Below, piece by piece: positions 1 to 64,000 of a stretch of DNA of 64,000 nucleotides. The position numbers and the translations under genes are program-made. Origin of the DNA: Perkinsus marinus ATCC 50983 (lineage: Eukaryota; Perkinsozoa; Perkinsida; Perkinsidae); NCBI RefSeq assembly GCF_000006405.1, contig NW_003217015.1:117876-181875 (forward strand), written 5' to 3'. The notes under the pieces were generated by a model, which saw nothing but the letters and a program-made list of their open reading frames with translations, ran no database searches and was not told the origin of the DNA. How positions within the stretch are numbered: position 1 is the stretch's first letter; every line of letters begins with the position of its first letter.

Positions 1-1
1 T

Positions 2-2315
<2,314 letters not shown>

Positions 2316-4312
2316 CTGTCGTGAAGTTGGCTACTAGCTGTGCAGTTGGTGCTATTCCAAGAAGTATATATCGTTTCCGTCGATTCATTGCCACCGGTTG
2401 TGGGGTTGCTGCTGAATGATCATTGTGAGGGACCATTAGACACCCATGCCTTTGTTACTATCTCCATCACTACTTTTACTAAATACTACTAATGATGATA
2501 ACGACGAAGGATTGAGTTTCGGAAGCTCACTGATCATGTTGAGTAAAATATCACTTGAGAATTGGGCGACGTGTCTGTGACAGTTCATGGAGGTAATTGC
2601 TCTTGGCTCAATAACTCACTGTCATTGTTATAACCAGTCCTCTTTGCATTGAAGGGTCTACTTTAGTTCGCTGGTGATTTCTGTTTGTGCGCTATATCGT
2701 TGTAGCTGGGTGGGGTCAACCATGAGGTAGACGTCCTCTAGCTTTGCCGCCCACGGCTTCTAATGGTTCTGATGAGAAGCGATCAAATTATTCGCAGATA
2801 GTTTTCGATCTGCTTAGTAAACAACTGAGTGGTCTCTGCGTATGCTCGCTTGTGGATAATTGGAACTATCTATCCTCAATAGGCGCACAAACCAGCCCAA
2901 CCAAGATAAACTTCATCGTTAACTGGATCGCATTACTCTGAACTGATCAGGTCAGCTGTCTATACTCATGAGATGAGTTGTGTTAGTACCACGCATCTCA
3001 GCAGCATAGAGAATTGGTTCAACAGAGAATCGTGAATAGACCAGCATGGATATTATCAACACAAAAACTGAGTGGAAGTTAACCGGGAATCAACAGTCCG
3101 ACAATTTGGTACCCGCAGTGACAAAATGTAGAGAACTCCGGTGAAGATTGGAGTAACACATACTCCGACAAGAGAAAGTGTATAGAAAATCGTTGAACAG
3201 TATGCGTGTACCTTGGCTCCAAACTTGTGTGACAACACTCGGAAAGTGTCCGTTAGAGTCTTTACGGGCATGCGTACACATGGAGCGAGAGAAGTGATTA
3301 GTGATTTTCTCAACGTAAGAATCTTGTCATTACCATCGACGCGTATTTCATCAATTGATCGAGTCGAGTTAGCGCGTTTCAGTGGCGTCTCACGGTTACA
3401 CATTAAGGCGGGCGAGATATAAAGATTCTCCGAGAGAAAAGCTTACGAATCTCATATTACGTGTGAGAGCGACCATCTGTGAGTGTGTGCTCATCATAGG
3501 TGTGCGCTTGGAGGGACAGAGGGTGAAGATTGAGGGGTAGATCGAGCGCGTGCAATCGGAGTAATGTGTGCCCATGATTGGGGTCCAGAACATATTGGTC
3601 TCTAGCAACACGAAGAGCTGGATGAACAACTGCAGTATACGCGTCATACTCGAGAGAATGAGAAGAGAGGCAGCAACAGTTCGTTGCCGTCCACGGTGTT
3701 GATATGACCAACACGGATCAGTATCGTCATCACTGTGGTACAAGCCCATCATCATACCGTCCCAACCAGGGATACCGGGCTGCGTACATGACCGTTTCCA
3801 AGTATACCCATCGCAACGAGTTGTCAATCTAAGAACCCCGTGGCCAGAACCTTGGGAGGGAGGGCTAGTTTCTCAATGTTCTCACTAGAGTTGCTGCCGA
3901 CATCGGTAGTCGCGTCGTTCTATCACCTCATGGACTTGACATACGGCATCCGAGAAGGATCACAAGTACACATCGTCAACTACCAGGCCGAGGCGCTGCT
4001 GCTAATCATCACTGAAGCGCCAATGGGCCGCCAAGGCCTTCGTCTCCCTCAGCACTCGGCTTTCATTGAAACTGTGACCAGCAACACAAATACTCTTTCC
4101 GATCAGATGGCAAATGTATAGTGGGAATGCTACAACTGAGAACTACTCATTGCTACTGCCCTCAATGAGGGGCGACTGCGGAGGCATTGGTATCAGATTT
4201 TGTAATCATACATACCGTTGCCATATCGTCTGGATTGCACCTCTTGTAGTTATCAGTACCAATTAACCTAAACACACATCGTCATTATTATGCGCGGAAT
4301 GTGGTCTCTCGA
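2316..4312. other. About 2 kb with no gene resolved
   Basis: Holds the 3' flank of the Hsp70 gene and the 3' flank of the minus-strand SPOC gene. Composition is more AT-rich than the neighbours in 2.4-3.4 kb. A minus-strand open stretch at 3457-3714 has a coding-like composition (LDPNHGHTLLRLHALDLP) but I could not link it to further exons or a family. I see no clear tRNA, repeat or mobile element. Confidence 0.4.
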
Positions 4313-6530
4313 CTACTTCTCAGCGAGTGGCCCAGGTGGAATCATGAAGGCGGCGTAGTGATCGCCGTCACGTTCGAGCTTGGCTACGCCTGATCGATTC
4401 CTCCCATTGAAATAGGCGATTTGGGCGTTCAGCTCGGCTTGATCTGAGAGAAGAGTGAGACTAGTGTGGGTGATGATCGTCAGTCGTTTGTGTGAGTGTA
4501 GTTGCGCGTAGTGCTGTTATTGCCTACCAGCTGCGGAGTCGGCCTTCATGAGCAACAGAGCTGAGCTTTCCGTGTGATTCTGCCGCTGATGCAATACCTA
4601 CCCATAACGTATTGATCTCGAGAGTTACTCATGAGAAAGTGATAGCGGATCATCAAGTGCTTCAATGTCCAAGAACGCTCTAAAAACTATACTCGTCTTC
4701 ACTACACTACTAAACATCATCGAGGGGTGATACTTTTACTGGCTATACTACACACACTTGACACGATGATAAAAAGTTCAGCGGAAATGACTCGGGTGAC
4801 TCCTCCTCTTCCTTGGCGTACCTCAGTGTCAGGAACGCGAAGTTTCAAGTTGAGCTCGTTGCCGAGTTGTGCGACCAGAGCAGTGAGCAGCGAATTGACT
4901 GGCAGAGTTGCGAAGAGGTTCACCTTTGCCTTGTTGACCCCCGATCGTTGGACATAACCCGTCCACACCTTATGATCGTATATCGGTTCATTTTGGGCGG
5001 ACACCCCCGATAGAAGACTGGCCAAAGCACTGTGACTTGATGTAGTCGAGGTGAGGCCACCAGGCTTTGTGGCCGTGGCTGCGACAACTGCAGCAGCCGC
5101 GGACGCGCTCGCTTTACTGATACGCTCTTCTTGGCGTTTGAGGAATAGTCCCCGCAACCCTTCAAGAATTGCCTTCAAACGCTCAACACAAGCATCGCGT
5201 TTAGCCAACTGATCCGGCGACAAAGTAGAAGACGAAGTAGCAGCAGCAGCATCAGGAGGAGGAGGAGCAGTGGACGACGCCGATTGGAGTTTCGTGATGA
5301 TCTTCACCACCGACTTCTGTAGATCAGCCAGGCCATTTTCATTCAGCTGTGATGCCACTTGAAGGAGCATCTCAACAACTGAATATACAAGAATTATGAC
5401 CACCCCCACAGCGGAAGAGGATACCTTTGGGGTCCTGTAGGAGCTCTCCAGCATTCTCGCTTGAAAGTAGCCTCGTGAGGACATTCTTACGCAGTTCGGT
5501 ATCACTCTGACCGTTTGAGGGAGAACCTAAAGAAGAGTCAATAACAGTACTGATGGACTAACGATCGGCCTTTACCTGGAGAAGGGATGGTGGGAGTGGC
5601 GGCGGCCTTAGCGATGGGCCCCACGGCCTGCTTGGCAAGCAGGGCAGTCAGAGCACCACCACCCAAGGGCTTCTCTTGGACCTTCTCCCGGACCGTCGGA
5701 CTACTTTGAGGGGACGTTTTGGTAGGAGCCTTGGCGGCAGCAGCAGCATTCTTAGCCTGGAAGAGCTTGCGGAGGGCGTTGACGAAAATGGTACTGCCAG
5801 GCTGCTGACCATCGGAGTTCATAGACGCACTGCGAGCCTTCTTTGTGGACGGCTCGCCCTGCTGATCCACGTCCTGCTGTGTCTTGTCGTCGCCACTCGG
5901 GATAGGCTCATCACCCTGGTCTGTAGATCCCTCCTGATGACCAGGCTCTTGCCAGGGTCCACGACCATCATCCCAGCTCTTATGACCATCATTCCAAGCC
6001 TCAGGCTGCCAAGGACCATCACCATGTTCCGCCTCCCAGTTCCACCAACGGCCTCCTCTCCCTTCCCAATGACGGTCACCCTGCCATTCTTCTCCTCCTC
6101 CCTCCTGCCAGCCCGAGTGCTGTTGCTGCTGTTCCTGCCAGTCATCTCCCCAAGGAACTTGATGATGATGATTATGATGACCCTTAGCATGATTGCTGTG
6201 CCACTGAGGTTCAGCAGCCGAGGAGGACCATGGTCTGGCCCTCTTCGGTGGCGTTGTACCAGAAGCTGCAGTCTTCCGCCAATCGACAATGACAGGCCCT
6301 CCAGAGCCTGGCCTCTCAGTGGGTGCATGGTCCATACTGGACCCACCGTCTTGATAGGAAAAGGCTGACTGTCTTTCAGCTGTCTTCATCGGTTCGATAT
6401 GGACCCCTCCCCCTCCTCCTTGACGCCACTTGCCCCTCCAATCCGAACCATGCATGTAGTTCTCGATACTCGGTGTAGTAGCAGATGAGAAGCCGCCACC
6501 ACCACCATTGCTGTCGCCAAGGTGGGACAT
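4313..6530 (-). CDS. SPOC-domain protein with a Trp/Gly/His-rich disordered N-terminal half
   Basis: Exons 6530-5576, 5526-5425, 5378-4822, 4677-4609, 4579-4528 and 4443-4313 sum to 622 in-frame codons (621 aa). The first exon encodes MSHLGDSNGG followed by about 300 residues rich in W, G, H, D and Q (for example EQQQQHSGWQEGGGEEWQ), probably disordered. A helical segment with VVEMLLQVASQLNENG follows. The C-terminal part reads KVWTGYVQRSGVNKAKVNLF, later ALLLMKADSA, then IAYFNGRNRSGVAKLE and FMIPPGPLAEK. This is the order of a SPOC fold: an opening VWxG strand and a closing strand with aGVxKL then a PPG terminus. SPOC domains bind phosphorylated peptides such as the RNA polymerase II CTD, so a role in transcription or RNA processing is likely. 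The 4609/4579 intron needs a GTTATG donor and is the least certain junction. Confidence 0.72.
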
Positions 6531-6621
6531 TGAGCGCGACGTATTAACGCTGTCTCAACTTATGAGGAAGGGAAAATCGGAGAACAAAACCCTTACGCGA
6601 GATTCGAAACGGTATCAGCAA

Positions 6622-9600
6622 TTACACAAAATCAGAACCAACAAGTTGCTTATACGCTGCCTTGCTCCCCATCACTTCACCCAAGGTGAGCATCACTCGA
6701 GGCACTCCTCGACGGACTCGCTCGTCCTTGGTAGTCGCCACTAACTTCGATAAGGCCGGTAGAGTCGCTAAAAGGAGCTGCTCATCAGCAACATCACAAA
6801 GTCGGCCCAAAACGAAGAGAACTTGCTCGGTTCGATGGTGGGCCATAGGGTCATCAGTGGTAGCCTGCTCGTCCTCAGCGTACTGTGAGAGAGTACAGCA
6901 TATGCGCCTGCAGAGTTCCGACGTGCCCAGCATACGCAACTGGGAGCTTATCTCCATGCCAGCGTCACGCGCCCCATAATCGGTGGGACTAGAGGGCGTG
7001 GTGGCATTCAAGTGACCCTCTGTAGTGTACCGATGACCAACCCACCGCTCGGCCACCTTGATGGAGGTGGCCTTGATATCCTCTGAAGACCACAGCATGC
7101 CACTGGGACTGGCCACCGCGAAGAGCACGCGAAGGGCACAGCGACCAAGGTCACCACCCCCACGGGCTTTCGTGTCGCACAGTTTGCTCGTGAGCTCCAC
7201 GACCTTGGTTGGGTCCGCGAACTTCGATCGGCATAGGGCGATGAGGACCGCCACAGCAGAGACGGTGGCCCAGTCGGCCTTATAGTCGGCCTCTCTATTA
7301 CCATCAACAGGGCCCGATACCGCCCTTTGGTGAGAGTAGCGATAATGGATCTGCAAGACCGAGGGGAGCTTCTTGCACAACTCCTCGACACAATCCGACC
7401 AGAAAGGCTGTAACTCCTCAGCAGTAGTTCCTTGGAAGCTGAGTCCATCAAGGCTTGTTGAGACCATCTCGGCGGCCAGCTCCCAAAGGCCACTGGCCTT
7501 CCACGACTGCCCACCACCGGTGCCCCCCGCATAATAGGTCCGTAAGAGATCAATAGCTGCTGATGTGGTAGCCTCGAGGACCACCGACTTAACTTCGCTC
7601 GAGAGGCTCAGTTTCCTGGCGATGATCTCACAGGTGTTACCGGCCCGTACGGCCAAAGCGGCCGTAAGGGAGTCCCTCAGGCAGTACTGGGGGTCCAAGA
7701 AGGCATTACATAGCAGCTGGACCAGTACCTCCAACGAGCCCTCAGGGACGTCACTAGTGGCCACGAGGTCCAGGACCGACCAGAGCTCCATAAATTTATG
7801 TGGTAACCGTTGGGCAGTTCTCGAGAACAATATGGCCTTCGTCGAGCTCGGCTGGTGACACTCATCGCAAGACTCATCTCTGGCCCTAGCCTCGACAACA
7901 GGACCCTTGAGGGCTTCAGGCAGGCGTCGGTAGCGAGCCTCCCAAGACGCTGATGAACCAGTCTTACCCCAGAGAAGTTGGGCACATCGTCCTCGGGAAG
8001 CAACCTCACAAAGACCAGCACTCACACCGTTCCTCCCTGCACTTGAAGCTGCTGCCCCTCGCTTAGTGGGGTCCGATAGCATAGTGGGAATCCATACGTC
8101 CTTGAAGGGGAGGGCCGACTGGAGGTAGGTAGAAGGCCGAGTTACGGTGGCCATGACCAACAAGGCAAGGACGATGACGTCATCACAACGAAAGGCTGCC
8201 AGAGACTGCGGCTCTTTGATAAGCTCTGCCAAGTTGAGAGGCAGCAGCACACTAGGCTCCTCTGATGTTAGTGACTCCTCCACCAGAGTGTCCGCTATGT
8301 AAGCTACCAGTTGCCATCCTCGGGACCACAGTTTCGTGTCCTTATCAGTAGCACCCAGACGGAGGAGCTCAACCAAGGCGTTGGCACATGCCGCATGGAC
8401 CTCCCCCTCCCTACCAGCCAGGCGGGGCTGAATGAAGTCCAATATGGCGAGACTAGGCGTATCGAACTCCTCAGCTGTCATCAGAGTGTGGTACTTGCTA
8501 GCAATAGAGACGGATCCCTCCAGGACCAGGACGCAGGTCTCGCTCCATTGCTTCTGAACAGAGTCCCTTGAATGGTGTACGATGAGACCCTCCGAAGACC
8601 CCCGGTTGGAACGGTCGTCTTCTTGTGAGCCGTTGAGGGTAGTGGCAGTAGTGCTAGCTGCGACCACCTCAGCGAGAGTATCGCACATGACTCCAACCGC
8701 AGAGGCGGCATGGACCTCCGGGCACCCGCAAGCAGCATTGAGCATCGAGACCATAGTCCTTATAGCACAGTGCCTCACTGCCGGCCTCGGGTCCAATGAT
8801 GCACTCTTGAACTTAGTGAGGAGATCGAACCAGAGGCGACCACTCTCTTGGGGATCGAAAGTGATAGGCTCAGCGTTGGCAGGATTGCCATCACCAGTAC
8901 TGCTGCCAGTGCTGTAGTGACGACGACTGTGGTCAGAAACCCCGCCTCCTCTACCACCGGACATGCGGCTCATCAACGCATCAGAGACGTTCCAGAGTAG
9001 ACCCAAGGCCTTCAAGGAGGTATTGATGACACTGTTGGTGCTGAGACGTTGGAGGCCGTCAATGAGCAGGGCCAAGCTAGAGTTGGGTAGAACGTCTATG
9101 CATTCCATGACCAGCACTTCGAGTAAGGAGTACACCGACAAGTGCAGCTGGTTCACCATCAACTGGCTCGATCGCTTACCGATCGATGAAGCTTGTGATG
9201 CTGCAACGACCGTGGGCACATCACAGAGATCACGGACGAGTTCACTGAGGCACACCCAACCCTCCGTGTCGAGCTTGGTGGCAACGGGAGAGTGTACCAT
9301 GAGGTCCTTAAGGATGGACACGACGGTCTCAGGGGCAGAGGTGGTGAAGGCCTTGAGGGGCTCAATAAGACCCTTAACGCAGCACCCTTGATTGGATATG
9401 TGCCCGACGAGGACCTTGCCGATGCAGACCGCGGCTTCCTCTGGATGAATACTCGTCTCGAGGGCAGGAGTAACGATAGTAGTCAGGACCAAGTCCAGTC
9501 GCCTCGGCTCTGCTGATGTTAATGCCATTGCTAGCCTTTCTAGTGACCAACAAGTGTCTCTGTGGACCAGGGCATCTACCATGTCTACGAAGGACCCGTC

Positions 9601-11969
9601 CGCTTCCGGAGAAGTCGAGAAGAGCGAGTCCATTGACACCGCGAGCATTTGGCACTCGAGACCACTATCAGAGTTCGCTGCACTCGACTGCTGTTCTGGG
9701 CTGATGAATCGAAGGCAGAGGGTCTCGAAGGTCTTCAGAGCCAGAGTCCAGCCCGGCACCGACAGCCTTTCACCACTTCTATGACAGATGTTGAGGAAGC
9801 CTTTAGCACATGTGGCGGTGTGACAGTCCAGCCTGAGTGCATCTTTACGAGGGAGGGACTCCTTCGCCAAAGCCTCGAGGCAGCTGTCCCGACCACTGCT
9901 GAGCTGGGGGTATTTAGAACACTGTAGAAGTAACCGTTCAAGGGCACTGAGGACACTCTGGAGGAAGATGTCGAACGCTTCGTCGTCATCAGTCATCATA
10001 GTAGTTTCATCGCTCATCTGACTCCTGGACCTAGGTAAGCGTACACTAAGCAGAAGACTGAGTGATGATAGTAGAGGAGCCCATGAACAGGCTAGCATAT
10101 CGCGAGACTCGATGTGGTCCACCAAGAGGAGTATGGTATCAGCCGCCAATGCCGCCCCAAAGGACGGGTTCACAGAGGAAGGAGGGTCCGAGTCAGCCAG
10201 GCAGTCGAGTAGGGACACCCGGCCCTCACCGGCAAAGACATGGGAGACTCCCAGAGTGAGGAGGTCACTGCCAGTGGTGGGTGTGGACAGGTCAGCATCC
10301 TCGAGGAGAGTGGACATCTTCATCATCCTGCTGTCGGTGGTATCAAGAGGGGTTGGCACTGATGCAAACCATAGATGATGTAGCACATGACTGAGGCTGT
10401 TGACAAGCTCGACGAATCTATTGGACTTGGGGTCAGTCGGGAGGTCACGGCGACCTGTTGGGGCGGCCGATGCTGGACTGCTGTCACTGTCGTTCATAGT
10501 GGCATCCAACGGTGAGGAAGTGAACGCACTGTCTGATGATGAGCCCAGGAAGAGGACAGTGAGGAAGCCATTGGAGGAGTCATCGGACTGTAATATCTTC
10601 TTGAAGGTCTCAAGAACAGCCGATCTGGCCCAAAGTGGACGATCGTGTCGCAGCAGTAGTTGACGCAGCATCAACGGTACGAGGCCCCGAGCTGGTCCGT
10701 GGACCAATTTTTCCCCCGATGGCGAAGGGTCGCCACAGATCTCGCGGGCCAGTTGTGAGCAAAGAGGCGGGTATGAACAGAGTCGATAGACGATTCTCAA
10801 TGCACGAATAAGAACCTGTTGGTGGCGCGTGGTCATTGTGGTATGTTGAGAAGCCTCGTCTTACTTTGAAATCATATTGGCAAACAGCAATAGTACTTTC
10901 CACTGTGGGCACGAGGACTTCTCGAGCGAGTTCTGTGAAGTCCGGTAAGGAAGCGAAAATGTCCGCTTGGGCAGCAAGGGCACCTTTTAAACAACGTGCG
11001 TAGGAAAACCATCGCCCTTGATTGCACATTGATAGTCTTTCGTAATGGTGATTCATGGACTCAACAAAACGCCTACTTTCGATAAGCTCTAGGGCGAGAG
11101 TTCGCGATATGGCCAACTCGCCCAACCATTTCCCTCTTGAGGCCCTCCCCATTGAAATAAGACACAGGTCGTGGACAAAGAGGAACAGTAGTCGTAGTGG
11201 ACCTGATGACCAATGTGAGCTCTTACCTGTAGTGTGCTGCTCTAGGGGCCGTAGTATTACCACTAGGGAGTCTATCGGGTACTGCCATTGCCTCTACCAT
11301 TAACGACCCAGTATGGCCCTTGGTACGCCCACTACTGCGGCCCCCCAAGTTCTCAAAGGCCTCTTTAGACAAACTATGATAAGCCTTACCGGCTTCATCA
11401 ACAAGGAAATCAGCGACTTGCCGTAGACACGCAACGGCAGTGTGCCGAACAAGACTCGAATCACTACCGAGTAAAATAACACACGACGATAGCAGTCGCT
11501 CCATTAGGAGCTCAGAGCTTGTCAATAGAGGAGCAAAGGGAGGTGTCAACAGCAATAGGATAGTTTGCAGTGCTTTCACTTGAACGGTTGGGTCAGTGTC
11601 ATTGGCTCGGTCGTGCAAATACGTGACCACAGTGGCGAGACGTTTAGTAGTGTTCACAAGTTGTCCCATAATGAGCCTTTGAACGCAGCCAAGACAGGGG
11701 AGGATCAATCGAGAGTTGTGGGTTTCCGAAGCCACTATCACCACTGCGAGGACTTCCTCTACAGGGACTTCATCACTCGCGATCAACTTAGCGATCACTC
11801 GTTCTGAATGCTCCTTAATCTGACTGTATTTCTTTCGAGATTCGACACATATAATGCGAAGTTCAGCTTCAATGTCACGGACCACACTCTCCCTCGACGA
11901 TGAAGACGATGCTGCCTCGGGATGAGCAGGCGGACTAGACGATGATGATGATGATGATGATGGTGCCAT
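6622..11969 (-). CDS. MON2: MON2 homologue, Golgi/endosome trafficking scaffold
   Basis: Three exons, 11969-11261, 11202-10865 and 10815-6622, join in frame to 1,747 codons (1,746 aa), close to the size of animal MON2. The start is chosen at MAPSSSSSSS; an upstream ATG in the same frame precedes only a non-conserved stretch. The N-terminal DCB-like region reads IEAELRIICVESRKKYSQIK and LILPCLGCVQRLIMGQLV. The HUS-like region follows with LLFLFVHDLCLISMG. Further signatures are LDPRPAVRHCAIRTMVSML and QKQWSETCVLVLEG, both typical of the MON2 C-terminal half. MON2 resembles the large Arf-GEFs but lacks a Sec7 domain, and none is visible here. It acts with Dopey and a P4-ATPase in endosome-to-Golgi recycling. 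Two introns of 58 and 49 nt sit near the 5' end; the last exon is an uninterrupted 4.2 kb. Confidence 0.9.
11941..11962 (+). repeat. (GAT)7 microsatellite coding poly-Ser on the minus strand
   Basis: Seven GAT units directly after the MON2 start codon (minus strand) encode the run of serines in the MON2 N-terminus. Length variation here would change only the poly-Ser tract. Confidence 0.85.
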
Positions 11970-12163
11970 CCAAAAAGAGACGAGACGCCAAAAAACGGGC
12001 AAGCGAGAATCTACTACAGCGGAGCGAAGCGTTGCACGTTGTGAAGTTTTCAACAGCGGTGTTTTTAATAGGGGGAGAAGAGAAACTCAATGCAGATAAG
12101 CCTTTGAAGCGATCGCACAGGCGTTCAAATATACCCATACAATTGTAGAAGGGCAATAGATAA

Positions 12164-12693
12164 TCATGTGGTGATAGGCAGAAATTTATCCTCCTCCAAA
12201 GCATCTAGGCGATCGCGTTCGATCTTCTCTCGAATGCGCTCCTCCATTTCGCGTGATGTGAACGCTGGTCGGAACTGGGTCAGCTGAACGAGTTCATGTG
12301 GGTACTATTGTACACGACCGTTGAGATCATACATTCTTAACACGAACGTCTCGTTCAGGGTAGGTCAGATTGGCCTCCTCTTCGCATCGTTTGAAGGCCT
12401 AAGCAGTAGTCACCACCACAAGGATGAGAGCTCCTACCGCCATAATGCTCGAGTGACATTCCTGTATCGGTTTCTCCGGTACAAATACGTCCAGAATTTC
12501 ATTACAACGACTGAAAAACGAAGCTCAGTGAGAAGGTCTACCGTACTCACCGTATGCTTTGGTTCAATGCTTGATAGAAGGAGAGTAGACCAGAATTACT
12601 CGGACGATCCGCTGAATACTAAAGAGACCACTAGACACCAACGCGGCAATGACCAAACCCACGAATAGACATGTTTGATTTATAGTTCGCCAT
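12164..12693 (-). CDS. Small hypothetical protein, 113 aa, five exons
   Basis: Exons 12693-12663, 12611-12551, 12510-12438, 12398-12333 and 12274-12164 sum to exactly 114 codons with GT-AG introns of 40-58 nt. The protein starts MANYKSNMSI. It continues with SFYQALNQSIRRCNEILDV, IMAAFKRCEEEANLTYPERD and ends EERIREKIERDRLDALEE then DKFLPITT. The second half is charged and likely helical. No signal peptide or membrane segment is visible. The size and basic/acidic helix content would suit a small organelle complex subunit, but I do not recognise a family. It lies 195 bp from the MON2 start and about 30 bp from the next minus-strand unit. Confidence 0.6.
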
Positions 12694-12722
12694 GTCCCTC
12701 TTATTTGACGTAGGTCACCTCT

Positions 12723-14074
12723 CTAAGAAGACCAACAACTGCTATCATCACCACCGCCGTGGGCACCCTTTACCGAGATCAGGCCGGCATCTTTAGGTGA
12801 TCTAGCATCCTCCTGGACCTCTGGATATCTCACTGGTGGCTTCATAAAGCTGCCTCCTACCACCATTACCAGCAATTACATCTACTACAACTACTACCAC
12901 CAACGACCATACACCACGCCACAACACAACAGCCAACCCCCTAGGATAAGTGACATCATGCTATCATGCAAAACCTAACCCGAGTGGTGGACAGGTTGTG
13001 TATCCTTCCAACGCGCTCTTTGGTCCATGAGAGCAAACTGAGCAGCGGCCAGACGAACCACGCTCGCCCTCCTAAGACGATAAAGCATCGACTTCACTAC
13101 CGTAAAGATTTTGTCAAAGCCGTAGTGTGAAAATACGCATCATCAACTATATTGTCGAGGAACTCGCAATTCCCTAGTTCGTAGCACAGCTGATGAGCAG
13201 GGACAGAAGTCACCTCCTATGCTGGTGACAATATGGAAATTCTGGAGAAATTTTGGGAAATTCTGGCTGATTCCTGTACATTTCTACCCTACTTAGTATA
13301 CAAACTCCTACAATTAGTGAGGAAACTCCTAGGGTCAGCTGAGGGAAGCGAACACTGCTCATAAGTGCCGTTGATCTAAGTGGATTCAGTACTCCCACGA
13401 TGATGATAGATCCCATGCAGACGTATGTACATTTACACGACTACTGACGGCAGACGACATAGTGCAGCATACGGAAGGTACCCACCGTCCGCATATTCCT
13501 AATCGAGTCATCGCGCGGCAACCGAGATCTAACATGGCCGAGCTATGATCTAGCGTATTCGCGACAAGCAATGCAAGGACAATACAGTCCTGCCCAGATA
13601 TTAAAGTGAATAGACGTTATAACATCGAATAGGAAGTTAGGAATACCATTTATTATATCGGAGTTGAGGCTATTGGACCCTAAAGACCCCAGCTTCCCAT
13701 CAACGATTCATCCAATGCCTACAGTTCGTATGTTGATCTGCATTCCCTATCAAAGCGATAATCATCGGCTAGGTAGTCCATCCGAGAGTGTATGATACCG
13801 TCATCGATCGCCGGCCGATCACCATACTGCCATGCCACGTTGGTCCTAAAGGGCCATCACCATCGGCAAATCCGCACTGAGCCAGAGGAGACTAAATCCT
13901 CATAGGGTACCCCGCTAGTGATACTACTGATGACCGTCGATTTACCTCGGGTAAAAACGCCCAATTCAACCTGTTGATGCAGCGACAATTCAACTGCGTC
14001 ACTACCACATAAAAGTGACCGTATCAATAACATCTACGACTTGGTCATAGTGTCACTGGGAATTCCACAGTAAC
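12723..14074 (-). CDS. Diverged relative of the giant EF-hand genes (structure unresolved, possibly decayed)
   Basis: Several minus-strand exon-like pieces occur here. Around 13446-13300 the DNA aligns by eye with the last EF-hand exon of the first giant gene (28850-28957), including TGTTCGCTT, CAGCT and AGGAGTTTGTATAC. The following intron start (13288-13222) is even more similar to the intron at 28958. After it the frame LCYELGNCEFLDNIV...ALTKSLR corresponds to NEMREFELMRMLFAD...ALTAFK of the giant gene. Downstream come SVVRLAAAQFALMDQRARW and a last exon 12849-12723 reading MKPPVRYPEVQEDARSPKD and ending CCW-like residues then TAG. An upstream piece near 13740-13860 reads DYLADDYRFDRECRSTYEL. 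I could not join these into one intact frame, so it may be a pseudogene or a short rearranged family member. Confidence 0.45.
13222..13288 (-). repeat. Conserved intron segment, copy 1
   Basis: On the minus strand this begins GGTAGAAATGTACAGG and contains CAGAATTTCCCAAAATTTC. It matches 28957-29022 (+) over about 65 bp with few mismatches, better than the flanking exons match. Confidence 0.75.
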
Positions 14075-14857
14075 TCACATGCGTCTTAGAGCTGCATCCC
14101 ACATTTGCCTCCACTCCCGAAGCATGATCTCCTCCTCATTCACAGTGGATATAGTCACCCTCTCAGGAGGGGCCTCCATATCGATCAAGCCTATCATCCC
14201 AGATGCCCAAAGGCCTCCCAATACATACGCGCCCGAGTACCCCGCATCCACTGGTCCGCAAGGCTAGCTATGGTAACCACTTTCTGTGGCAGTAGGCAAC
14301 CTACACAGTCCATCCCTGCATTTTGAGATACTCTCACCTTGGTGTGGTATGAGCTTCCTTAGAAAAACTTCACAAAAATGAGTACAATTCCTATGGAGCA
14401 GATCGTAGGAAGAACCAGGCCAGTCGTCCTTCAACTCTTCCAGTATTTGAATGACCTCTGTGACTGGTAATCGACAACGCTGTATTGGCAGACACTCTCG
14501 ATAGGTCCCGATGGAGCCTACCAGAATGGAGCATCCGAACTACGGCTCAGCCTGGCTCACTAGAGGTCGGCGGGACAGCAAAGACACCACATCCATACTG
14601 ACAGTAACCATAACTCCATTCAACGCCATATACCTACGCCCAACGACAACAGGGTCAACAACAGGTCGCCTCCTCTGGAGCCATACCACACCATCATTAC
14701 TTCCACTGCTGCATGAAAAGCTCCACCAACACCCACTACCTCCGACAACACCGTATTTACTGATGGAGCCGTCAAATCGTAACTGTGAAGCCCCCATAAC
14801 CCCAAGGCCGCCCCTCACCTACAGATGAATCGTTACTGGCGTTCCCAATGTAGACAT
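14075..14857 (-). CDS. DeSI-type PPPDE-domain cysteine protease (deSUMOylase/deubiquitinase-like)
   Basis: Exons 14857-14823, 14782-14701, 14633-14561, 14517-14338, 14267-14241 and 14190-14075 give 171 codons (170 aa). The reading MSTLGTPVTIHLYDLTAPS is the usual PPPDE start. The catalytic His lies in GVGGAFHAAVEVYGVEW, followed by the strand SYGYCQYGCGVFAVPP. The catalytic Cys lies in YDLLHRNCTHFCEVFL. A hydrophilic C-terminal extension ends WRQMWDAALRRM. PPPDE enzymes are papain-fold isopeptidases acting on SUMO or ubiquitin conjugates. Both catalytic residues and their spacing are present, so activity is plausible. An in-frame ATG at 14878 would add seven residues. Reading the fourth intron as ending at 14316 instead would insert 16 residues; I prefer the longer intron. 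Confidence 0.85.
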
Positions 14858-14968
14858 AAGGTACTGATGCACAGGCATCGCCACAGATGAGTACTCCAAC
14901 TCAATAACTTCTCTGATGACACTAATTTTGAAACTCGCTTGACACAGTATAAATGAAACCATCCACCG

Positions 14969-16402
14969 CTACCCTCCCCCTCCACTGCCTTGGCTACCGT
15001 TCTGCTCTCGAGCCAAGAAGCGGTCAATAGTGCCAGTCATGCTACCCAGGTCGTTACGCACCTTCACCAGGGCGTCCATCGAATGGCTTTCGTGGGACAA
15101 CTGAGGACCACCTCTGGCTGATATCAACACCATATTATCGCTTGCCCTAGTGCTATAATGGTGCTCTTGCTTGGTCAGCAATGCGAATAGGCGGCGAGCT
15201 TGATAGGTCAGAACGAAGACACAATGGTTCCTACCAAGGACGGTGATCTGAAGAGAGCCAACCCACGAGACACCACCTAACATTATCATCGATAGGCTTC
15301 TTCAACTTGGCCGAAGTGAGGAGGTAGTGGCTGATGGCCTCTACTGTATGCATCACTGTCTTAGCCTTAGACATTATATCCGACGAATGCGGCGTTGACG
15401 GATCACCTAATATTATGTCGCGCGCCACGAAATTCCCCTCTGGTAGTACTCAGTTTCCCCACCAACAGAGTAGGCATCCTTTTGACCATACTGTTTCCCA
15501 AGTCCACACTGACAAGCTTCTCGTCCACGGCGACTACCGTACCATAATGCAGTCTATTCTCACTTCGTGGTATTATAACTATCTCCCCCGGCTGAGACAT
15601 GCAGAAAAAATTGAAGGTGTGAAAGTTGCATAAACTGCACGTCTGGATGAGCCCGTCCACCTCCCTACAGTGAACTTAGATTTCCAATCCATCATCATCA
15701 TCTCCTTGTCCTCCCTCTCAGCCTCCTTCCCTGGTAGCTTATCCGTGTGATTATGGCCAATCGTAGAGCTGCCACGACCCACTGACAACCGCCGTCCGCC
15801 ATCCTCAGGGTTGTCGAAGAGCTGTACAGGTCAAACTTTCCTTACCATACGAAAGGGCACCTACCAGAGACATCGAGAGTTGGTCGTGGTTACTATGGCC
15901 TTCATCAGAGGTGTCCGGGGTATGCTTGGCCGCCTTGGCCGATGGTGGACCACCCAAGAGGGTCTTGCACTTGGTCTAAGGATCGGACCAAATCTCCATA
16001 TAGGCATATTCCTACACCTTACCACAGACTCTCGACGACGCTTGGCTGTCGATCGTATAGGAGGTGTCCCCTCGTTCGCCCCACTATGGCCATTACGCAC
16101 CAAAGCCGTCTAAGGTAAGACCCCTATTGTACTTAATGGTACCGTAAACCGGTGAAGACCCTCTCGATCAGTCAATACCCCCGTTACCTGTGCAGAGGCC
16201 TGTGGTCTCCTTTCCTGATCATCTCTGGACAAGGTTATGGTCCTCGACCCAGCACTAGGGTCATACCCACCATTGGGACCTACGACCCATCATCAACCCA
16301 TCAGGAAGAAGAGGAGGACTTACCTAGTGAAGGGACAGCTGCTTGCGTGGCGGCCATGGGCGTGCCGACGCTCTTCCGTCGTAGATTAATCCGAGCTTTC
16401 AT
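14969..16402 (-). CDS. Unknown 341-aa protein with a possible Tudor/KOW-like strand region
   Basis: Exons 16402-16324, 16279-16188, 16109-16023, 15975-15865, 15821-15669, 15591-15492, 15406-15282 and 15247-14969 sum to 342 codons. The N-terminal third is basic and Ser/Thr/Pro-rich (MKARINLRRKSVGTP, RSTAKRRRESV). The middle reads WKSKFTPGEIVIIPRSENR and LHYGTVVAVDEKLVSVDLGN, a strand-rich segment like small barrel domains. The last part reads VFVLTYQARRLFALLTKQ and ends Gly-rich with GSQGSGGGG. I do not recognise the family. It may act in the nucleus given the basic region, but that is inference. The last intron (15281-15248) is 34 nt with a GTTAGG donor. The stop lies 112 bp before the PPPDE start, so read-through fusion was considered and judged less likely. 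Confidence 0.65.
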
Positions 16403-16563
16403 TGGAGGGGCAATCAAACTGATCACGATCCAAGTACCTTCTACATAGCATCTCCGTCCTGCACACGCGTATTCAAATATGCTCTCGGGCGCGCGCGTAG
16501 TTTTGTGGCGAGTGAGGGTCTAAATCAGCTGACATTGTAGAGTTGACAACAAAGTTTTACAGT

Positions 16564-16991
16564 ATGGCTGCTGCTGTTGCCATAGACAAAGCGGAGGTAG
16601 TCGACTCGGTCCTCGCTCTGCTGCTATCCTCAAGGATCCTGCCTTAGATAGCGATGTTGGCCCTTGGGTTCACGCCTACCGACGAGATCGTTAAGGCCCG
16701 AGACCAACTTGGGATAAAGACCCAAGGTAGTGGTAGTAGTAGTAATAGGGTAGTAAGCATATCTCAGATGAGTTTATGAAGTGGGCTAGAGGGACCTTGG
16801 AGGCTGCTGCTGTTGATGCTCTGAAGGTTGGGGATTTGGGAGGTAGGACACTGGGTACGGCTACTAACAAGTATTACATCGTAACATTACCTTTCTCTTT
16901 GTATACCACACTTCTGCCAGAAATACTCAGAGTTGCCTCTCTGACCGACTCTGTCTGTCGAATACCTTCCTTCTCTGCACTTAGCGTTTGA
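16564..16991 (+). CDS. Small hypothetical protein, about 85 aa, weakly EF-hand/centrin-like
   Basis: Exons 16564-16596, 16648-16726, 16768-16842 and 16921-16991 give 86 in-frame codons. The sequence starts MAAAVAIDKAE, then IAMLALGFTPTDEIVKARDQ and DEFMKWARGTLEAAAVDALK. The spacing of LGFTPTDEI to DEFMKW recalls a calmodulin-type helix pair without a Ca2+ loop. The C-terminal exon is the weakest part; an alternative 31-nt intron there would continue the frame into FERRVTQLRRYYFENPDS. Function unknown. Confidence 0.45.
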
Positions 16992-17070
16992 GAGGAGAGT
17001 AACCCAACTCCGCCGATATTATTTCGAGAATCCAGACAGTCACACTGCCTCTCCAAACACGGCCACCATC

Positions 17071-17940
17071 ATGGGCCTCTACCTCCTATTCCTATTGGTA
17101 CTACTGCTACTACTACCATCATGCACACAATCATCATGCCTCAGAGTGCTGACCGTACTGGGGAGTTCCACACCGAGCTGGAGCAGTTGCCTGAGGCCCT
17201 CACCAAGACCCCTCAGTGCCAGCTACCAGTACCACGCCCTTCGCTGAGGGAGGCTGCGCACCTTGGTGTCTGTCAGGTTGCTGTTGAGAGGTGCATCATG
17301 GAGGGTAACGGTACCAAACTGAAGGCATGTGTATCACAGGCGGCAAAGGATCTGCCTCATTCAGAGCTCCTACTGCAAAGTGTGGTAAACCAGGTTCGGT
17401 AATAACTGGGTCCACCGTGATGGTAGTCTTCGTGATAGTAGTCCTACGTTCAGTATTAAAATAGCCTCTTCCTTGGAGAGAGCCTACACGTCACTCAACT
17501 CGAAGACGGCTTGTAAGATGCTGCTGATGGACCCCAAGGATAGGAAGTCGCTGGAGCTGTTCGCCAAGGCTGAGAATGACAGGAAGGCTGCTGATGAGGG
17601 TACTGGTGGGGGAGGGTACTGTGGAACTATGCTTTGCCTCAGCCAACTTGTCAACGCTGGAATTGGAGGATCCATCGACTCCAGCTCAAGCTAGACTGAG
17701 GAACAGGCTGAGTACTCGTTGGGTTGTAGAGGGTGACAGGTAATTGAGAGGACGATGTGGCGATGGTGTGGTATGGTAATTGTTCAGACTTGTGTTCAAG
17801 AAGATACGTGATGATGCCTCAGCCATGCCTGCACTGGACCTGATATCCAATATGATAGGTAGGGCTGGTTCCCGTCACTACGGTTGGATGGTCCCCTTTT
17901 CCCTACAGGTTACGCCACGGACCTAGAGCGTATCGTGTAG
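17071..17940 (+). CDS. Small secreted cysteine-containing protein, 210 aa
   Basis: Exons 17071-17145, 17187-17398, 17454-17599, 17643-17739, 17788-17858 and 17909-17940 sum to 211 codons. The first exon encodes a strong signal peptide, MGLYLLFLLVLLLLLPSCTQ. The second carries four of the cysteines (KTPQCQLP, LGVCQVAVERC, LKACVSQ) and the third adds KTACKMLL. The rest is hydrophilic, for example TPAQARLRNRLSTRWVVEGD, and ends MIGYATDLERIV. The 41-nt first intron is needed to bring the signal peptide in frame; without it the frame could start at MPQSADRT. Secretion is a sequence-based prediction. It lies just upstream of the giant EF-hand genes on the same strand, but no functional link is shown. 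Confidence 0.65.
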
Positions 17941-18015
17941 GGTAGGATACTGTGCATCGTCGTCGTCGTTGGTGGTGGTATTGACTGTTTCCACTATGTT
18001 ACTGTTGTATTCATG

Positions 18016-21000
18016 ACGTCAATAGAGGGGAAGTGTTGGGGTTCACTATTCTCCTCTTTGTAGTGGCTGTAGACCGTATGGAGGGATGCCCTCTTATGTG
18101 TATTGCTGGAGATGGTGTGGAAAGGACAGGCTCTGGAAGATTTCGTGGCGCGCGACGGTTTAATCATGACTGGGAATTGGCAGGCCTAGAGAATCCACCG
18201 TCTCAATTGGGAGTTGCTGTGCGTCGTCTGGAGGGGTGGTGGGACGGCAGTAGGCCTCATAGGTCATCGTGTGGTCAGTGCATTTGCTGGGCCCCATAGG
18301 GTCCCTCGTGGATGGAGAAGTTATATTCACTAGTCGGCAGCGGATGTGTCCTTTCGTGCCTGTCGTCTCTGCTCTCCATTTGGCAGTTTCACACACGAGA
18401 CGTGGGAGGCTGGGAAGAAATGTCGAGGTAAGTGAAGTACTGACCGCGGTTGTGAATGGATGCTGCTGGCACTACTCTTGTTTGTTTCGTCGTGATCCTG
18501 GGCCGTGGCCCTGCCCAGCCTCCCTCCATCCTTGTGGTCTCAACTAGACTCACACTCTCCACTGTTCTAGAGGGATATTTCCTGAGTTTGAGTTGTCAAT
18601 ACCAAGAAGTAGGGGATCGACGCCATGGACCAACGAATAGTTAGATTGTACCCTCATGATAACCAAGGCTTGTGGGCTCGTAGTGGCCCTGGTTGGTGAT
18701 TCTGTAGTGGGGTCTCACTCGGATGCCGACTGTCGGGCATCGATGGAGTCCACAGTGTGTAGACCCTTCGAGGACTATATGGCCACTGGAGGGACCAGCG
18801 TGGTCGGGTTGGTCCATGTAGGTCTTGGGTGGGGAGAGGAAGGGCCCATTGGGTGTAGTCGTTGGGGCTTTAGGCCGTTTCTGCTGTGGAGAACGTTTGT
18901 GCTGAGCAGCTCTACGCATCGTCATCATCGACTTGCGGGGTGAGTGATAGTTTCGTGGCGCGGTGAAACTTCCTTGTTGGTCCCGGCAGTGCCCCCACCT
19001 ACTGGAGAGCATCCAGCCCAGCCACTTCTATGAGCTGACCAGCGCCCTGGCCATGTCCTCCTCTTCAATCGTAGCTTCCGAGACAGCCTCCCATCGGCAA
19101 CTCACCACAGCAGCGGTAGGCCGGAAGGTGGTGGTCCTCGTCACTGGTGATGGTATGGCAGGTGGTCATGGGGAAGGTCAGGCTGCCCTACCCAGTGGTG
19201 ATGGACCCGAGGAGTCGGACCTCGATGGATGGTATAAAGGACGCTATGTGAGACCCACTGTATGAGGGGAGGTGATGGTGCACCTACGGCTACAGGGTCA
19301 ATGCTCTGGCGGCTGCTGGCTTCAATCCTGTCTACACTATCATCCGAGATGTTGCTAAGGATGGCCTCTTTGCCCAGCTGGTCTTCTCGGTACGGCCTCC
19401 TTCTGGATGAGTTGACGCTTACCTCAGACCGAGCCGATGCACGTCCCTGTTGGTAGTGGGCTCACACCAGAGCAGCACGAGGAGATGGTCAGGACGGCCT
19501 ATAGGGCCCTGCATGTAGGGTAGAGGTGATGGTGGAGGGCCTGGAAGGATCATGTAGGAATGCTTGGACGAGCTCATACCCCCGTCGACTGGGGAGGCTC
19601 CTTTCCAACTGGACGTGTTCCGGGGATGCCCTCTGGATGCCTCTCCCATGGAGGTCGAGGGAGAGATAGAGATCCTGAATGCTGAGCCCACTCTGGGGTT
19701 CCGGGATAGGGTCGGTGGTCGGTTACTGTGGGTCGTTCGGAGGGCTTCTCCACAGGTTAACACTGTATTGCGGCAGGCGCTGTCAGAGGACCTCGATCTG
19801 ACCTTTAGGAACGGTAGGCTGACTAGGCCCGGCAGGGGGGATGGTGATGGTGGTGTGGTAGGGGTCACTGGAGAGGACATGACGGTAGCCACCAGTCCAC
19901 GAGGCACCATTGTGGCCCACACCTTTGCCGGGAGCTTGGTCAGGTGATGGGCACTCAGGCAAGAGACGGGGCATGATGGGATTTCAGTTTCACCATCTAC
20001 ACTGATGTCAATGGTGGAGGCCTCCGACCGCATATGGACGTCCTGGCCGACCTGAGGGACCTGAGGAGGCACCTGGCCGCGGCTGGTATTAAAAGTGTGA
20101 TCAGAGTTAATGATGTCCGCAGCCTTGGTGGGGTCACCTACAACACCAAGCGGGTGGGTTGGGGTTGAGCGTGGGGGGAGTAGTGGTGGGCTGTAGGTCC
20201 TCTACTCCTATTGTCATGGGCTCGGGGTCCTGACCAGGGCAACTCCTCGAGAGGCCTTGGTCCCACCGGAGATGGCATGGGATAGAGAGGCTACTCAGAG
20301 TGCACTGTTTGGTGAGATCGTGAAGGCCCATTATGGCCAGGAGAAGGACGGCGGTGAGCCAAGTGTGCTGATGGAGATGGGTCGTAGAGAGGATGGGGAG
20401 GAGGAGGAGGGGCTGCCGGAGGTGGATGATGGGCCTGAAGGGAGGGTAGATGAAATGCCCGAGGCTGGAATCGAACCAGGGATCTCTGATGGAGAGAGCC
20501 CGGAGGACAGAGTGATGGATGCAGTATTTGGTAAGGAGGAGCCCCCTGAGGAGGACTCACCCTTGAACCCTGTGGTCCCCGATGGGATGGACGAGGATGG
20601 CCGTGAACCTGAGATGGGAGCCGGCATGGGGGAGAGAGATCCCGAACCAGAGGAAGGGGCCCGGGAAGACCCTTCGGGGGCACCAGAGGAGGAGGGGTCC
20701 TCCGCGGACCAGCCATGGTCCCCCAACGTAGCTGATGTTGGGCAACCATCGCAGCCTCAGCCCGGTTCTCGAGTGCCGAGGGTCCGGAGTGGCGAGTTGA
20801 AGGGCATGGCTACTACAATGGGTGGAGTGAAGTCACCGGTGTTGCCGTATAGGCTTACCCCGGGTCAGCGCACATTCAAGATGCCCATTGTAACGCGTGT
20901 GGCGGGGTAGGACCCTCGTGTGTCCGTCAGCTGAGCTCGTCATCACATTCAGGGTGGTCCACTATGCTCCTCTGTTCGCCCCTCATCCCTTCCAACCCCG

Positions 21001-24000
21001 TATCCTCTTCCATCCGCCGGCACCACATCCCCCTAGGGCCATGGTCCTCCAGATGCCCTCAGCGGTGGGCTCACCTTACAGGCTGCCGACTAGACCTCCT
21101 CATAGCAGCGTATCGGTGGTGACCACGGCAGAGGCATCCTGGCCTAGGGAGTAGGTGGGGGGTGAGAGGTGGGGGACAGATTCCCTTGGGTAGGCCCAGA
21201 CGGAGGAGTGTGCCGTCGATGATGATGATGTTGCCAACACAGCTCAACCGGAGTGGTAGGCCGATGGAGGCTGGGGAGGAGTAAGGTGGGCTGGGTGATG
21301 AGGGAGGTGATGACTCCTCTCAGACATAGTGGAGTCCCTCATGCGGTAGAGTATAGGAATGTGCTGGCCCCGCAGGAGGAGGACTTCGTGGTGGGCCACA
21401 TAGGGAGGGTGGGCAGTGGTCTTGTATTGGTACTGATGATGACTATGTTGTGGGTCAGTTCCCTGAGCCGGCTCTGGAGACTGCCCTGACCTGGGTGGAC
21501 AAGGTGGCCCTCTCGACGGTGGAGGGGCTGAGGGAGAAGATGGAGCATGTAGGTGGTGACCCTCCTCCTTCTCCCGGGCCTGTGGTGGCCTCAGCTCTAC
21601 GGCAAGTACCCGAGCACGGCTAACACGAGGGCCTTCGCTCGGTTTGTTAAGGATGGTCTTTTCGAAGGGGACATAGGGCCCATCAGGACCATGAGGGGTC
21701 TTCGGAATGCCATTAAGCACGTCAGTGAGAGTAGGACTATCCCAGTGCATGTGGGAGTATACTGTTGGTCGTGGCGGTGGTCAGTCTTTCCTCGGTTCGC
21801 CTCCTTCCGTGCTGGAGTGGCCACCATACTGGACTCGTGGATCCTCCTCCTGACCTCTCCAGATAAGCACACCCTAGTCTCGGTGAGGAAGCTGCTGAGT
21901 CGGTCGTGGTGAGGAGCATCGGTCAGCTCTTCCGAGAGGCCCCGTCGGAGATCTATGCCCTAATGGACGCCAATGGGGACGGTCTCATCTCCTTTGACGA
22001 GTTCACAGCCTTTGGCCGTACCATTGCCGCACCCTCATTCGTCTTTTCTAGGGAGGTAGGCAGGGACTGATCGGTGGGCCGAACTCAGAGGCTTTGGGCC
22101 TTTGGTCCCGACCAGTCAATGGGGCCAAGCATTCGGGTTTCACACTCAGCCTAAGTGCTTCAGGCCTTCGAGGGGATGCTGTCGGAGGAAGAAGGGGAGA
22201 GTGTTCGAGTGCAGGACTTTGAGGAGTTGTATAGGACCATCGCCCAGGGGAGGCAACAGTGGTCGAGTTCTCCTTGCCATGAGTGGTGGTCTGGTCAGAT
22301 TGAGTGCCTCGATAGCGGACAAGGCGGTCCAGTTGGTGATGGACTCCCTCACCCTCGAGAGCCGTTTCTCGGACCTGGATGGGGGCCGCCACAACGACCT
22401 CTCTTTGGAAGACATCGGCTGGAAAGGCCCAGTGGGGGAGGCTGTAATGGGGCCGTGACCACACTGGGGGGCGGCCCACCGTCTTTCCTCAGCTCTTCTT
22501 CTACCTAGACTCTAACAGGGACGGCGTCTTGTCTCGTTATGAATGGCAAAGGCTGGTGATCATCCACCGGGCGCCGTTGCTGGTCCGCCGGTTCGCCTTG
22601 TGGTAGGCGGCGGCCTTGGCCCATCGTGGGGGGAGTGGCGGTCCCTGCTCTTCAGGGTGGCACATAGGGTGGGGGACAACCTCCTGCCATACTCGGTAGA
22701 GCCTTTTGTGACTCGGGCTAAGGAGCGTCTAGGGAGCATGCCCGAGAGGTATGTGCCGGTTATCAAGGGGGCTCTGGACTCCTTAGGAGCAGGTGAGTAG
22801 TGGCCCTCAGGGATGGTGGAATGAGGTGGTGTGTAGGTGAGCCTTCGGATGGTGACTACGGCCTCCTGCGAGCCATGGCTGGTGGTAACGAGATGAACAA
22901 CTTGGTGGCCACGGAGTTCTATCTGGGTTATGGTCGCCGCCCGCGACTCACCTCGAAAGCACTGGGTGCGGATCACCGGGACAGGCGACACCACCGAGGC
23001 CATCACCATCACCGCCACCACCATCATGGACCGACCTCCTCCTTTCTCGAGGAAGGACCGCAGGTGGGCATAGGTCATGGGTCCTAGCCCTCCTCGCGCG
23101 GCTCTTGTAAGGGTTTAATGTGCTCAGTGGAGTCGGCTGCCATTGGAGTACAGTCTGAGAAAGCTCTCGCCGACGACTCGAGTCAGTGCTAGGGACTTTG
23201 CAGATTTCGGCAAGTCTATAAAGGCCCCAACCGCTGTGTTTTCTCGGACTGTGAGGAGGGGGTCACTGTGTGGCCTACGAGTTGGAATGCCTATGGCAGG
23301 CCTACGACCTTCTGGAGTATCCTTCTGGTCGAGACGCTGAGGACCTACTGTCTACCAAGAGTGATGTGTTGCATGCTGTATCGAAGGACCTTAGGTAAGA
23401 GGAGGAGGGGCCTGGTGGTAGGCGCTGTTGTCCTCTAGAAGGGCATTCAGTGACCGCGCAAAGATATCTTAGGTTGCTCCGTGCTTGATACGGATGAGGT
23501 TGCGAAGATATTATAGTATTAGACTCTCTTATTAGAAGTGTGGTAATGATTTATTTATGACTAATTGGGGAGTCGTAACAATTCTGATATCGTTAGGAAA
23601 AGTCGCCGAACGCCCCCTGGGGAATTGAGAGAGCTTGACGATTTTGAAAACTCCTTTTAATATCACCCCATCCATCGCTTTCCCTCAGGAATCACCGTCG
23701 CATTCATCTCATTTTGGACTCTCTAGTATTGGGCCGACGTTTTAAGGAGTTGGATGCCAACGGTGATGGAGAGCTCTCGTTGAAGGAGCTGGGGCTGGGA
23801 GCAGCTGATCGAGCGGTGAGGTTTGGTCAGGGTGTGGTATCGAGCCTATTTGGAAATGTGGCTTTGATAGTCTCCTGATTATGCTGAATTGCTTGGCCCG
23901 GGTAAAGGGCCTCTCAGGGGCTGATGATCTTTAGGAGTTCCCGTAACTGATGTTGTCTGTGCAACGATTAGCTTTCCAAATTACTTCGTTCCCTCTCCTT

Positions 24001-27000
24001 CTGTGTATTATGATCTCGGGATGCTGTATGGGGTTAGGTCTTTGCTGTGGTGGACCTAGACGGCTCCAACACGTTATCTTTGGGCGAGCTTCAGAGGTTG
24101 GCTGGCTTTGGAGAGGACACGGTCCCTGCTAGTGCGATCTTATTGGCTCAGAAGTAAGTGGGGGGGAGGTGTCTCTCGGGTGCTGTGGTCGTTGCTCAGA
24201 GTGCAAGCTAAGGCGGACGGCCCGGTAGAGGCCTATGTTGCTGCAGCTATGCGGGCCATGGAGGGCTTCACGGGTTTTGAGAGCGCCGAGATAGGGGAGC
24301 TTCTTGATTTTGATGACGATGGTAGGCTGGGGGCATGGGGCGATAGAGAGGGACCGTCCTCAGGCTACATCGACCATCGTGAAATTGCCATGCTGAGGGT
24401 CTTGTCGATGCCCCAAGGGGTGGCCAAGTATCTGCCACAGTCAGCTTATGTGATGGATAAGATTGACATCGGCGTTGGATGGTCCGAGGGGGACTTCACC
24501 AAGATGGGCTTGGGCCTGCAGGCCAACCGTCGGGCCTTCTCCCATAAGGTGGGACGTGTGTCTCTTCGGTCGTCATCGTCGTCGATGGTCCGGTCAGAGC
24601 TTCGAGTCGCTGGCCCAGTTGTGGGACGGGAGGATACCGAGGGAGGCTGTGGAGGTGTGGATGAACGCCGTCCGCCACAAGTGAGGGGGCAGCGGGTGGT
24701 AGGGTAAGGGAGATAATTTCGTGGTGACGCAGGCGGTTACGGCGGCTTCTGGCGGTCTTCTCTGCGGTAAACACGGACGCCTTCTTTACGGCATTCGATG
24801 GGAATAAGGACGGCAAGCTGAGTGCTGATGAGCTCCGACGCTGGATGGGCAATTTCCCTTTGGTCAGCCTCGTGACGGTAGGTCCTAGGGGGGAGGGGGC
24901 GTCAGGAAGGGTTGCTGGGACAGGTCCTGGAGGTCCTCGGCCAAGGTGAGGGCGACCAGAGGGGTATAACTCGAGAGGGGCTACAGAGGTTCTCCTTTCA
25001 CTTCGCGGTCGGCCCAGCTGTGAAGCTACTAGCATTGAGGTGAGTGTTGATGGGGGGAGGGGTTTATGCCGCCTTTAGCAGTATTCCACGGTCGGCTGCC
25101 GCCACCCCGGAGAAGTTCGTGAAGGAGTTCTCCACAGTGTTGGCACGAGTGAAGTCCCCTCGGGTCCGGGCGAAGATTGTCCATGCTCTCGATCTGGATG
25201 GCAATGGTGAGGGCCTCCGCGGGGCCGTTGGAGCATTAGCGCCCTTCCATGTAGGTGAGCTTAGCCGAGGGGAGATTCTTGGTCTCCGAGTTCTGCATCA
25301 AACAGAGTTCCTCCTCCTCTTTGAAAGTCTCCTCCATCACGGCTTCGCTACCATCACTGAGGCCAAGGCCAGCAGTTTCTTGGAGGAGGCCAGGAGCTCG
25401 GAAGTGGTGGGGTTAGCTGGTCCACCGTCGACCGGCTGTTATCGAGGTGTGCAGGTGCTAACGGAAGGCTATGCTGAAGGAGCCTTCGTGGAGCTGGACT
25501 CGGTGAGGGCATGGTCGGCTCGGTAAGGTCATGGATGGCTCAGGTCTATCAAGTGCTTAGTCCGAGTGCCCTCCATGGCCGTAGGAAGGTAGGATGGAGA
25601 TGGACGATGGGTCTTCGCAATTGGGACTGTCGTTATCAGGGGCATCATTCGCAGTGGTCCCGGCGGTCGGAGGGGAAGAGGAGGAAGGGAAGGAGGCATC
25701 AACAGGGCAGCGATGGAAGCGTGAGGGAGGCCCCTGATCAACAACACGGTGGTGGTATTGCCGAGGCTCAGCCGTCACGAGGGAGTTTGGCGTCGGAGGC
25801 CTCCGCATTGATGGCCGCAGCGGAGGGTATGGGCGACGGACGGCACGAGGAAGGGGTTATTGATGGTGTTGGAAGGGACCACCACAGAGACGCGGTTGAG
25901 GAGGTGAAGCCGGACCATGCAGGGGATCATTACAGTGAGACCGTTGAGGAGGTGAAGCCGGACCATGCAGGGGATCATTACAGTGAGACCGTTGAGGAGG
26001 TGAAGCCGGACCATGCAGGGGACCATTACAGTGAGACCGTTGAGGAGGTGAAGCCGGACCATGCAGGGGATCATTACAGTGAGACCGTTGAGGAGGTGAA
26101 GCCGGACCATGCAGGGGACCATTACAGTGAGAGTCCTCAAGAACAACGAGTTTCAAATGAGTCTGTGGAGTCGGGCCAAGAACCTCCTCGTCGGGACGCC
26201 CCAATTCAGGATGCAGCAGGGGAGGGCACTACCCCCAGGTCGGGGGCAGCTGGGGTGAGAGAAGGAAGGGAGGCGGCCGTTGATAATGCGGGTGATGAGG
26301 AGTTGCTGGTCGATGAGTGGGAGGAGGAGGATAAAAGTGGGGAATATGGGGCTGACCACCAGGGGGGCCACCAGAGCAGAGACAACAACACATGGAGCAT
26401 CTCAATGCACGTAGGCCTGTTGATGGAGGGGTGACAGCAGATGACGTCATCACCTCTTAGGAGTATCCCTCGGAAGGCTTTGAGAAGGTCACTGGGCAAG
26501 CCCTAGGAGGCACGGTATCGGTCGAGGAGTTCCAACAGACTGGTGTACGGCTTGGGGTCAGTCAGGCTTATACTAAGGAGGTGGACCCCTTCAGTACAGC
26601 CCTTTATACGCTCCCGCATAGGTGTTCAGTCTTATGGCCGGCAAGGACGCCTCGGAGCTGCCAGTTGGCCACTACGCTGACCTTTATCGTAGCTTCAAAG
26701 ACGTCCGGTGGGGACGGCCCCGGTCTAGCATGTTGGTCACTGGGGCCTCTTAGGAACCTGGCAAGGGTATTCCACATTCTGGACTCTATCAAGATGGAGA
26801 TGCGTTTCACCGACTTGGACCTCGATCGAGACGGCTTGATCTCGTTGCCGGAGTTTGGGTGTGGCGAGTGCAAGTCCGATACGGTATCGGAAGAGGAATG
26901 TGTAGGTTGGGCGGAGCGGAGCAGTCAGTGGAGCCATGTGCTTAGATGGCCGTTGGGGAGCTCTTCCTATACGTGGCCGATGGTCTCAATCAGTCGTCAA

Positions 27001-29471
27001 TTGCCCGACGGAACTGGCAGAAGCTCGTTCGGGTGGATGCGGACACCATACCCCCAGCGGTGGCTGTGGTGTTGGAGGGGTGAGGAGGAGGAGGCCTGCT
27101 GTGGTGGGGGGACTGGATGCGTTGGCTTGTCAGCATGGGAGAGGTACCGAGGCAGGCCACCAACGAGGAGTTCATAGAGAAGTACATGGCGGAGGCTGGT
27201 AGGTACCCAGGTGCCCGAGAGGAAGCAGGGGCGTTCCTTGATGACGAGACTGGTGGGCCCCCTAGGGTAGATGGGGGTGATGCTACTGACGTGTGGCAGG
27301 TCAGAAGCGCAACGTTGGCTTTATAAGGGTCGCGGCTGCAGGACCACGACTGGCCGGTTTCCTACCGAGTTCCTTCGATTTCACTCGGAATTTATCAACG
27401 CTTTTGAAGCCTGGCGTCAACAGGTTGGACGAAGAGACCTTTGAGGAAATCGGCAGACATGCGGAGGTTGCAGGGGATTGGTTTGAGGCTAAGGTGCCCC
27501 CTTAGATTGAGTGTGGGGATGAGAGGTCCTTTGTAGTCCTTTGGGGCCCTCCTCTTCCCTGTAGGGGAGACTCTGCCGGTTGAATTTCTGGACACGTATG
27601 TAACGGCTAGGCGAGGCGGGTAGGCCTCGGTCGCCTCTGCTGTGGTGCTGCTGATAGCTGGTGTAGTTACCTATATGACTTGGGGGCCTCCCTCGGGGCC
27701 ATTAGTATGGCGGCGAGGTTCGATGCCATTGACATGGACGGTGATGGTAAACTGACCAGAGAGGAGCTTGAAACCAGGGAGTGGAGGAAGTCTATTGCGG
27801 GAACGATGGTGAGTTGTTATGCCTCGAGTGAACATTATTAGAAATGCTCAACTTTTCGTCGCACTATACAACAGCTCGTGTGCAACACATAATGATTAGT
27901 TGAAATGATCAACATAGCATCCAGTTGACTCGCAAACGATTAAATTCACAGTCGGAGATTAATGAGGATTTCAATGCCCAGAGTGGTTAATAAGATGTTG
28001 GGTGTTTGCATTGAGTCAGGGCCAAAGCGTAACAAGGTAAGTAGGCCGATCCATAGTCTCTCCATATGGGAGGTCAGAATAGGAATTCATCATATCAATG
28101 ATAGAACCATGAAGGAACTATCACACCGATTAATATGTGTCTGCGTGCAGCCTCGTTCGGTTGTGAAGTGACGGAGGAGTGGTATGAGCTTTGACGTTGA
28201 GGAATTTTGAGATTTCGAGCATGTCTCCTTGTGCAACGAAGCATGATCCTCCTCATGCATGCCTTTTTCAGTTGTTTGCCCTCCTCGACCTCGACCGTGA
28301 CAGCAGCATTAGTCGAGCTGAGTGGCAGCATTGGGGTTATCTCGTGGCCCAGGCCCGACCACATATGCGGGCTCTGGCTCTGAGGATTCTGCCAGAAGTG
28401 AAGATCTCAGCGAGCGAGTATGCTGCAAGGTATAGGGCTGCAGTGAAAGGCTTGTCGCCGGATGAAATAAAGCTGGTGGAACAGCGTCTGGATTTCGATG
28501 CCGACGGTGGGGATTGAACCTGGGTCGTCACTATGGAAGTGTCTCGGTAGGTGAGCTGTCCGAAGCTGAGATCGGTCTTCTGCGGGTGGTCGGCGGGGGA
28601 CGGTCTTTGAGGGAGCTCCTCTATAGGGAGTTCTTCTTTGGTTATGAAATCGTCAACACCGGTACGGGGGCTGGTCAGTCCTTCCTACAGGAGGCGGCCA
28701 TTGAGGATGATCGGACCCTCAATGGCTTCATGGTGGGTCGATAGGGATCAGATTGAGGGCACGAGAAGATTCCCCTCAGGCCCGTGTTGGGGCCCTCCAG
28801 TCGCCTTATATAGAGTCGGCACGGTTCGCCTTCCAATTCCTGGATACTGATAGTGATGGGCAGCTCTCGGATGTGGGGACTCAACTGTTTGCTCAACAGA
28901 GTTGGAATATATGTTCGCTTTCCGCAGCTAAGCTTAGGAGTTTGTATACGAAGCCAGGTAGAAATGTTCAGAAATCAATAAGAATTTCCCAAAATTCTCT
29001 CAGAATTTTGCTATTGTTACCAACATATGTGGTTGACTATGTGCATAATTTCCACACTGGTTTTCATTGGTAGAACGAGATGAGGGAGTTCGAGCTCATG
29101 CGGATGCTCTTTGCTGACTATGGCTTCCTCCGGTTCATAGCGGACTTCACGGCCTTGACTGCTTTCAAGGTGGGCTGCCCGGTCAGGGTGAGCTCCGACT
29201 GTGTGACAGAAGCTGAAGGGCCCAGCGGGGGGACTGTCGCTGAAGGGGCTCATTGACTCAGCCAAGGCGGGGGACTGCACTCCTACTGAGCTGGCAATGG
29301 AGATCCATGATGTAGGGGGGGTCCTGCCGAGTGTGGGAGGGATTCTTGGTAGGCCTTCGAGATCGACCTGCCTGATGGTACGGTAGAGGTTCCCTGGGCC
29401 ATCTGGAGGCTAATTGTGTGGCGGCACCTCACCAACGAGCATGTGAGGCTCCGTGGGGGCGGCTGTCGGTA
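18016..29471 (+). CDS. Giant EF-hand protein A (many exons; start unresolved)
   Basis: I read this as one gene because module order is continuous and a homologous copy follows directly. The 5' part has a hydrophobic LGFTILLFVVAV segment near 18035, then blocks shared with gene B: DCRASMESTVCRPFEDYM (about 18730), QCPHLLESIQPSHFYELT (about 18990), PMEVEGEIEILNAEPTLGF (about 19650), and a block near 20040-20150 ending GVTYNTKRV. An acidic exon at 20257-20910 follows, then FAPHPFQPRILF (about 20975). Twelve readable EF-hand loops lie at 21967-28878, with a 48-nt tandem repeat inside the array. The end reads MREFELMRMLFADYGFLRF, then VPWAIWRLIVWRHLTNEH, with TAG at 29469-29471. Canonical D-x-D/N-x-D-G loops predict Ca2+ binding. 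Location is unknown. Individual exon limits were not all resolved, and a split into two genes cannot be excluded. Confidence 0.7.
20257..20910 (+). other. Acidic low-complexity exon of giant EF-hand gene A
   Basis: An open stretch rich in E, D, G and P, for example GRREDGEEEEGLPEVDDG and ERDPEPEEGAREDPSGAP. It begins with a short conserved lead (ALFGEIVKAHYG) that matches SELIFSMVTSYYGV at the start of the corresponding long exon in gene B. That match fixes the homology despite the unrelated low-complexity sequence that follows. Confidence 0.7.
21967..28878 (+). other. EF-hand array of gene A (12 readable loops)
   Basis: Loops begin at 21967 DANGDGLISFDE, 22508 DSNRDGVLSRYE, 23752 DANGDGELSLKE, 24053 DLDGSNTLSLGE, 24306 DFDDDG/YIDHRE, 24797 DGNKDGKLSADE, 25191 DLDGNG/ELSRGE, 26818 DLDRDGLISLPE, 27731 DMDGDGKLTREE, 28287 DLDRDSSISRAE, 28492 DFDADG/ELSEAE and 28843 DTDSDGQLSDVG. 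A slash marks an intron splitting the Gly codon. Degenerate loops lie at 22372 and about 22785. The 28843 loop has Gly instead of the usual Glu at position 12, and 28287 lacks the position-6 Gly, so those two may bind Ca2+ weakly. Confidence 0.85.
25892..26131 (+). repeat. 48-nt tandem repeat, 5 copies (16-aa acidic/His units)
   Basis: Five head-to-tail 48-nt units encode VEEVKPDHAGDHYSE plus one variable residue (A in the first unit, T in the others). Units differ at only a few bases, such as GGGGATCAT versus GGGGACCAT, which indicates recent expansion. The repeat lies in a hydrophilic insert between EF-hand segments of gene A. It is Asp/Glu/His-rich. Confidence 0.95.
28957..29022 (+). repeat. 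Conserved intron segment, copy 2
   Basis: The 5' part of the intron after the last EF-hand exon of gene A begins GTAGAAATGTTCAG and contains AGAATTTCCCAAAATTCTC. It matches 13288-13222 on the minus strand. Confidence 0.75.
29078..29471 (+). other. C-terminal domain of giant gene A
   Basis: Reads FELMRMLFADYGFLRFIAD, then after an intron GLIDSAKAGDCTPTELAMEI and HDVGGVLPSVGG, then VEVPWAIWRLIVWRHLTNEH. The same order occurs at 44375-44870 in gene B (YLSDYGFIRLVSDT, CSARQLSAELYEVGG, VEIPWQLWRLVVWRHLTSEF). I do not recognise the domain. Confidence 0.75.
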
Positions 29472-29552
29472 GCAGTCCTCAGACGGTGAACCAGCTGGAG
29501 GGCCGTTCTCCGTTCGCGACTAGGGACAAAGAGGACTATCATCATACTGCTC

Positions 29553-32500
29553 ATGCTAGGAGGCGTATGCCCCACCCGCCACCCCACGTCAGTCGGCGTG
29601 TACATGCCCCACTTGGTCCTGAGGTTGGACATTAGTGACTCCCTCTTTGGCAGTTTGTCTTTAGGACGACGCTTTCCTGCGAACTTTGATGGGCGTGAAC
29701 TGAAGTGTGCCATGGTGGCCTCCTTCTCCTTCTCCTCGAGGGGTGGGCACAGTCGTACGCTTTCTATAATGGTTATGGTCGTTGTGTTGAAGTCAATGAA
29801 TCCGCATTGCAAAGGAGAGCCTTGGGTTATCATATGTTAGAGAGAGGCAGCACGCTGTTAGTGAAGGCGTTGGTGACAGCAGTGGCAGCTGGGGTAGACC
29901 GGACACGATGCGCGTCGGACATGCGGGCATCGGTGTGCGAACCGTACATTGGTTACTATCAGAAAGGGGTTAGTGATGTCTCACAGTTGGTTGAGGTAGG
30001 CCTTGAGGCCTATAGTGTCCCCAGCGTCCTCATCAGATCGTTGAGGTAGCGGCCAGGGTATGTGCCGACTACCAGTACGACCTGTTGTCCTACCCTCAAT
30101 GCGGAGTAGGGCTGCTGCTATTGTCACATGTCTGCTGTCCTCTGCATCTGTGGCCACTCAGTGCGGTGCCCTCATGGAGGAGCTTCAACCGGCGAGTTTC
30201 ATCCAGCTGGTCAACTCCTTCGCGCTCGCCCCACTGCCAGCGTTGAGGTCTCTGCCCTTCACCCGACGGCCGTCTTCGGTGGGCGCCTTACTGTTGGGAT
30301 AGGGCATCTTATATCGTGTAGGCGATCGTGGGGGAAGTGAGGCTCCGTCGGCCCCTGGGGTGGACCTGGCCGCCCATGGAGACGGTGAAGTCTGCAATGT
30401 GACCCCGTGCCGATGGGGGTGGGGGCCTCCTATATTTCCCTTCAGATTGCGCGCACTGGTGGCTGCTGNNNNNNNNNNNNNNNNNNNNNNNNNNNNNNNN
30501 NNNNNNNNNNNNNNNNNNNNNNNNNNNNNNNNNNNNNNNNNNNNNNNNNNNNNNNNNNNNNNNNNNNNAGGCCAGCTGGGCCGTCCATGTGGGGGGTCTA
30601 TGCTCTCGATGGGGTCGAAGCTTATCTGCTGGCTTGTCAGAATGCTCTAGCGGCACTGACGATGGGTGGTACGCCTGCCTTCGAGGTGGAGGTCTTCCGA
30701 GGGTCATCATTGGATACGTCCCCATTGGAGGTGGAAGGGGACATTGAGATCATCAACTGGAGGGACACCATGAGCTTCAGGCGCACGGTACTCGCTGCTG
30801 CTGGTGACCTCTCCACGCTGAATGGTTGCTTAGGTGGCTCGGATACTCGAGGGGTCAGTACGGGGCGTGGCCGGAAGAGTTCTCCGACATGGTGAGTTGG
30901 TTGAGTAACTTGCGTGATTCTTTCTCAGAAGAGGCAGAGGTTCGATCCCCGGCCTCGTCAAGTATTACTTCTACGTAGGTATTACTGGCGATGAAGTTCT
31001 CGTGAGCTCCCATAAGGAGGGGATCCTGCTGGCTTATCAAGTGCCTGGACCACACATAGGGTAGTCGGGAGGTCGATGGGACACACTACCATACTGGCCA
31101 GGTTTACAGCGTATGCTGAGGCTGCCTGGGGAGGGACCAGGGCCCATCTGGACGTCCTTGATGACCTACACACCCTACAGGAGAGGCTCATGCAGTCGGG
31201 GGTTGAGGCCTCCATAAGGGTTCGGGATGTGAGGGTGATGAGTGGGTTGGTGTATAGGGCCAAGAGGGTAGGGCAGGTCTCGATGGGTGGGGCCATGGTC
31301 GTGCCTTAGGCCCTCTATTCGTACTGCTCCCATTTGGACCATCGAGGGAAACTGTCGGTTGTGGCCCCGGTATCGGTGGCGGAGGAGTGGGGGAGGGAGG
31401 AGGCTCAGAGTGAGTTGATCTTCAGCATGGTCACGTCCTATTATGGGGTACATGAGGGCGAAAGGCGGCCGGCAGGTCAACCTCGGGATAGAGGAAGGTT
31501 GGGGAGGGGCTCGAGGGGACCAAGAAGGGGAACGCCCAAAGGGCATAAGAAGGGAGAGGAAGGTACTCTACCAGTTTCGAGAGCGATGGCGGCCGCTGGT
31601 GAGGCCGGAGGGTCAGCTTGGGATACGCTGTATGGTGGCAGCGATGGTGTGGTTGGGGAGGGGGTAGGACAGGATGAGGGCTTCAGGGTGGCAGAGGGGC
31701 TGGCCGGAGGAGGAGCAGCATCGGGGGAGGACGTGCTCGGACATATAGACAGCCCAGCCGGGGAGGAACTTGCTGATACTGGTTACCACATATCAAAAGG
31801 GCCGGAGGGGAACAATCGCAAGGGAGAGGACGGTCATCCGGAGATAGAGGACGGTCATCCGGAGGTAGAGGACGGTCATGCGGAGGTAGAGGACGGTCAT
31901 CCGGAGGGAGAGGACGGCCGCCCTGAGGTAGAGGACGGTCATGCGGAGGGAGAGGACGGTCATCCGGAGGGAGAGGACGGCCACCCTGAGGTAGAGGACG
32001 GTCATGCGGAGGGAGAGGACGGTCATCCGGAGGGAGAGGACGGTCCCCCTGAGGTAGAGGACGGTCATGCGGAGGGAGAGGACGGTCATCCGGAGGGAGA
32101 GGACGGCCACCCTGAGGTAGAGGACGGTCATGCGGAGGGAGAGGACGGTCATCCGGAGGGAGAGGACCGTCACCCTGAGGTAGACGACGGTCATCCAGCG
32201 GAGGAAGAAAGCCATCCAGAGGGGCAAGAGGGCCACCATGAGAAAATGGGTCTTCATGAGGGTAAGAAGCGGCACCGCGTACAAAACGGTCCGCGCAGGT
32301 ATGTAGGGAATCTCGAGCAAATCGACAGAACTCTGTTGGGCCCAGTCGGGTCCAGTGACCTTCCTAGGTGGGAAGATGTAGCCGATGGTGCGGCCCAATC
32401 GGACCCTGGTCAGTTAGAGGGGGGAGTACCGGAGATGCCGGGTGATGGAGTAGCTGACGACCTGGGCCAGACGGTGGATGGTGTTCCCGATGGCCTCTCA

Positions 32501-35500
32501 GAGTCAGGCCTGGCTGCTCCTACTAGCGATTTCGGACCAGACTTCAATGCTTACCATTCTGAAGAGGTCAAGTCAGTTGATCCTGCTGAGGACCTTGGAC
32601 CAGGCTCGGACGCTGGCTATCTTGAAGGGCCTAACCCGGTTAGTCCCACTGGGGGCTTCGGACCAGGCTTCGAACCAGAGAACAGGACCCCTGAGGAGTC
32701 GGTCGGATCGGGAGCAGTCGATGACTTCACATATCACTTTGACGAGGACACCATGGAGGACGCAGCTCGGTTGCCATCACCACGCTACCCTGTAGATAGT
32801 GGAAAAGTTGTGCCAGATGTTGGCCTGGGGTCGGTGGCCAACACTCCGTCAGTCTCCACTCAACCGACAAGGAGGCCGGGGAGGGGCCTGAGTAAGCCTC
32901 CTGCGAGGTCTAGGCATGGCCAGGATGATTATGATGATACTATTGTGGAGGGGGTAGCGACTAATGCCGCCACTCCGACGTCAAGAGATGCTCTTACTAA
33001 CCAGCCGGTGGGGGCGCCTCTGGCTACGGTAGAAAGGCCGCTCCCTCCGGGCCTCATCCGAGTAGCGAGAGCTGATGTCGAGGACCACCGTGTCACCGGG
33101 AGTGAGATTGACCCGGTGGTTCGAGAGAGGGAACTCCACGAACCCGATTTCGGCCCTGGCTTTGGAGTCGACAGTGGAGGCGAGGGTCAGGGGCTGCCTG
33201 AGCCGGTCCAAGGGGAGGATGGGGTCATTGAAGGTGTCGATGATGGTAGGGATGGGGTGGCTGAGCCGGTCCATGGAGAGGATGGGGTCATAGAGGGTGT
33301 CGATGATGGTAGGGATGGGCTGCCTGAGCCGGTCCATGGGGAGGATGGGGTCATTGAAGGTGTCGATGATGGTAGGGATGGGGTGGCTGAGCCGGTCCAT
33401 GGAGAGGATGGGGTCATAGAGGGTGTCGATGATGGTAGGGATGGGGTGCCTGAGCCGGTCCATAGGGAGGATGGAGTCATTGAAAGTGTCGATGATGGTA
33501 GGGATGGGCTGCCTGAGCCGGTCCATGGGGAGGATGGGGTCATTGAAGGTGTCGATGATGGTAGGGATGGGCTGCCTGAGCCGGTCCATGGGGAGGATGG
33601 GGTCATTGAAGGTGTCGATGATGGTAGGGATGGGCTGCCTGAGCCGGTCCATGGGGAGGATGGGGTCATAGAGGGTGTCGATGATGGTAGGGATGGGCTG
33701 CCTGAGCCGGTCCATGGAGAGGATGGGGTCATTGAAGGTGTCGATGATGGTAGGGATGGGGTGGCTGAGCCGGTTCGTGGGGAAGGCACCAGCGACAGGC
33801 TTCCGCACGGGAGGGGTATCGAAGGAGTTACCGAGGACATCTTTTTTAAGATGGAGGGCCTTACGAGCTCTACTACTGGTCCTCAGCCCGAGAAGGTTGG
33901 CAACACTCTCGAGGGTGTTGCCGCGGCAGGCGGTAGAATACGTCCCCCTCCAACAATCGCACCGACCAAGCCAGTATCGAGGGTCATGCCATCAAGAAGG
34001 CACTCCCATAGATTAAGGGACACCAGCAGTAGGGCCATCTACTGTCCGAGCTGTACCAATACCAGCAGTGGCCAGGGGTCAGTGGGTACTTCTTGGCAGG
34101 GCCATGGTCCTTCCATCAGGCCCTACTACGACCCCCTCTTCCACCTTCACCCCTTCGCTCCCCGACTGGTCTACAGCAGCCCAGGGACGCATCCTCCCGA
34201 CTGGGTGGTCATACCAGTGTCATCATCTAGGGATGGGCTACCGAGGGTGGCTGCAGCCTTCCGCCGCGAGTGGGTGCTACTGGTGTTGGGGACATCATCT
34301 GTATCTTTCAAGAGTGAACCTATGATACGCAATTGATCAGGTTGGGAAGGTCCGGTAACAGCGCTGATGGCTCTAGCAGCTCTCACCCAACACCGCCGAA
34401 GCATGCCCATGGGGAGACCATGTAGGGACCACGCCGGCTGCCGTTGAGGAGGGCCGACGTAGATACGATGTATCCGAGCCTCGAGAGCCCACACCCTCTG
34501 ATGGGGAGTTCGTAGTGGGCATGAGAGGCTTCGTAAGGGGGTCGGCCCCTCCTCTAGCATTGTGATGCTGGTGTCAGGCTCCTCCTGGTAAGGGTTGCCT
34601 TAGTAGGGTCATGCAGTGGATCGACAACTCTACCATCGCTAAGTTGGAGGGGCTGCGTTCCTTGCTGGCAGAGGTGGGGGTGCCGCGTTTGGGCTCGTGT
34701 GAACGGGGGTCCATCAGCTGTATTCGATGGAGGCGCCGGTCCATGACCAAGTAGCTTTCGGGGCCTTCGTGAGGAGAGGCCTGCTGGGCGAGGACCCTCA
34801 CCTTACCACCTTCCATAGGCTATACCAAGGCATCGAGCACCTTCGAGGGCGTAAGTGTGTGCTTTGTTCGGGGTCTTGGTGGCTTACGGTCCTTTGGTAG
34901 TCCTAGACACTGGGGAGCCTCTCAGAGAGGGCCTAGCCGCGGTCCTGGATGCCTGGGTGTTGCTGCTTAGGGCACCGAGGAAGCTACCAATACTCAATGT
35001 GGGGTCGTTGGTGACGATGTCCGACCACTGGAATGCCCTCAGCTTTTCCGGAATGCTCCTGTCGATGTATACGTACTGTTGGATGAGGACGGTGATGGCC
35101 GGGTCAGCTTGTCGGAGTGGACGAGATTTGGTAGAATCGTGCGAGCTCCCGCGTTTGTCTTCACGGAAGAGGTGAGGAGGTTTCGCCGTCTATGGTGACC
35201 CGCCTGGCTGGCAGTCTTTCGTGGCCTTTGCGACAAAGGAGGATCCGCAGTACGTCTCTATCAAGGAGGTGGACGACATTTTCCGAGCCATAGGCCAGGG
35301 AGAGTGGGTGCCCCTTCGCTGTTCAAGCTCTAGTGTTCATGTGGTAGGCTGCTGACCTCCATGGCTGAGCGTGATGGTCACGTCCGTACGGTTATGGACT
35401 CGCTGGCCCTGGAGAGCCGCTTCTCGCAGCTGGACAACTTTAGAAGCTTTGAGCTGTCCTTGGAAGAGGTCGGCTGGACGACCCTGTCGGGCAGAGGGGT

Positions 35501-38500
35501 GGGGCCAGTAGAGGCTATTTGAGGTGGTGGCGATGGTCCTTTCAGTTGTTCTATTATCTTGACACCAACCGTGATGGGTATCTCTCTCGATACGAGTGGC
35601 AGAGGATGCTCATCATCAACAGGGCCCCGATAGCTGTCAGGCGGCTCGCCCTTTGGTGAGGCCGTGGACATGGATGGGTGAAGGCAGGTGTAGCACAGGC
35701 TCACTGAGGGCTTCGAGAGCGGCCCCTTCCCTTTACCCAAGGGCCCTTTCCTGGCTGCTACCCATGCCAAGCTGGCTCGACTCCCACCGACGTATGCACG
35801 TCTAGTGGATAGGACTCTGGACTCATTGGGGACGGGTGAGTGGCCTTGGTCCTGTTCAAGGGACGGCTGAGTTCAGGCCGACCAAGTGATGCTGACTATA
35901 GCATCCTCAGAGCCATAGGGGGAGGCACTGAGATGGCCAACCTGGTGGCGTCGGAGGTCCTCTTGGGTTATCGCAGGAGGCCTAGGCTCAGCTGGCATCC
36001 AATAGCCAGGGGTAGTGGTGCCGGCCTGATGAGGACGCCTCTGGTAGAAGTAGCGGACGCGGCGGCTGATGGTATGGTGGAAGAGGGAGAGGCCGAGCAG
36101 GTCCTGCCGGAGGGGGGTCTTGGAGGGCCAGGAGGAGTCCCGGGATCCTTTATGGAGATGGGGAGGGTAACAAGGAGGTTGGTTGTGCTTCAGGATAACG
36201 GCTGGTGTTAGTTGACGTCTGAGGCCCATATGAAGGTGGCGCGGTACTCGATAGGGGCTCTTGCTTCGGGCCGGAGGGTCCCTTACGAGACCTTTCGAGA
36301 CTTTGGAAGGAGTCTGAAGGCCCGAGAAGGGGCATTCACTGAGGAGGTAGGGAAGGCTTTGGTGGAGTCCTTCGACTGTGGTGCTGTGGAGGTGTTCCAT
36401 CTGTTCGTTGGTGGGGATGAGACTAGCAATGAGATCACCGTGGACGACTTCGATCGGCTACACCTCAGCTCTAAAGATATGAGGTGGGCCGCCCTGCCTG
36501 AGGCCGCAGAGGCCCCTCACACGAGTCAGGAACCTTCGCCGAGTGTACCTTGTATGTGACTCGCTCGCTATCATGGCCAAGTTCGATGAGATGGACAGGG
36601 ATGGAGACGGACAGCTGGGGAGAGGGGAGGTCCCTTTGGAGCCACATCAGGCTTGGGTGAGGACCCTGTAGGGGCGACTTGATGGGCCGTGGGCTGATAG
36701 TTGGTGTCGCTGATTATTCGATGGTCAGGTGTACGGAGTCCTGGATCGAGATGGCTCGGGTTGGGTGTCCCTATCGGAGCTGCAGGTCCTGGCTGGTATG
36801 CACCCTGACGCCGTCCCACCCAGTGCCCTATGGCTCAGCAGGAGGTACCTCTTTGGGAGCCCGCTCGCTTCTCAAACGCTTCAGGGTCTCGGCTACATCA
36901 TTGTGGACGGCAGAAGGGATCAGGGAGAAATTCCAGAGCCTGTCGCCTTACCAACAGTCGGAGGTTGGGCAGGTCCTCGATGTCAACGGCGATGGTAGCC
37001 GCCTCACTGCTGGACCTTCTAGTGGTACTTTCAGGGTACCTAGACGACCACGAACTGTCATTGCTACGTCTCTTCACCGAGGGAGAGCTCATTGAGGCCC
37101 TCTTGCCACCGTTGCTCTATGAGCCTGGTAGGGTTTCCCTTGATTCAATGTGGGATAGGAGACGTTTCTTGGCGAACACTAGGAGGATGCAAAGCATGAC
37201 CAATGTCTTCACTGTGAAGGTAGTCGTAGAAAGCAGCCCCTGGGTGGGGCCGTCCTCGATGTCAGGCATTCGAGGCGCTAGCAGTTCCCTCGAGGGGTCC
37301 TGTGAGGGCGGCCGTCGAGGTGCCCGTGGAGGTTGTGAAGGGGTGGTTGTATGCAGTGGGGAGAAGGTGAGGGTGGACGTGGACGGTTAGGGGATGGTAG
37401 TTGGTCAGGCGGCTGAGGGAGCTATTGAGAGTCTTCAGTATGATCAACGCTGAGGCTTTCTTCAAGAGTGCCGATATTGATAAGGACGGGAGGGTCACTT
37501 TAGAGGAGCTGGAGAGGTTATTTCCTCCCTTGAGGGGCATGAATGAGGTCGGCGTTCTCTTATTCCACGACGACGCAGACTCTGTAGTGTCCTTCCGACC
37601 GTTCAGTCGGAGGGATGATGCCTCAGCTTGATATGCAGGTGTATAGGTATTGGAGGCCATCGGGAGTGAGGGCCCTGACGGTACCACCTCCCTCGACTGG
37701 CCAAGTCTGCAACAGCTCATCTACGCCTTCACGGCACCGCTACAGGTGGCCGTCTTTGCGTTGGAGTAGGCGATCCGATGCGGTGGACCTTCTAGTGGGG
37801 ATTCGTCTCAGCGTCGTGGCCAAGTCAAAAGGGTCGGACATGCACGCTGTGGCGAGTCGGGTCCTACGGGGAATAGGTCCCGAGGAGAAGGCAGCCGTAC
37901 TGAACGTGTTCGATGTGGACCGCGATGGTAGGGCAGGACAGTTCTCCATCACTTTTATGGGCATCAGGTGAGCTCGATGAGGTGGAGGTCCCCTTGCTGG
38001 GTCTACTTGGACGAAGCGAGACCGTTGAGACCTTCAACGCCATCCAGTACCAAGGCTTCAAGGTGGTCATGGAGGCCTCACTCGAGGTACCATGACTATA
38101 TAGTATCGGTAATAGCGAGAATGGTAGGTCCCTGCGTCGGCACTATTGGAGACGGACAGACCACAGCTGGAAGGGCCCGAGGTGAGGGAAGCAATATAGT
38201 CGTTGCCAGTGCCTCCTAGGGCTACGCGACTGTATCGGGCTATAGAGCAGATGCTGATGGGGACCATCGGTTGTCTATGAAGGAGATGGAGGACTATCGG
38301 GATGTCATAGGGGCCAGCCATAAGGTGGTGTCTAAGGAGGTCAGTGTCTGGATTGAGGGCTCCGCCAAGGAGAAGCCCTCGTAGGTCTTGGAAGGTCTTG
38401 GTGTCGGGGAGGAAAGGATGGACTTGGGATTGTTGGAGGAGCTGCACCTCTGTACCAAAGACTATCGGTGATACTGGGCCTGGTCGGAGGCTGGGAGGGA

Positions 38501-41500
38501 ATTATTCAGGACGGTCGGGTTGGTCTACGGCTTGGTGGAGGCATTGCAGCTACATGCTAAGTTCGTGGATATGGACCGCGATGGGGATGAAGAACTCAGC
38601 AAGGAGGAACTCGTTGGGGTCGGCATCAAGGCTGAGGAGGCGGCTTGGGTGGGACGCCTACGGTGGATGGGGGGCCACTGATGGTCAATGCAGTTGAGGC
38701 ACCTCCTTGGTACTGTCAACAGCTCTTCGATATCAGAGAGGGAGTGGATGACGTTGGCGGGTACCTCCTATGAGGCGGCTCCTGATGCAGCTGTGTGGGT
38801 GGCGACCAAGTGAGGGCCGAGGGTTCCTATTAAGGACAATCATCGTGATATGATAGGCTACCCCAACGCGATAAGAACTATACGGTGGACTTGGCGAGAG
38901 TGATGGTAGTGGCGTTACGACAGCTGGATACTTTGACCAAGGACGAGGTGGAAGATGCCCGGGACTTCATTGACATCGATGGGGATGGTCGGTTGGGTTG
39001 ATGGTCCGGGGGCTCCGGTGTTGTTGTGGTTTTCTCAGGGAAGTTGTCAGCATCAGAATTCGGCTGTCTGAGGCTGCTAGGGGATATGCATCACGTGGTG
39101 GAGTTGATATTGCCGCTTGAAGGGGCTCTAGAGGCCCCGCCTGTCGCGGAAGACTTGACTGAGGTAGCTTTCGAAGAGTTGGGGAGGAGGATCAGGGGCG
39201 ATGAGAAGATATTCGGCGCGGAGGTGGGTCGGCGATCCAATGAGGGACTGCACCGGGCGGCTGATCTTGTCAGGCTTTCGCGCTTCTGTCCGACCCTAGA
39301 AGGAAGCTCATCCCGGTCCGGGTCCTCAGCAGGTGGATGCAGCTCCGCAATAGGAAGTGATGACGGCCTTGATAGAGTTCAGTAGGGTCTGTCCAGGCAC
39401 CTTCGGCCGGTGGCTGGGATGTTCTCTGCAATGAACATGGACTCGCTGTTCTACAGCTTGGACCGGGATAGGGATGGGAGGTTGTCGAGGGATGAGCTCA
39501 ACTGGGAGGAAGAGGATGCTCACTTGGTCTGGTCAGTGCCGGCGTCGAGGGCCAGAGCTCGCCTTGGTTCAGCTCATGGAGGAGTTGACTCGAACTGGAT
39601 CCCAAGGAGACCGGGCTGGGCTATCGAGGAAGAGTTTGCAGTACTGGGTTCTCGCCCATTCGACCCCTCGAGAGGCGAAGCTCGACATGATTGGGTGAGC
39701 TGGGGTCCGGTTCGGGGTGATCAGCACCTGCCTCAGTCGAAGGAGCACCGCTGGCAATTCGTCTGAGGAGGGGCTGAAGAGGCCTGAGGAGGGCGGGAAG
39801 GAGTGGCATAAGCCGACAAAGAGAAGGAAAGGCGTGAAGGCCGACCAGGGTGGGTGATATCTGAGATCGGTGGAATAATACGATGCAGACCGCAACCAGT
39901 CGCGAGGCCTTGGATATGAAAAGCTTCTCTATGGCGCGCCGGAGGGCGTCTCCCACCGGGACAAGTTCGGAGAGGCATTGAGGCGCGGCTTTGAGGCGGA
40001 CCTGAGCATCTCTTCTGATGGGGTATTGGGTACGTCGTCGTGGTTGCAACGGATGGTAGGAAGGGCCTGCAGGGGTGGTCGAGATCGCTCGCCCTCAGGT
40101 GCGCTCCTATTCGGGAAGCGCGACTACTGAGGAGGCATCGGTATGGTCATTCACGACCTTGTCCTCTGGCATTGTCTCAGCAGTTACCTCATCTGACCGT
40201 ATCGGCCTACGTATCGGACATAGATGGCGATGGAGTCCTCTCCCATGCTGAGTTAAATGTCATGAGGGCCCATAGTGGGTCCTATAGGAGGCTGTTCCCA
40301 GTGGAGGTGAGCCCTAGTCTCGACCGCGGTCGTCACCCTTGTCCAGGTCCTGAAGCTGCTGGGAGATAATACTACTGGTACAGTGGACATGCAGTACTTT
40401 GAAGCCCTCCATCTGGCGACCAAACACTCAGCGTATGGGCTGCATGGGGAAGTGATCATATTGTTCTCAGCGCTCAGGAACCTTCCGTTGATTTACCGAT
40501 TTGTCGAGGCTTTACTGTTGCATGATCGATTCATGCAGTTTGATAAGGATGGCGACAATGAGCTCACCTTGGAGGAGGTCGAGATTAAGGCTGAGGACGC
40601 GGACAAGAGATGGGTGGGCTACTGCTCGGCTCGAGGGGATCCTGGAGGTCTGCGGACATTTAGTTCTTCGGAGTACTGGACTCTGACGGGTCTGGGAAAC
40701 TGTCACGAACAGAGTGGCAAAGGCTCGCTGGTCGCAGCCAAGATGCTACCCCTGCTGTCGTGAAGTGGATGGCAACGAATAAGTAGCCGAGGGGCTTTGA
40801 ATAGGTGGTCGTCCTTGGTGACCTTGTAGACTCCCGAGAAGGGATGATAGCGTTGAGAAGGATACCGCTATCGTCACTGTAAAGGTGATGGGTGAGCTGG
40901 CCAAGTCGGGCAAGCAGGATGTCGATGAGCTTGTTCGGTTCCTAGATGAGGATGGCGATGGTAAGTCTTTAGGCTTTCATCCCTCGAACTTCCACCAGTG
41001 CGCCAGGGCATTTCAGGCAAAGTGGCTCCTTCTGAATTCGGCCTGATTCGTCTGGCTTCGGATCTCATGCCCATCATGGAGGAGCTGATACCCTACGGGC
41101 CGCTGGGCCATGGTGTCGTCTCTGCCGATCTCACGCGAGGCACATTCCTTGAGCTTGACCAGACCCTCAAGGCTGGCAGAGGGATTTTTGCTGACTCGGT
41201 GGGCCCGTTGTTGGTCAGCTGTGGAAGGCCTCCCTTCAGAGCTTCGATGATTTGTCGGTGGATGGCGCGATCCCTTTGGAAGTGATCACTCCATGGACGA
41301 AATTGAGAGCCTCTAGGTGGGCTCTTTCGTTTGGAATCTATGTGACATCACAGTCGACGGAGTAGGTTACTCGGCCAGGCAGTGCAGCTCTTCGATGCGG
41401 CTTCTCTCGCCTCGCTATTCTATCATCTCGACACCGATAGGAACGGCCTCCTGTCAGCAGAGGAGCTCGGCTGGGATGAGACTTTCGATGAGGTAGGCAG

Positions 41501-44500
41501 CTACAAGGGGATGCTATACAATGTTCTCTTCAGATTGTTGACATACTGTGGGAAGATGAGGAGGAGGGAAGGCGGGGAGTGTCCCGTCAGGCGCTGCAGA
41601 AATGGGCTTACATCCGGACGGTCCCTTTAGAGACGCACTTCCTGTTATTTGAGTCCTCAATGCTTCGCGATGGCTATCTCAGCGACGGACTGTTACTTAG
41701 GCACCGCTCTCGGCTGGAGGTGTCCAGCGCTCCGGAATTGAAGATTCGGTTGAAGTCGCTGCTAAAAGGCGTGCCGGAAAAAGGCCATGGGAAGAAGCAT
41801 CGCGACAGCGAAGAGACGACTGAGGGACTCGAGTTCTTCGACTTGGACGGCAGTGGTGAGACGCGATGGGTCCTGTCACTGAGGCGGAGGTGGCCACAGG
41901 TGAAATCGAGGAGAGTGAGGCTGTTCTGGTACAGCTGCTACTTGGGCCCGATGCCGGCAGGGCGAGTTTTGAGGAGGTCTTTACTGACCTGCTGAAGAAG
42001 GCCTTTGGAGCTGATAGGGATCTGGGAGGCGCTATGGTGGAATCTATGTGGCACGTGAGGCTGACGGGGGCGATTTCGCCTTTGTTCTACCGCTGTTGTC
42101 CTTGGACTCGCAGGATTCCCTCTTCGAGATAGGCTCGCCGCGGCCTGAGGAGTCCACTGAGGGTCTTGATGCCGTCGCGGCATTTCATGATGTAGGCCAT
42201 GCTCATCACTGTTGCTGTGGTTGACTCATTTCAGAGGCGACCGATGGCGGTGTTCCCGGAGACTAGGCTGACACGGAGGAGTTGGATAGAGTTTGGACGC
42301 CAGCAGCTTGGGGCCGGTCGTACCTTTTCAGCCGAGGTGAAGCAGTAACCTACTGCTGGTCGTGGACGTACCCCTCAGGTCTTTGACTTATTGCGAAGCT
42401 GCGTCGGTCAGGAGGGCCTATCATGGAGAGGTCTCGAGAGCTTATATCGGGTTCTCAAGGACGGCCGGTAGGGGGATGTCGATTGGCCCGCTATAGTTGC
42501 ATCAGGGGGACGACTCGTCTTGTCAAACTCATGCGTTCGATTGGGTTGGAAGCGAGATTCACTGAGCTGGACGTTGACCGGGACGGATGGCTGTCGCGGG
42601 GCGACATGGGATGTGCCTCGGAGAGTTCTACTGTTGAGACCGCTACCGGCACTTCGAGCATCTGCGTAGGTGTCGACGTAGTGGTCCTTGGTATGACCCT
42701 CTCTAGTTGGCCTATGAGAGGCTCATGTCGTTGGTCCCGTCGGAGGCTCTTGGACGAGGGGAGTGGCAGGTCTTGGCCCTGATCGACCCAGAGACGCTAC
42801 CGCCAGCGGCCTCACTGTTCGTCTCTAAGTGAGCATCTCTGGTCATCGCTGGTTCAGCATAACGCAGATTGGCTCGGCGCTATGATGGGTCTGGCGATCC
42901 TCTTGCTGGTTATGAAGAGGTCCTCCGGGGCTTCCCTGATGCTGTACGTGTCTCCATTAAAGACTTCATCACTTCTACCGATGGTACGGCTGCTTTCATC
43001 ACGATCGAAGTGGTATCCTTCTAGTCGAGTTGACCATGACCATCATGCGCTTGGCTGTTGCGCGGGACGGACTGCTCCCGCTGGTCAGCAGTGAGGGAGA
43101 TGCAATTGTCGAAGCGGTCGGCCTGATGGATGCAAATACTGATGGCCACATAGACGCCCATGAGTTTATCGATTACGGCATGGCCGTGCACAGCCCTGAC
43201 GGGGTCTTTTCAATGGAGGTAGGGCCGCTGCGGGCAGCCTTGGGCCCAGCCTCGTCTTGTCCAATGCCTCAGACCTTCGACTCTCTCCTTGACATTGGTG
43301 CTGATACCATACCGGTGGAGGCTCTCGTGGTGTTCAGTCGACTTTGCGGCTGCGGAAGGTAGGGGATTCTGAATCGTTCCAGTTGGAACTTTTCTCTCTT
43401 TCTCCAGCGACTTGATTTCCCTCGTTGGGGCGGCCTTCAGTGCCGTCAATATGAAAGCGCGGTTCCAGATGTTGGACACTGACCATGATGGTGTCCTCTC
43501 TCGGGTCGAGCTTGTCGGTGCAGGAGGGACTGTCGGCCGCAGAGCTCTCAAGGTGGGGTTAGGAACTACCTTTTCCCCGCCTGGATGATGAGTCTATTAC
43601 TATGGTGGCCCGTTCAGTTGCTCTCGCTTATCGATATGGACAGCAGTGGGAGCATCTCTCTCAAGGAGTGGCAGCATTGGTCACGGCTGGAAGCGGCAGC
43701 ACCGATAGAACTCCGGCAAGTAGCCCTCTTGGTGGAATCCAGAGCGTCCCATGGGGCGTCGACGTGGACCTTTGATGGGCTCACCGGGGAGGCTCGAGTC
43801 CTCGCTGGAGAATATCTGGACTATAATGGCGATGGTGAGCTCATAATCATCATACTGTCTGAGGAGGTCTGCAGGCATGGTGTCGGCGCGGGAGTTGGGC
43901 ATGCTAGGGCTGCTGGGTGGTGAGGACTGGACCCGAAAGGTGTGGTATGAGCAGCTCTATCATGGGTTCGAGGCCGCTCTTGGAGCCTCGTTAAGCCCGG
44001 CAATGTCGTTGTTACAAACCGAGCATAAGACAATAGATGACGCAGCAGACAAACCTGAACGGGGAATGGACCTGAAGAGGTTTCGAGTGGGTCCTGCCCC
44101 TCATGGGCTGTGGTTTTGGAGCTGCAATGGACGACAGGGTCAATAGCTTGTCTCTCACGGGTTTCTAGTGTTGCGGTCATTGTGGCACTAAGTCATCCGT
44201 GAGATGATCTTCCTACTTTATCCTCAGGAATACCTGGGTGTTACATCTCCGAGCTCACACAATGCTGCAGTGGCAGCATTCGCCTACCTCGATACCGATG
44301 CTGATGGGAGAATCAATGCTGTGAGCGTGTCAGTCATTTGCCATTCTTGCATGCCCAAGCTGCCTGCAGGATGAAGGTTTGCGTGTCGAAGGGGTCAGAA
44401 AGTACCTCAGTGACTATGGCTTTATTCGTCTGGTCTCGGACACCATAGCCGTATGGACTCAGGAGGTGTGTTTGGAATTATCTCTTTGGTCCGGTCTAGG

Positions 44501-44870
44501 AGCCCATTTGGTGTCTTCCCTCAAGGTTACTCAAGGGTCTTCGACCGATACTGTTTCTCTAGTGCGACTCGCTGCTCACGGCGACGCTGACCAATGCAGC
44601 GCTCGTCAGCTCAGTGCTGAGCTCTATGAGGTGGGCGGCCGAGGCGGGTTTCTGAAGGGTGACGGGTCAATGTCGTTCGGCAATCAATGCCTCAGAGTGG
44701 TCAGTGCCGCGCAATGGGTCTTTTCTCAGTCCTACAACATTCACATCCCCGAGGGCTTGGTCGAGATTCCTTGGCAGTTGTGGCGACTGGTCGTCTGGAG
44801 GCACTTGACGAGCGAGTTCGTCGAGGGCGGAGATGAGATGAGCTCATGGCAGTCACTGCATATCGATTGA
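29553..44870 (+). CDS. Giant EF-hand protein B, tandem paralogue of A (interrupted by an assembly gap)
   Basis: Candidate start is MLGGVCPTRHPTSVG at 29553; a 38-nt intron after CAM leads to SYAFYNGYGRCVEVNES. Blocks homologous to gene A follow in the same order: CASDMRASVCEPYIGYY (about 29915), QCGALMEELQPASFIQLV (about 30160), PLEVEGDIEIINWRDTMSF (about 30720), and a block near 31090-31265 ending GLVYRAKRV. A single long acidic exon covers about 31.33-34.33 kb with two tandem repeats, then LHPFAPRLVYSSPGTHPP. Twenty-one readable EF-hand loops occupy 35082-44340. The shared C-terminal domain ends with TGA at 44868-44870. The protein would be very large and acidic. Ca2+ binding is predicted from the loops; cellular role is unknown. 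The 100-N gap at 30469 removes part of the N-terminal region, and not every exon boundary was resolved. Confidence 0.7.
30469..30568. other. Assembly gap, 100 N
   Basis: Exactly 100 N. Round-number gaps are usually placeholders, so the true length is unknown. It lies inside the N-terminal region of gene B and hides the segment that corresponds to about 19.3 kb of gene A. Confidence 1.
31827..32200 (+). repeat. 21-nt tandem repeat array with a 63-nt higher-order period
   Basis: About 17 head-to-tail 7-residue units of the type EDGHPEG, EDGHPEV or EDGHAEG. Three-unit blocks of the order GHPEG-GHPEV-GHAEG recur, giving a 63-nt higher-order repeat. The array is rich in Asp, Glu and His and degenerates at its 3' end (DDGHPAEEESHPEGQEGHH). 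Confidence 0.95.
33196..33785 (+). repeat. 63-nt tandem repeat, nine full units plus a partial
   Basis: Units encode EPVHGEDGVIEGVDDGRDG plus two variable residues (LP, VA or VP). Ten EPV starts are visible, the last in a partial unit (EPVRGEG). Identity between units is high; LP and VA variants partly alternate. Because 63 is divisible by three and the unit lacks stops in several frames, long open frames also appear on both strands; they are artefacts. Confidence 0.95.
35082..44340 (+). other. EF-hand array of gene B (21 readable loops)
   Basis: Loop starts: 35082 DEDGDGRVSLSE, 35561 DTNRDGYLSRYE, 36594 DRDGDGQLGRGE, 36744 DRDGSGWVSLSE, 36979 DVNGDG/YLDDHE, 37473 DIDKDGRVTLEE, 37912 DVDRDG/ELDEVE, 38574 DRDGDEELSKEE, 38972 DIDGDG/KLSASE, 39461 DRDRDGRLSRDE, 40217 DIDGDGVLSHAE, 40542 DKDGDNELTLEE, 40945 DEDGDG/KVAPSE, 41430 DTDRNGLLSAEE, 41840 DLDGSG/EIEESE, 42570 DVDRDGWLSRGD, 43129 DANTDGHIDAHE, 43475 DTDHDGVLSRVE, 43633 DMDSSGSISLKE, 43819 DYNGDG/MVSARE, 44291 DTDADGRINA/DE. 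A slash marks an intron. Split loops are usually followed by hydrophobic stretches like EFGLIRL. A degenerate split loop occurs near 35820. Confidence 0.85.
44375..44870 (+). other. C-terminal domain of giant gene B
   Basis: About 160 residues with YLSDYGFIRLVSDT, LVRLAAHGDADQCSARQLS, ELYEVGGRGGFL, VEIPWQLWRLVVWRHLTSEF. It follows the last split EF-hand and is homologous to 29078-29471. In gene A it is cut by introns, whereas here the ORF is continuous. The paired Trp/Arg motif WRLxVWRHLT is the best search key. Confidence 0.75.
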
Positions 44871-45123
44871 AGCAGCATGTTTCCACTGCACCATGTTTCG
44901 CTACCATGACGTCAAATTTCTGATGTTGGTTGGCATTTGTGTTGGTCACCTCCCTTCTACCGCATTGAGTGCTTCAGAGTTTCGATCTCCATATACAACG
45001 TTGTGGATATTCTCTGTCATATTTCCACAATAGTTGTCCTTTTTTCTATTGTCTGGTATTTGCAAGATTGTGATCAACGAGCAGCTGATGGAATCTCTGC
45101 AGTTCCTTATATAGGATGTTTGT

Positions 45124-46260
45124 ATGATGAGCGAAGGCGATAGAAGCAACGGGAGTTCGCAGTGTCGCGCGTGTAAAAACTGTGCATAATGGTAGGAGAC
45201 TGCTATTACTATTACTATTAGCCTACTTTTTTTAGTTTTTAGCCAAATCTCGGAGAGTCTCTAGCTGAGTGGGAGAGAAGGCTACAGGAGCTTGCTTATA
45301 CAGGACCAGGACGTGGAGAAGCGCCTGGGAAGAAGCAGGTTGCTGATAGGTTCAAAAAGGTACTGAATTGCCCATACAAGGGTCGGGGTCGTAATTGTGT
45401 ATCTATCCGTGATCACTTTCGCGGCGGGTTGCGAGAGTGTACGTGTAGTGTGCTTTCAGATTGCACGAGAGGGGGGCTCAGAAGACGCTGTATCGAGTCA
45501 TAAGAGGCCTTTAACTCCGCTGGGTTCTGTCGACCCTGCGGCTCCAGAGCCGAGTTGTAAGGAGCAGAAAGCAAACTCGTCGACTGCTCGCGAGTCTATC
45601 TCCGGAGGTGAAAGAGCATGTGCTAGCGAACCCGTATCGCAGACCGAAATAGTGGTGCCTTTACCCAAAGGTTTACAATGTCTCAATATATCCGAGTTGA
45701 AACACCTCGAAATAGGGTGGGCACCGGATAAACAGGGATATCTTCGACATTTTGTATGGGCTCCGCTGTCGGGCCGCTGCCCTGCATGTAACACTTCTCG
45801 AATCTCCGCTCATACTGCTGGGCGTACCAAACTTTGCTACAGGATTGGGCTACCGTATAGCTTACAAAATATTGTGTTTAGATGTCTCGACTGTAAGGGT
45901 TATTGGGTGTCGACAGACGAAAGATACTGCAGAACACTGAGTAGCACTACTATGTGCCGACAGCAGTTCATCACCAGCGGCTCAGCGATCATCAGAGAGC
46001 GGTCATAAAGAAAACCAGATCGAAGGAGATCCTTGGCCATAGGAGGTGGGCCGGAGACCAAGGTTGAACGATGCTGCACCATCTGTGCGCAACCATGGAG
46101 CAGCATCTATAAGAGTCTCAGGCATTGTTATATTGGTCAGGGTGTTGTTTTCTGTCTGTTTTCTGATGACCCATCCATATTGGTCGGCTACGAAGCGGAG
46201 AAGCAAGCTCGCTTGAAGGGGCATTGGAAGAAGCCAAATGATGAATGCAGAAGAAAATGA
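45124..46260 (+). CDS. Unknown protein with paired CxxC (zinc-binding-like) motifs
   Basis: A likely first exon starts MMSEGDRSNGSSQCRACKNC at 45124. A second piece at about 45241-45360 reads LAEWERRLQELAYTGPGRG. The main exon (to about 46005) contains SGRCPACNTSRISAHTAGR then VFRCLDCKGYWVSTDERYC. The final exon reads CCTICAQPWSSIYKSLRHCY and ends HWKKPNDECRRK. Pairs of CxxC suggest zinc coordination. The CPxC...CxxC spacing recalls zinc domains of transposon-associated proteins, but I cannot assign one. Exon junction phases were not all satisfied, so parts may be pseudogenised. Confidence 0.45.
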
Positions 46261-46364
46261 GGATGCATGAATTGGTGTATTTATTTGCTCAATGTTGCGT
46301 CTGGGGGGTTTGGTGTGGGTGAATGGTAGGAATAGTGCTTTTCAGTGGCATTTCAGGCTAATTT

Positions 46365-46456
46365 TTCCCCTTCTTTCTCCTCTTCTTTTTTCTTTTTCTC
46401 TTTCTGCTCTTTCTCTCTCCCCCTTCTCTTCCTCTTTTCTTTTCCCCCTCCTTTTC
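46365..46456 (+). repeat. Polypyrimidine (CT-rich) tract
   Basis: About 90 nt made almost entirely of C and T directly precedes the tRNA-like element; simple-sequence tract. Confidence 0.85.
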
Positions 46457-46469
46457 AGTATCTTTTGCC

Positions 46470-46543
46470 CCCAGCTTTGTGCAGCTGGATAGAATGTCTG
46501 CCTACGGAGCAGATGGTCGTAGGTTCGAATCCTGCATCGGGTA
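46470..46543 (+). tRNA. tRNA-Arg(ACG)-like sequence, probably a pseudogene or SINE head
   Basis: The anticodon arm TCTGC-CTACGGA-GCAGA is perfect, with anticodon ACG. The T arm GTAGG-TTCGAAT-CCTGC pairs with one G-T wobble and includes a consensus B box. The D loop AGCTGGATA is canonical, but the D stem has one mismatch. Only four of seven acceptor pairs form (CCCAGCT with ATCGGGT). A T6 run at 46552 could stop Pol III. The weak acceptor stem argues against a working tRNA. Confidence 0.55.
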
Positions 46544-46706
46544 TTTGATGATTTTTTATACTAGCTTGTTCGACCACACCATACAGGCTAACTGGAATTC
46601 ACAAGTTTATTGGCATTTAGTCATGTCCATGAGAAAACCATCGTTGCCGCTGAAAATATCTGAAGTTTGAGTTGTCAAGAAATATTCGTTGGCGAGTGGG
46701 ACTGTA

Positions 46707-47080
46707 CTATGCCCGTCCTCCCACAGAGTCAGACAGGCCCAGCCGAGTAAGGGGAAGGGTCGGCAGCATCTTGTTCATGAGCATCTGAATAGTCCCGTTG
46801 AAAGCCACAGGATGACATCTCCGTGTTCTCCTGCTTGAAGCCTCCTTTATGATAGGGAAGCATTGAACGGTTATCTGCTCGTTGTCATCGTAGTAGTGGC
46901 AGTTGTATCGGGATGGCGAAGGGGACACTCTGGTGATGCAGCAGCTTACTCTTCGGTGTGATGTCGGCTTGGAACTATAGGCTCCGGTACAAGGCTTGAG
47001 AGGAGCCCCACGCGACCATGGACAGATAGAGGGCTTCGTCACAATAACACCCCTTCACTGACCTTCTTTGGAGACTTCAT
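46707..47080 (-). CDS. Candidate small gene, function unknown
   Basis: A minus-strand frame ends at 46707 and contains YNCHYYDDNEQITVQCFPII and HPVAFNGTIQMLMNKMLPTL, with composition unlike random antisense. An upstream ATG at 47080 (MKSPKK) followed by a GTCAGT donor could be exon 1. The join to the main exon uses an AAG acceptor and is uncertain. No family recognised. It is divergent from INCENP with 63 bp between the two starts, which would place both promoters in that gap. Confidence 0.35.
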
Positions 47081-47143
47081 CCCTGCGACGCTGATGTTGA
47101 CTGTGATACACTCACCTTAGTTGTTTACTCCTCTTACCTCGAA

Positions 47144-49402
47144 ATGGCAAGCAAGCACTTGTCGAATGTCCTAGAGGCTGCTGGAGAGTGGTTCGAGCTG
47201 CAGGTGGGGTCGACGTATTCGTCGGGCACGCACTATGATGAACAGGTACTGGCGGCTGAGACAGAGTTCAGTGCTATTGGTAAGGCTAGTATGGAGTTCC
47301 GAGTGGCTGTTGCCAAGTTGAAAACATTCGAAGAACAGGCTTTACAGCTCATCGCAGGAACTCCTCTACCAGGTAAGACCCGAGGCTGGTCACGGTTGTG
47401 ATCGCTGTGTTTTTTTCAGAAATGCCAACACTGAAGGAGGAAGCAATTATGAAGCAGGTGATGAAGATGGACAAAGCCGCCGTAGCTCTGGATGAGATGA
47501 AGGCGCCGCAGATCCCCAAAACAGCCCCTAATCTGCAGAGTGAGTACTTACGTCTTCCACAGTATCTTGTTTGAGACCATATAATGGACGTGGCCAGGCG
47601 CGGTGCCTCGCTCTGGTGTGGGGAAGGCTCCAGCACGGGTCATAGCCCCACCGTCGCAACCAGAAGGTGTCACTAAACCTCCGAAGGTTGTGCCCAAGAG
47701 CAAGGCAGCTGTTGTTAAGGATGCTGTTGTTGAGGAGGTGACGGTGGATGATGACTCTGAGGATGATGTAGGTCCCGACAGGGTCATATCCGGATTTTAT
47801 GGAGGCTCGCATCCCTCTGGGCCGTTCGGTCATATCAACATGTTCAGGATGTTGGAGCTGCTGCTGACATATCTGAGGCAGTAGTTGACATCACAGCTCG
47901 GGAGGAAGCGACTCCTCCGCACCCTGCTGGTGGGATCGTTAATCAGTTGAAGAACAGATTTATGCTGAATAAGAAGGAACAGGCAGCTCCCAAGACCCCA
48001 AGCGCGGAAGGTATGTCGCGCCCGTCGCCATGATTGCACCCTTATGTTGGTCTATCAGATCTTCGCCAGATCCCGTCCCAGGCTAGTAACCCCTTCAAAG
48101 CGGGTGACAAGTGTAGGGCGTCCCATTAGTTGCTGTTGGTCGATTCCATCCTTTTCTCTCTCTCAGGGAAAGGGCCTGCAGGATTCAGAACGCCCCGATT
48201 CGTGGCACCGCCTCCTATGCGGGAAGAAGACACTGTGGTCTGTGAGCCAGGCCCATCGGTGAATGAGGCGGTAGTCGGCGTATCTCACTTCGCTGTGTTT
48301 AGGCCATGCAGATAGATGATGCTGAAGAGGCTGATGACGAGACGGAGGAGAGTGAGCACGAGAGGAGTATTTTGAAGACCTGTTATGAAAGCAATGGTGA
48401 GTCCTCCGTCGCCGCTTCATCCGATGGAAGTCTCTTGTTAGCGTTCGATTCCCTGCCGGGGTATCCATCGGGGAAGAACGGACCTACTGAAGATGACGTG
48501 AAGTAGGTCCATGGGATCGCTTCCGTGAATGACATAGGTGATGCCCTCGAGATGTTTCTAGTGTCGGCCGTTATCAGTAGAGGAACCTTTCGAGGGCATT
48601 CGTTGTGTAAAGGTCGCTGGTTGTGGCGATGGATCTCGCATTGGCTGCACATGATGCGGTCTTATGGCAGATTTGTCGATGCTCTCGAGTCGTTCGGGTC
48701 TATTAAGAAGAATACCAACAATCCACCAACGCCTGTGAAAGCATGTAAGCAGTTAGTTGTCTCAGTGCTATGGTAGCCTTCACAGGCACCCTCACCCTGA
48801 ATACCACCCCAGTGGTCATTGGTCGGAGGAGTTGTGCTCCACAGAGACAGGAATTGAAGCCATTACCTGCATTGGATTCTAACGACCAGGTAGCGACGCT
48901 GGTGGTGAGAAGAGTTATGCATCTTTATTTTGATATCTCAGTACGATGTGTCGGAGAAGGATACTGACAATTCTGATCAAGAGAAGGGAGGAAAACCGAA
49001 AATTAAGAAGAGAATTCCGGAATGGTCGAGGCAGTGGAAGCGACTGGTAGGCATTCTGGACTGTATTAGCCATCGTCGAGTACATCTATTGGGGGATTCA
49101 GGTTAGGGACCAGGCCAGTGTAGATCCCGAATCTGTTTTCGGCGGCGCTGTGCCCGCGACAGACTTGGACCGAATATTTAATGATGGCAATTACAGGCAT
49201 ATGAGGATGGACAGACCTCGTCGGAAAAGGTGGGAGGATTCTGTCGATGGGCTCACGCTGATCTCTGCGTGTTTCTCTCAGAGGCTCCAGCGCGTGTTGG
49301 TCCTTCGACGCTCTTACCCAGAGGGAGATTGATGAGTACCGTTTCAACTGCGGTCAGACTGAGAAAGTTGAGGACATCTTCGTTGGAGATAGGCGGCCAT
49401 AA
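47144..49402 (+). CDS. INCENP: INCENP homologue (chromosomal passenger complex scaffold)
   Basis: Twelve exons, 47144-47372, 47420-47539, 47598-47767, 47848-48010, 48059-48103, 48167-48258, 48303-48396, 48538-48744, 48786-48889, 48942-49046, 49102-49229 and 49282-49402, sum to 526 codons. The C-terminus is a clear Aurora-binding IN-box: IPEWSRQWKRLVRDQ, VDPESVFGG, TDLDRIFND, then RKRGSSACWSFDALTQREID. The middle is acidic with PKVVPKSKAAVVKDAV and a run rich in D and E, as in other INCENPs. The N-terminal 80 residues (VLEAAGEWFELQVGSTYS...) are helical and may bind partner subunits. INCENP activates Aurora kinase and positions it on chromatin and the spindle. The RGSS motif is the site phosphorylated by Aurora in known INCENPs. 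Exon 8 could contain an additional intron. Confidence 0.82.
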
Positions 49403-50508
49403 TTCACTTAAGCATGCTCAGACCGGGCTCGATGAAGCTTCCTCCTAAGAGTAGATGGTCAGTTTGGTTGTCATAGTATATAGCGATAGACCTCATTCAG
49501 CAGTCAACGTTGAAAAGTCTCCAAGAATTCTCTTGTCTGCTCACCGAATCGCTGACTCCGATACACCGTCAGATATATAGTACTGTCTCGACACGGTGAC
49601 AAATGCTGGAGGAGCACTTCTGTACCATTTTGGAAGCTCCTCAGGGAAGTCGCGTCGAGTATCCGCGGAATTAATCTCTCTTGGAGTGTATCGGACGGCT
49701 ACGGGATAATCCATGGTATCATGGCAATGTATGTATGCGTTGTATGGATAAAGCAGGCTCCTATGAGCACGATCACTCGGTGCAATTCCGACACGAGGCG
49801 GGACACAGAAGGCGTGAACGCGGAACGCGAACAAGCTTTTGCTGTTCACAACGTTATCTAGAATGCTTATTCGTTCATGCATACGAAGGTTAAATTGAGC
49901 CAAGTGCGATCTTCGCCAACTTGACAGATGAGAAACAATTGATAGGCTGTTACTGTGCGCTGTACTACAGTGGACGAATCATATGTGCGTTTTGTGCTCC
50001 CCTAGCATGGCGCGTGACGCGAGGTAGATTTGACTATAGCGCGATCTAAGACTCTCAGGTGACGCGGTGCAATGTACCGCAGGATGTCACATCATGTTCT
50101 TAGGAAACTGGCCTTCAGCCTACGGCCTACCGCCCGAACTTTGGGACCTCAGATTCATGCTTTATACTAGGTCTCAAGCACTGAAGTATATTGCCTCAGA
50201 GCTGGCCACGAGAATGTAGTCGAGAACGAAAGTATGATCATTTGCATCACCGAAGTTTGGCGGCCCCCTCCACACTAACCATCAATTTGATGCACGTTTG
50301 ATACGGCGAATTGGTGGGCTCTAATCAACTCTAACCTTACTCGTGATTGAACCATACTTAGCTCCACCTCTGTGGAAGGTGTTGTTGTTTCCGTCTAGCT
50401 GTGTGGGACAGTGCTGCTTGTTCTAGCTCCTCTAGGGTTGTTCAAGACAACTTGCAGCGTTCTCTTCGGGAAATATAGAATACACCGTGGACGACATGAC
50501 AGTGTTGA
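49403..50508. other. Intergenic region, no feature resolved
   Basis: Between INCENP and the AAAP transporter. Only short scattered open frames; I see no conserved exon, RNA gene or repeat. The promoter of the transporter is expected in its 3' end. Confidence 0.5.
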
Positions 50509-51924
50509 ATGTCAACTGAACAGCTTTCCTCACTTTTCCCGGCAATGTCCACCCCTACTTCTGGATTAGAGCACGGTACCTCTACCGAAAAAGTGTTCAC
50601 GGGTTCTGATTCTCGTGTAGAGGCCAAGCCCTCTTCCAATACTGTTTTTCATCGTTTAACACGTAGCGGTCACATCATCGCTCCTGATGGACGGTTTAGC
50701 GCCGTCTTCAATCTGGCAGCAGCTACGTTAGGTGCTGGGGCTCTGGCGGTACCTATCTCTATCCTCAATGCGGGGATCTTTGGTGGCCTCGTCCTATTAC
50801 TCGCCATGGGCGTTCTATCTCTCCTGTCAATAGTGATGATAACACAGGCTTGCCATGTTACCGGAAAGCCGACTTATGAGGAGCTGTTAGACCATCTTTT
50901 CGGGAAGCGGGTGGGATATGTATTCGACTTGGTCATGGTTCTATTCTGTTTCGGTACTTGCGTCACTTACATGATCACCTTGTTTGATATCCTTTCTCCC
51001 GTGTTGATCCACATCATTGGTCCTAACCCTGACAATTGGTTTCTGAGTCTGTGGGTGCATCGTGTACCCTTCACTGCGATTGCAGCAGCACTAGTTCTCC
51101 TACCACTGTCGATGAGGGAACACATAAGCGAAATCCGTTATGTGACCTTCTTGGGCGTTATCGGGGTCTGTTTCCTGTCTTTGACGTCTATCTATGTTCT
51201 TAGTCGTTATGGTGTGTCTGATGAACTTCCGTCGTCCATGGTCTCTCCAGTGAATGGTTGGACTAGTCTGATGGCGGCTATTAACACCTACACGTTTGCT
51301 TATTGTAACCAACCCAATGTCCTGAGGTCTACATCCAAGTTCGTGACTCCAGTCCTCGCCGCTTCCTCCCCCGTGGTTGCTTGGACGATTTTGATTTGCT
51401 TCTCTGTCTACGCTACTATCGGAGTTATGTGCTTCTTCGCCTTTGGCATGAGCTTGGAGTCCTCAGTCATTGTGAACATGGGCCAATACATCTCAAGAGG
51501 TGATGTGATGGTTTGCATTGCGTTTGCTCTTATGTGTGTTACAGTGGTCGGTGCCTTTCCCCTGGTGGTCTACCCTCAGAGGAGCTCCATCGTTCATGCC
51601 ATTTCGGCTGTTCTCCCTCCGAAGACGTCCTTTAGAAGGCGTGTATACGGCTGGATAGTAGTGGTATTCATCATTGGTCTGTCCTACGCTGTGGCCATTG
51701 CATTACCTGATGTAAATGTTATGTTGGGATTGGTCGGCTCTTTGACCGGTTCGATTGTCACATTTTATTCCCCGGCGGCCTTCATATTGAAGATATCCAA
51801 GAAGCCCATCCTTACCTTTGACTTCGAGCATATCATATGCTATGTACTGATAGTCGTTGGAACAATCGCCTTCGTACTGGGGACCTACGCCTCAGTTCAA
51901 GGTGTGATCGAGTATTATAATTAG
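50509..51924 (+). CDS. Amino acid/auxin permease family (AAAP) transporter
   Basis: Intronless 471-aa membrane protein, unusual among the intron-rich neighbours. A soluble N-terminus of about 60 residues precedes the AAAP signature FNLAAATLGAGALAVPISI in TM1. About eleven hydrophobic helices follow. Other family features are GKPTYEELLDHLFGKR after TM2, AINTYTFAYCNQPNVLRST in the centre (typical of the SLC38/AVT group), VVYPQRSSIVHAI, and the late helix pair LGLVGSLTGSIVTFYSPA. Members exchange or symport neutral or cationic amino acids across plasma or vacuolar membranes; substrate cannot be read from sequence. An internal in-frame ATG at residue 13 is an alternative start. Lack of introns may reflect a retrocopy. 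Confidence 0.93.
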   Translation: MSTEQLSSLFPAMSTPTSGLEHGTSTEKVFTGSDSRVEAKPSSNTVFHRLTRSGHIIAPDGRFSAVFNLAAATLGAGALAVPISILNAGIFGGLVLLLAMGVLSLLSIVMITQACHVTGKPTYEELLDHLFGKRVGYVFDLVMVLFCFGTCVTYMITLFDILSPVLIHIIGPNPDNWFLSLWVHRVPFTAIAAALVLLPLSMREHISEIRYVTFLGVIGVCFLSLTSIYVLSRYGVSDELPSSMVSPVNGWTSLMAAINTYTFAYCNQPNVLRSTSKFVTPVLAASSPVVAWTILICFSVYATIGVMCFFAFGMSLESSVIVNMGQYISRGDVMVCIAFALMCVTVVGAFPLVVYPQRSSIVHAISAVLPPKTSFRRRVYGWIVVVFIIGLSYAVAIALPDVNVMLGLVGSLTGSIVTFYSPAAFILKISKKPILTFDFEHIICYVLIVVGTIAFVLGTYASVQGVIEYYN

Positions 51925-52617
51925 GCCCCTCTCAGCCGTTTAGGCATTTTCAAGGGTCATGGCTCTACCATACAGTAGTTGTTGGTTTGGCTGCTGTGAA
52001 ATTGTTAGAACGATAAGGGTCTTTCAGCAATATTAGTATGGCTATTTGCTGTTTATCCGTTCGTCGTTATCTAAGGTATCATTCACTTCATAGCTTGAGG
52101 AGTCTCTGAGTCCAGCTTTTCCATGGTCATAATCGATCTAAGATTCATTGGGCAGCTTTCTGATATGGTTAATTCTTGAGTTGGTTGGGGTGGAGTGGGA
52201 CATAGCGGACTGTAACGTCTTTCGAGCTCCTTTCGTGTCACACTCCCGGCTCATTCCAAGAAGCAATTCTTCCATCACCGGATGAGGATGATGATATGTG
52301 ATTTCGGTGCTATATAAATTTCCTAGTCCGATTGGAGACTATTATAAGGAGAGTTACTTATGAGGAACTCATACATGTATAGACACTACTACATACATCC
52401 CTATGTTTTTGGCTCTTGAGGAGGCAGAGATACCTCGGAGACAATCTTCGTTCTTTTCTAACAGTATGTATCGCCTCGGATGATTCATCCTCTCGGTGGA
52501 ACCTTCTTTGGCATGATGTTGTCGTTGGGAGCAGTTTTGATCGACCTCAACCAAAGTATAGTAACGCAGAACATATTGGAGCAACGAACTGGGTATTCAC
52601 ACATGCGGTAGCGAGAG
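51925..52617. other. Convergent 3' flanks, no gene resolved
   Basis: Space between the end of the plus-strand transporter and the end of the minus-strand MORN gene. AT-richer than the genes; nothing recognisable beyond short random frames. Confidence 0.5.
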
Positions 52618-54308
52618 TCATTTCTTCTTCCCCTTGTTGCCACGACTGCTAGACACTATGAGGTTTTCCAATTCCGCTCTCTCGTCTATGGTATCCTCGT
52701 AGCCGCAGTCAACTCGAAGCAACCTCCAGTCGCACCTGCCGTGAACACGTCGAAAACGTAATCGAGAGTCTTTCGCACGTGTGTCCATCCACGGCGTCCT
52801 CGTTGATGTTCAAGAAGTCAAAATACCCACGAATTGGACCAGTCCCCTCCTCACGAGGATCAGGGTATGCGACACTCATTCGAACAATCTGCTGAATAAC
52901 GGGAATGCTCGGGTGCAGCAACGTACGGTCACCTGATATGATATACGAAGTTGGGCTGAACCAGTGAGGTCTTTCGCATCCTCATCTTTGAGTATATCAA
53001 ACACCAGTCTATCACTGGGCTCTCCTTCGGCCCCCTTGGAAGTCTCAACTGGATCAGTCTGACATCGAAAATTCTCGAACAGCGGTTAGCTACGCCCTAC
53101 GCTGTCATCATTGATCATGCTAGCGATAGCGGCGACCAGCATCCTCCGTGCCAACAGCGCTCGAACGGTTGAAAGAGTCGCTCTGGCTTCCGGGGTGAGG
53201 CATGCAGGGGCCTCCACAGTTCCAGCCGATGGTCGTGTCCACCTGCAGCCAGTCTTGATCTCCATAAGGGAAGGCCCGTGATGAAACTATTCCCAATAGA
53301 CTCACACTGAGTGTGGTTCTTCATCTTCAGTTGCTTTGAGCTCGCTTGACTCCCTCATGAGCAACTCAGTGGCTAATGCCTCCCGATTGGGGTCATTCGC
53401 ATCAACTCCTGTAATTTGCACCATGAGGATACCCGAAGATATCTCATTCACCTTCGGCAATCAAAGCAGCGACCTTCTCGCCTAAATTCCTAACCGCATT
53501 CACAAGCCCCGGCTTGAGGAGGTCTTCGTACCAAACCATATACTCAGCAAGGCTCTCGGCGTCCCGACCAGAGTCGAAAGAGCCTACCGTAGCCTAATAG
53601 GTCTTGACAGCGACTGCCATGCCGACCTTCTAGACTAACGCCGTTGAACTCCTTGCAGTTGACACCTTCCACAAAATACGAGTATTTGCCCAAACCGTGC
53701 ATCTTGCCATCGTGCCACATTCCCACGTAACTGACCAGCCGTCCACTAGACCGGTGCCAACCACTCTACGTTTTATCTCCTTGATGGCGACCTCTGGGAA
53801 GGGACCATTTATATGTTCCATAGCCTTGGTACGTATTGGACAACACCTTGATCGGATCACCATCTGCTGATGCAGTGGTTCAGCTCACTCTTGAACCATT
53901 CGTGGGTCACCTTCTGCCTTTACGCAGCTGAAATATCCAGTATAGCAGTCGCCGTTTTTGAACCTTTGCGTGCCGTAACAGCGAGCTCCTCGATGCCAGA
54001 TGCCATTGAAGTGATTGCCTACCACTCCTCGAGCTAATCACAGCCTGATATGTGCGTCTACCTTTGTTGTAGTATTCCCCTTCGCCATGGATAACTTTAC
54101 GATACTGTATAGACTCATCGTTTTCTGTATCCCCATCTTGCAGTGCTTCTAGGATGTATCTAGCATGCACCAAGCTCTATCATCTTCAATGCAACCGACG
54201 TTACTGTCCACGGTATCGGCCCCCGTTGCGGAATTTGAACTCCCCGAAGCGTACTGAGCAGGGATCTGCGGTCTCCGGGCGACTCCCTGCGGTTTCGAAG
54301 TCGGCCAT
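52618..54308 (-). CDS. MORN-repeat protein with a unique C-terminal region
   Basis: Start MADFETAGSRPETAD at 54308. MORN-type strands follow: FGEFKFRNGGRYRG, VIHGEGEYYNK, GIWHRGARCYGTQRFKNGD then CYTGYF, NTYQGYGTYKW and YVGMWHDGKMHGLGKYSY. A helical segment then reads AESLAEYMVWYEDLLKPG and VNAVRNLGEKVAALIAE. Later exons read DWLQVDTTIGWNCGGPC, DRLVFDILKDEDAKDLTG, RGYFDFLNINEDAVDGHT, and the last is DTIDERAELENLIV ending GNKGKKK at 52618. MORN arrays bind membranes or form scaffolds and are frequent in alveolate cytoskeletons. One junction near 53770 is unresolved (see findings), and the boundary near 53120 could be a true stop with a separate downstream gene. Confidence 0.65.
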
Positions 54309-54850
54309 GAAGGGCAACCCAACGGATCCTATAACGACATCACCACAGATACGGCAGCCTGTAGACGCGGCACGAACATTCACGTATAGCAACCATATCG
54401 CAGAATGTATGGCGGATCCTTCCACTCGCGCGGAATGGTCGTGTTATTCTGATGAAGAGATTGAGGTTCATTGGATGAGCATTCGAGAGATCGTGGGTCT
54501 CTGTTATGCCGACCCTCTCATTCACCGATGACATCTTTCGCGTGAGTTGTGCGAGTATGAGAGCGGCATTACTCCGCTCTCATACTGGCCAATTGTGGTC
54601 ATACTGGCATACTGGTCATACTGGCCATTACTCCGCTCTCATACTTCGCATGACTGGCCAACACTCTGAGTGGACCAGCGTGAACTCAGCATTCTGATAT
54701 ATTTACTATATGGGACTGAGCACGGCAATCCCTATACCATTGATTTCATGTGCGTTCCCTCGCCGTCGGGTATGCCCTTCAAACGAGTTGGTCTCCAAAT
54801 TGACAACATGCAAGTCAGATTGAGTCAGAAACATGCTAGAAGGCGAAGCT
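54309..54850. other. Upstream flank of the MORN gene with a small repeat
   Basis: No gene resolved. At 54560-54665 the phrases TACTCCGCTCTCATACT and CATACTGGCCA recur two to four times in a short imperfect tandem arrangement. Confidence 0.5.
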
Positions 54851-55611
54851 ATAATGGTGATCACTCCTGAAGACAACGACAATGGCCATGATGAACGACG
54901 ATGCGAAGGAGCGCGACTTACGTCTCGAGTCTTTCCAGTGAGGCCGCAGATACGTTTGAGACCATTCCGTTTGATACCCAGCTTGGTCGACCTATTGTAG
55001 CTCATACCATCCTGGCAGCAGAAGCATAGTCCTCACCGTCGCATCCTGTTGAGCCTTTGGAAGAATCTCGGCCGCTTCGGAGGTTTATAGTAGTCCTCAG
55101 ACCTGATCGTCCGCACTCTATCGTACCTATCAGTGGTGGCTATGGTATCAATGGAGACGTGTGCAGGTGTACTTTCCCTTCTGCAGGAGTTGCATGGCGT
55201 AGATGCACGACTTGAAGTGCAGCTTAGAGCTCTTTTGATATATCTCGTCAACCGTGGTGTCCAGCAGGGGCTTTGGGAAGTTCCTCAGAGGGAAGGAGAC
55301 TACTTTGAATTTGCTGATAACTTCCCTGACAAATACCAACCACCTAGGAGTAAACTCAACGCGAGAGAGAACACACTCTAGGAGGGTATAGAGGTTCTCC
55401 TAATAAAGAGGCTCAAGGGAATTCAAAAGAAGCCATACAACACCAGGACCGATACGGGGGGATTACTACAAAATTCTTCCCTGCCACCACAAGAGTACTT
55501 CTGTTCCCCCCTACTACCTCGCCGTCATCCCAAGGTACCGATGGTCGTAGGGCCAGGGTTCATAGGGGAGCTTAGTCGTGATGGGCTGACCATAAGGTCG
55601 TAACGTATTCA
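54851..55611 (+). pseudogene. Decayed ORF region, possible mobile-element or gene relic
   Basis: Two long overlapping frames are each broken by an in-frame TAG. One reads SSEAADTFETIPFDTQLGRP then TAG at 55028-55030, and continues RPDRPHSIVPISGGYG. The other reads QELHGVDARLEVQLRALLIY, EVPQREGDYFEFADNFPDK then TAG at 55379-55381, continuing IEVLLIKRLKGIQKK and PMVVGPGFIGELSRDG to 55605. Composition looks coding on both sides of the stops. I found no GT-AG pair that removes the second stop convincingly. No protein family recognised. Confidence 0.4.
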
Positions 55612-56994
55612 CTTGCATTAGTCTTAGGCAGCTTCGAAGCTGGAGGCTCCTTAGCATTGCTGCGGGCTAACTGAGGTTAGTGAGGATGGTACTCGAACAC
55701 AACATGGTGTGGTACTGGAGAAGGGCATGCACACCTATCACAACCGTTGTATGGTAGAAGTTGTAACGAATTTACTATTTTACTGGCAGCCTCGAGAGGT
55801 TTAGCTTTCTTACTCCGCTTGTTGAGAAGTGCCTGGTCTACAATGAAGCTTATCGACTCCACCAGAAGGTATTGGATGACTTCAATGAAACACGGATACG
55901 CTTGACAACATCAACAACGAACTCCGGTTAGCCATTTCATACTACTCAAAGGGGCATGTTTGATCACCTATTGAAAATCTTGGAGAATAAGCTCGTCTTG
56001 GGCTCGGCAACACGACCGCCTTTACCTCTGCGTTGTAGTCTAACAGCAGAGGAGTCCATGAGGAGGGCGGCGATCAACAGCATGGTTGGGGTGAAGCGAG
56101 GGAAGTGCATTGGTAAGGATGTGAAGGTGAAAGTGTGAACGCTGAGAGAGATGAAAGTAGAAGATTGAGTCGTTAGCATGGAGAAACGCAACTCAAGTTT
56201 AACGGTTTGGTGAGGGGACGCAGACATTTTTTGTGGATGCAGAATTATACACGTCTGGCATGGTAGATAATACGTGAGTGACTGTTCATCAACAGCCACC
56301 TCAGCCACTCAAGTGGGACGTATGGCTGGCCAATACTTGCTCAGTTGCTCTCTTACATGGTTCCCTATGTATGCTCGAATATGGAATGATCATGGATTCA
56401 TCTGCTGTAGTGTGTGAACATCTACTCTTCCTTCTTGAGGGTCATGGCAAGGAGCAATCTTGCGTGGGACATTGAGAATTGATTTTCATGGCGCGGGCGG
56501 AGCGAAACGACTCGCGTTCCGCCGATTTCGCATTTTGGTGCAAAGTGAGGCACCTTTGGCATCCTCCCTCATCTCTCCGAGCTCGTGGTTTGCGTTGCGT
56601 CTTGAGTGATTCCCTATTGTAGTTGACTGAAGTAGCTGTGATGGCTCTATGTCATCATCAATAGCCCATACCCCCTCCCTTCCTCCGTTGAGGTGCGACT
56701 TAGTCCACGATGTGCTAGAGTGCATGGACAGCGACATTACTGAAGAATTTATAGGGGTAGTAATAGTAGTACGGGGAGAGCGGTACCATAGGGAACAAAG
56801 TTATCTACATCGTATACGGTCGAAGACTGGCGAGCTTACCTGAACCGGTGAGTGTAGGCACACATAAAGGGCGGCGAGGAAGGAGATGGAAAGGATCTTG
56901 GGGAGGTCACTGAGATCACAATGAAAGTAGCAGTGGTAGTGTTGGAGTGAGATAATCGAGACTGCTTAGTTGAGTACCGAGGCCCATGATGTTA
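55612..56994. other. Region without a resolved gene
   Basis: May contain the first exons of the LRRC56 gene near its 3' end. Short frames only, for example VHDVLECMDSDITEEFIG near 56700, which I could not connect to either neighbour. Confidence 0.4.
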
Positions 56995-58428
56995 GCAGTA
57001 TAGGAGATTACCTACCAGCTCTTACTGTTTTGAAGTGGGTTATCGACTGAAAAGCATCCATAGGCTGCCATTATTGGTGTTAGTCTCGCGGGTTCATACA
57101 TAGGCAGTGCTCGAAGCTTAGGGACGAAGTTAGGAGGGCTGATAGTGTTGAAGTAGAACGGACCGATGCAGGTTGAGTATCACTTTCGGTGTCTTTAGTT
57201 TGTCCAGGAGTCACTTGAGTGACCTCTCGGGCATGAGCTCATTGCTGCCCACCTTGCAAGAGCTGTGAGTTAAAGGCTCGGGCTTTCATCCGAGAGGTCC
57301 CGAGTTCGATCCCTTGTGAAGGTACCTTGCCTTTAATTGTCTTACCACTATGCATGGCATCGAATGGATGGACTCGCTCCAAATAGTAGACGTGGAAGGC
57401 AACTCAATCTCTACCATCAGCGACCTCTCAGCCCTCGCCACATGTGAGACCTCTGTAGTGCATCACCCTTTAGTATTATTACCTATCACTTATCAGGCAG
57501 TAGTGTATGGCAGCTCTCGCTCGAGGGCAATCCTGTCACTCGTAAGGCCTCCCTGAAGGAGCTTATCGATCTCGTACCGAATTTGGAGGTCCTATATGAC
57601 GACACGAGGGTTGATTGTGTTTCCCAAACACAAGCTTCTGGTTTTACAATGTGAAGGAGAATCAGAGTTCATGTTTTTATGCACAGTGCTTTAGATATGA
57701 ACTGTACCGAGGGAGGCGAGGGAGCTTAGCCGTGGCTCGGTCCAGTGCATCGCATCGTAGAGTGATGGTCGGTATGTGGTTTGAGGAGATCGTCGAAGGT
57801 GTCCTCCCCAGTTACGTCCGGAACTGGATAAGTTGTTGGCAACTACTACGGCGCTCTGCGACTTGGACAAGGCAAGTTGCTGCTAGCGCTCGGCAAGTTC
57901 AGCGTAGTTCGTTGTAGGCCAATGATGTGGGAGAGGAAGATAGTGGATCGGACCGGGATGAGATATCCCTGGTAGTGGAAGAGGCCAGGAAGCGGGCGAC
58001 AGGGCAGGGCAGATATAGCTGGGATAATGTGGGCTTAGAATCTCTGGGTTGACGATGTGGCAGCCTTGTGTTAGGGCTCCTTCATTTCGGCACGTTTGCC
58101 GTTCACAGGGAGCACGACAGATAGTGCCGGGGACTACCTTACTCGACCATGTAGGGAGAGTATCGGGGAAATGGTGACTGGATGGCGCAGTGTAGGCACC
58201 AGCGAGACAGTGACGAGAGCGGCGACCGCGAGGAGCGTCATGTGTGGTTCGCAGCCGTCGATGCCGCCGAGCTCGTCGATGTTGACGACGGGTGGGGAGG
58301 CTTTCAGTGGAAGCCCTTTGAAGGCTATACGATACAGTAAAAGTAGAGGGCAAGGGAGAGGGGAAAAGAAGAAGGCTGGATCGCTGGAAGAGGCAGAAAT
58401 GAGTATTAGACAACTCCTTGATAAGTGA
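56995..58428 (+). CDS. LRRC56: LRRC56/ODA8-like leucine-rich repeat protein (5' exons incomplete)
   Basis: Exon pieces in order read IGDYLPALTVLK (57000), SLGTKLGGLIVL (57110), LSRSHLSDLSGMSSLLPTLQ (57195), SLQIVDVEGNSISTISDLSA (57370), LSLEGNPVTRKASLKELIDL then VPNLEVLYDD (57515-57600). They are followed by DEISLVVEEARKRATGQGRY (about 57960), and a last exon ending LEEAEMSIRQLLDK at 58428. The C-terminal SSSMLTTGGEAFSGSPLKAI matches the conserved LRRC56 tail (LTxG...F.GNPLKALR). LRRC56/ODA8 assists maturation and intraflagellar transport of outer-arm dynein, so its presence implies a motile flagellum in the life cycle. One LRR expected between 57240 and 57350 was not found; that intron holds a tRNA-like B-box sequence. 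Confidence 0.68.
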
Positions 58429-58648
58429 GGGGGTATCTTAGGGTTGCCTATGTAAGATACGGAAGAGGTTGATTTCGTTACCACAGGTATCGGACAGATG
58501 ATACTCCAGATCGTTGATGTCGGCAGGAGATCAGCCGCTCTCACATGTAGATGATGATGACCATTACACTCCTTCGTTGTCACTTGATACCCGTTGTTGT
58601 ATTGTCGAAGTTAGCATAGGGCGTGGTCAGTTTCTTGGCGTTTTCAAT

Positions 58649-59620
58649 ATGGCAGGAGGCTCTGCTACTGCCAACAGCAACAAGAAGCAGCAACAACAAC
58701 AACAGAATAAGCGAGGGGGTCAAGGAGGCAGCGGCCCTCGCGTAGAAGTCCCTCATGGGATCGAACCGCGTAAGTTCGCTGGTAGGCGACACTTTATCAG
58801 CACCGACGTGATTGCTGTGTATGGTTGTTGACATTTCGGCTGCTCATTAGTCCAAACTTTTTGGCGAGTTTCGGACCCCAACGGTATCTTGTCAGGCGCG
58901 GCCGGCAATCTATATTCGTCCTACGAGATTGTCAAGGCGGTCAATGACTTTTTTGGGGAGGTAACAGGCCCTGGCTAGCAGCATTTCATACCACTCCTTG
59001 CTCTATTCAGGCACTACCTGCCTTGGGGTATATTGAGAACACGAGTCTCCCTTGGATGAGAATAGTCCTTATGACTATGGCTTGCACGGCGGGCGTTATC
59101 GGCCAATTTTTTCTCAAGTTCCCCGCGGTACGCGACCACTTTCGTATCTTTCAACATTTGACTTTTCAGGATGCCTCTCTGCTGAGATTTTGTGTCCTGG
59201 GGTACTTCCTGTTTTCTGGAATCACTTGTGTGGTAGACATGTTATGGATGAAGTCGAGCGGCATGCAGATCAGCGATCGCGAGGTAGATGCTGCTGGTGG
59301 TGGCGGAGCAGTAGTTGAATGGTGGAAGTTGCCTTTGCTCAGACTGGTGAGAGAATCTTCGTTGATGTGGAAATGCCGGGATTTGGCTCAAACTTGGTGT
59401 TAAGGTTGCGAAGTTACCAGTCGAATTTGTCCGAGGTGATGTCAAGATACTCATGTGCATGCGTGCAATAATCTTGTGTCGTGATTAGGAGATCAGAGAG
59501 AGCATAGGAAACTACTTTCATGAGGACGGCGAGCTGGATGGACAGAAACTGCTCACTCGCTTTGACGTTCTTTACCGTCGTTTCGCGGCCCATAGGAACG
59601 GTGATTTAAAGGCTGAATAA
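58649..59620 (+). CDS. SPCS2: Signal peptidase complex subunit 2 (SPC25 family)
   Basis: Exons 58649-58769, 58851-58960, 59011-59127, 59170-59283, 59343-59435 and 59489-59620 sum to 229 codons (228 aa), the usual family length. The N-terminus has a poly-Gln stretch (KKQQQQQQNKRGGQ). The family pattern follows: an SSYEIVKAVNDFFGE helix, then SLPWMRIVLMTMACTAGVIG as TM1, a short loop, and LLRFCVLGYFLFSGITCVVD as TM2. The C-terminal domain reads GERIFVDVEMPGFGSNL and ends IRESIGNYFHEDGELDGQKL then LTRFDVLYRRF. The protein is a non-catalytic subunit of the ER signal peptidase near the translocon. It starts 220 bp after the LRRC56 stop. Confidence 0.82.
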
Positions 59621-60021
59621 TTTTGTGGCGCGGTGAAGACTACAGCTATCGCTGTTGCTGTTGTTGAGGGGAATGGTCATTTTCATCCAAACATCTAGCT
59701 GAGTTCATCAATAGAGGTGTATGGTTTTGGTAGAAGGCAGTATTGGCTTCATTTGAGGGCTGTGGTTATCTGTATCGTGTTGGCTATTGAGCAAAGTACC
59801 CCTATTGGGTGAGCGCCGTGCTCGCATGCCATGCATGATGGGATGTAGACGCATTCAGTGGTAGAGTGGAGCTCATGAAGATGTGACTGAAGAAGAAGGA
59901 TTGAAAGTTACCCTCGGAAGTTCACAGTGGTTTCTAGGTACTTGCTGGTTGTGTAGGTGTCTTTTTGTGTCGGATTCCCGCGTGACTAACATGAGCTGCG
60001 ATTGGTGTATATGGTTTGCTG
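59621..60021. other. Intergenic, carries a TTTTGTGGCGCGGTGAA motif
   Basis: No gene. The motif at 59621-59637, one base after the SPCS2 stop, resembles intronic copies at 15421, 18140 and 18950. Confidence 0.55.
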
Positions 60022-60084
60022 ATGAACTCTGCAGAGGGTAGTTTGCCTCTCGGCATTATTGTGGTTGTAGTTGTCGTTATCTAA
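60022..60084 (+). pseudogene. Out-of-frame membrane-anchor ORF upstream of rhodanese 1
   Basis: A 20-codon ORF, MNSAEGSLPLGIIVVVVVVI, ends 11 nt before the first rhodanese ATG. It resembles the in-frame anchors of rhodanese 2 and 3 (GKLLPLVILIAVAVLG and GKLLPLVAALIAVAIMG) but lies in another frame, and no workable intron joins it. Confidence 0.5.
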
Positions 60085-60094
60085 CTATTTTGTC

Positions 60095-60524
60095 ATGTCT
60101 AGTGCTACTCTTAAGGACCTCGCTGAGGCTGTGAAGGCTGGTCAGAAGCTCATCATTGTTGATGTTAGAAGTGATGATGAAGTGAAGAATAAGCGTAGAG
60201 ACTCCCGAGTGTTTCTATGGGGTAGTTTGTTAATTTCGTTATCGTCTCAGCGTCAAACCCTGGCAGCATCCATATCCCTATCGCTGAGTTCAACGACAGG
60301 ATGAGTGAAATTCCCGAGGGCCCTGTCATCGTTCACTGTGCTGTCGGAATGAGAGCTAGTAAGCCGTGCACTCGAGTGCACGTCAGATTTCATGTCTTGT
60401 TGTCGTAGAGCGCGCTGGTGACGCGTTGAGAGCAGCTGGTTATCACCCTGTTGTGGATGTGACTGATTGCGCTGCAGCTAAGGAGACTGTTAAGAAGGCT
60501 GAGGAGCTCGCGAAGAGAATGTGA
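60095..60524 (+). CDS. Rhodanese-domain protein 1, soluble, 107 aa
   Basis: Exons 60095-60194, 60251-60358 and 60409-60524 join in frame. The protein starts MSSATLKDLAEAVKAGQKL and contains the first rhodanese box IIVDVRSDDEV, then NPGSIHIPIAEFNDRM, and the active-site loop VIVHCAVGMRA with the catalytic Cys. It ends VKKAEELAKRM. Single-domain rhodaneses transfer sulfane sulfur (for example thiosulfate to cyanide or thiols) or serve as redox or phosphatase-like modules. No signal or membrane segment is in frame. First of three tandem copies. Confidence 0.85.
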
Positions 60525-60699
60525 AGCCTTGCATCAGTCGTAGCCGGTTGCCGAATTCTTCGAAACCGAGCGAGTTTCATGATATACTTTTACCATGGTC
60601 ATGGTTAACGGAGATGAAATACTTGTGAAGCAGCTATTCTTGGGTTGTTTGAAAAAGCAGTTGTTATCTCCTAGTTCGTAGTTTACTATCCCGATCGCG

Positions 60700-61357
60700 A
60701 TGGCTTCATCGTCGCCTCTAACGAATATAGGACTTCTGTCCTTAGTCGTTCTTATCGGTTCTGGGTTGACCGGCACTGTAGGGAAGTTGTTACCTCTCGT
60801 GATATTGATCGCTGTTGCTGTACTCGGCTCTATGATGTCGACCGATTCTACTTCTACGGCTGATCTGGCCGTTGAAATCGCGAAAGGAAAGAAGCTCATA
60901 ATTGTTGATGTTAGAACTGACGATGAAGTGAAGGCAAAACGTAAGAATCGTTGAAGAGCTCATCTTCGCTCTTGTGGAGTCGATGAATTTCTCAGCGTCA
61001 AACCCTGGCAGCATCCATATCCCTATCGCTGAGTTCAACGATAGGATGAGTGAAATTCCCGAGGGCCCTGTTATCGTTCACTGTGCTGTTGGAATGAGAG
61101 CTAGTAAGCCGTGCACATGAGTGTGTCGTCACAATTTATTTGTCGTCATAGAGCGCGCTGGTAACGCGTTGAGAGCAGCTGGTCGTAAACCTGTTATGAA
61201 TGTAACAGATCGTGACGCTGCTAAAAAGGCTGCTAGAGAGGCCGAGGAACTTGCGAAGAAGATGTGGAGGCCACGATCAAATAATAATGCTCACATTAGT
61301 TTACCATGTGAGAAGCTTCCACACCGTTTTCCCAGCGCCTGGTGCGCATCGGTGTAA
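60700..61357 (+). CDS. Rhodanese-domain protein 2, membrane-anchored, 184 aa
   Basis: Exons 60700-60940, 60996-61103 and 61152-61357 join in frame. The N-terminus has two hydrophobic stretches (GLLSLVVLIGSGLTG and LLPLVILIAVAVLGSMM), predicting a signal anchor or hairpin. The rhodanese part reads LIIVDVRTDDEVKAK, GSIHIPIAEFNDRM and VIVHCAVGMRA with the active-site Cys. The C-terminus extends about 30 residues beyond copy 1 (NNNAHISLPCEKLP ... WCASV) and contains two extra cysteines. Exon 2 is nearly identical to that of copy 1, while exons 1 and 3 have diverged. Confidence 0.83.
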
Positions 61358-61479
61358 TAGACTTTCACGTAAAGGTGGTCGGTTAACTTGACCAAAAGTT
61401 CCAGTCTTGTGATGGTGCTGAGGGTCGTGATGTTTGGTGTCAATTTTCAGTTCACTGTGTTTCTGTTACTTTTAAAGTA

Positions 61480-62055
61480 ATGAGCTCTCCTTCATCGCGG
61501 TCGACTTGCTCTATGGGAAAGTTGTTGCCTCTCGTGGCAGCGTTGATTGCCGTTGCTATAATGGGGTCTGTGATATCGAGCGATTCCACAACTGTTGCTG
61601 ATCTAGCTGCTGAAGTTGCGAAGGGGAAGAAGGTCACGGTTGTCGATGTTAGAAGCCCTGGCGAGCTGGCATTCAGACGTAGGTTGAATATGAGCGCTCC
61701 ATTTCGTACCGTTCCTTTCGTAACTCATTTGTTACTGTTGTTGCATGTCTTCTTCTTCCAGCGCCTCTTCCCGCCGCTCTCAATATTCCAGTCGGCCAAG
61801 TCGAGTCGATGATGTCCGCAGTCCCCAAGGATGCTCCTGTTCTGGTCTATTGTGCCTCTGGCAGGAGATCAGGTGAATCATCCCGTCCGCCTTTCTTGGG
61901 TGCTAATGTTTTGTACAGGCTCGGCTGCGAAAGTTCTCCGTGAGCACGGCTATGGTCCGGTGCTGAGCACAGCTAATTGCGACAGTGCTAAGAAGATCCT
62001 GGATGAGGTCGAGAAGTTGGCTGAGGCAGAAGGGGTCACGGGGAAGACTCGATAG
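61480..62055 (+). CDS. Rhodanese-domain protein 3, membrane-anchored, 148 aa
   Basis: Exons 61480-61678, 61762-61872 and 61919-62055 join in frame. The anchor GKLLPLVAALIAVAIMGSV is followed by VADLAAEVAKGKKVTVVDVR, then AALNIPVGQVESMM and the active-site loop VLVYCASGRRSGSAA. This loop is closest to classical single-domain rhodaneses (CxSGxRS). It ends EKLAEAEGVTGKTR. Intron positions match copies 1 and 2, so all three arose by tandem duplication, with copy 3 the most divergent. Confidence 0.85.
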
Positions 62056-63365
62056 TGACTTGTATGAATGGGCGAGTAGAGGTAGGCTTATTGGCACTGC
62101 TTTAAAAGAACGTGCTCAGTCACTGACTGACTGACAGTCAGCGTGATGCCGTGTGATAACCTCAACTGCAAACGATCATTCCGCTCTATAGCGAGTATAG
62201 TTTCTCTATGGATAATTGGTATTGCGTCTTCGAGTACATCGTGAATGTCTGTTGTTTGTTAGAGGGTAGTGGGAATCTTGTTTAGAAACCGCCTAGTGTC
62301 TAGACCTGGTTACGCTGTTTGAATAGGCCATGGGCTTGCCTTCCGATTCGAATAATTCAGAAAATGTCTGTAAACTTGTTGACCCCCTCTGTGCACCTTA
62401 CGCTCTCACTACGGAACTGAATAACAATGACACACCTCTTCTAACAGCTACGAGCTAGAATCCGGCTCGAATGCCGTTGTCAACTTGTCTTTAAACCCAC
62501 TAATGATATCCTCTGACAAGAGCAAAACCACCCAGTGGTTACTACTGACTTCACTTTCTTGTGTAATTATTTCTCACTGGAAATTCCCATCATGGGAGTT
62601 GGAACAAGCGAGATCGTAGCGAGCCGGGAATCTGAATCCCAGATTCTGCAGAGCCTCACCAGACTATATGAAGACTTCGTAGGCGCTCTGCCCGACCCTT
62701 CATAATGAAGTGTCGGTCGAGCGCCTCGAACACCGGACAGGATCTCTCGATGCACCACGAGCAGTAACCAGCACTGCTGGCTATGGCGAATTCGAGGTCA
62801 TGGCCCGAGAAGAGAGGCTCATGGTCCATGAGTCATGGACTTCGGGCTTGCAACCGCGGGGGGATACCAAGGTTCCGGCAAGGACCTTGAGATGGACGAG
62901 GCGGTCTCGTAGAGACCAAGAGACAAGGGCGATTACCGGAGGCAACGAGATGCTTCAAGCATCATGCTTGAGAACTTCGCAACACATAAACTCGCTCGAC
63001 TGGGTATAACGGGATTTCAAGATGCTGTTTGTTCCCTACTGGGTCACTGGATGACCGTCATGGTGAGGTTTCGGCAGCCACACTGAGTGACGGCGTCACC
63101 CAATCTTATTTTTCTAATAGGTTTGCCTCATTTTCTGTTAAATATATCCACAGTAGTAGGTCACCTACTGTAGGTGTCCCTTGAAGTGTCCCAGAGTCAG
63201 TATGACGACCAACGGTAGAAGTGATGGGCAAGGGTTGTGGAACAAGTGTTGGGAAATAGGTCTGGGGTCTTTCCGGGACGAACTGATCAGGCGTCTGAGG
63301 GCGAGGTTAGAACCTGTAACTTAGAAGGGCTGTTGGGACCAGTGAGTCACTGGCAGTGACTATTG
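62056..63365. other. Region without a recognised gene
   Basis: A 99-codon plus-strand frame at 62710-63009 is charged and unassigned. A degenerate TGGGATTCAGATTCCC sequence on the minus strand near 62620-62640 resembles a tRNA T arm. Nothing else is supported. Confidence 0.4.
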
Positions 63366-63768
63366 AACATGTGTTTTATTCGGACGATCACGACCTGATG
63401 ATCAAAGTCACGACAGATCAGTTCGCCTTGCTCTTGCGATCGCGCGGAAGGGACAGAGCACCGGCACCGGGGGATCTGAACAGCGCTGGTCGAAAAAAGG
63501 TAGCTGCGGCAATTATGGCCCTCGCTATGGAGTCGCTGGCCCTGTCGCAGAAGAGCTAGCATCAGAGATGGGAGCAGTTCTCCAGGCGCAAAGAGTAGCG
63601 GCATCATCAGGAATAGGCTGTCTTCTGAACGAGTTCTTCAAAGATGGTTTAATGGTAAGAAGCAATATGACAAGCCTCGAATTGAGGCTTGTCATATTGC
63701 TTCACAATCCTACAATACGAGCTCGCGACTACGTGTCAGACATCGTCACTAGTATCAGCGGTCTCTGA
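63366..63768 (+). CDS. Open frame of about 130 codons without an early ATG, unknown
   Basis: The frame is open from about 63366 to the TGA at 63766-63768 and reads SVRLALAIARKGQSTGTGGS, GNYGPRYGVAGPVAEELAS, MGAVLQAQRVAASSGIGCLL, NEFFKDGLM. A GTAAGA donor at 63655 follows the last segment, so this may be an internal exon ending there, with the palindrome at 63660-63702 in the intron. No family recognised. Confidence 0.35.
63660..63702. repeat. Perfect 19-bp inverted repeat with 5-nt loop
   Basis: AAGCAATATGACAAGCCTC, loop GAATT, then its exact reverse complement. It would form a strong hairpin in RNA or a cruciform in DNA. Confidence 0.95.
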
Positions 63769-63902
63769 GTGACTCCGAGTGAGTCCAACACCAAGTACCA
63801 AGTATCTCGGCCTCATGGCGTTACTACACAGTAAAGGGTACTGAGTATCGAACAACCCCACGCCATGATATCTATGATGTTTCCAAAAAAGGTACAAATC
63901 GA

Positions 63903-63929
63903 TTGTATAATACAATTTGTATTATACAA
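63903..63929. repeat. Perfect 13-bp inverted repeat with 1-nt spacer
   Basis: TTGTATAATACAA, one T, then TTGTATTATACAA; AT-rich palindrome near the right edge of the window. Confidence 0.95.
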
Positions 63930-64000
63930 CTTGTATACACGGAAGAACATGATGGTCTACTGAGTAGACTCTGAGTAGGTCTACTGAGTTTTCCATGTGG

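What the first reader, a model, noticed from the sequence alone, without database searches (positions are those of the whole stretch)
18016..44870. Tandem pair of giant, acidic, multi-EF-hand genes with no family I recognise
The two adjacent plus-strand units share, in the same order, at least six conserved blocks: DCRASMESTVCRPF/CASDMRASVCEPY; QCPHLLESIQPSHF/QCGALMEELQPASF; EVEGEIEIL/EVEGDIEII; YNTKRV/YRAKRV; HPFQPRILF/HPFAPRLVY; and the WRLxVWRHLT end. Between them lie acidic low-complexity exons and 12 versus 21 EF-hand loops. Collinearity shows one ancestral giant gene that was duplicated and then expanded unequally. EF-hand Ca2+ binding is established knowledge; giant size, secretion and role are inference. 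Candidate functions include Ca2+ storage or an extracellular or cell-wall matrix.
Basis: partly seen in the sequence, partly recalled or inferred. Interest (0 to 1): 0.88.

Follow-up and report, generated by a model that had tools for sequence, protein, structure and literature searches.

The report
Giant paired calcium-binding genes in Perkinsus
An oyster parasite carries two neighbouring giant genes for probably secreted proteins made of repeated calcium-binding modules behind a front part of unknown family; they look like real genes, one is already in the databases without a described function, and what they do is still unknown.

Summary
The window is Perkinsus marinus: its spliced leader occurs 34 times in the genome, and unit A is the annotated hypothetical protein Pmar_PMAR010074 (P0001, 2443 aa; 100% over residues 1-409). 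Units A (18656 to 29472 or about 29700) and B (29834-44870, across a 100-N gap) are separate plus-strand genes of roughly 60 and 70 small exons; B encodes more than 3700 aa. They share a 36%-identical N-terminal region, hydrophobic at its start, without a Pfam, NCBIfam or PDB family. Between haplotypes A evolves as coding sequence (pN/pS 0.18). The EF-hands form a repeated four-slot module, 5 in A and 9 in B, with shared intron positions and phases. Later modules tend to alternate between two types; origin of B's four extra modules from one module is rejected (AU p=0.0015). P. olseni has an A orthologue (2428 aa) named as a proteasome subunit whose own gene lies next door in P. marinus. Best reading: lumenal or secreted Ca2+-binding scaffold. 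Localisation, Ca2+ binding and transcripts are untested.

The parts
18656..29472 (+). Gene A, 60 exons in my model, 2443 aa as annotated (Pmar_PMAR010074); the annotated protein ends instead with DDAFLRTLMGVN at 29665-29700
   Evidence: coding constraint
18656..18721 (+). Signal-peptide-like N-terminus of A (MITKACGLVVALVGDSVVGSHS); its end is a guess
   Evidence: hydropathy; the P. olseni orthologue begins MRLDCRALLLLLITGWAVAS (by eye)
18722..20343 (+). A N-terminal region, cysteine-containing, no known family
20344..20907 (+). A acidic low-complexity stretch 1 and what follows it in the exon
   Evidence: 22% identity to P. olseni in residues 401-500
20984..21010 (+). HPFQPRILF block of A, in the linker before the first module
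21927..22931 (+). A module 1 (48% identical to B module 1)
22932..24398 (+). A module 2 (type X)
24399..25289 (+). A module 3 (type Y)
25290..27328 (+). A module 4, split by an acidic insert at 25544-26460 with a 48-base in-frame tandem repeat at 25895-26132
27329..28585 (+). A module 5
28586..29472 (+). A C-terminal piece with one more EF loop and the WRLIVWRHLT block (29404-29433)
29834..44870 (+). Gene B, about 70 exons, interrupted in the assembly by 100 N at 30469-30568
   Evidence: no protein record found for it in a length-limited search
29834..29899 (+). Signal-peptide-like N-terminus of B (MLERGSTLLVKALVTAVAAGVD); its end is a guess
29900..31460 (+). B N-terminal region (end approximate), 36% identical to A's
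31611..34077 (+). B acidic exons with in-frame tandem repeats, 21/63-base (31821-32196) and 63-base (33191-33783)
34148..34174 (+). HPFAPRLVY block of B
35043..35965 (+). B module 1
35966..37999 (+). B modules 2 (X) and 3 (Y)
38000..41934 (+). B modules 4-7 (X, Y, X, Y), without counterparts in A
41935..43906 (+). B modules 8 and 9
43907..44870 (+). B C-terminal piece with one more EF loop and the WRLVVWRHLT block (44781-44810)

Best explanation
Shown by sequence: two neighbouring paralogous genes of Perkinsus marinus, each with a hydrophobic N-terminus, a shared N-terminal region of no known family, acidic repeat inserts, and 5 (A) or 9 (B) copies of a four-slot EF-hand module plus one last loop; about 12 and 21 loops keep canonical Ca2+ ligands. 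Inferred: the proteins enter the secretory pathway and work in a lumen or outside the cell as high-capacity Ca2+ binders and scaffolds. The EF pairs would bind Ca2+ at defined sites and stiffen the chain, the acidic inserts would add weak binding and extended spacing, and the N-terminal region would target or assemble the chain. B would be the longer, higher-capacity version.
Confidence: 0.5

Rival explanations
1. Content or matrix protein of a secretory granule (extrusome, rhoptry- or microneme-like) or of the cell wall, condensed by Ca2+ and released, rather than a resident Ca2+ store.
For: Signal-peptide-like N-termini, size, acidic repeats and repeated Ca2+ sites; no retention-like C-terminus.
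Against: Nothing here shows granule or wall targeting, and my paper searches brought up nothing on these proteins.
Confidence: 0.3
2. Cytosolic or cytoskeletal Ca2+-responsive scaffold; the hydrophobic N-termini are not signal peptides.
For: EF-hand proteins are parts of filament systems in protists (abstract start of PMC12661445, seen in the listing).
Against: Three of three N-termini are hydrophobic while their letters differ, and five cysteines near the N-terminus are kept in A, B and P. olseni A.
Confidence: 0.12
3. Each unit is several small independent genes.
For: Six-frame reading shows mostly short open pieces; no transcript data.
Against: A is one annotated protein in P. marinus and one in P. 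olseni; my exon chain, made before I saw these, agrees in 2373 of 2552 columns. Both records are gene predictions, as far as I could see.
Confidence: 0.03
4. Unit B is a decaying copy of A.
For: No protein record found for B; pN/pS 0.318 in the small part compared, with one 1-base indel at an exon end.
Against: 66 exons chain without a stop downstream of the gap; 20 strict EF loops remain; module intron positions are kept.
Confidence: 0.05

Closest known systems
Pmar_PMAR010074, hypothetical / EF-hand domain protein of P. marinus ATCC 50983 (P0001)
   Same: It is gene A.
   Different: I saw only its name and sequence; no function is named there, and the second gene and the module layout are described here.
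P. olseni protein named '26S proteasome non-ATPase regulatory subunit 8' (P0002)
   Same: Orthologue of A: same N-terminal region and 5 modules.
   Different: The name does not fit this sequence. In P. marinus a PSMD8/RPN12-like gene lies directly upstream (window 16564-17940), which suggests the same neighbourhood in P. olseni.
CREC family (reticulocalbin, calumenin; PfERC in Plasmodium)
   Same: Multiple EF-hands behind a signal peptide, secretory pathway (PMC7042697, passages seen).
   Different: PfERC has 5 predicted EF-hands plus a degenerate one and an ER-retention signal; here about 12 and 21 loops in giant proteins, an unknown N-terminal region and no retention-like end.
Calmodulin-like EF-hand pairs
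   Same: Slots 2 and 3 of a module align to calmodulin and related pairs by profile and in a middling model.
   Different: Calmodulin is a 4-hand cytosolic sensor (recalled); here modules repeat in one chain and many slots are degenerate.

Membership tests
EF-hand superfamily | 12-residue loop with acidic ligands at set positions between helices | tested here: met
   Pfam EF-hand_5 E=1.8e-38 on P0001; 11 and 20 strict loops against about 0.02 per shuffle
EF-hand superfamily | hands packed in pairs | tested here: inconclusive
   slots 2-3 model as a pair but model confidence is 63.5
CREC family | signal peptide | tested here: inconclusive
   hydropathy only
CREC family | about 5-7 EF-hands in a mid-sized protein (number partly recalled; PfERC 5 plus 1) | tested here: not met
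   about 12 and 21 loops in 2443 aa and more than 3700 aa
CREC family | ER-retention signal at the C-terminus (as in PfERC; I recall that some members lack it) | tested here: not met
   ends LMGVN or GGGCR (A) and SLHID (B)
SPARC (PF10591) | whole extracellular Ca2+-binding domain of 113 profile positions | tested here: not met
   over the cut-off in P0001 (38.4 bits against 22, no stretch passing alone) and in A's C-terminal piece (28.4 bits, one stretch), but the best stretch covers only profile positions 51-81 of 113, an EF loop; not listed for P0002
26S proteasome subunit 8 | CSN8/PSMD8/EIF3K domain (PF10075) | tested here: not met
   not among the 5 families of P0002 at E<=0.01; found in the neighbouring gene
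SEA / ferredoxin-like domain (N-terminal region) | beta-alpha-beta-beta-alpha-beta fold | tested here: inconclusive

The most novel reading that the evidence does not exclude
A Perkinsus-specific class of giant secreted Ca2+-binding chains, built from an eight-hand X-Y double module and tuned in capacity by adding or losing double modules bounded by conserved introns, with a new N-terminal domain, acting as a Ca2+-condensed granule, wall or store matrix.
Probability: 0.25. Interest if true: 0.7.

Novelty: new variant of a known kind. Interest (0 to 1): 0.5.

Why it matters
Two large genes of an oyster parasite can be named as a pair and given a module map, and a misleading database name gets a likely explanation. 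If the lumenal or secreted reading is right, they are among the largest multi-EF-hand proteins I know of (recalled) and a handle on Ca2+ handling in a sister group of dinoflagellates. The intron-bounded modules also give a clear case of how a giant gene grows.

Tried and rejected
Protein searches: (1042-residue query) found nothing, since its length limit (up to 1.75 times the query) shut out the 2443-aa record; with a longer query found it and the P. olseni one, 2 of 8000 scored candidates; with B found none among 7999 (lengths about 1039-3306 only), so B's absence from the database is not shown. No relative of the N-terminal region outside Perkinsus came up in these three searches, whose reach is limited to shared 5-residue words and to those lengths.

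Other paralogues: the B N-terminal query hit only C122 and C238 in the own genome (20 of 20 listed matches), and the EF exon of B module 1 likewise (3 of 3). Both searches score only the best candidates, so weaker paralogues are not excluded.

Six hands per module: two further helix-loop-helix stretches were suspected (model), but profile comparison with slot 2 did not support them as EF-hands (E 0.49 and 0.77). Slot 1 did not pass this test either (E 0.23); slots 3 and 4 did (3.1e-05 and 0.00095). The count of four slots therefore rests on alignment position where a slot is degenerate.

SEA-like N-terminus: low-confidence model, no sequence support, and no detectable repeat between its two halves (hhalign E 0.66). 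The SelD match (16.5 bits, cut-off 299, 2 of 3 members) is taken as chance.

Module tree: FastTree does not join B5 with B7, though IQ-TREE does (69, 87); A4 and B8 are poorly placed, and A4 with B8 is not rejected (AU p=0.457).

Literature: no paper found for PMAR010074 or on giant EF-hand proteins of Perkinsus; the library lacks most subscription journals. Searches gave nothing used here.

An early exon model followed a wrong-frame similarity and was corrected. My A model still differs from P0001 in several small exons. The module work uses my B model and, my A model.

Full report
What it is in. The window lies in contig C122 of a 54.46-Mb genome of 347 contigs. The pattern CCGTAGCCATYTTGGCTCAAG occurs 34 times there, in all 34 listed places in the TCTT form, and 0 times in the backwards control. 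That is the P. marinus spliced leader PmaSL1 as printed in PMC3101222 (passages seen); dinoflagellates have TTTT (PMC9399869, passages seen). Of the 17 loci then held, 1 (L016, one of three spliced-leader loci) also carries the sequence of a P. marinus spliced-leader primer. The annotated protein Pmar_PMAR010074 of P. marinus ATCC 50983 matches unit A at 100% over residues 1-409. I conclude that the species is P. marinus. Contig C238 looks like the other haplotype of the same locus: it is collinear with the window at about 94-97%, and 89% at the start of B with its repeats, but 6.9 kb of N stand where the window has 35069-50195.

The two genes. I predicted exon chains with a small home-made program (GT-AG introns, mostly 30-70 bases). 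Unit A runs from ATG 18656 to a stop at 29472; the published protein instead ends with residues encoded at 29665-29700. My A protein and the published one agree in 2373 of 2552 columns. Unit B starts at ATG 29834, crosses the 100-N gap and ends at 44870. The stretch after the gap alone gives 66 exons and 3732 aa, pI 4.72, against pI 5.09 for my A model. The chains were helped by similarity between the units and by an EF-hand profile.

Are they real. Between haplotypes, A has 88 non-synonymous changes in 5743 sites and 155 synonymous in 1814 (pN/pS 0.179), 154 of 243 changes at third positions, and 5 exon indels of which 4 are multiples of three; 12 of 21 intron indels are not. The one out-of-frame exon indel lies in a short exon of my model (23395-23417) that the published protein lacks. 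For B only 436 codons of its 5' part, acidic exons left out, could be compared: 17 and 18 changes, pN/pS 0.318, one 1-base indel at an exon end. The P. olseni orthologue is 68% identical over 2269 aligned residues: 93% in residues 901-1000 (module 1), 22% in 401-500 (acidic), and 34% in 2301-2400, where that record's end looks aberrant.

Architecture. A and B begin with a hydrophobic stretch (best 11-residue hydropathy 2.3 in both), as by eye does P. olseni A. Hydropathy also shows a 19-residue stretch of 1.84 and one of 1.62 inside B, so a membrane stretch there is not excluded. In the N-terminal region six cysteines are invariant between A and B, five of them in the first 80 residues; those five are also kept in P. 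olseni A. The region has no Pfam match in A, only one of 11.4 bits, below its cut-off, among four pieces of A and B, no NCBIfam match above cut-off and no PDB match below E 0.6. A poor model (pLDDT 44.2, two sequences) suggests helices and then two alpha/beta units. Acidic inserts hold in-frame tandem repeats of 48, 21/63 and 63 bases; the 21-base array has 17.9 units in the window and 21.5 in the other haplotype.

Modules. Cutting the EF region at recurring points gives 5 modules in A and 9 in B, each with four EF slots in the same order, then a C-terminal piece with one more loop. I count that as 21 and 37 slots, of which about 12 and 21 keep canonical ligands. Each of 14 modules scores 74-147 bits against a profile of the other 13; the best of 200 shuffles is 7.9 or less (the alignment itself included the tested module). 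Introns recur at the same alignment column and phase: 12, 8, 8, 9 (two adjacent columns) and 10 of 14 modules at five places. Random placement never put more than 4 modules at one place in 1000 trials.

How the genes grew. Module trees pair A1 with B1, A2 with B2, A3 with B3 and A5 with B9 (with P. olseni modules), with supports from 68 to 100. B4 and B6 group together (99 and 100). B5 and B7 group together in IQ-TREE (69 and 87), though not in FastTree, within a clade with module 3 (90 and 96). A clade of module 2 with B4 and B6 has 82 and 65. I read the extra modules of B as two X-Y pairs; an origin of all four from one module is rejected (AU p=0.0015). Whether they arose before or after the A/B split is open: grouping B2 with B4 and B6 is not rejected (p=0.066). 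A4 and B8 are poorly placed. Module 1 stands apart and is the most conserved between A and B (48%, against 36, 28, 23 and 30% for A2-B2, A3-B3, A4-B8 and A5-B9).

The odd database name. P. olseni's orthologue is called 26S proteasome subunit 8. No such domain was found in it. In the window a PSMD8/RPN12-like gene sits at 16564-17940, directly upstream of A. A merged annotation is the likely cause, which would imply the same neighbourhood in P. olseni; I could not see that contig.

What is missing. No transcript or protein data, no dedicated signal-peptide test, no protein record for B, and three capped protein searches with length limits. Perkinsus is named among WOAH-listed protozoan parasites (PMC13203641, start of its abstract in the listing), so bench tests are referred.

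Noticed in passing
16564-17940 (+): PSMD8/RPN12-like proteasome subunit gene directly upstream of gene A; it may explain the wrong name of the P. olseni orthologue of A.
   Followed up: yes
35-2315 (+) and 741-2330 (-): HSP70 gene on the plus strand (E 1.1e-197). Antisense open frames match Pfam NAD-GH (PF10712), probably a spurious family arising from the reverse strand of HSP70 genes (recalled).
   Followed up: partly
6622-12086 (-): Mon2-like gene: Mon2_C match in a 1411-aa frame and a DCB domain at 11226-12086.
   Followed up: no
50512-51921 (+): Amino acid transporter (Aa_trans, E 1.4e-45).
   Followed up: no
31821-32196 against L012 1102-1553: Coding repeat of 21-base units differs in copy number between haplotypes (17.9 against 21.5).
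   Followed up: partly
G000 contigs C122 and C238: The assembly appears to hold both haplotypes of this locus, about 5% apart; C238 has 6.9 kb of N in place of most of B.
   Followed up: partly
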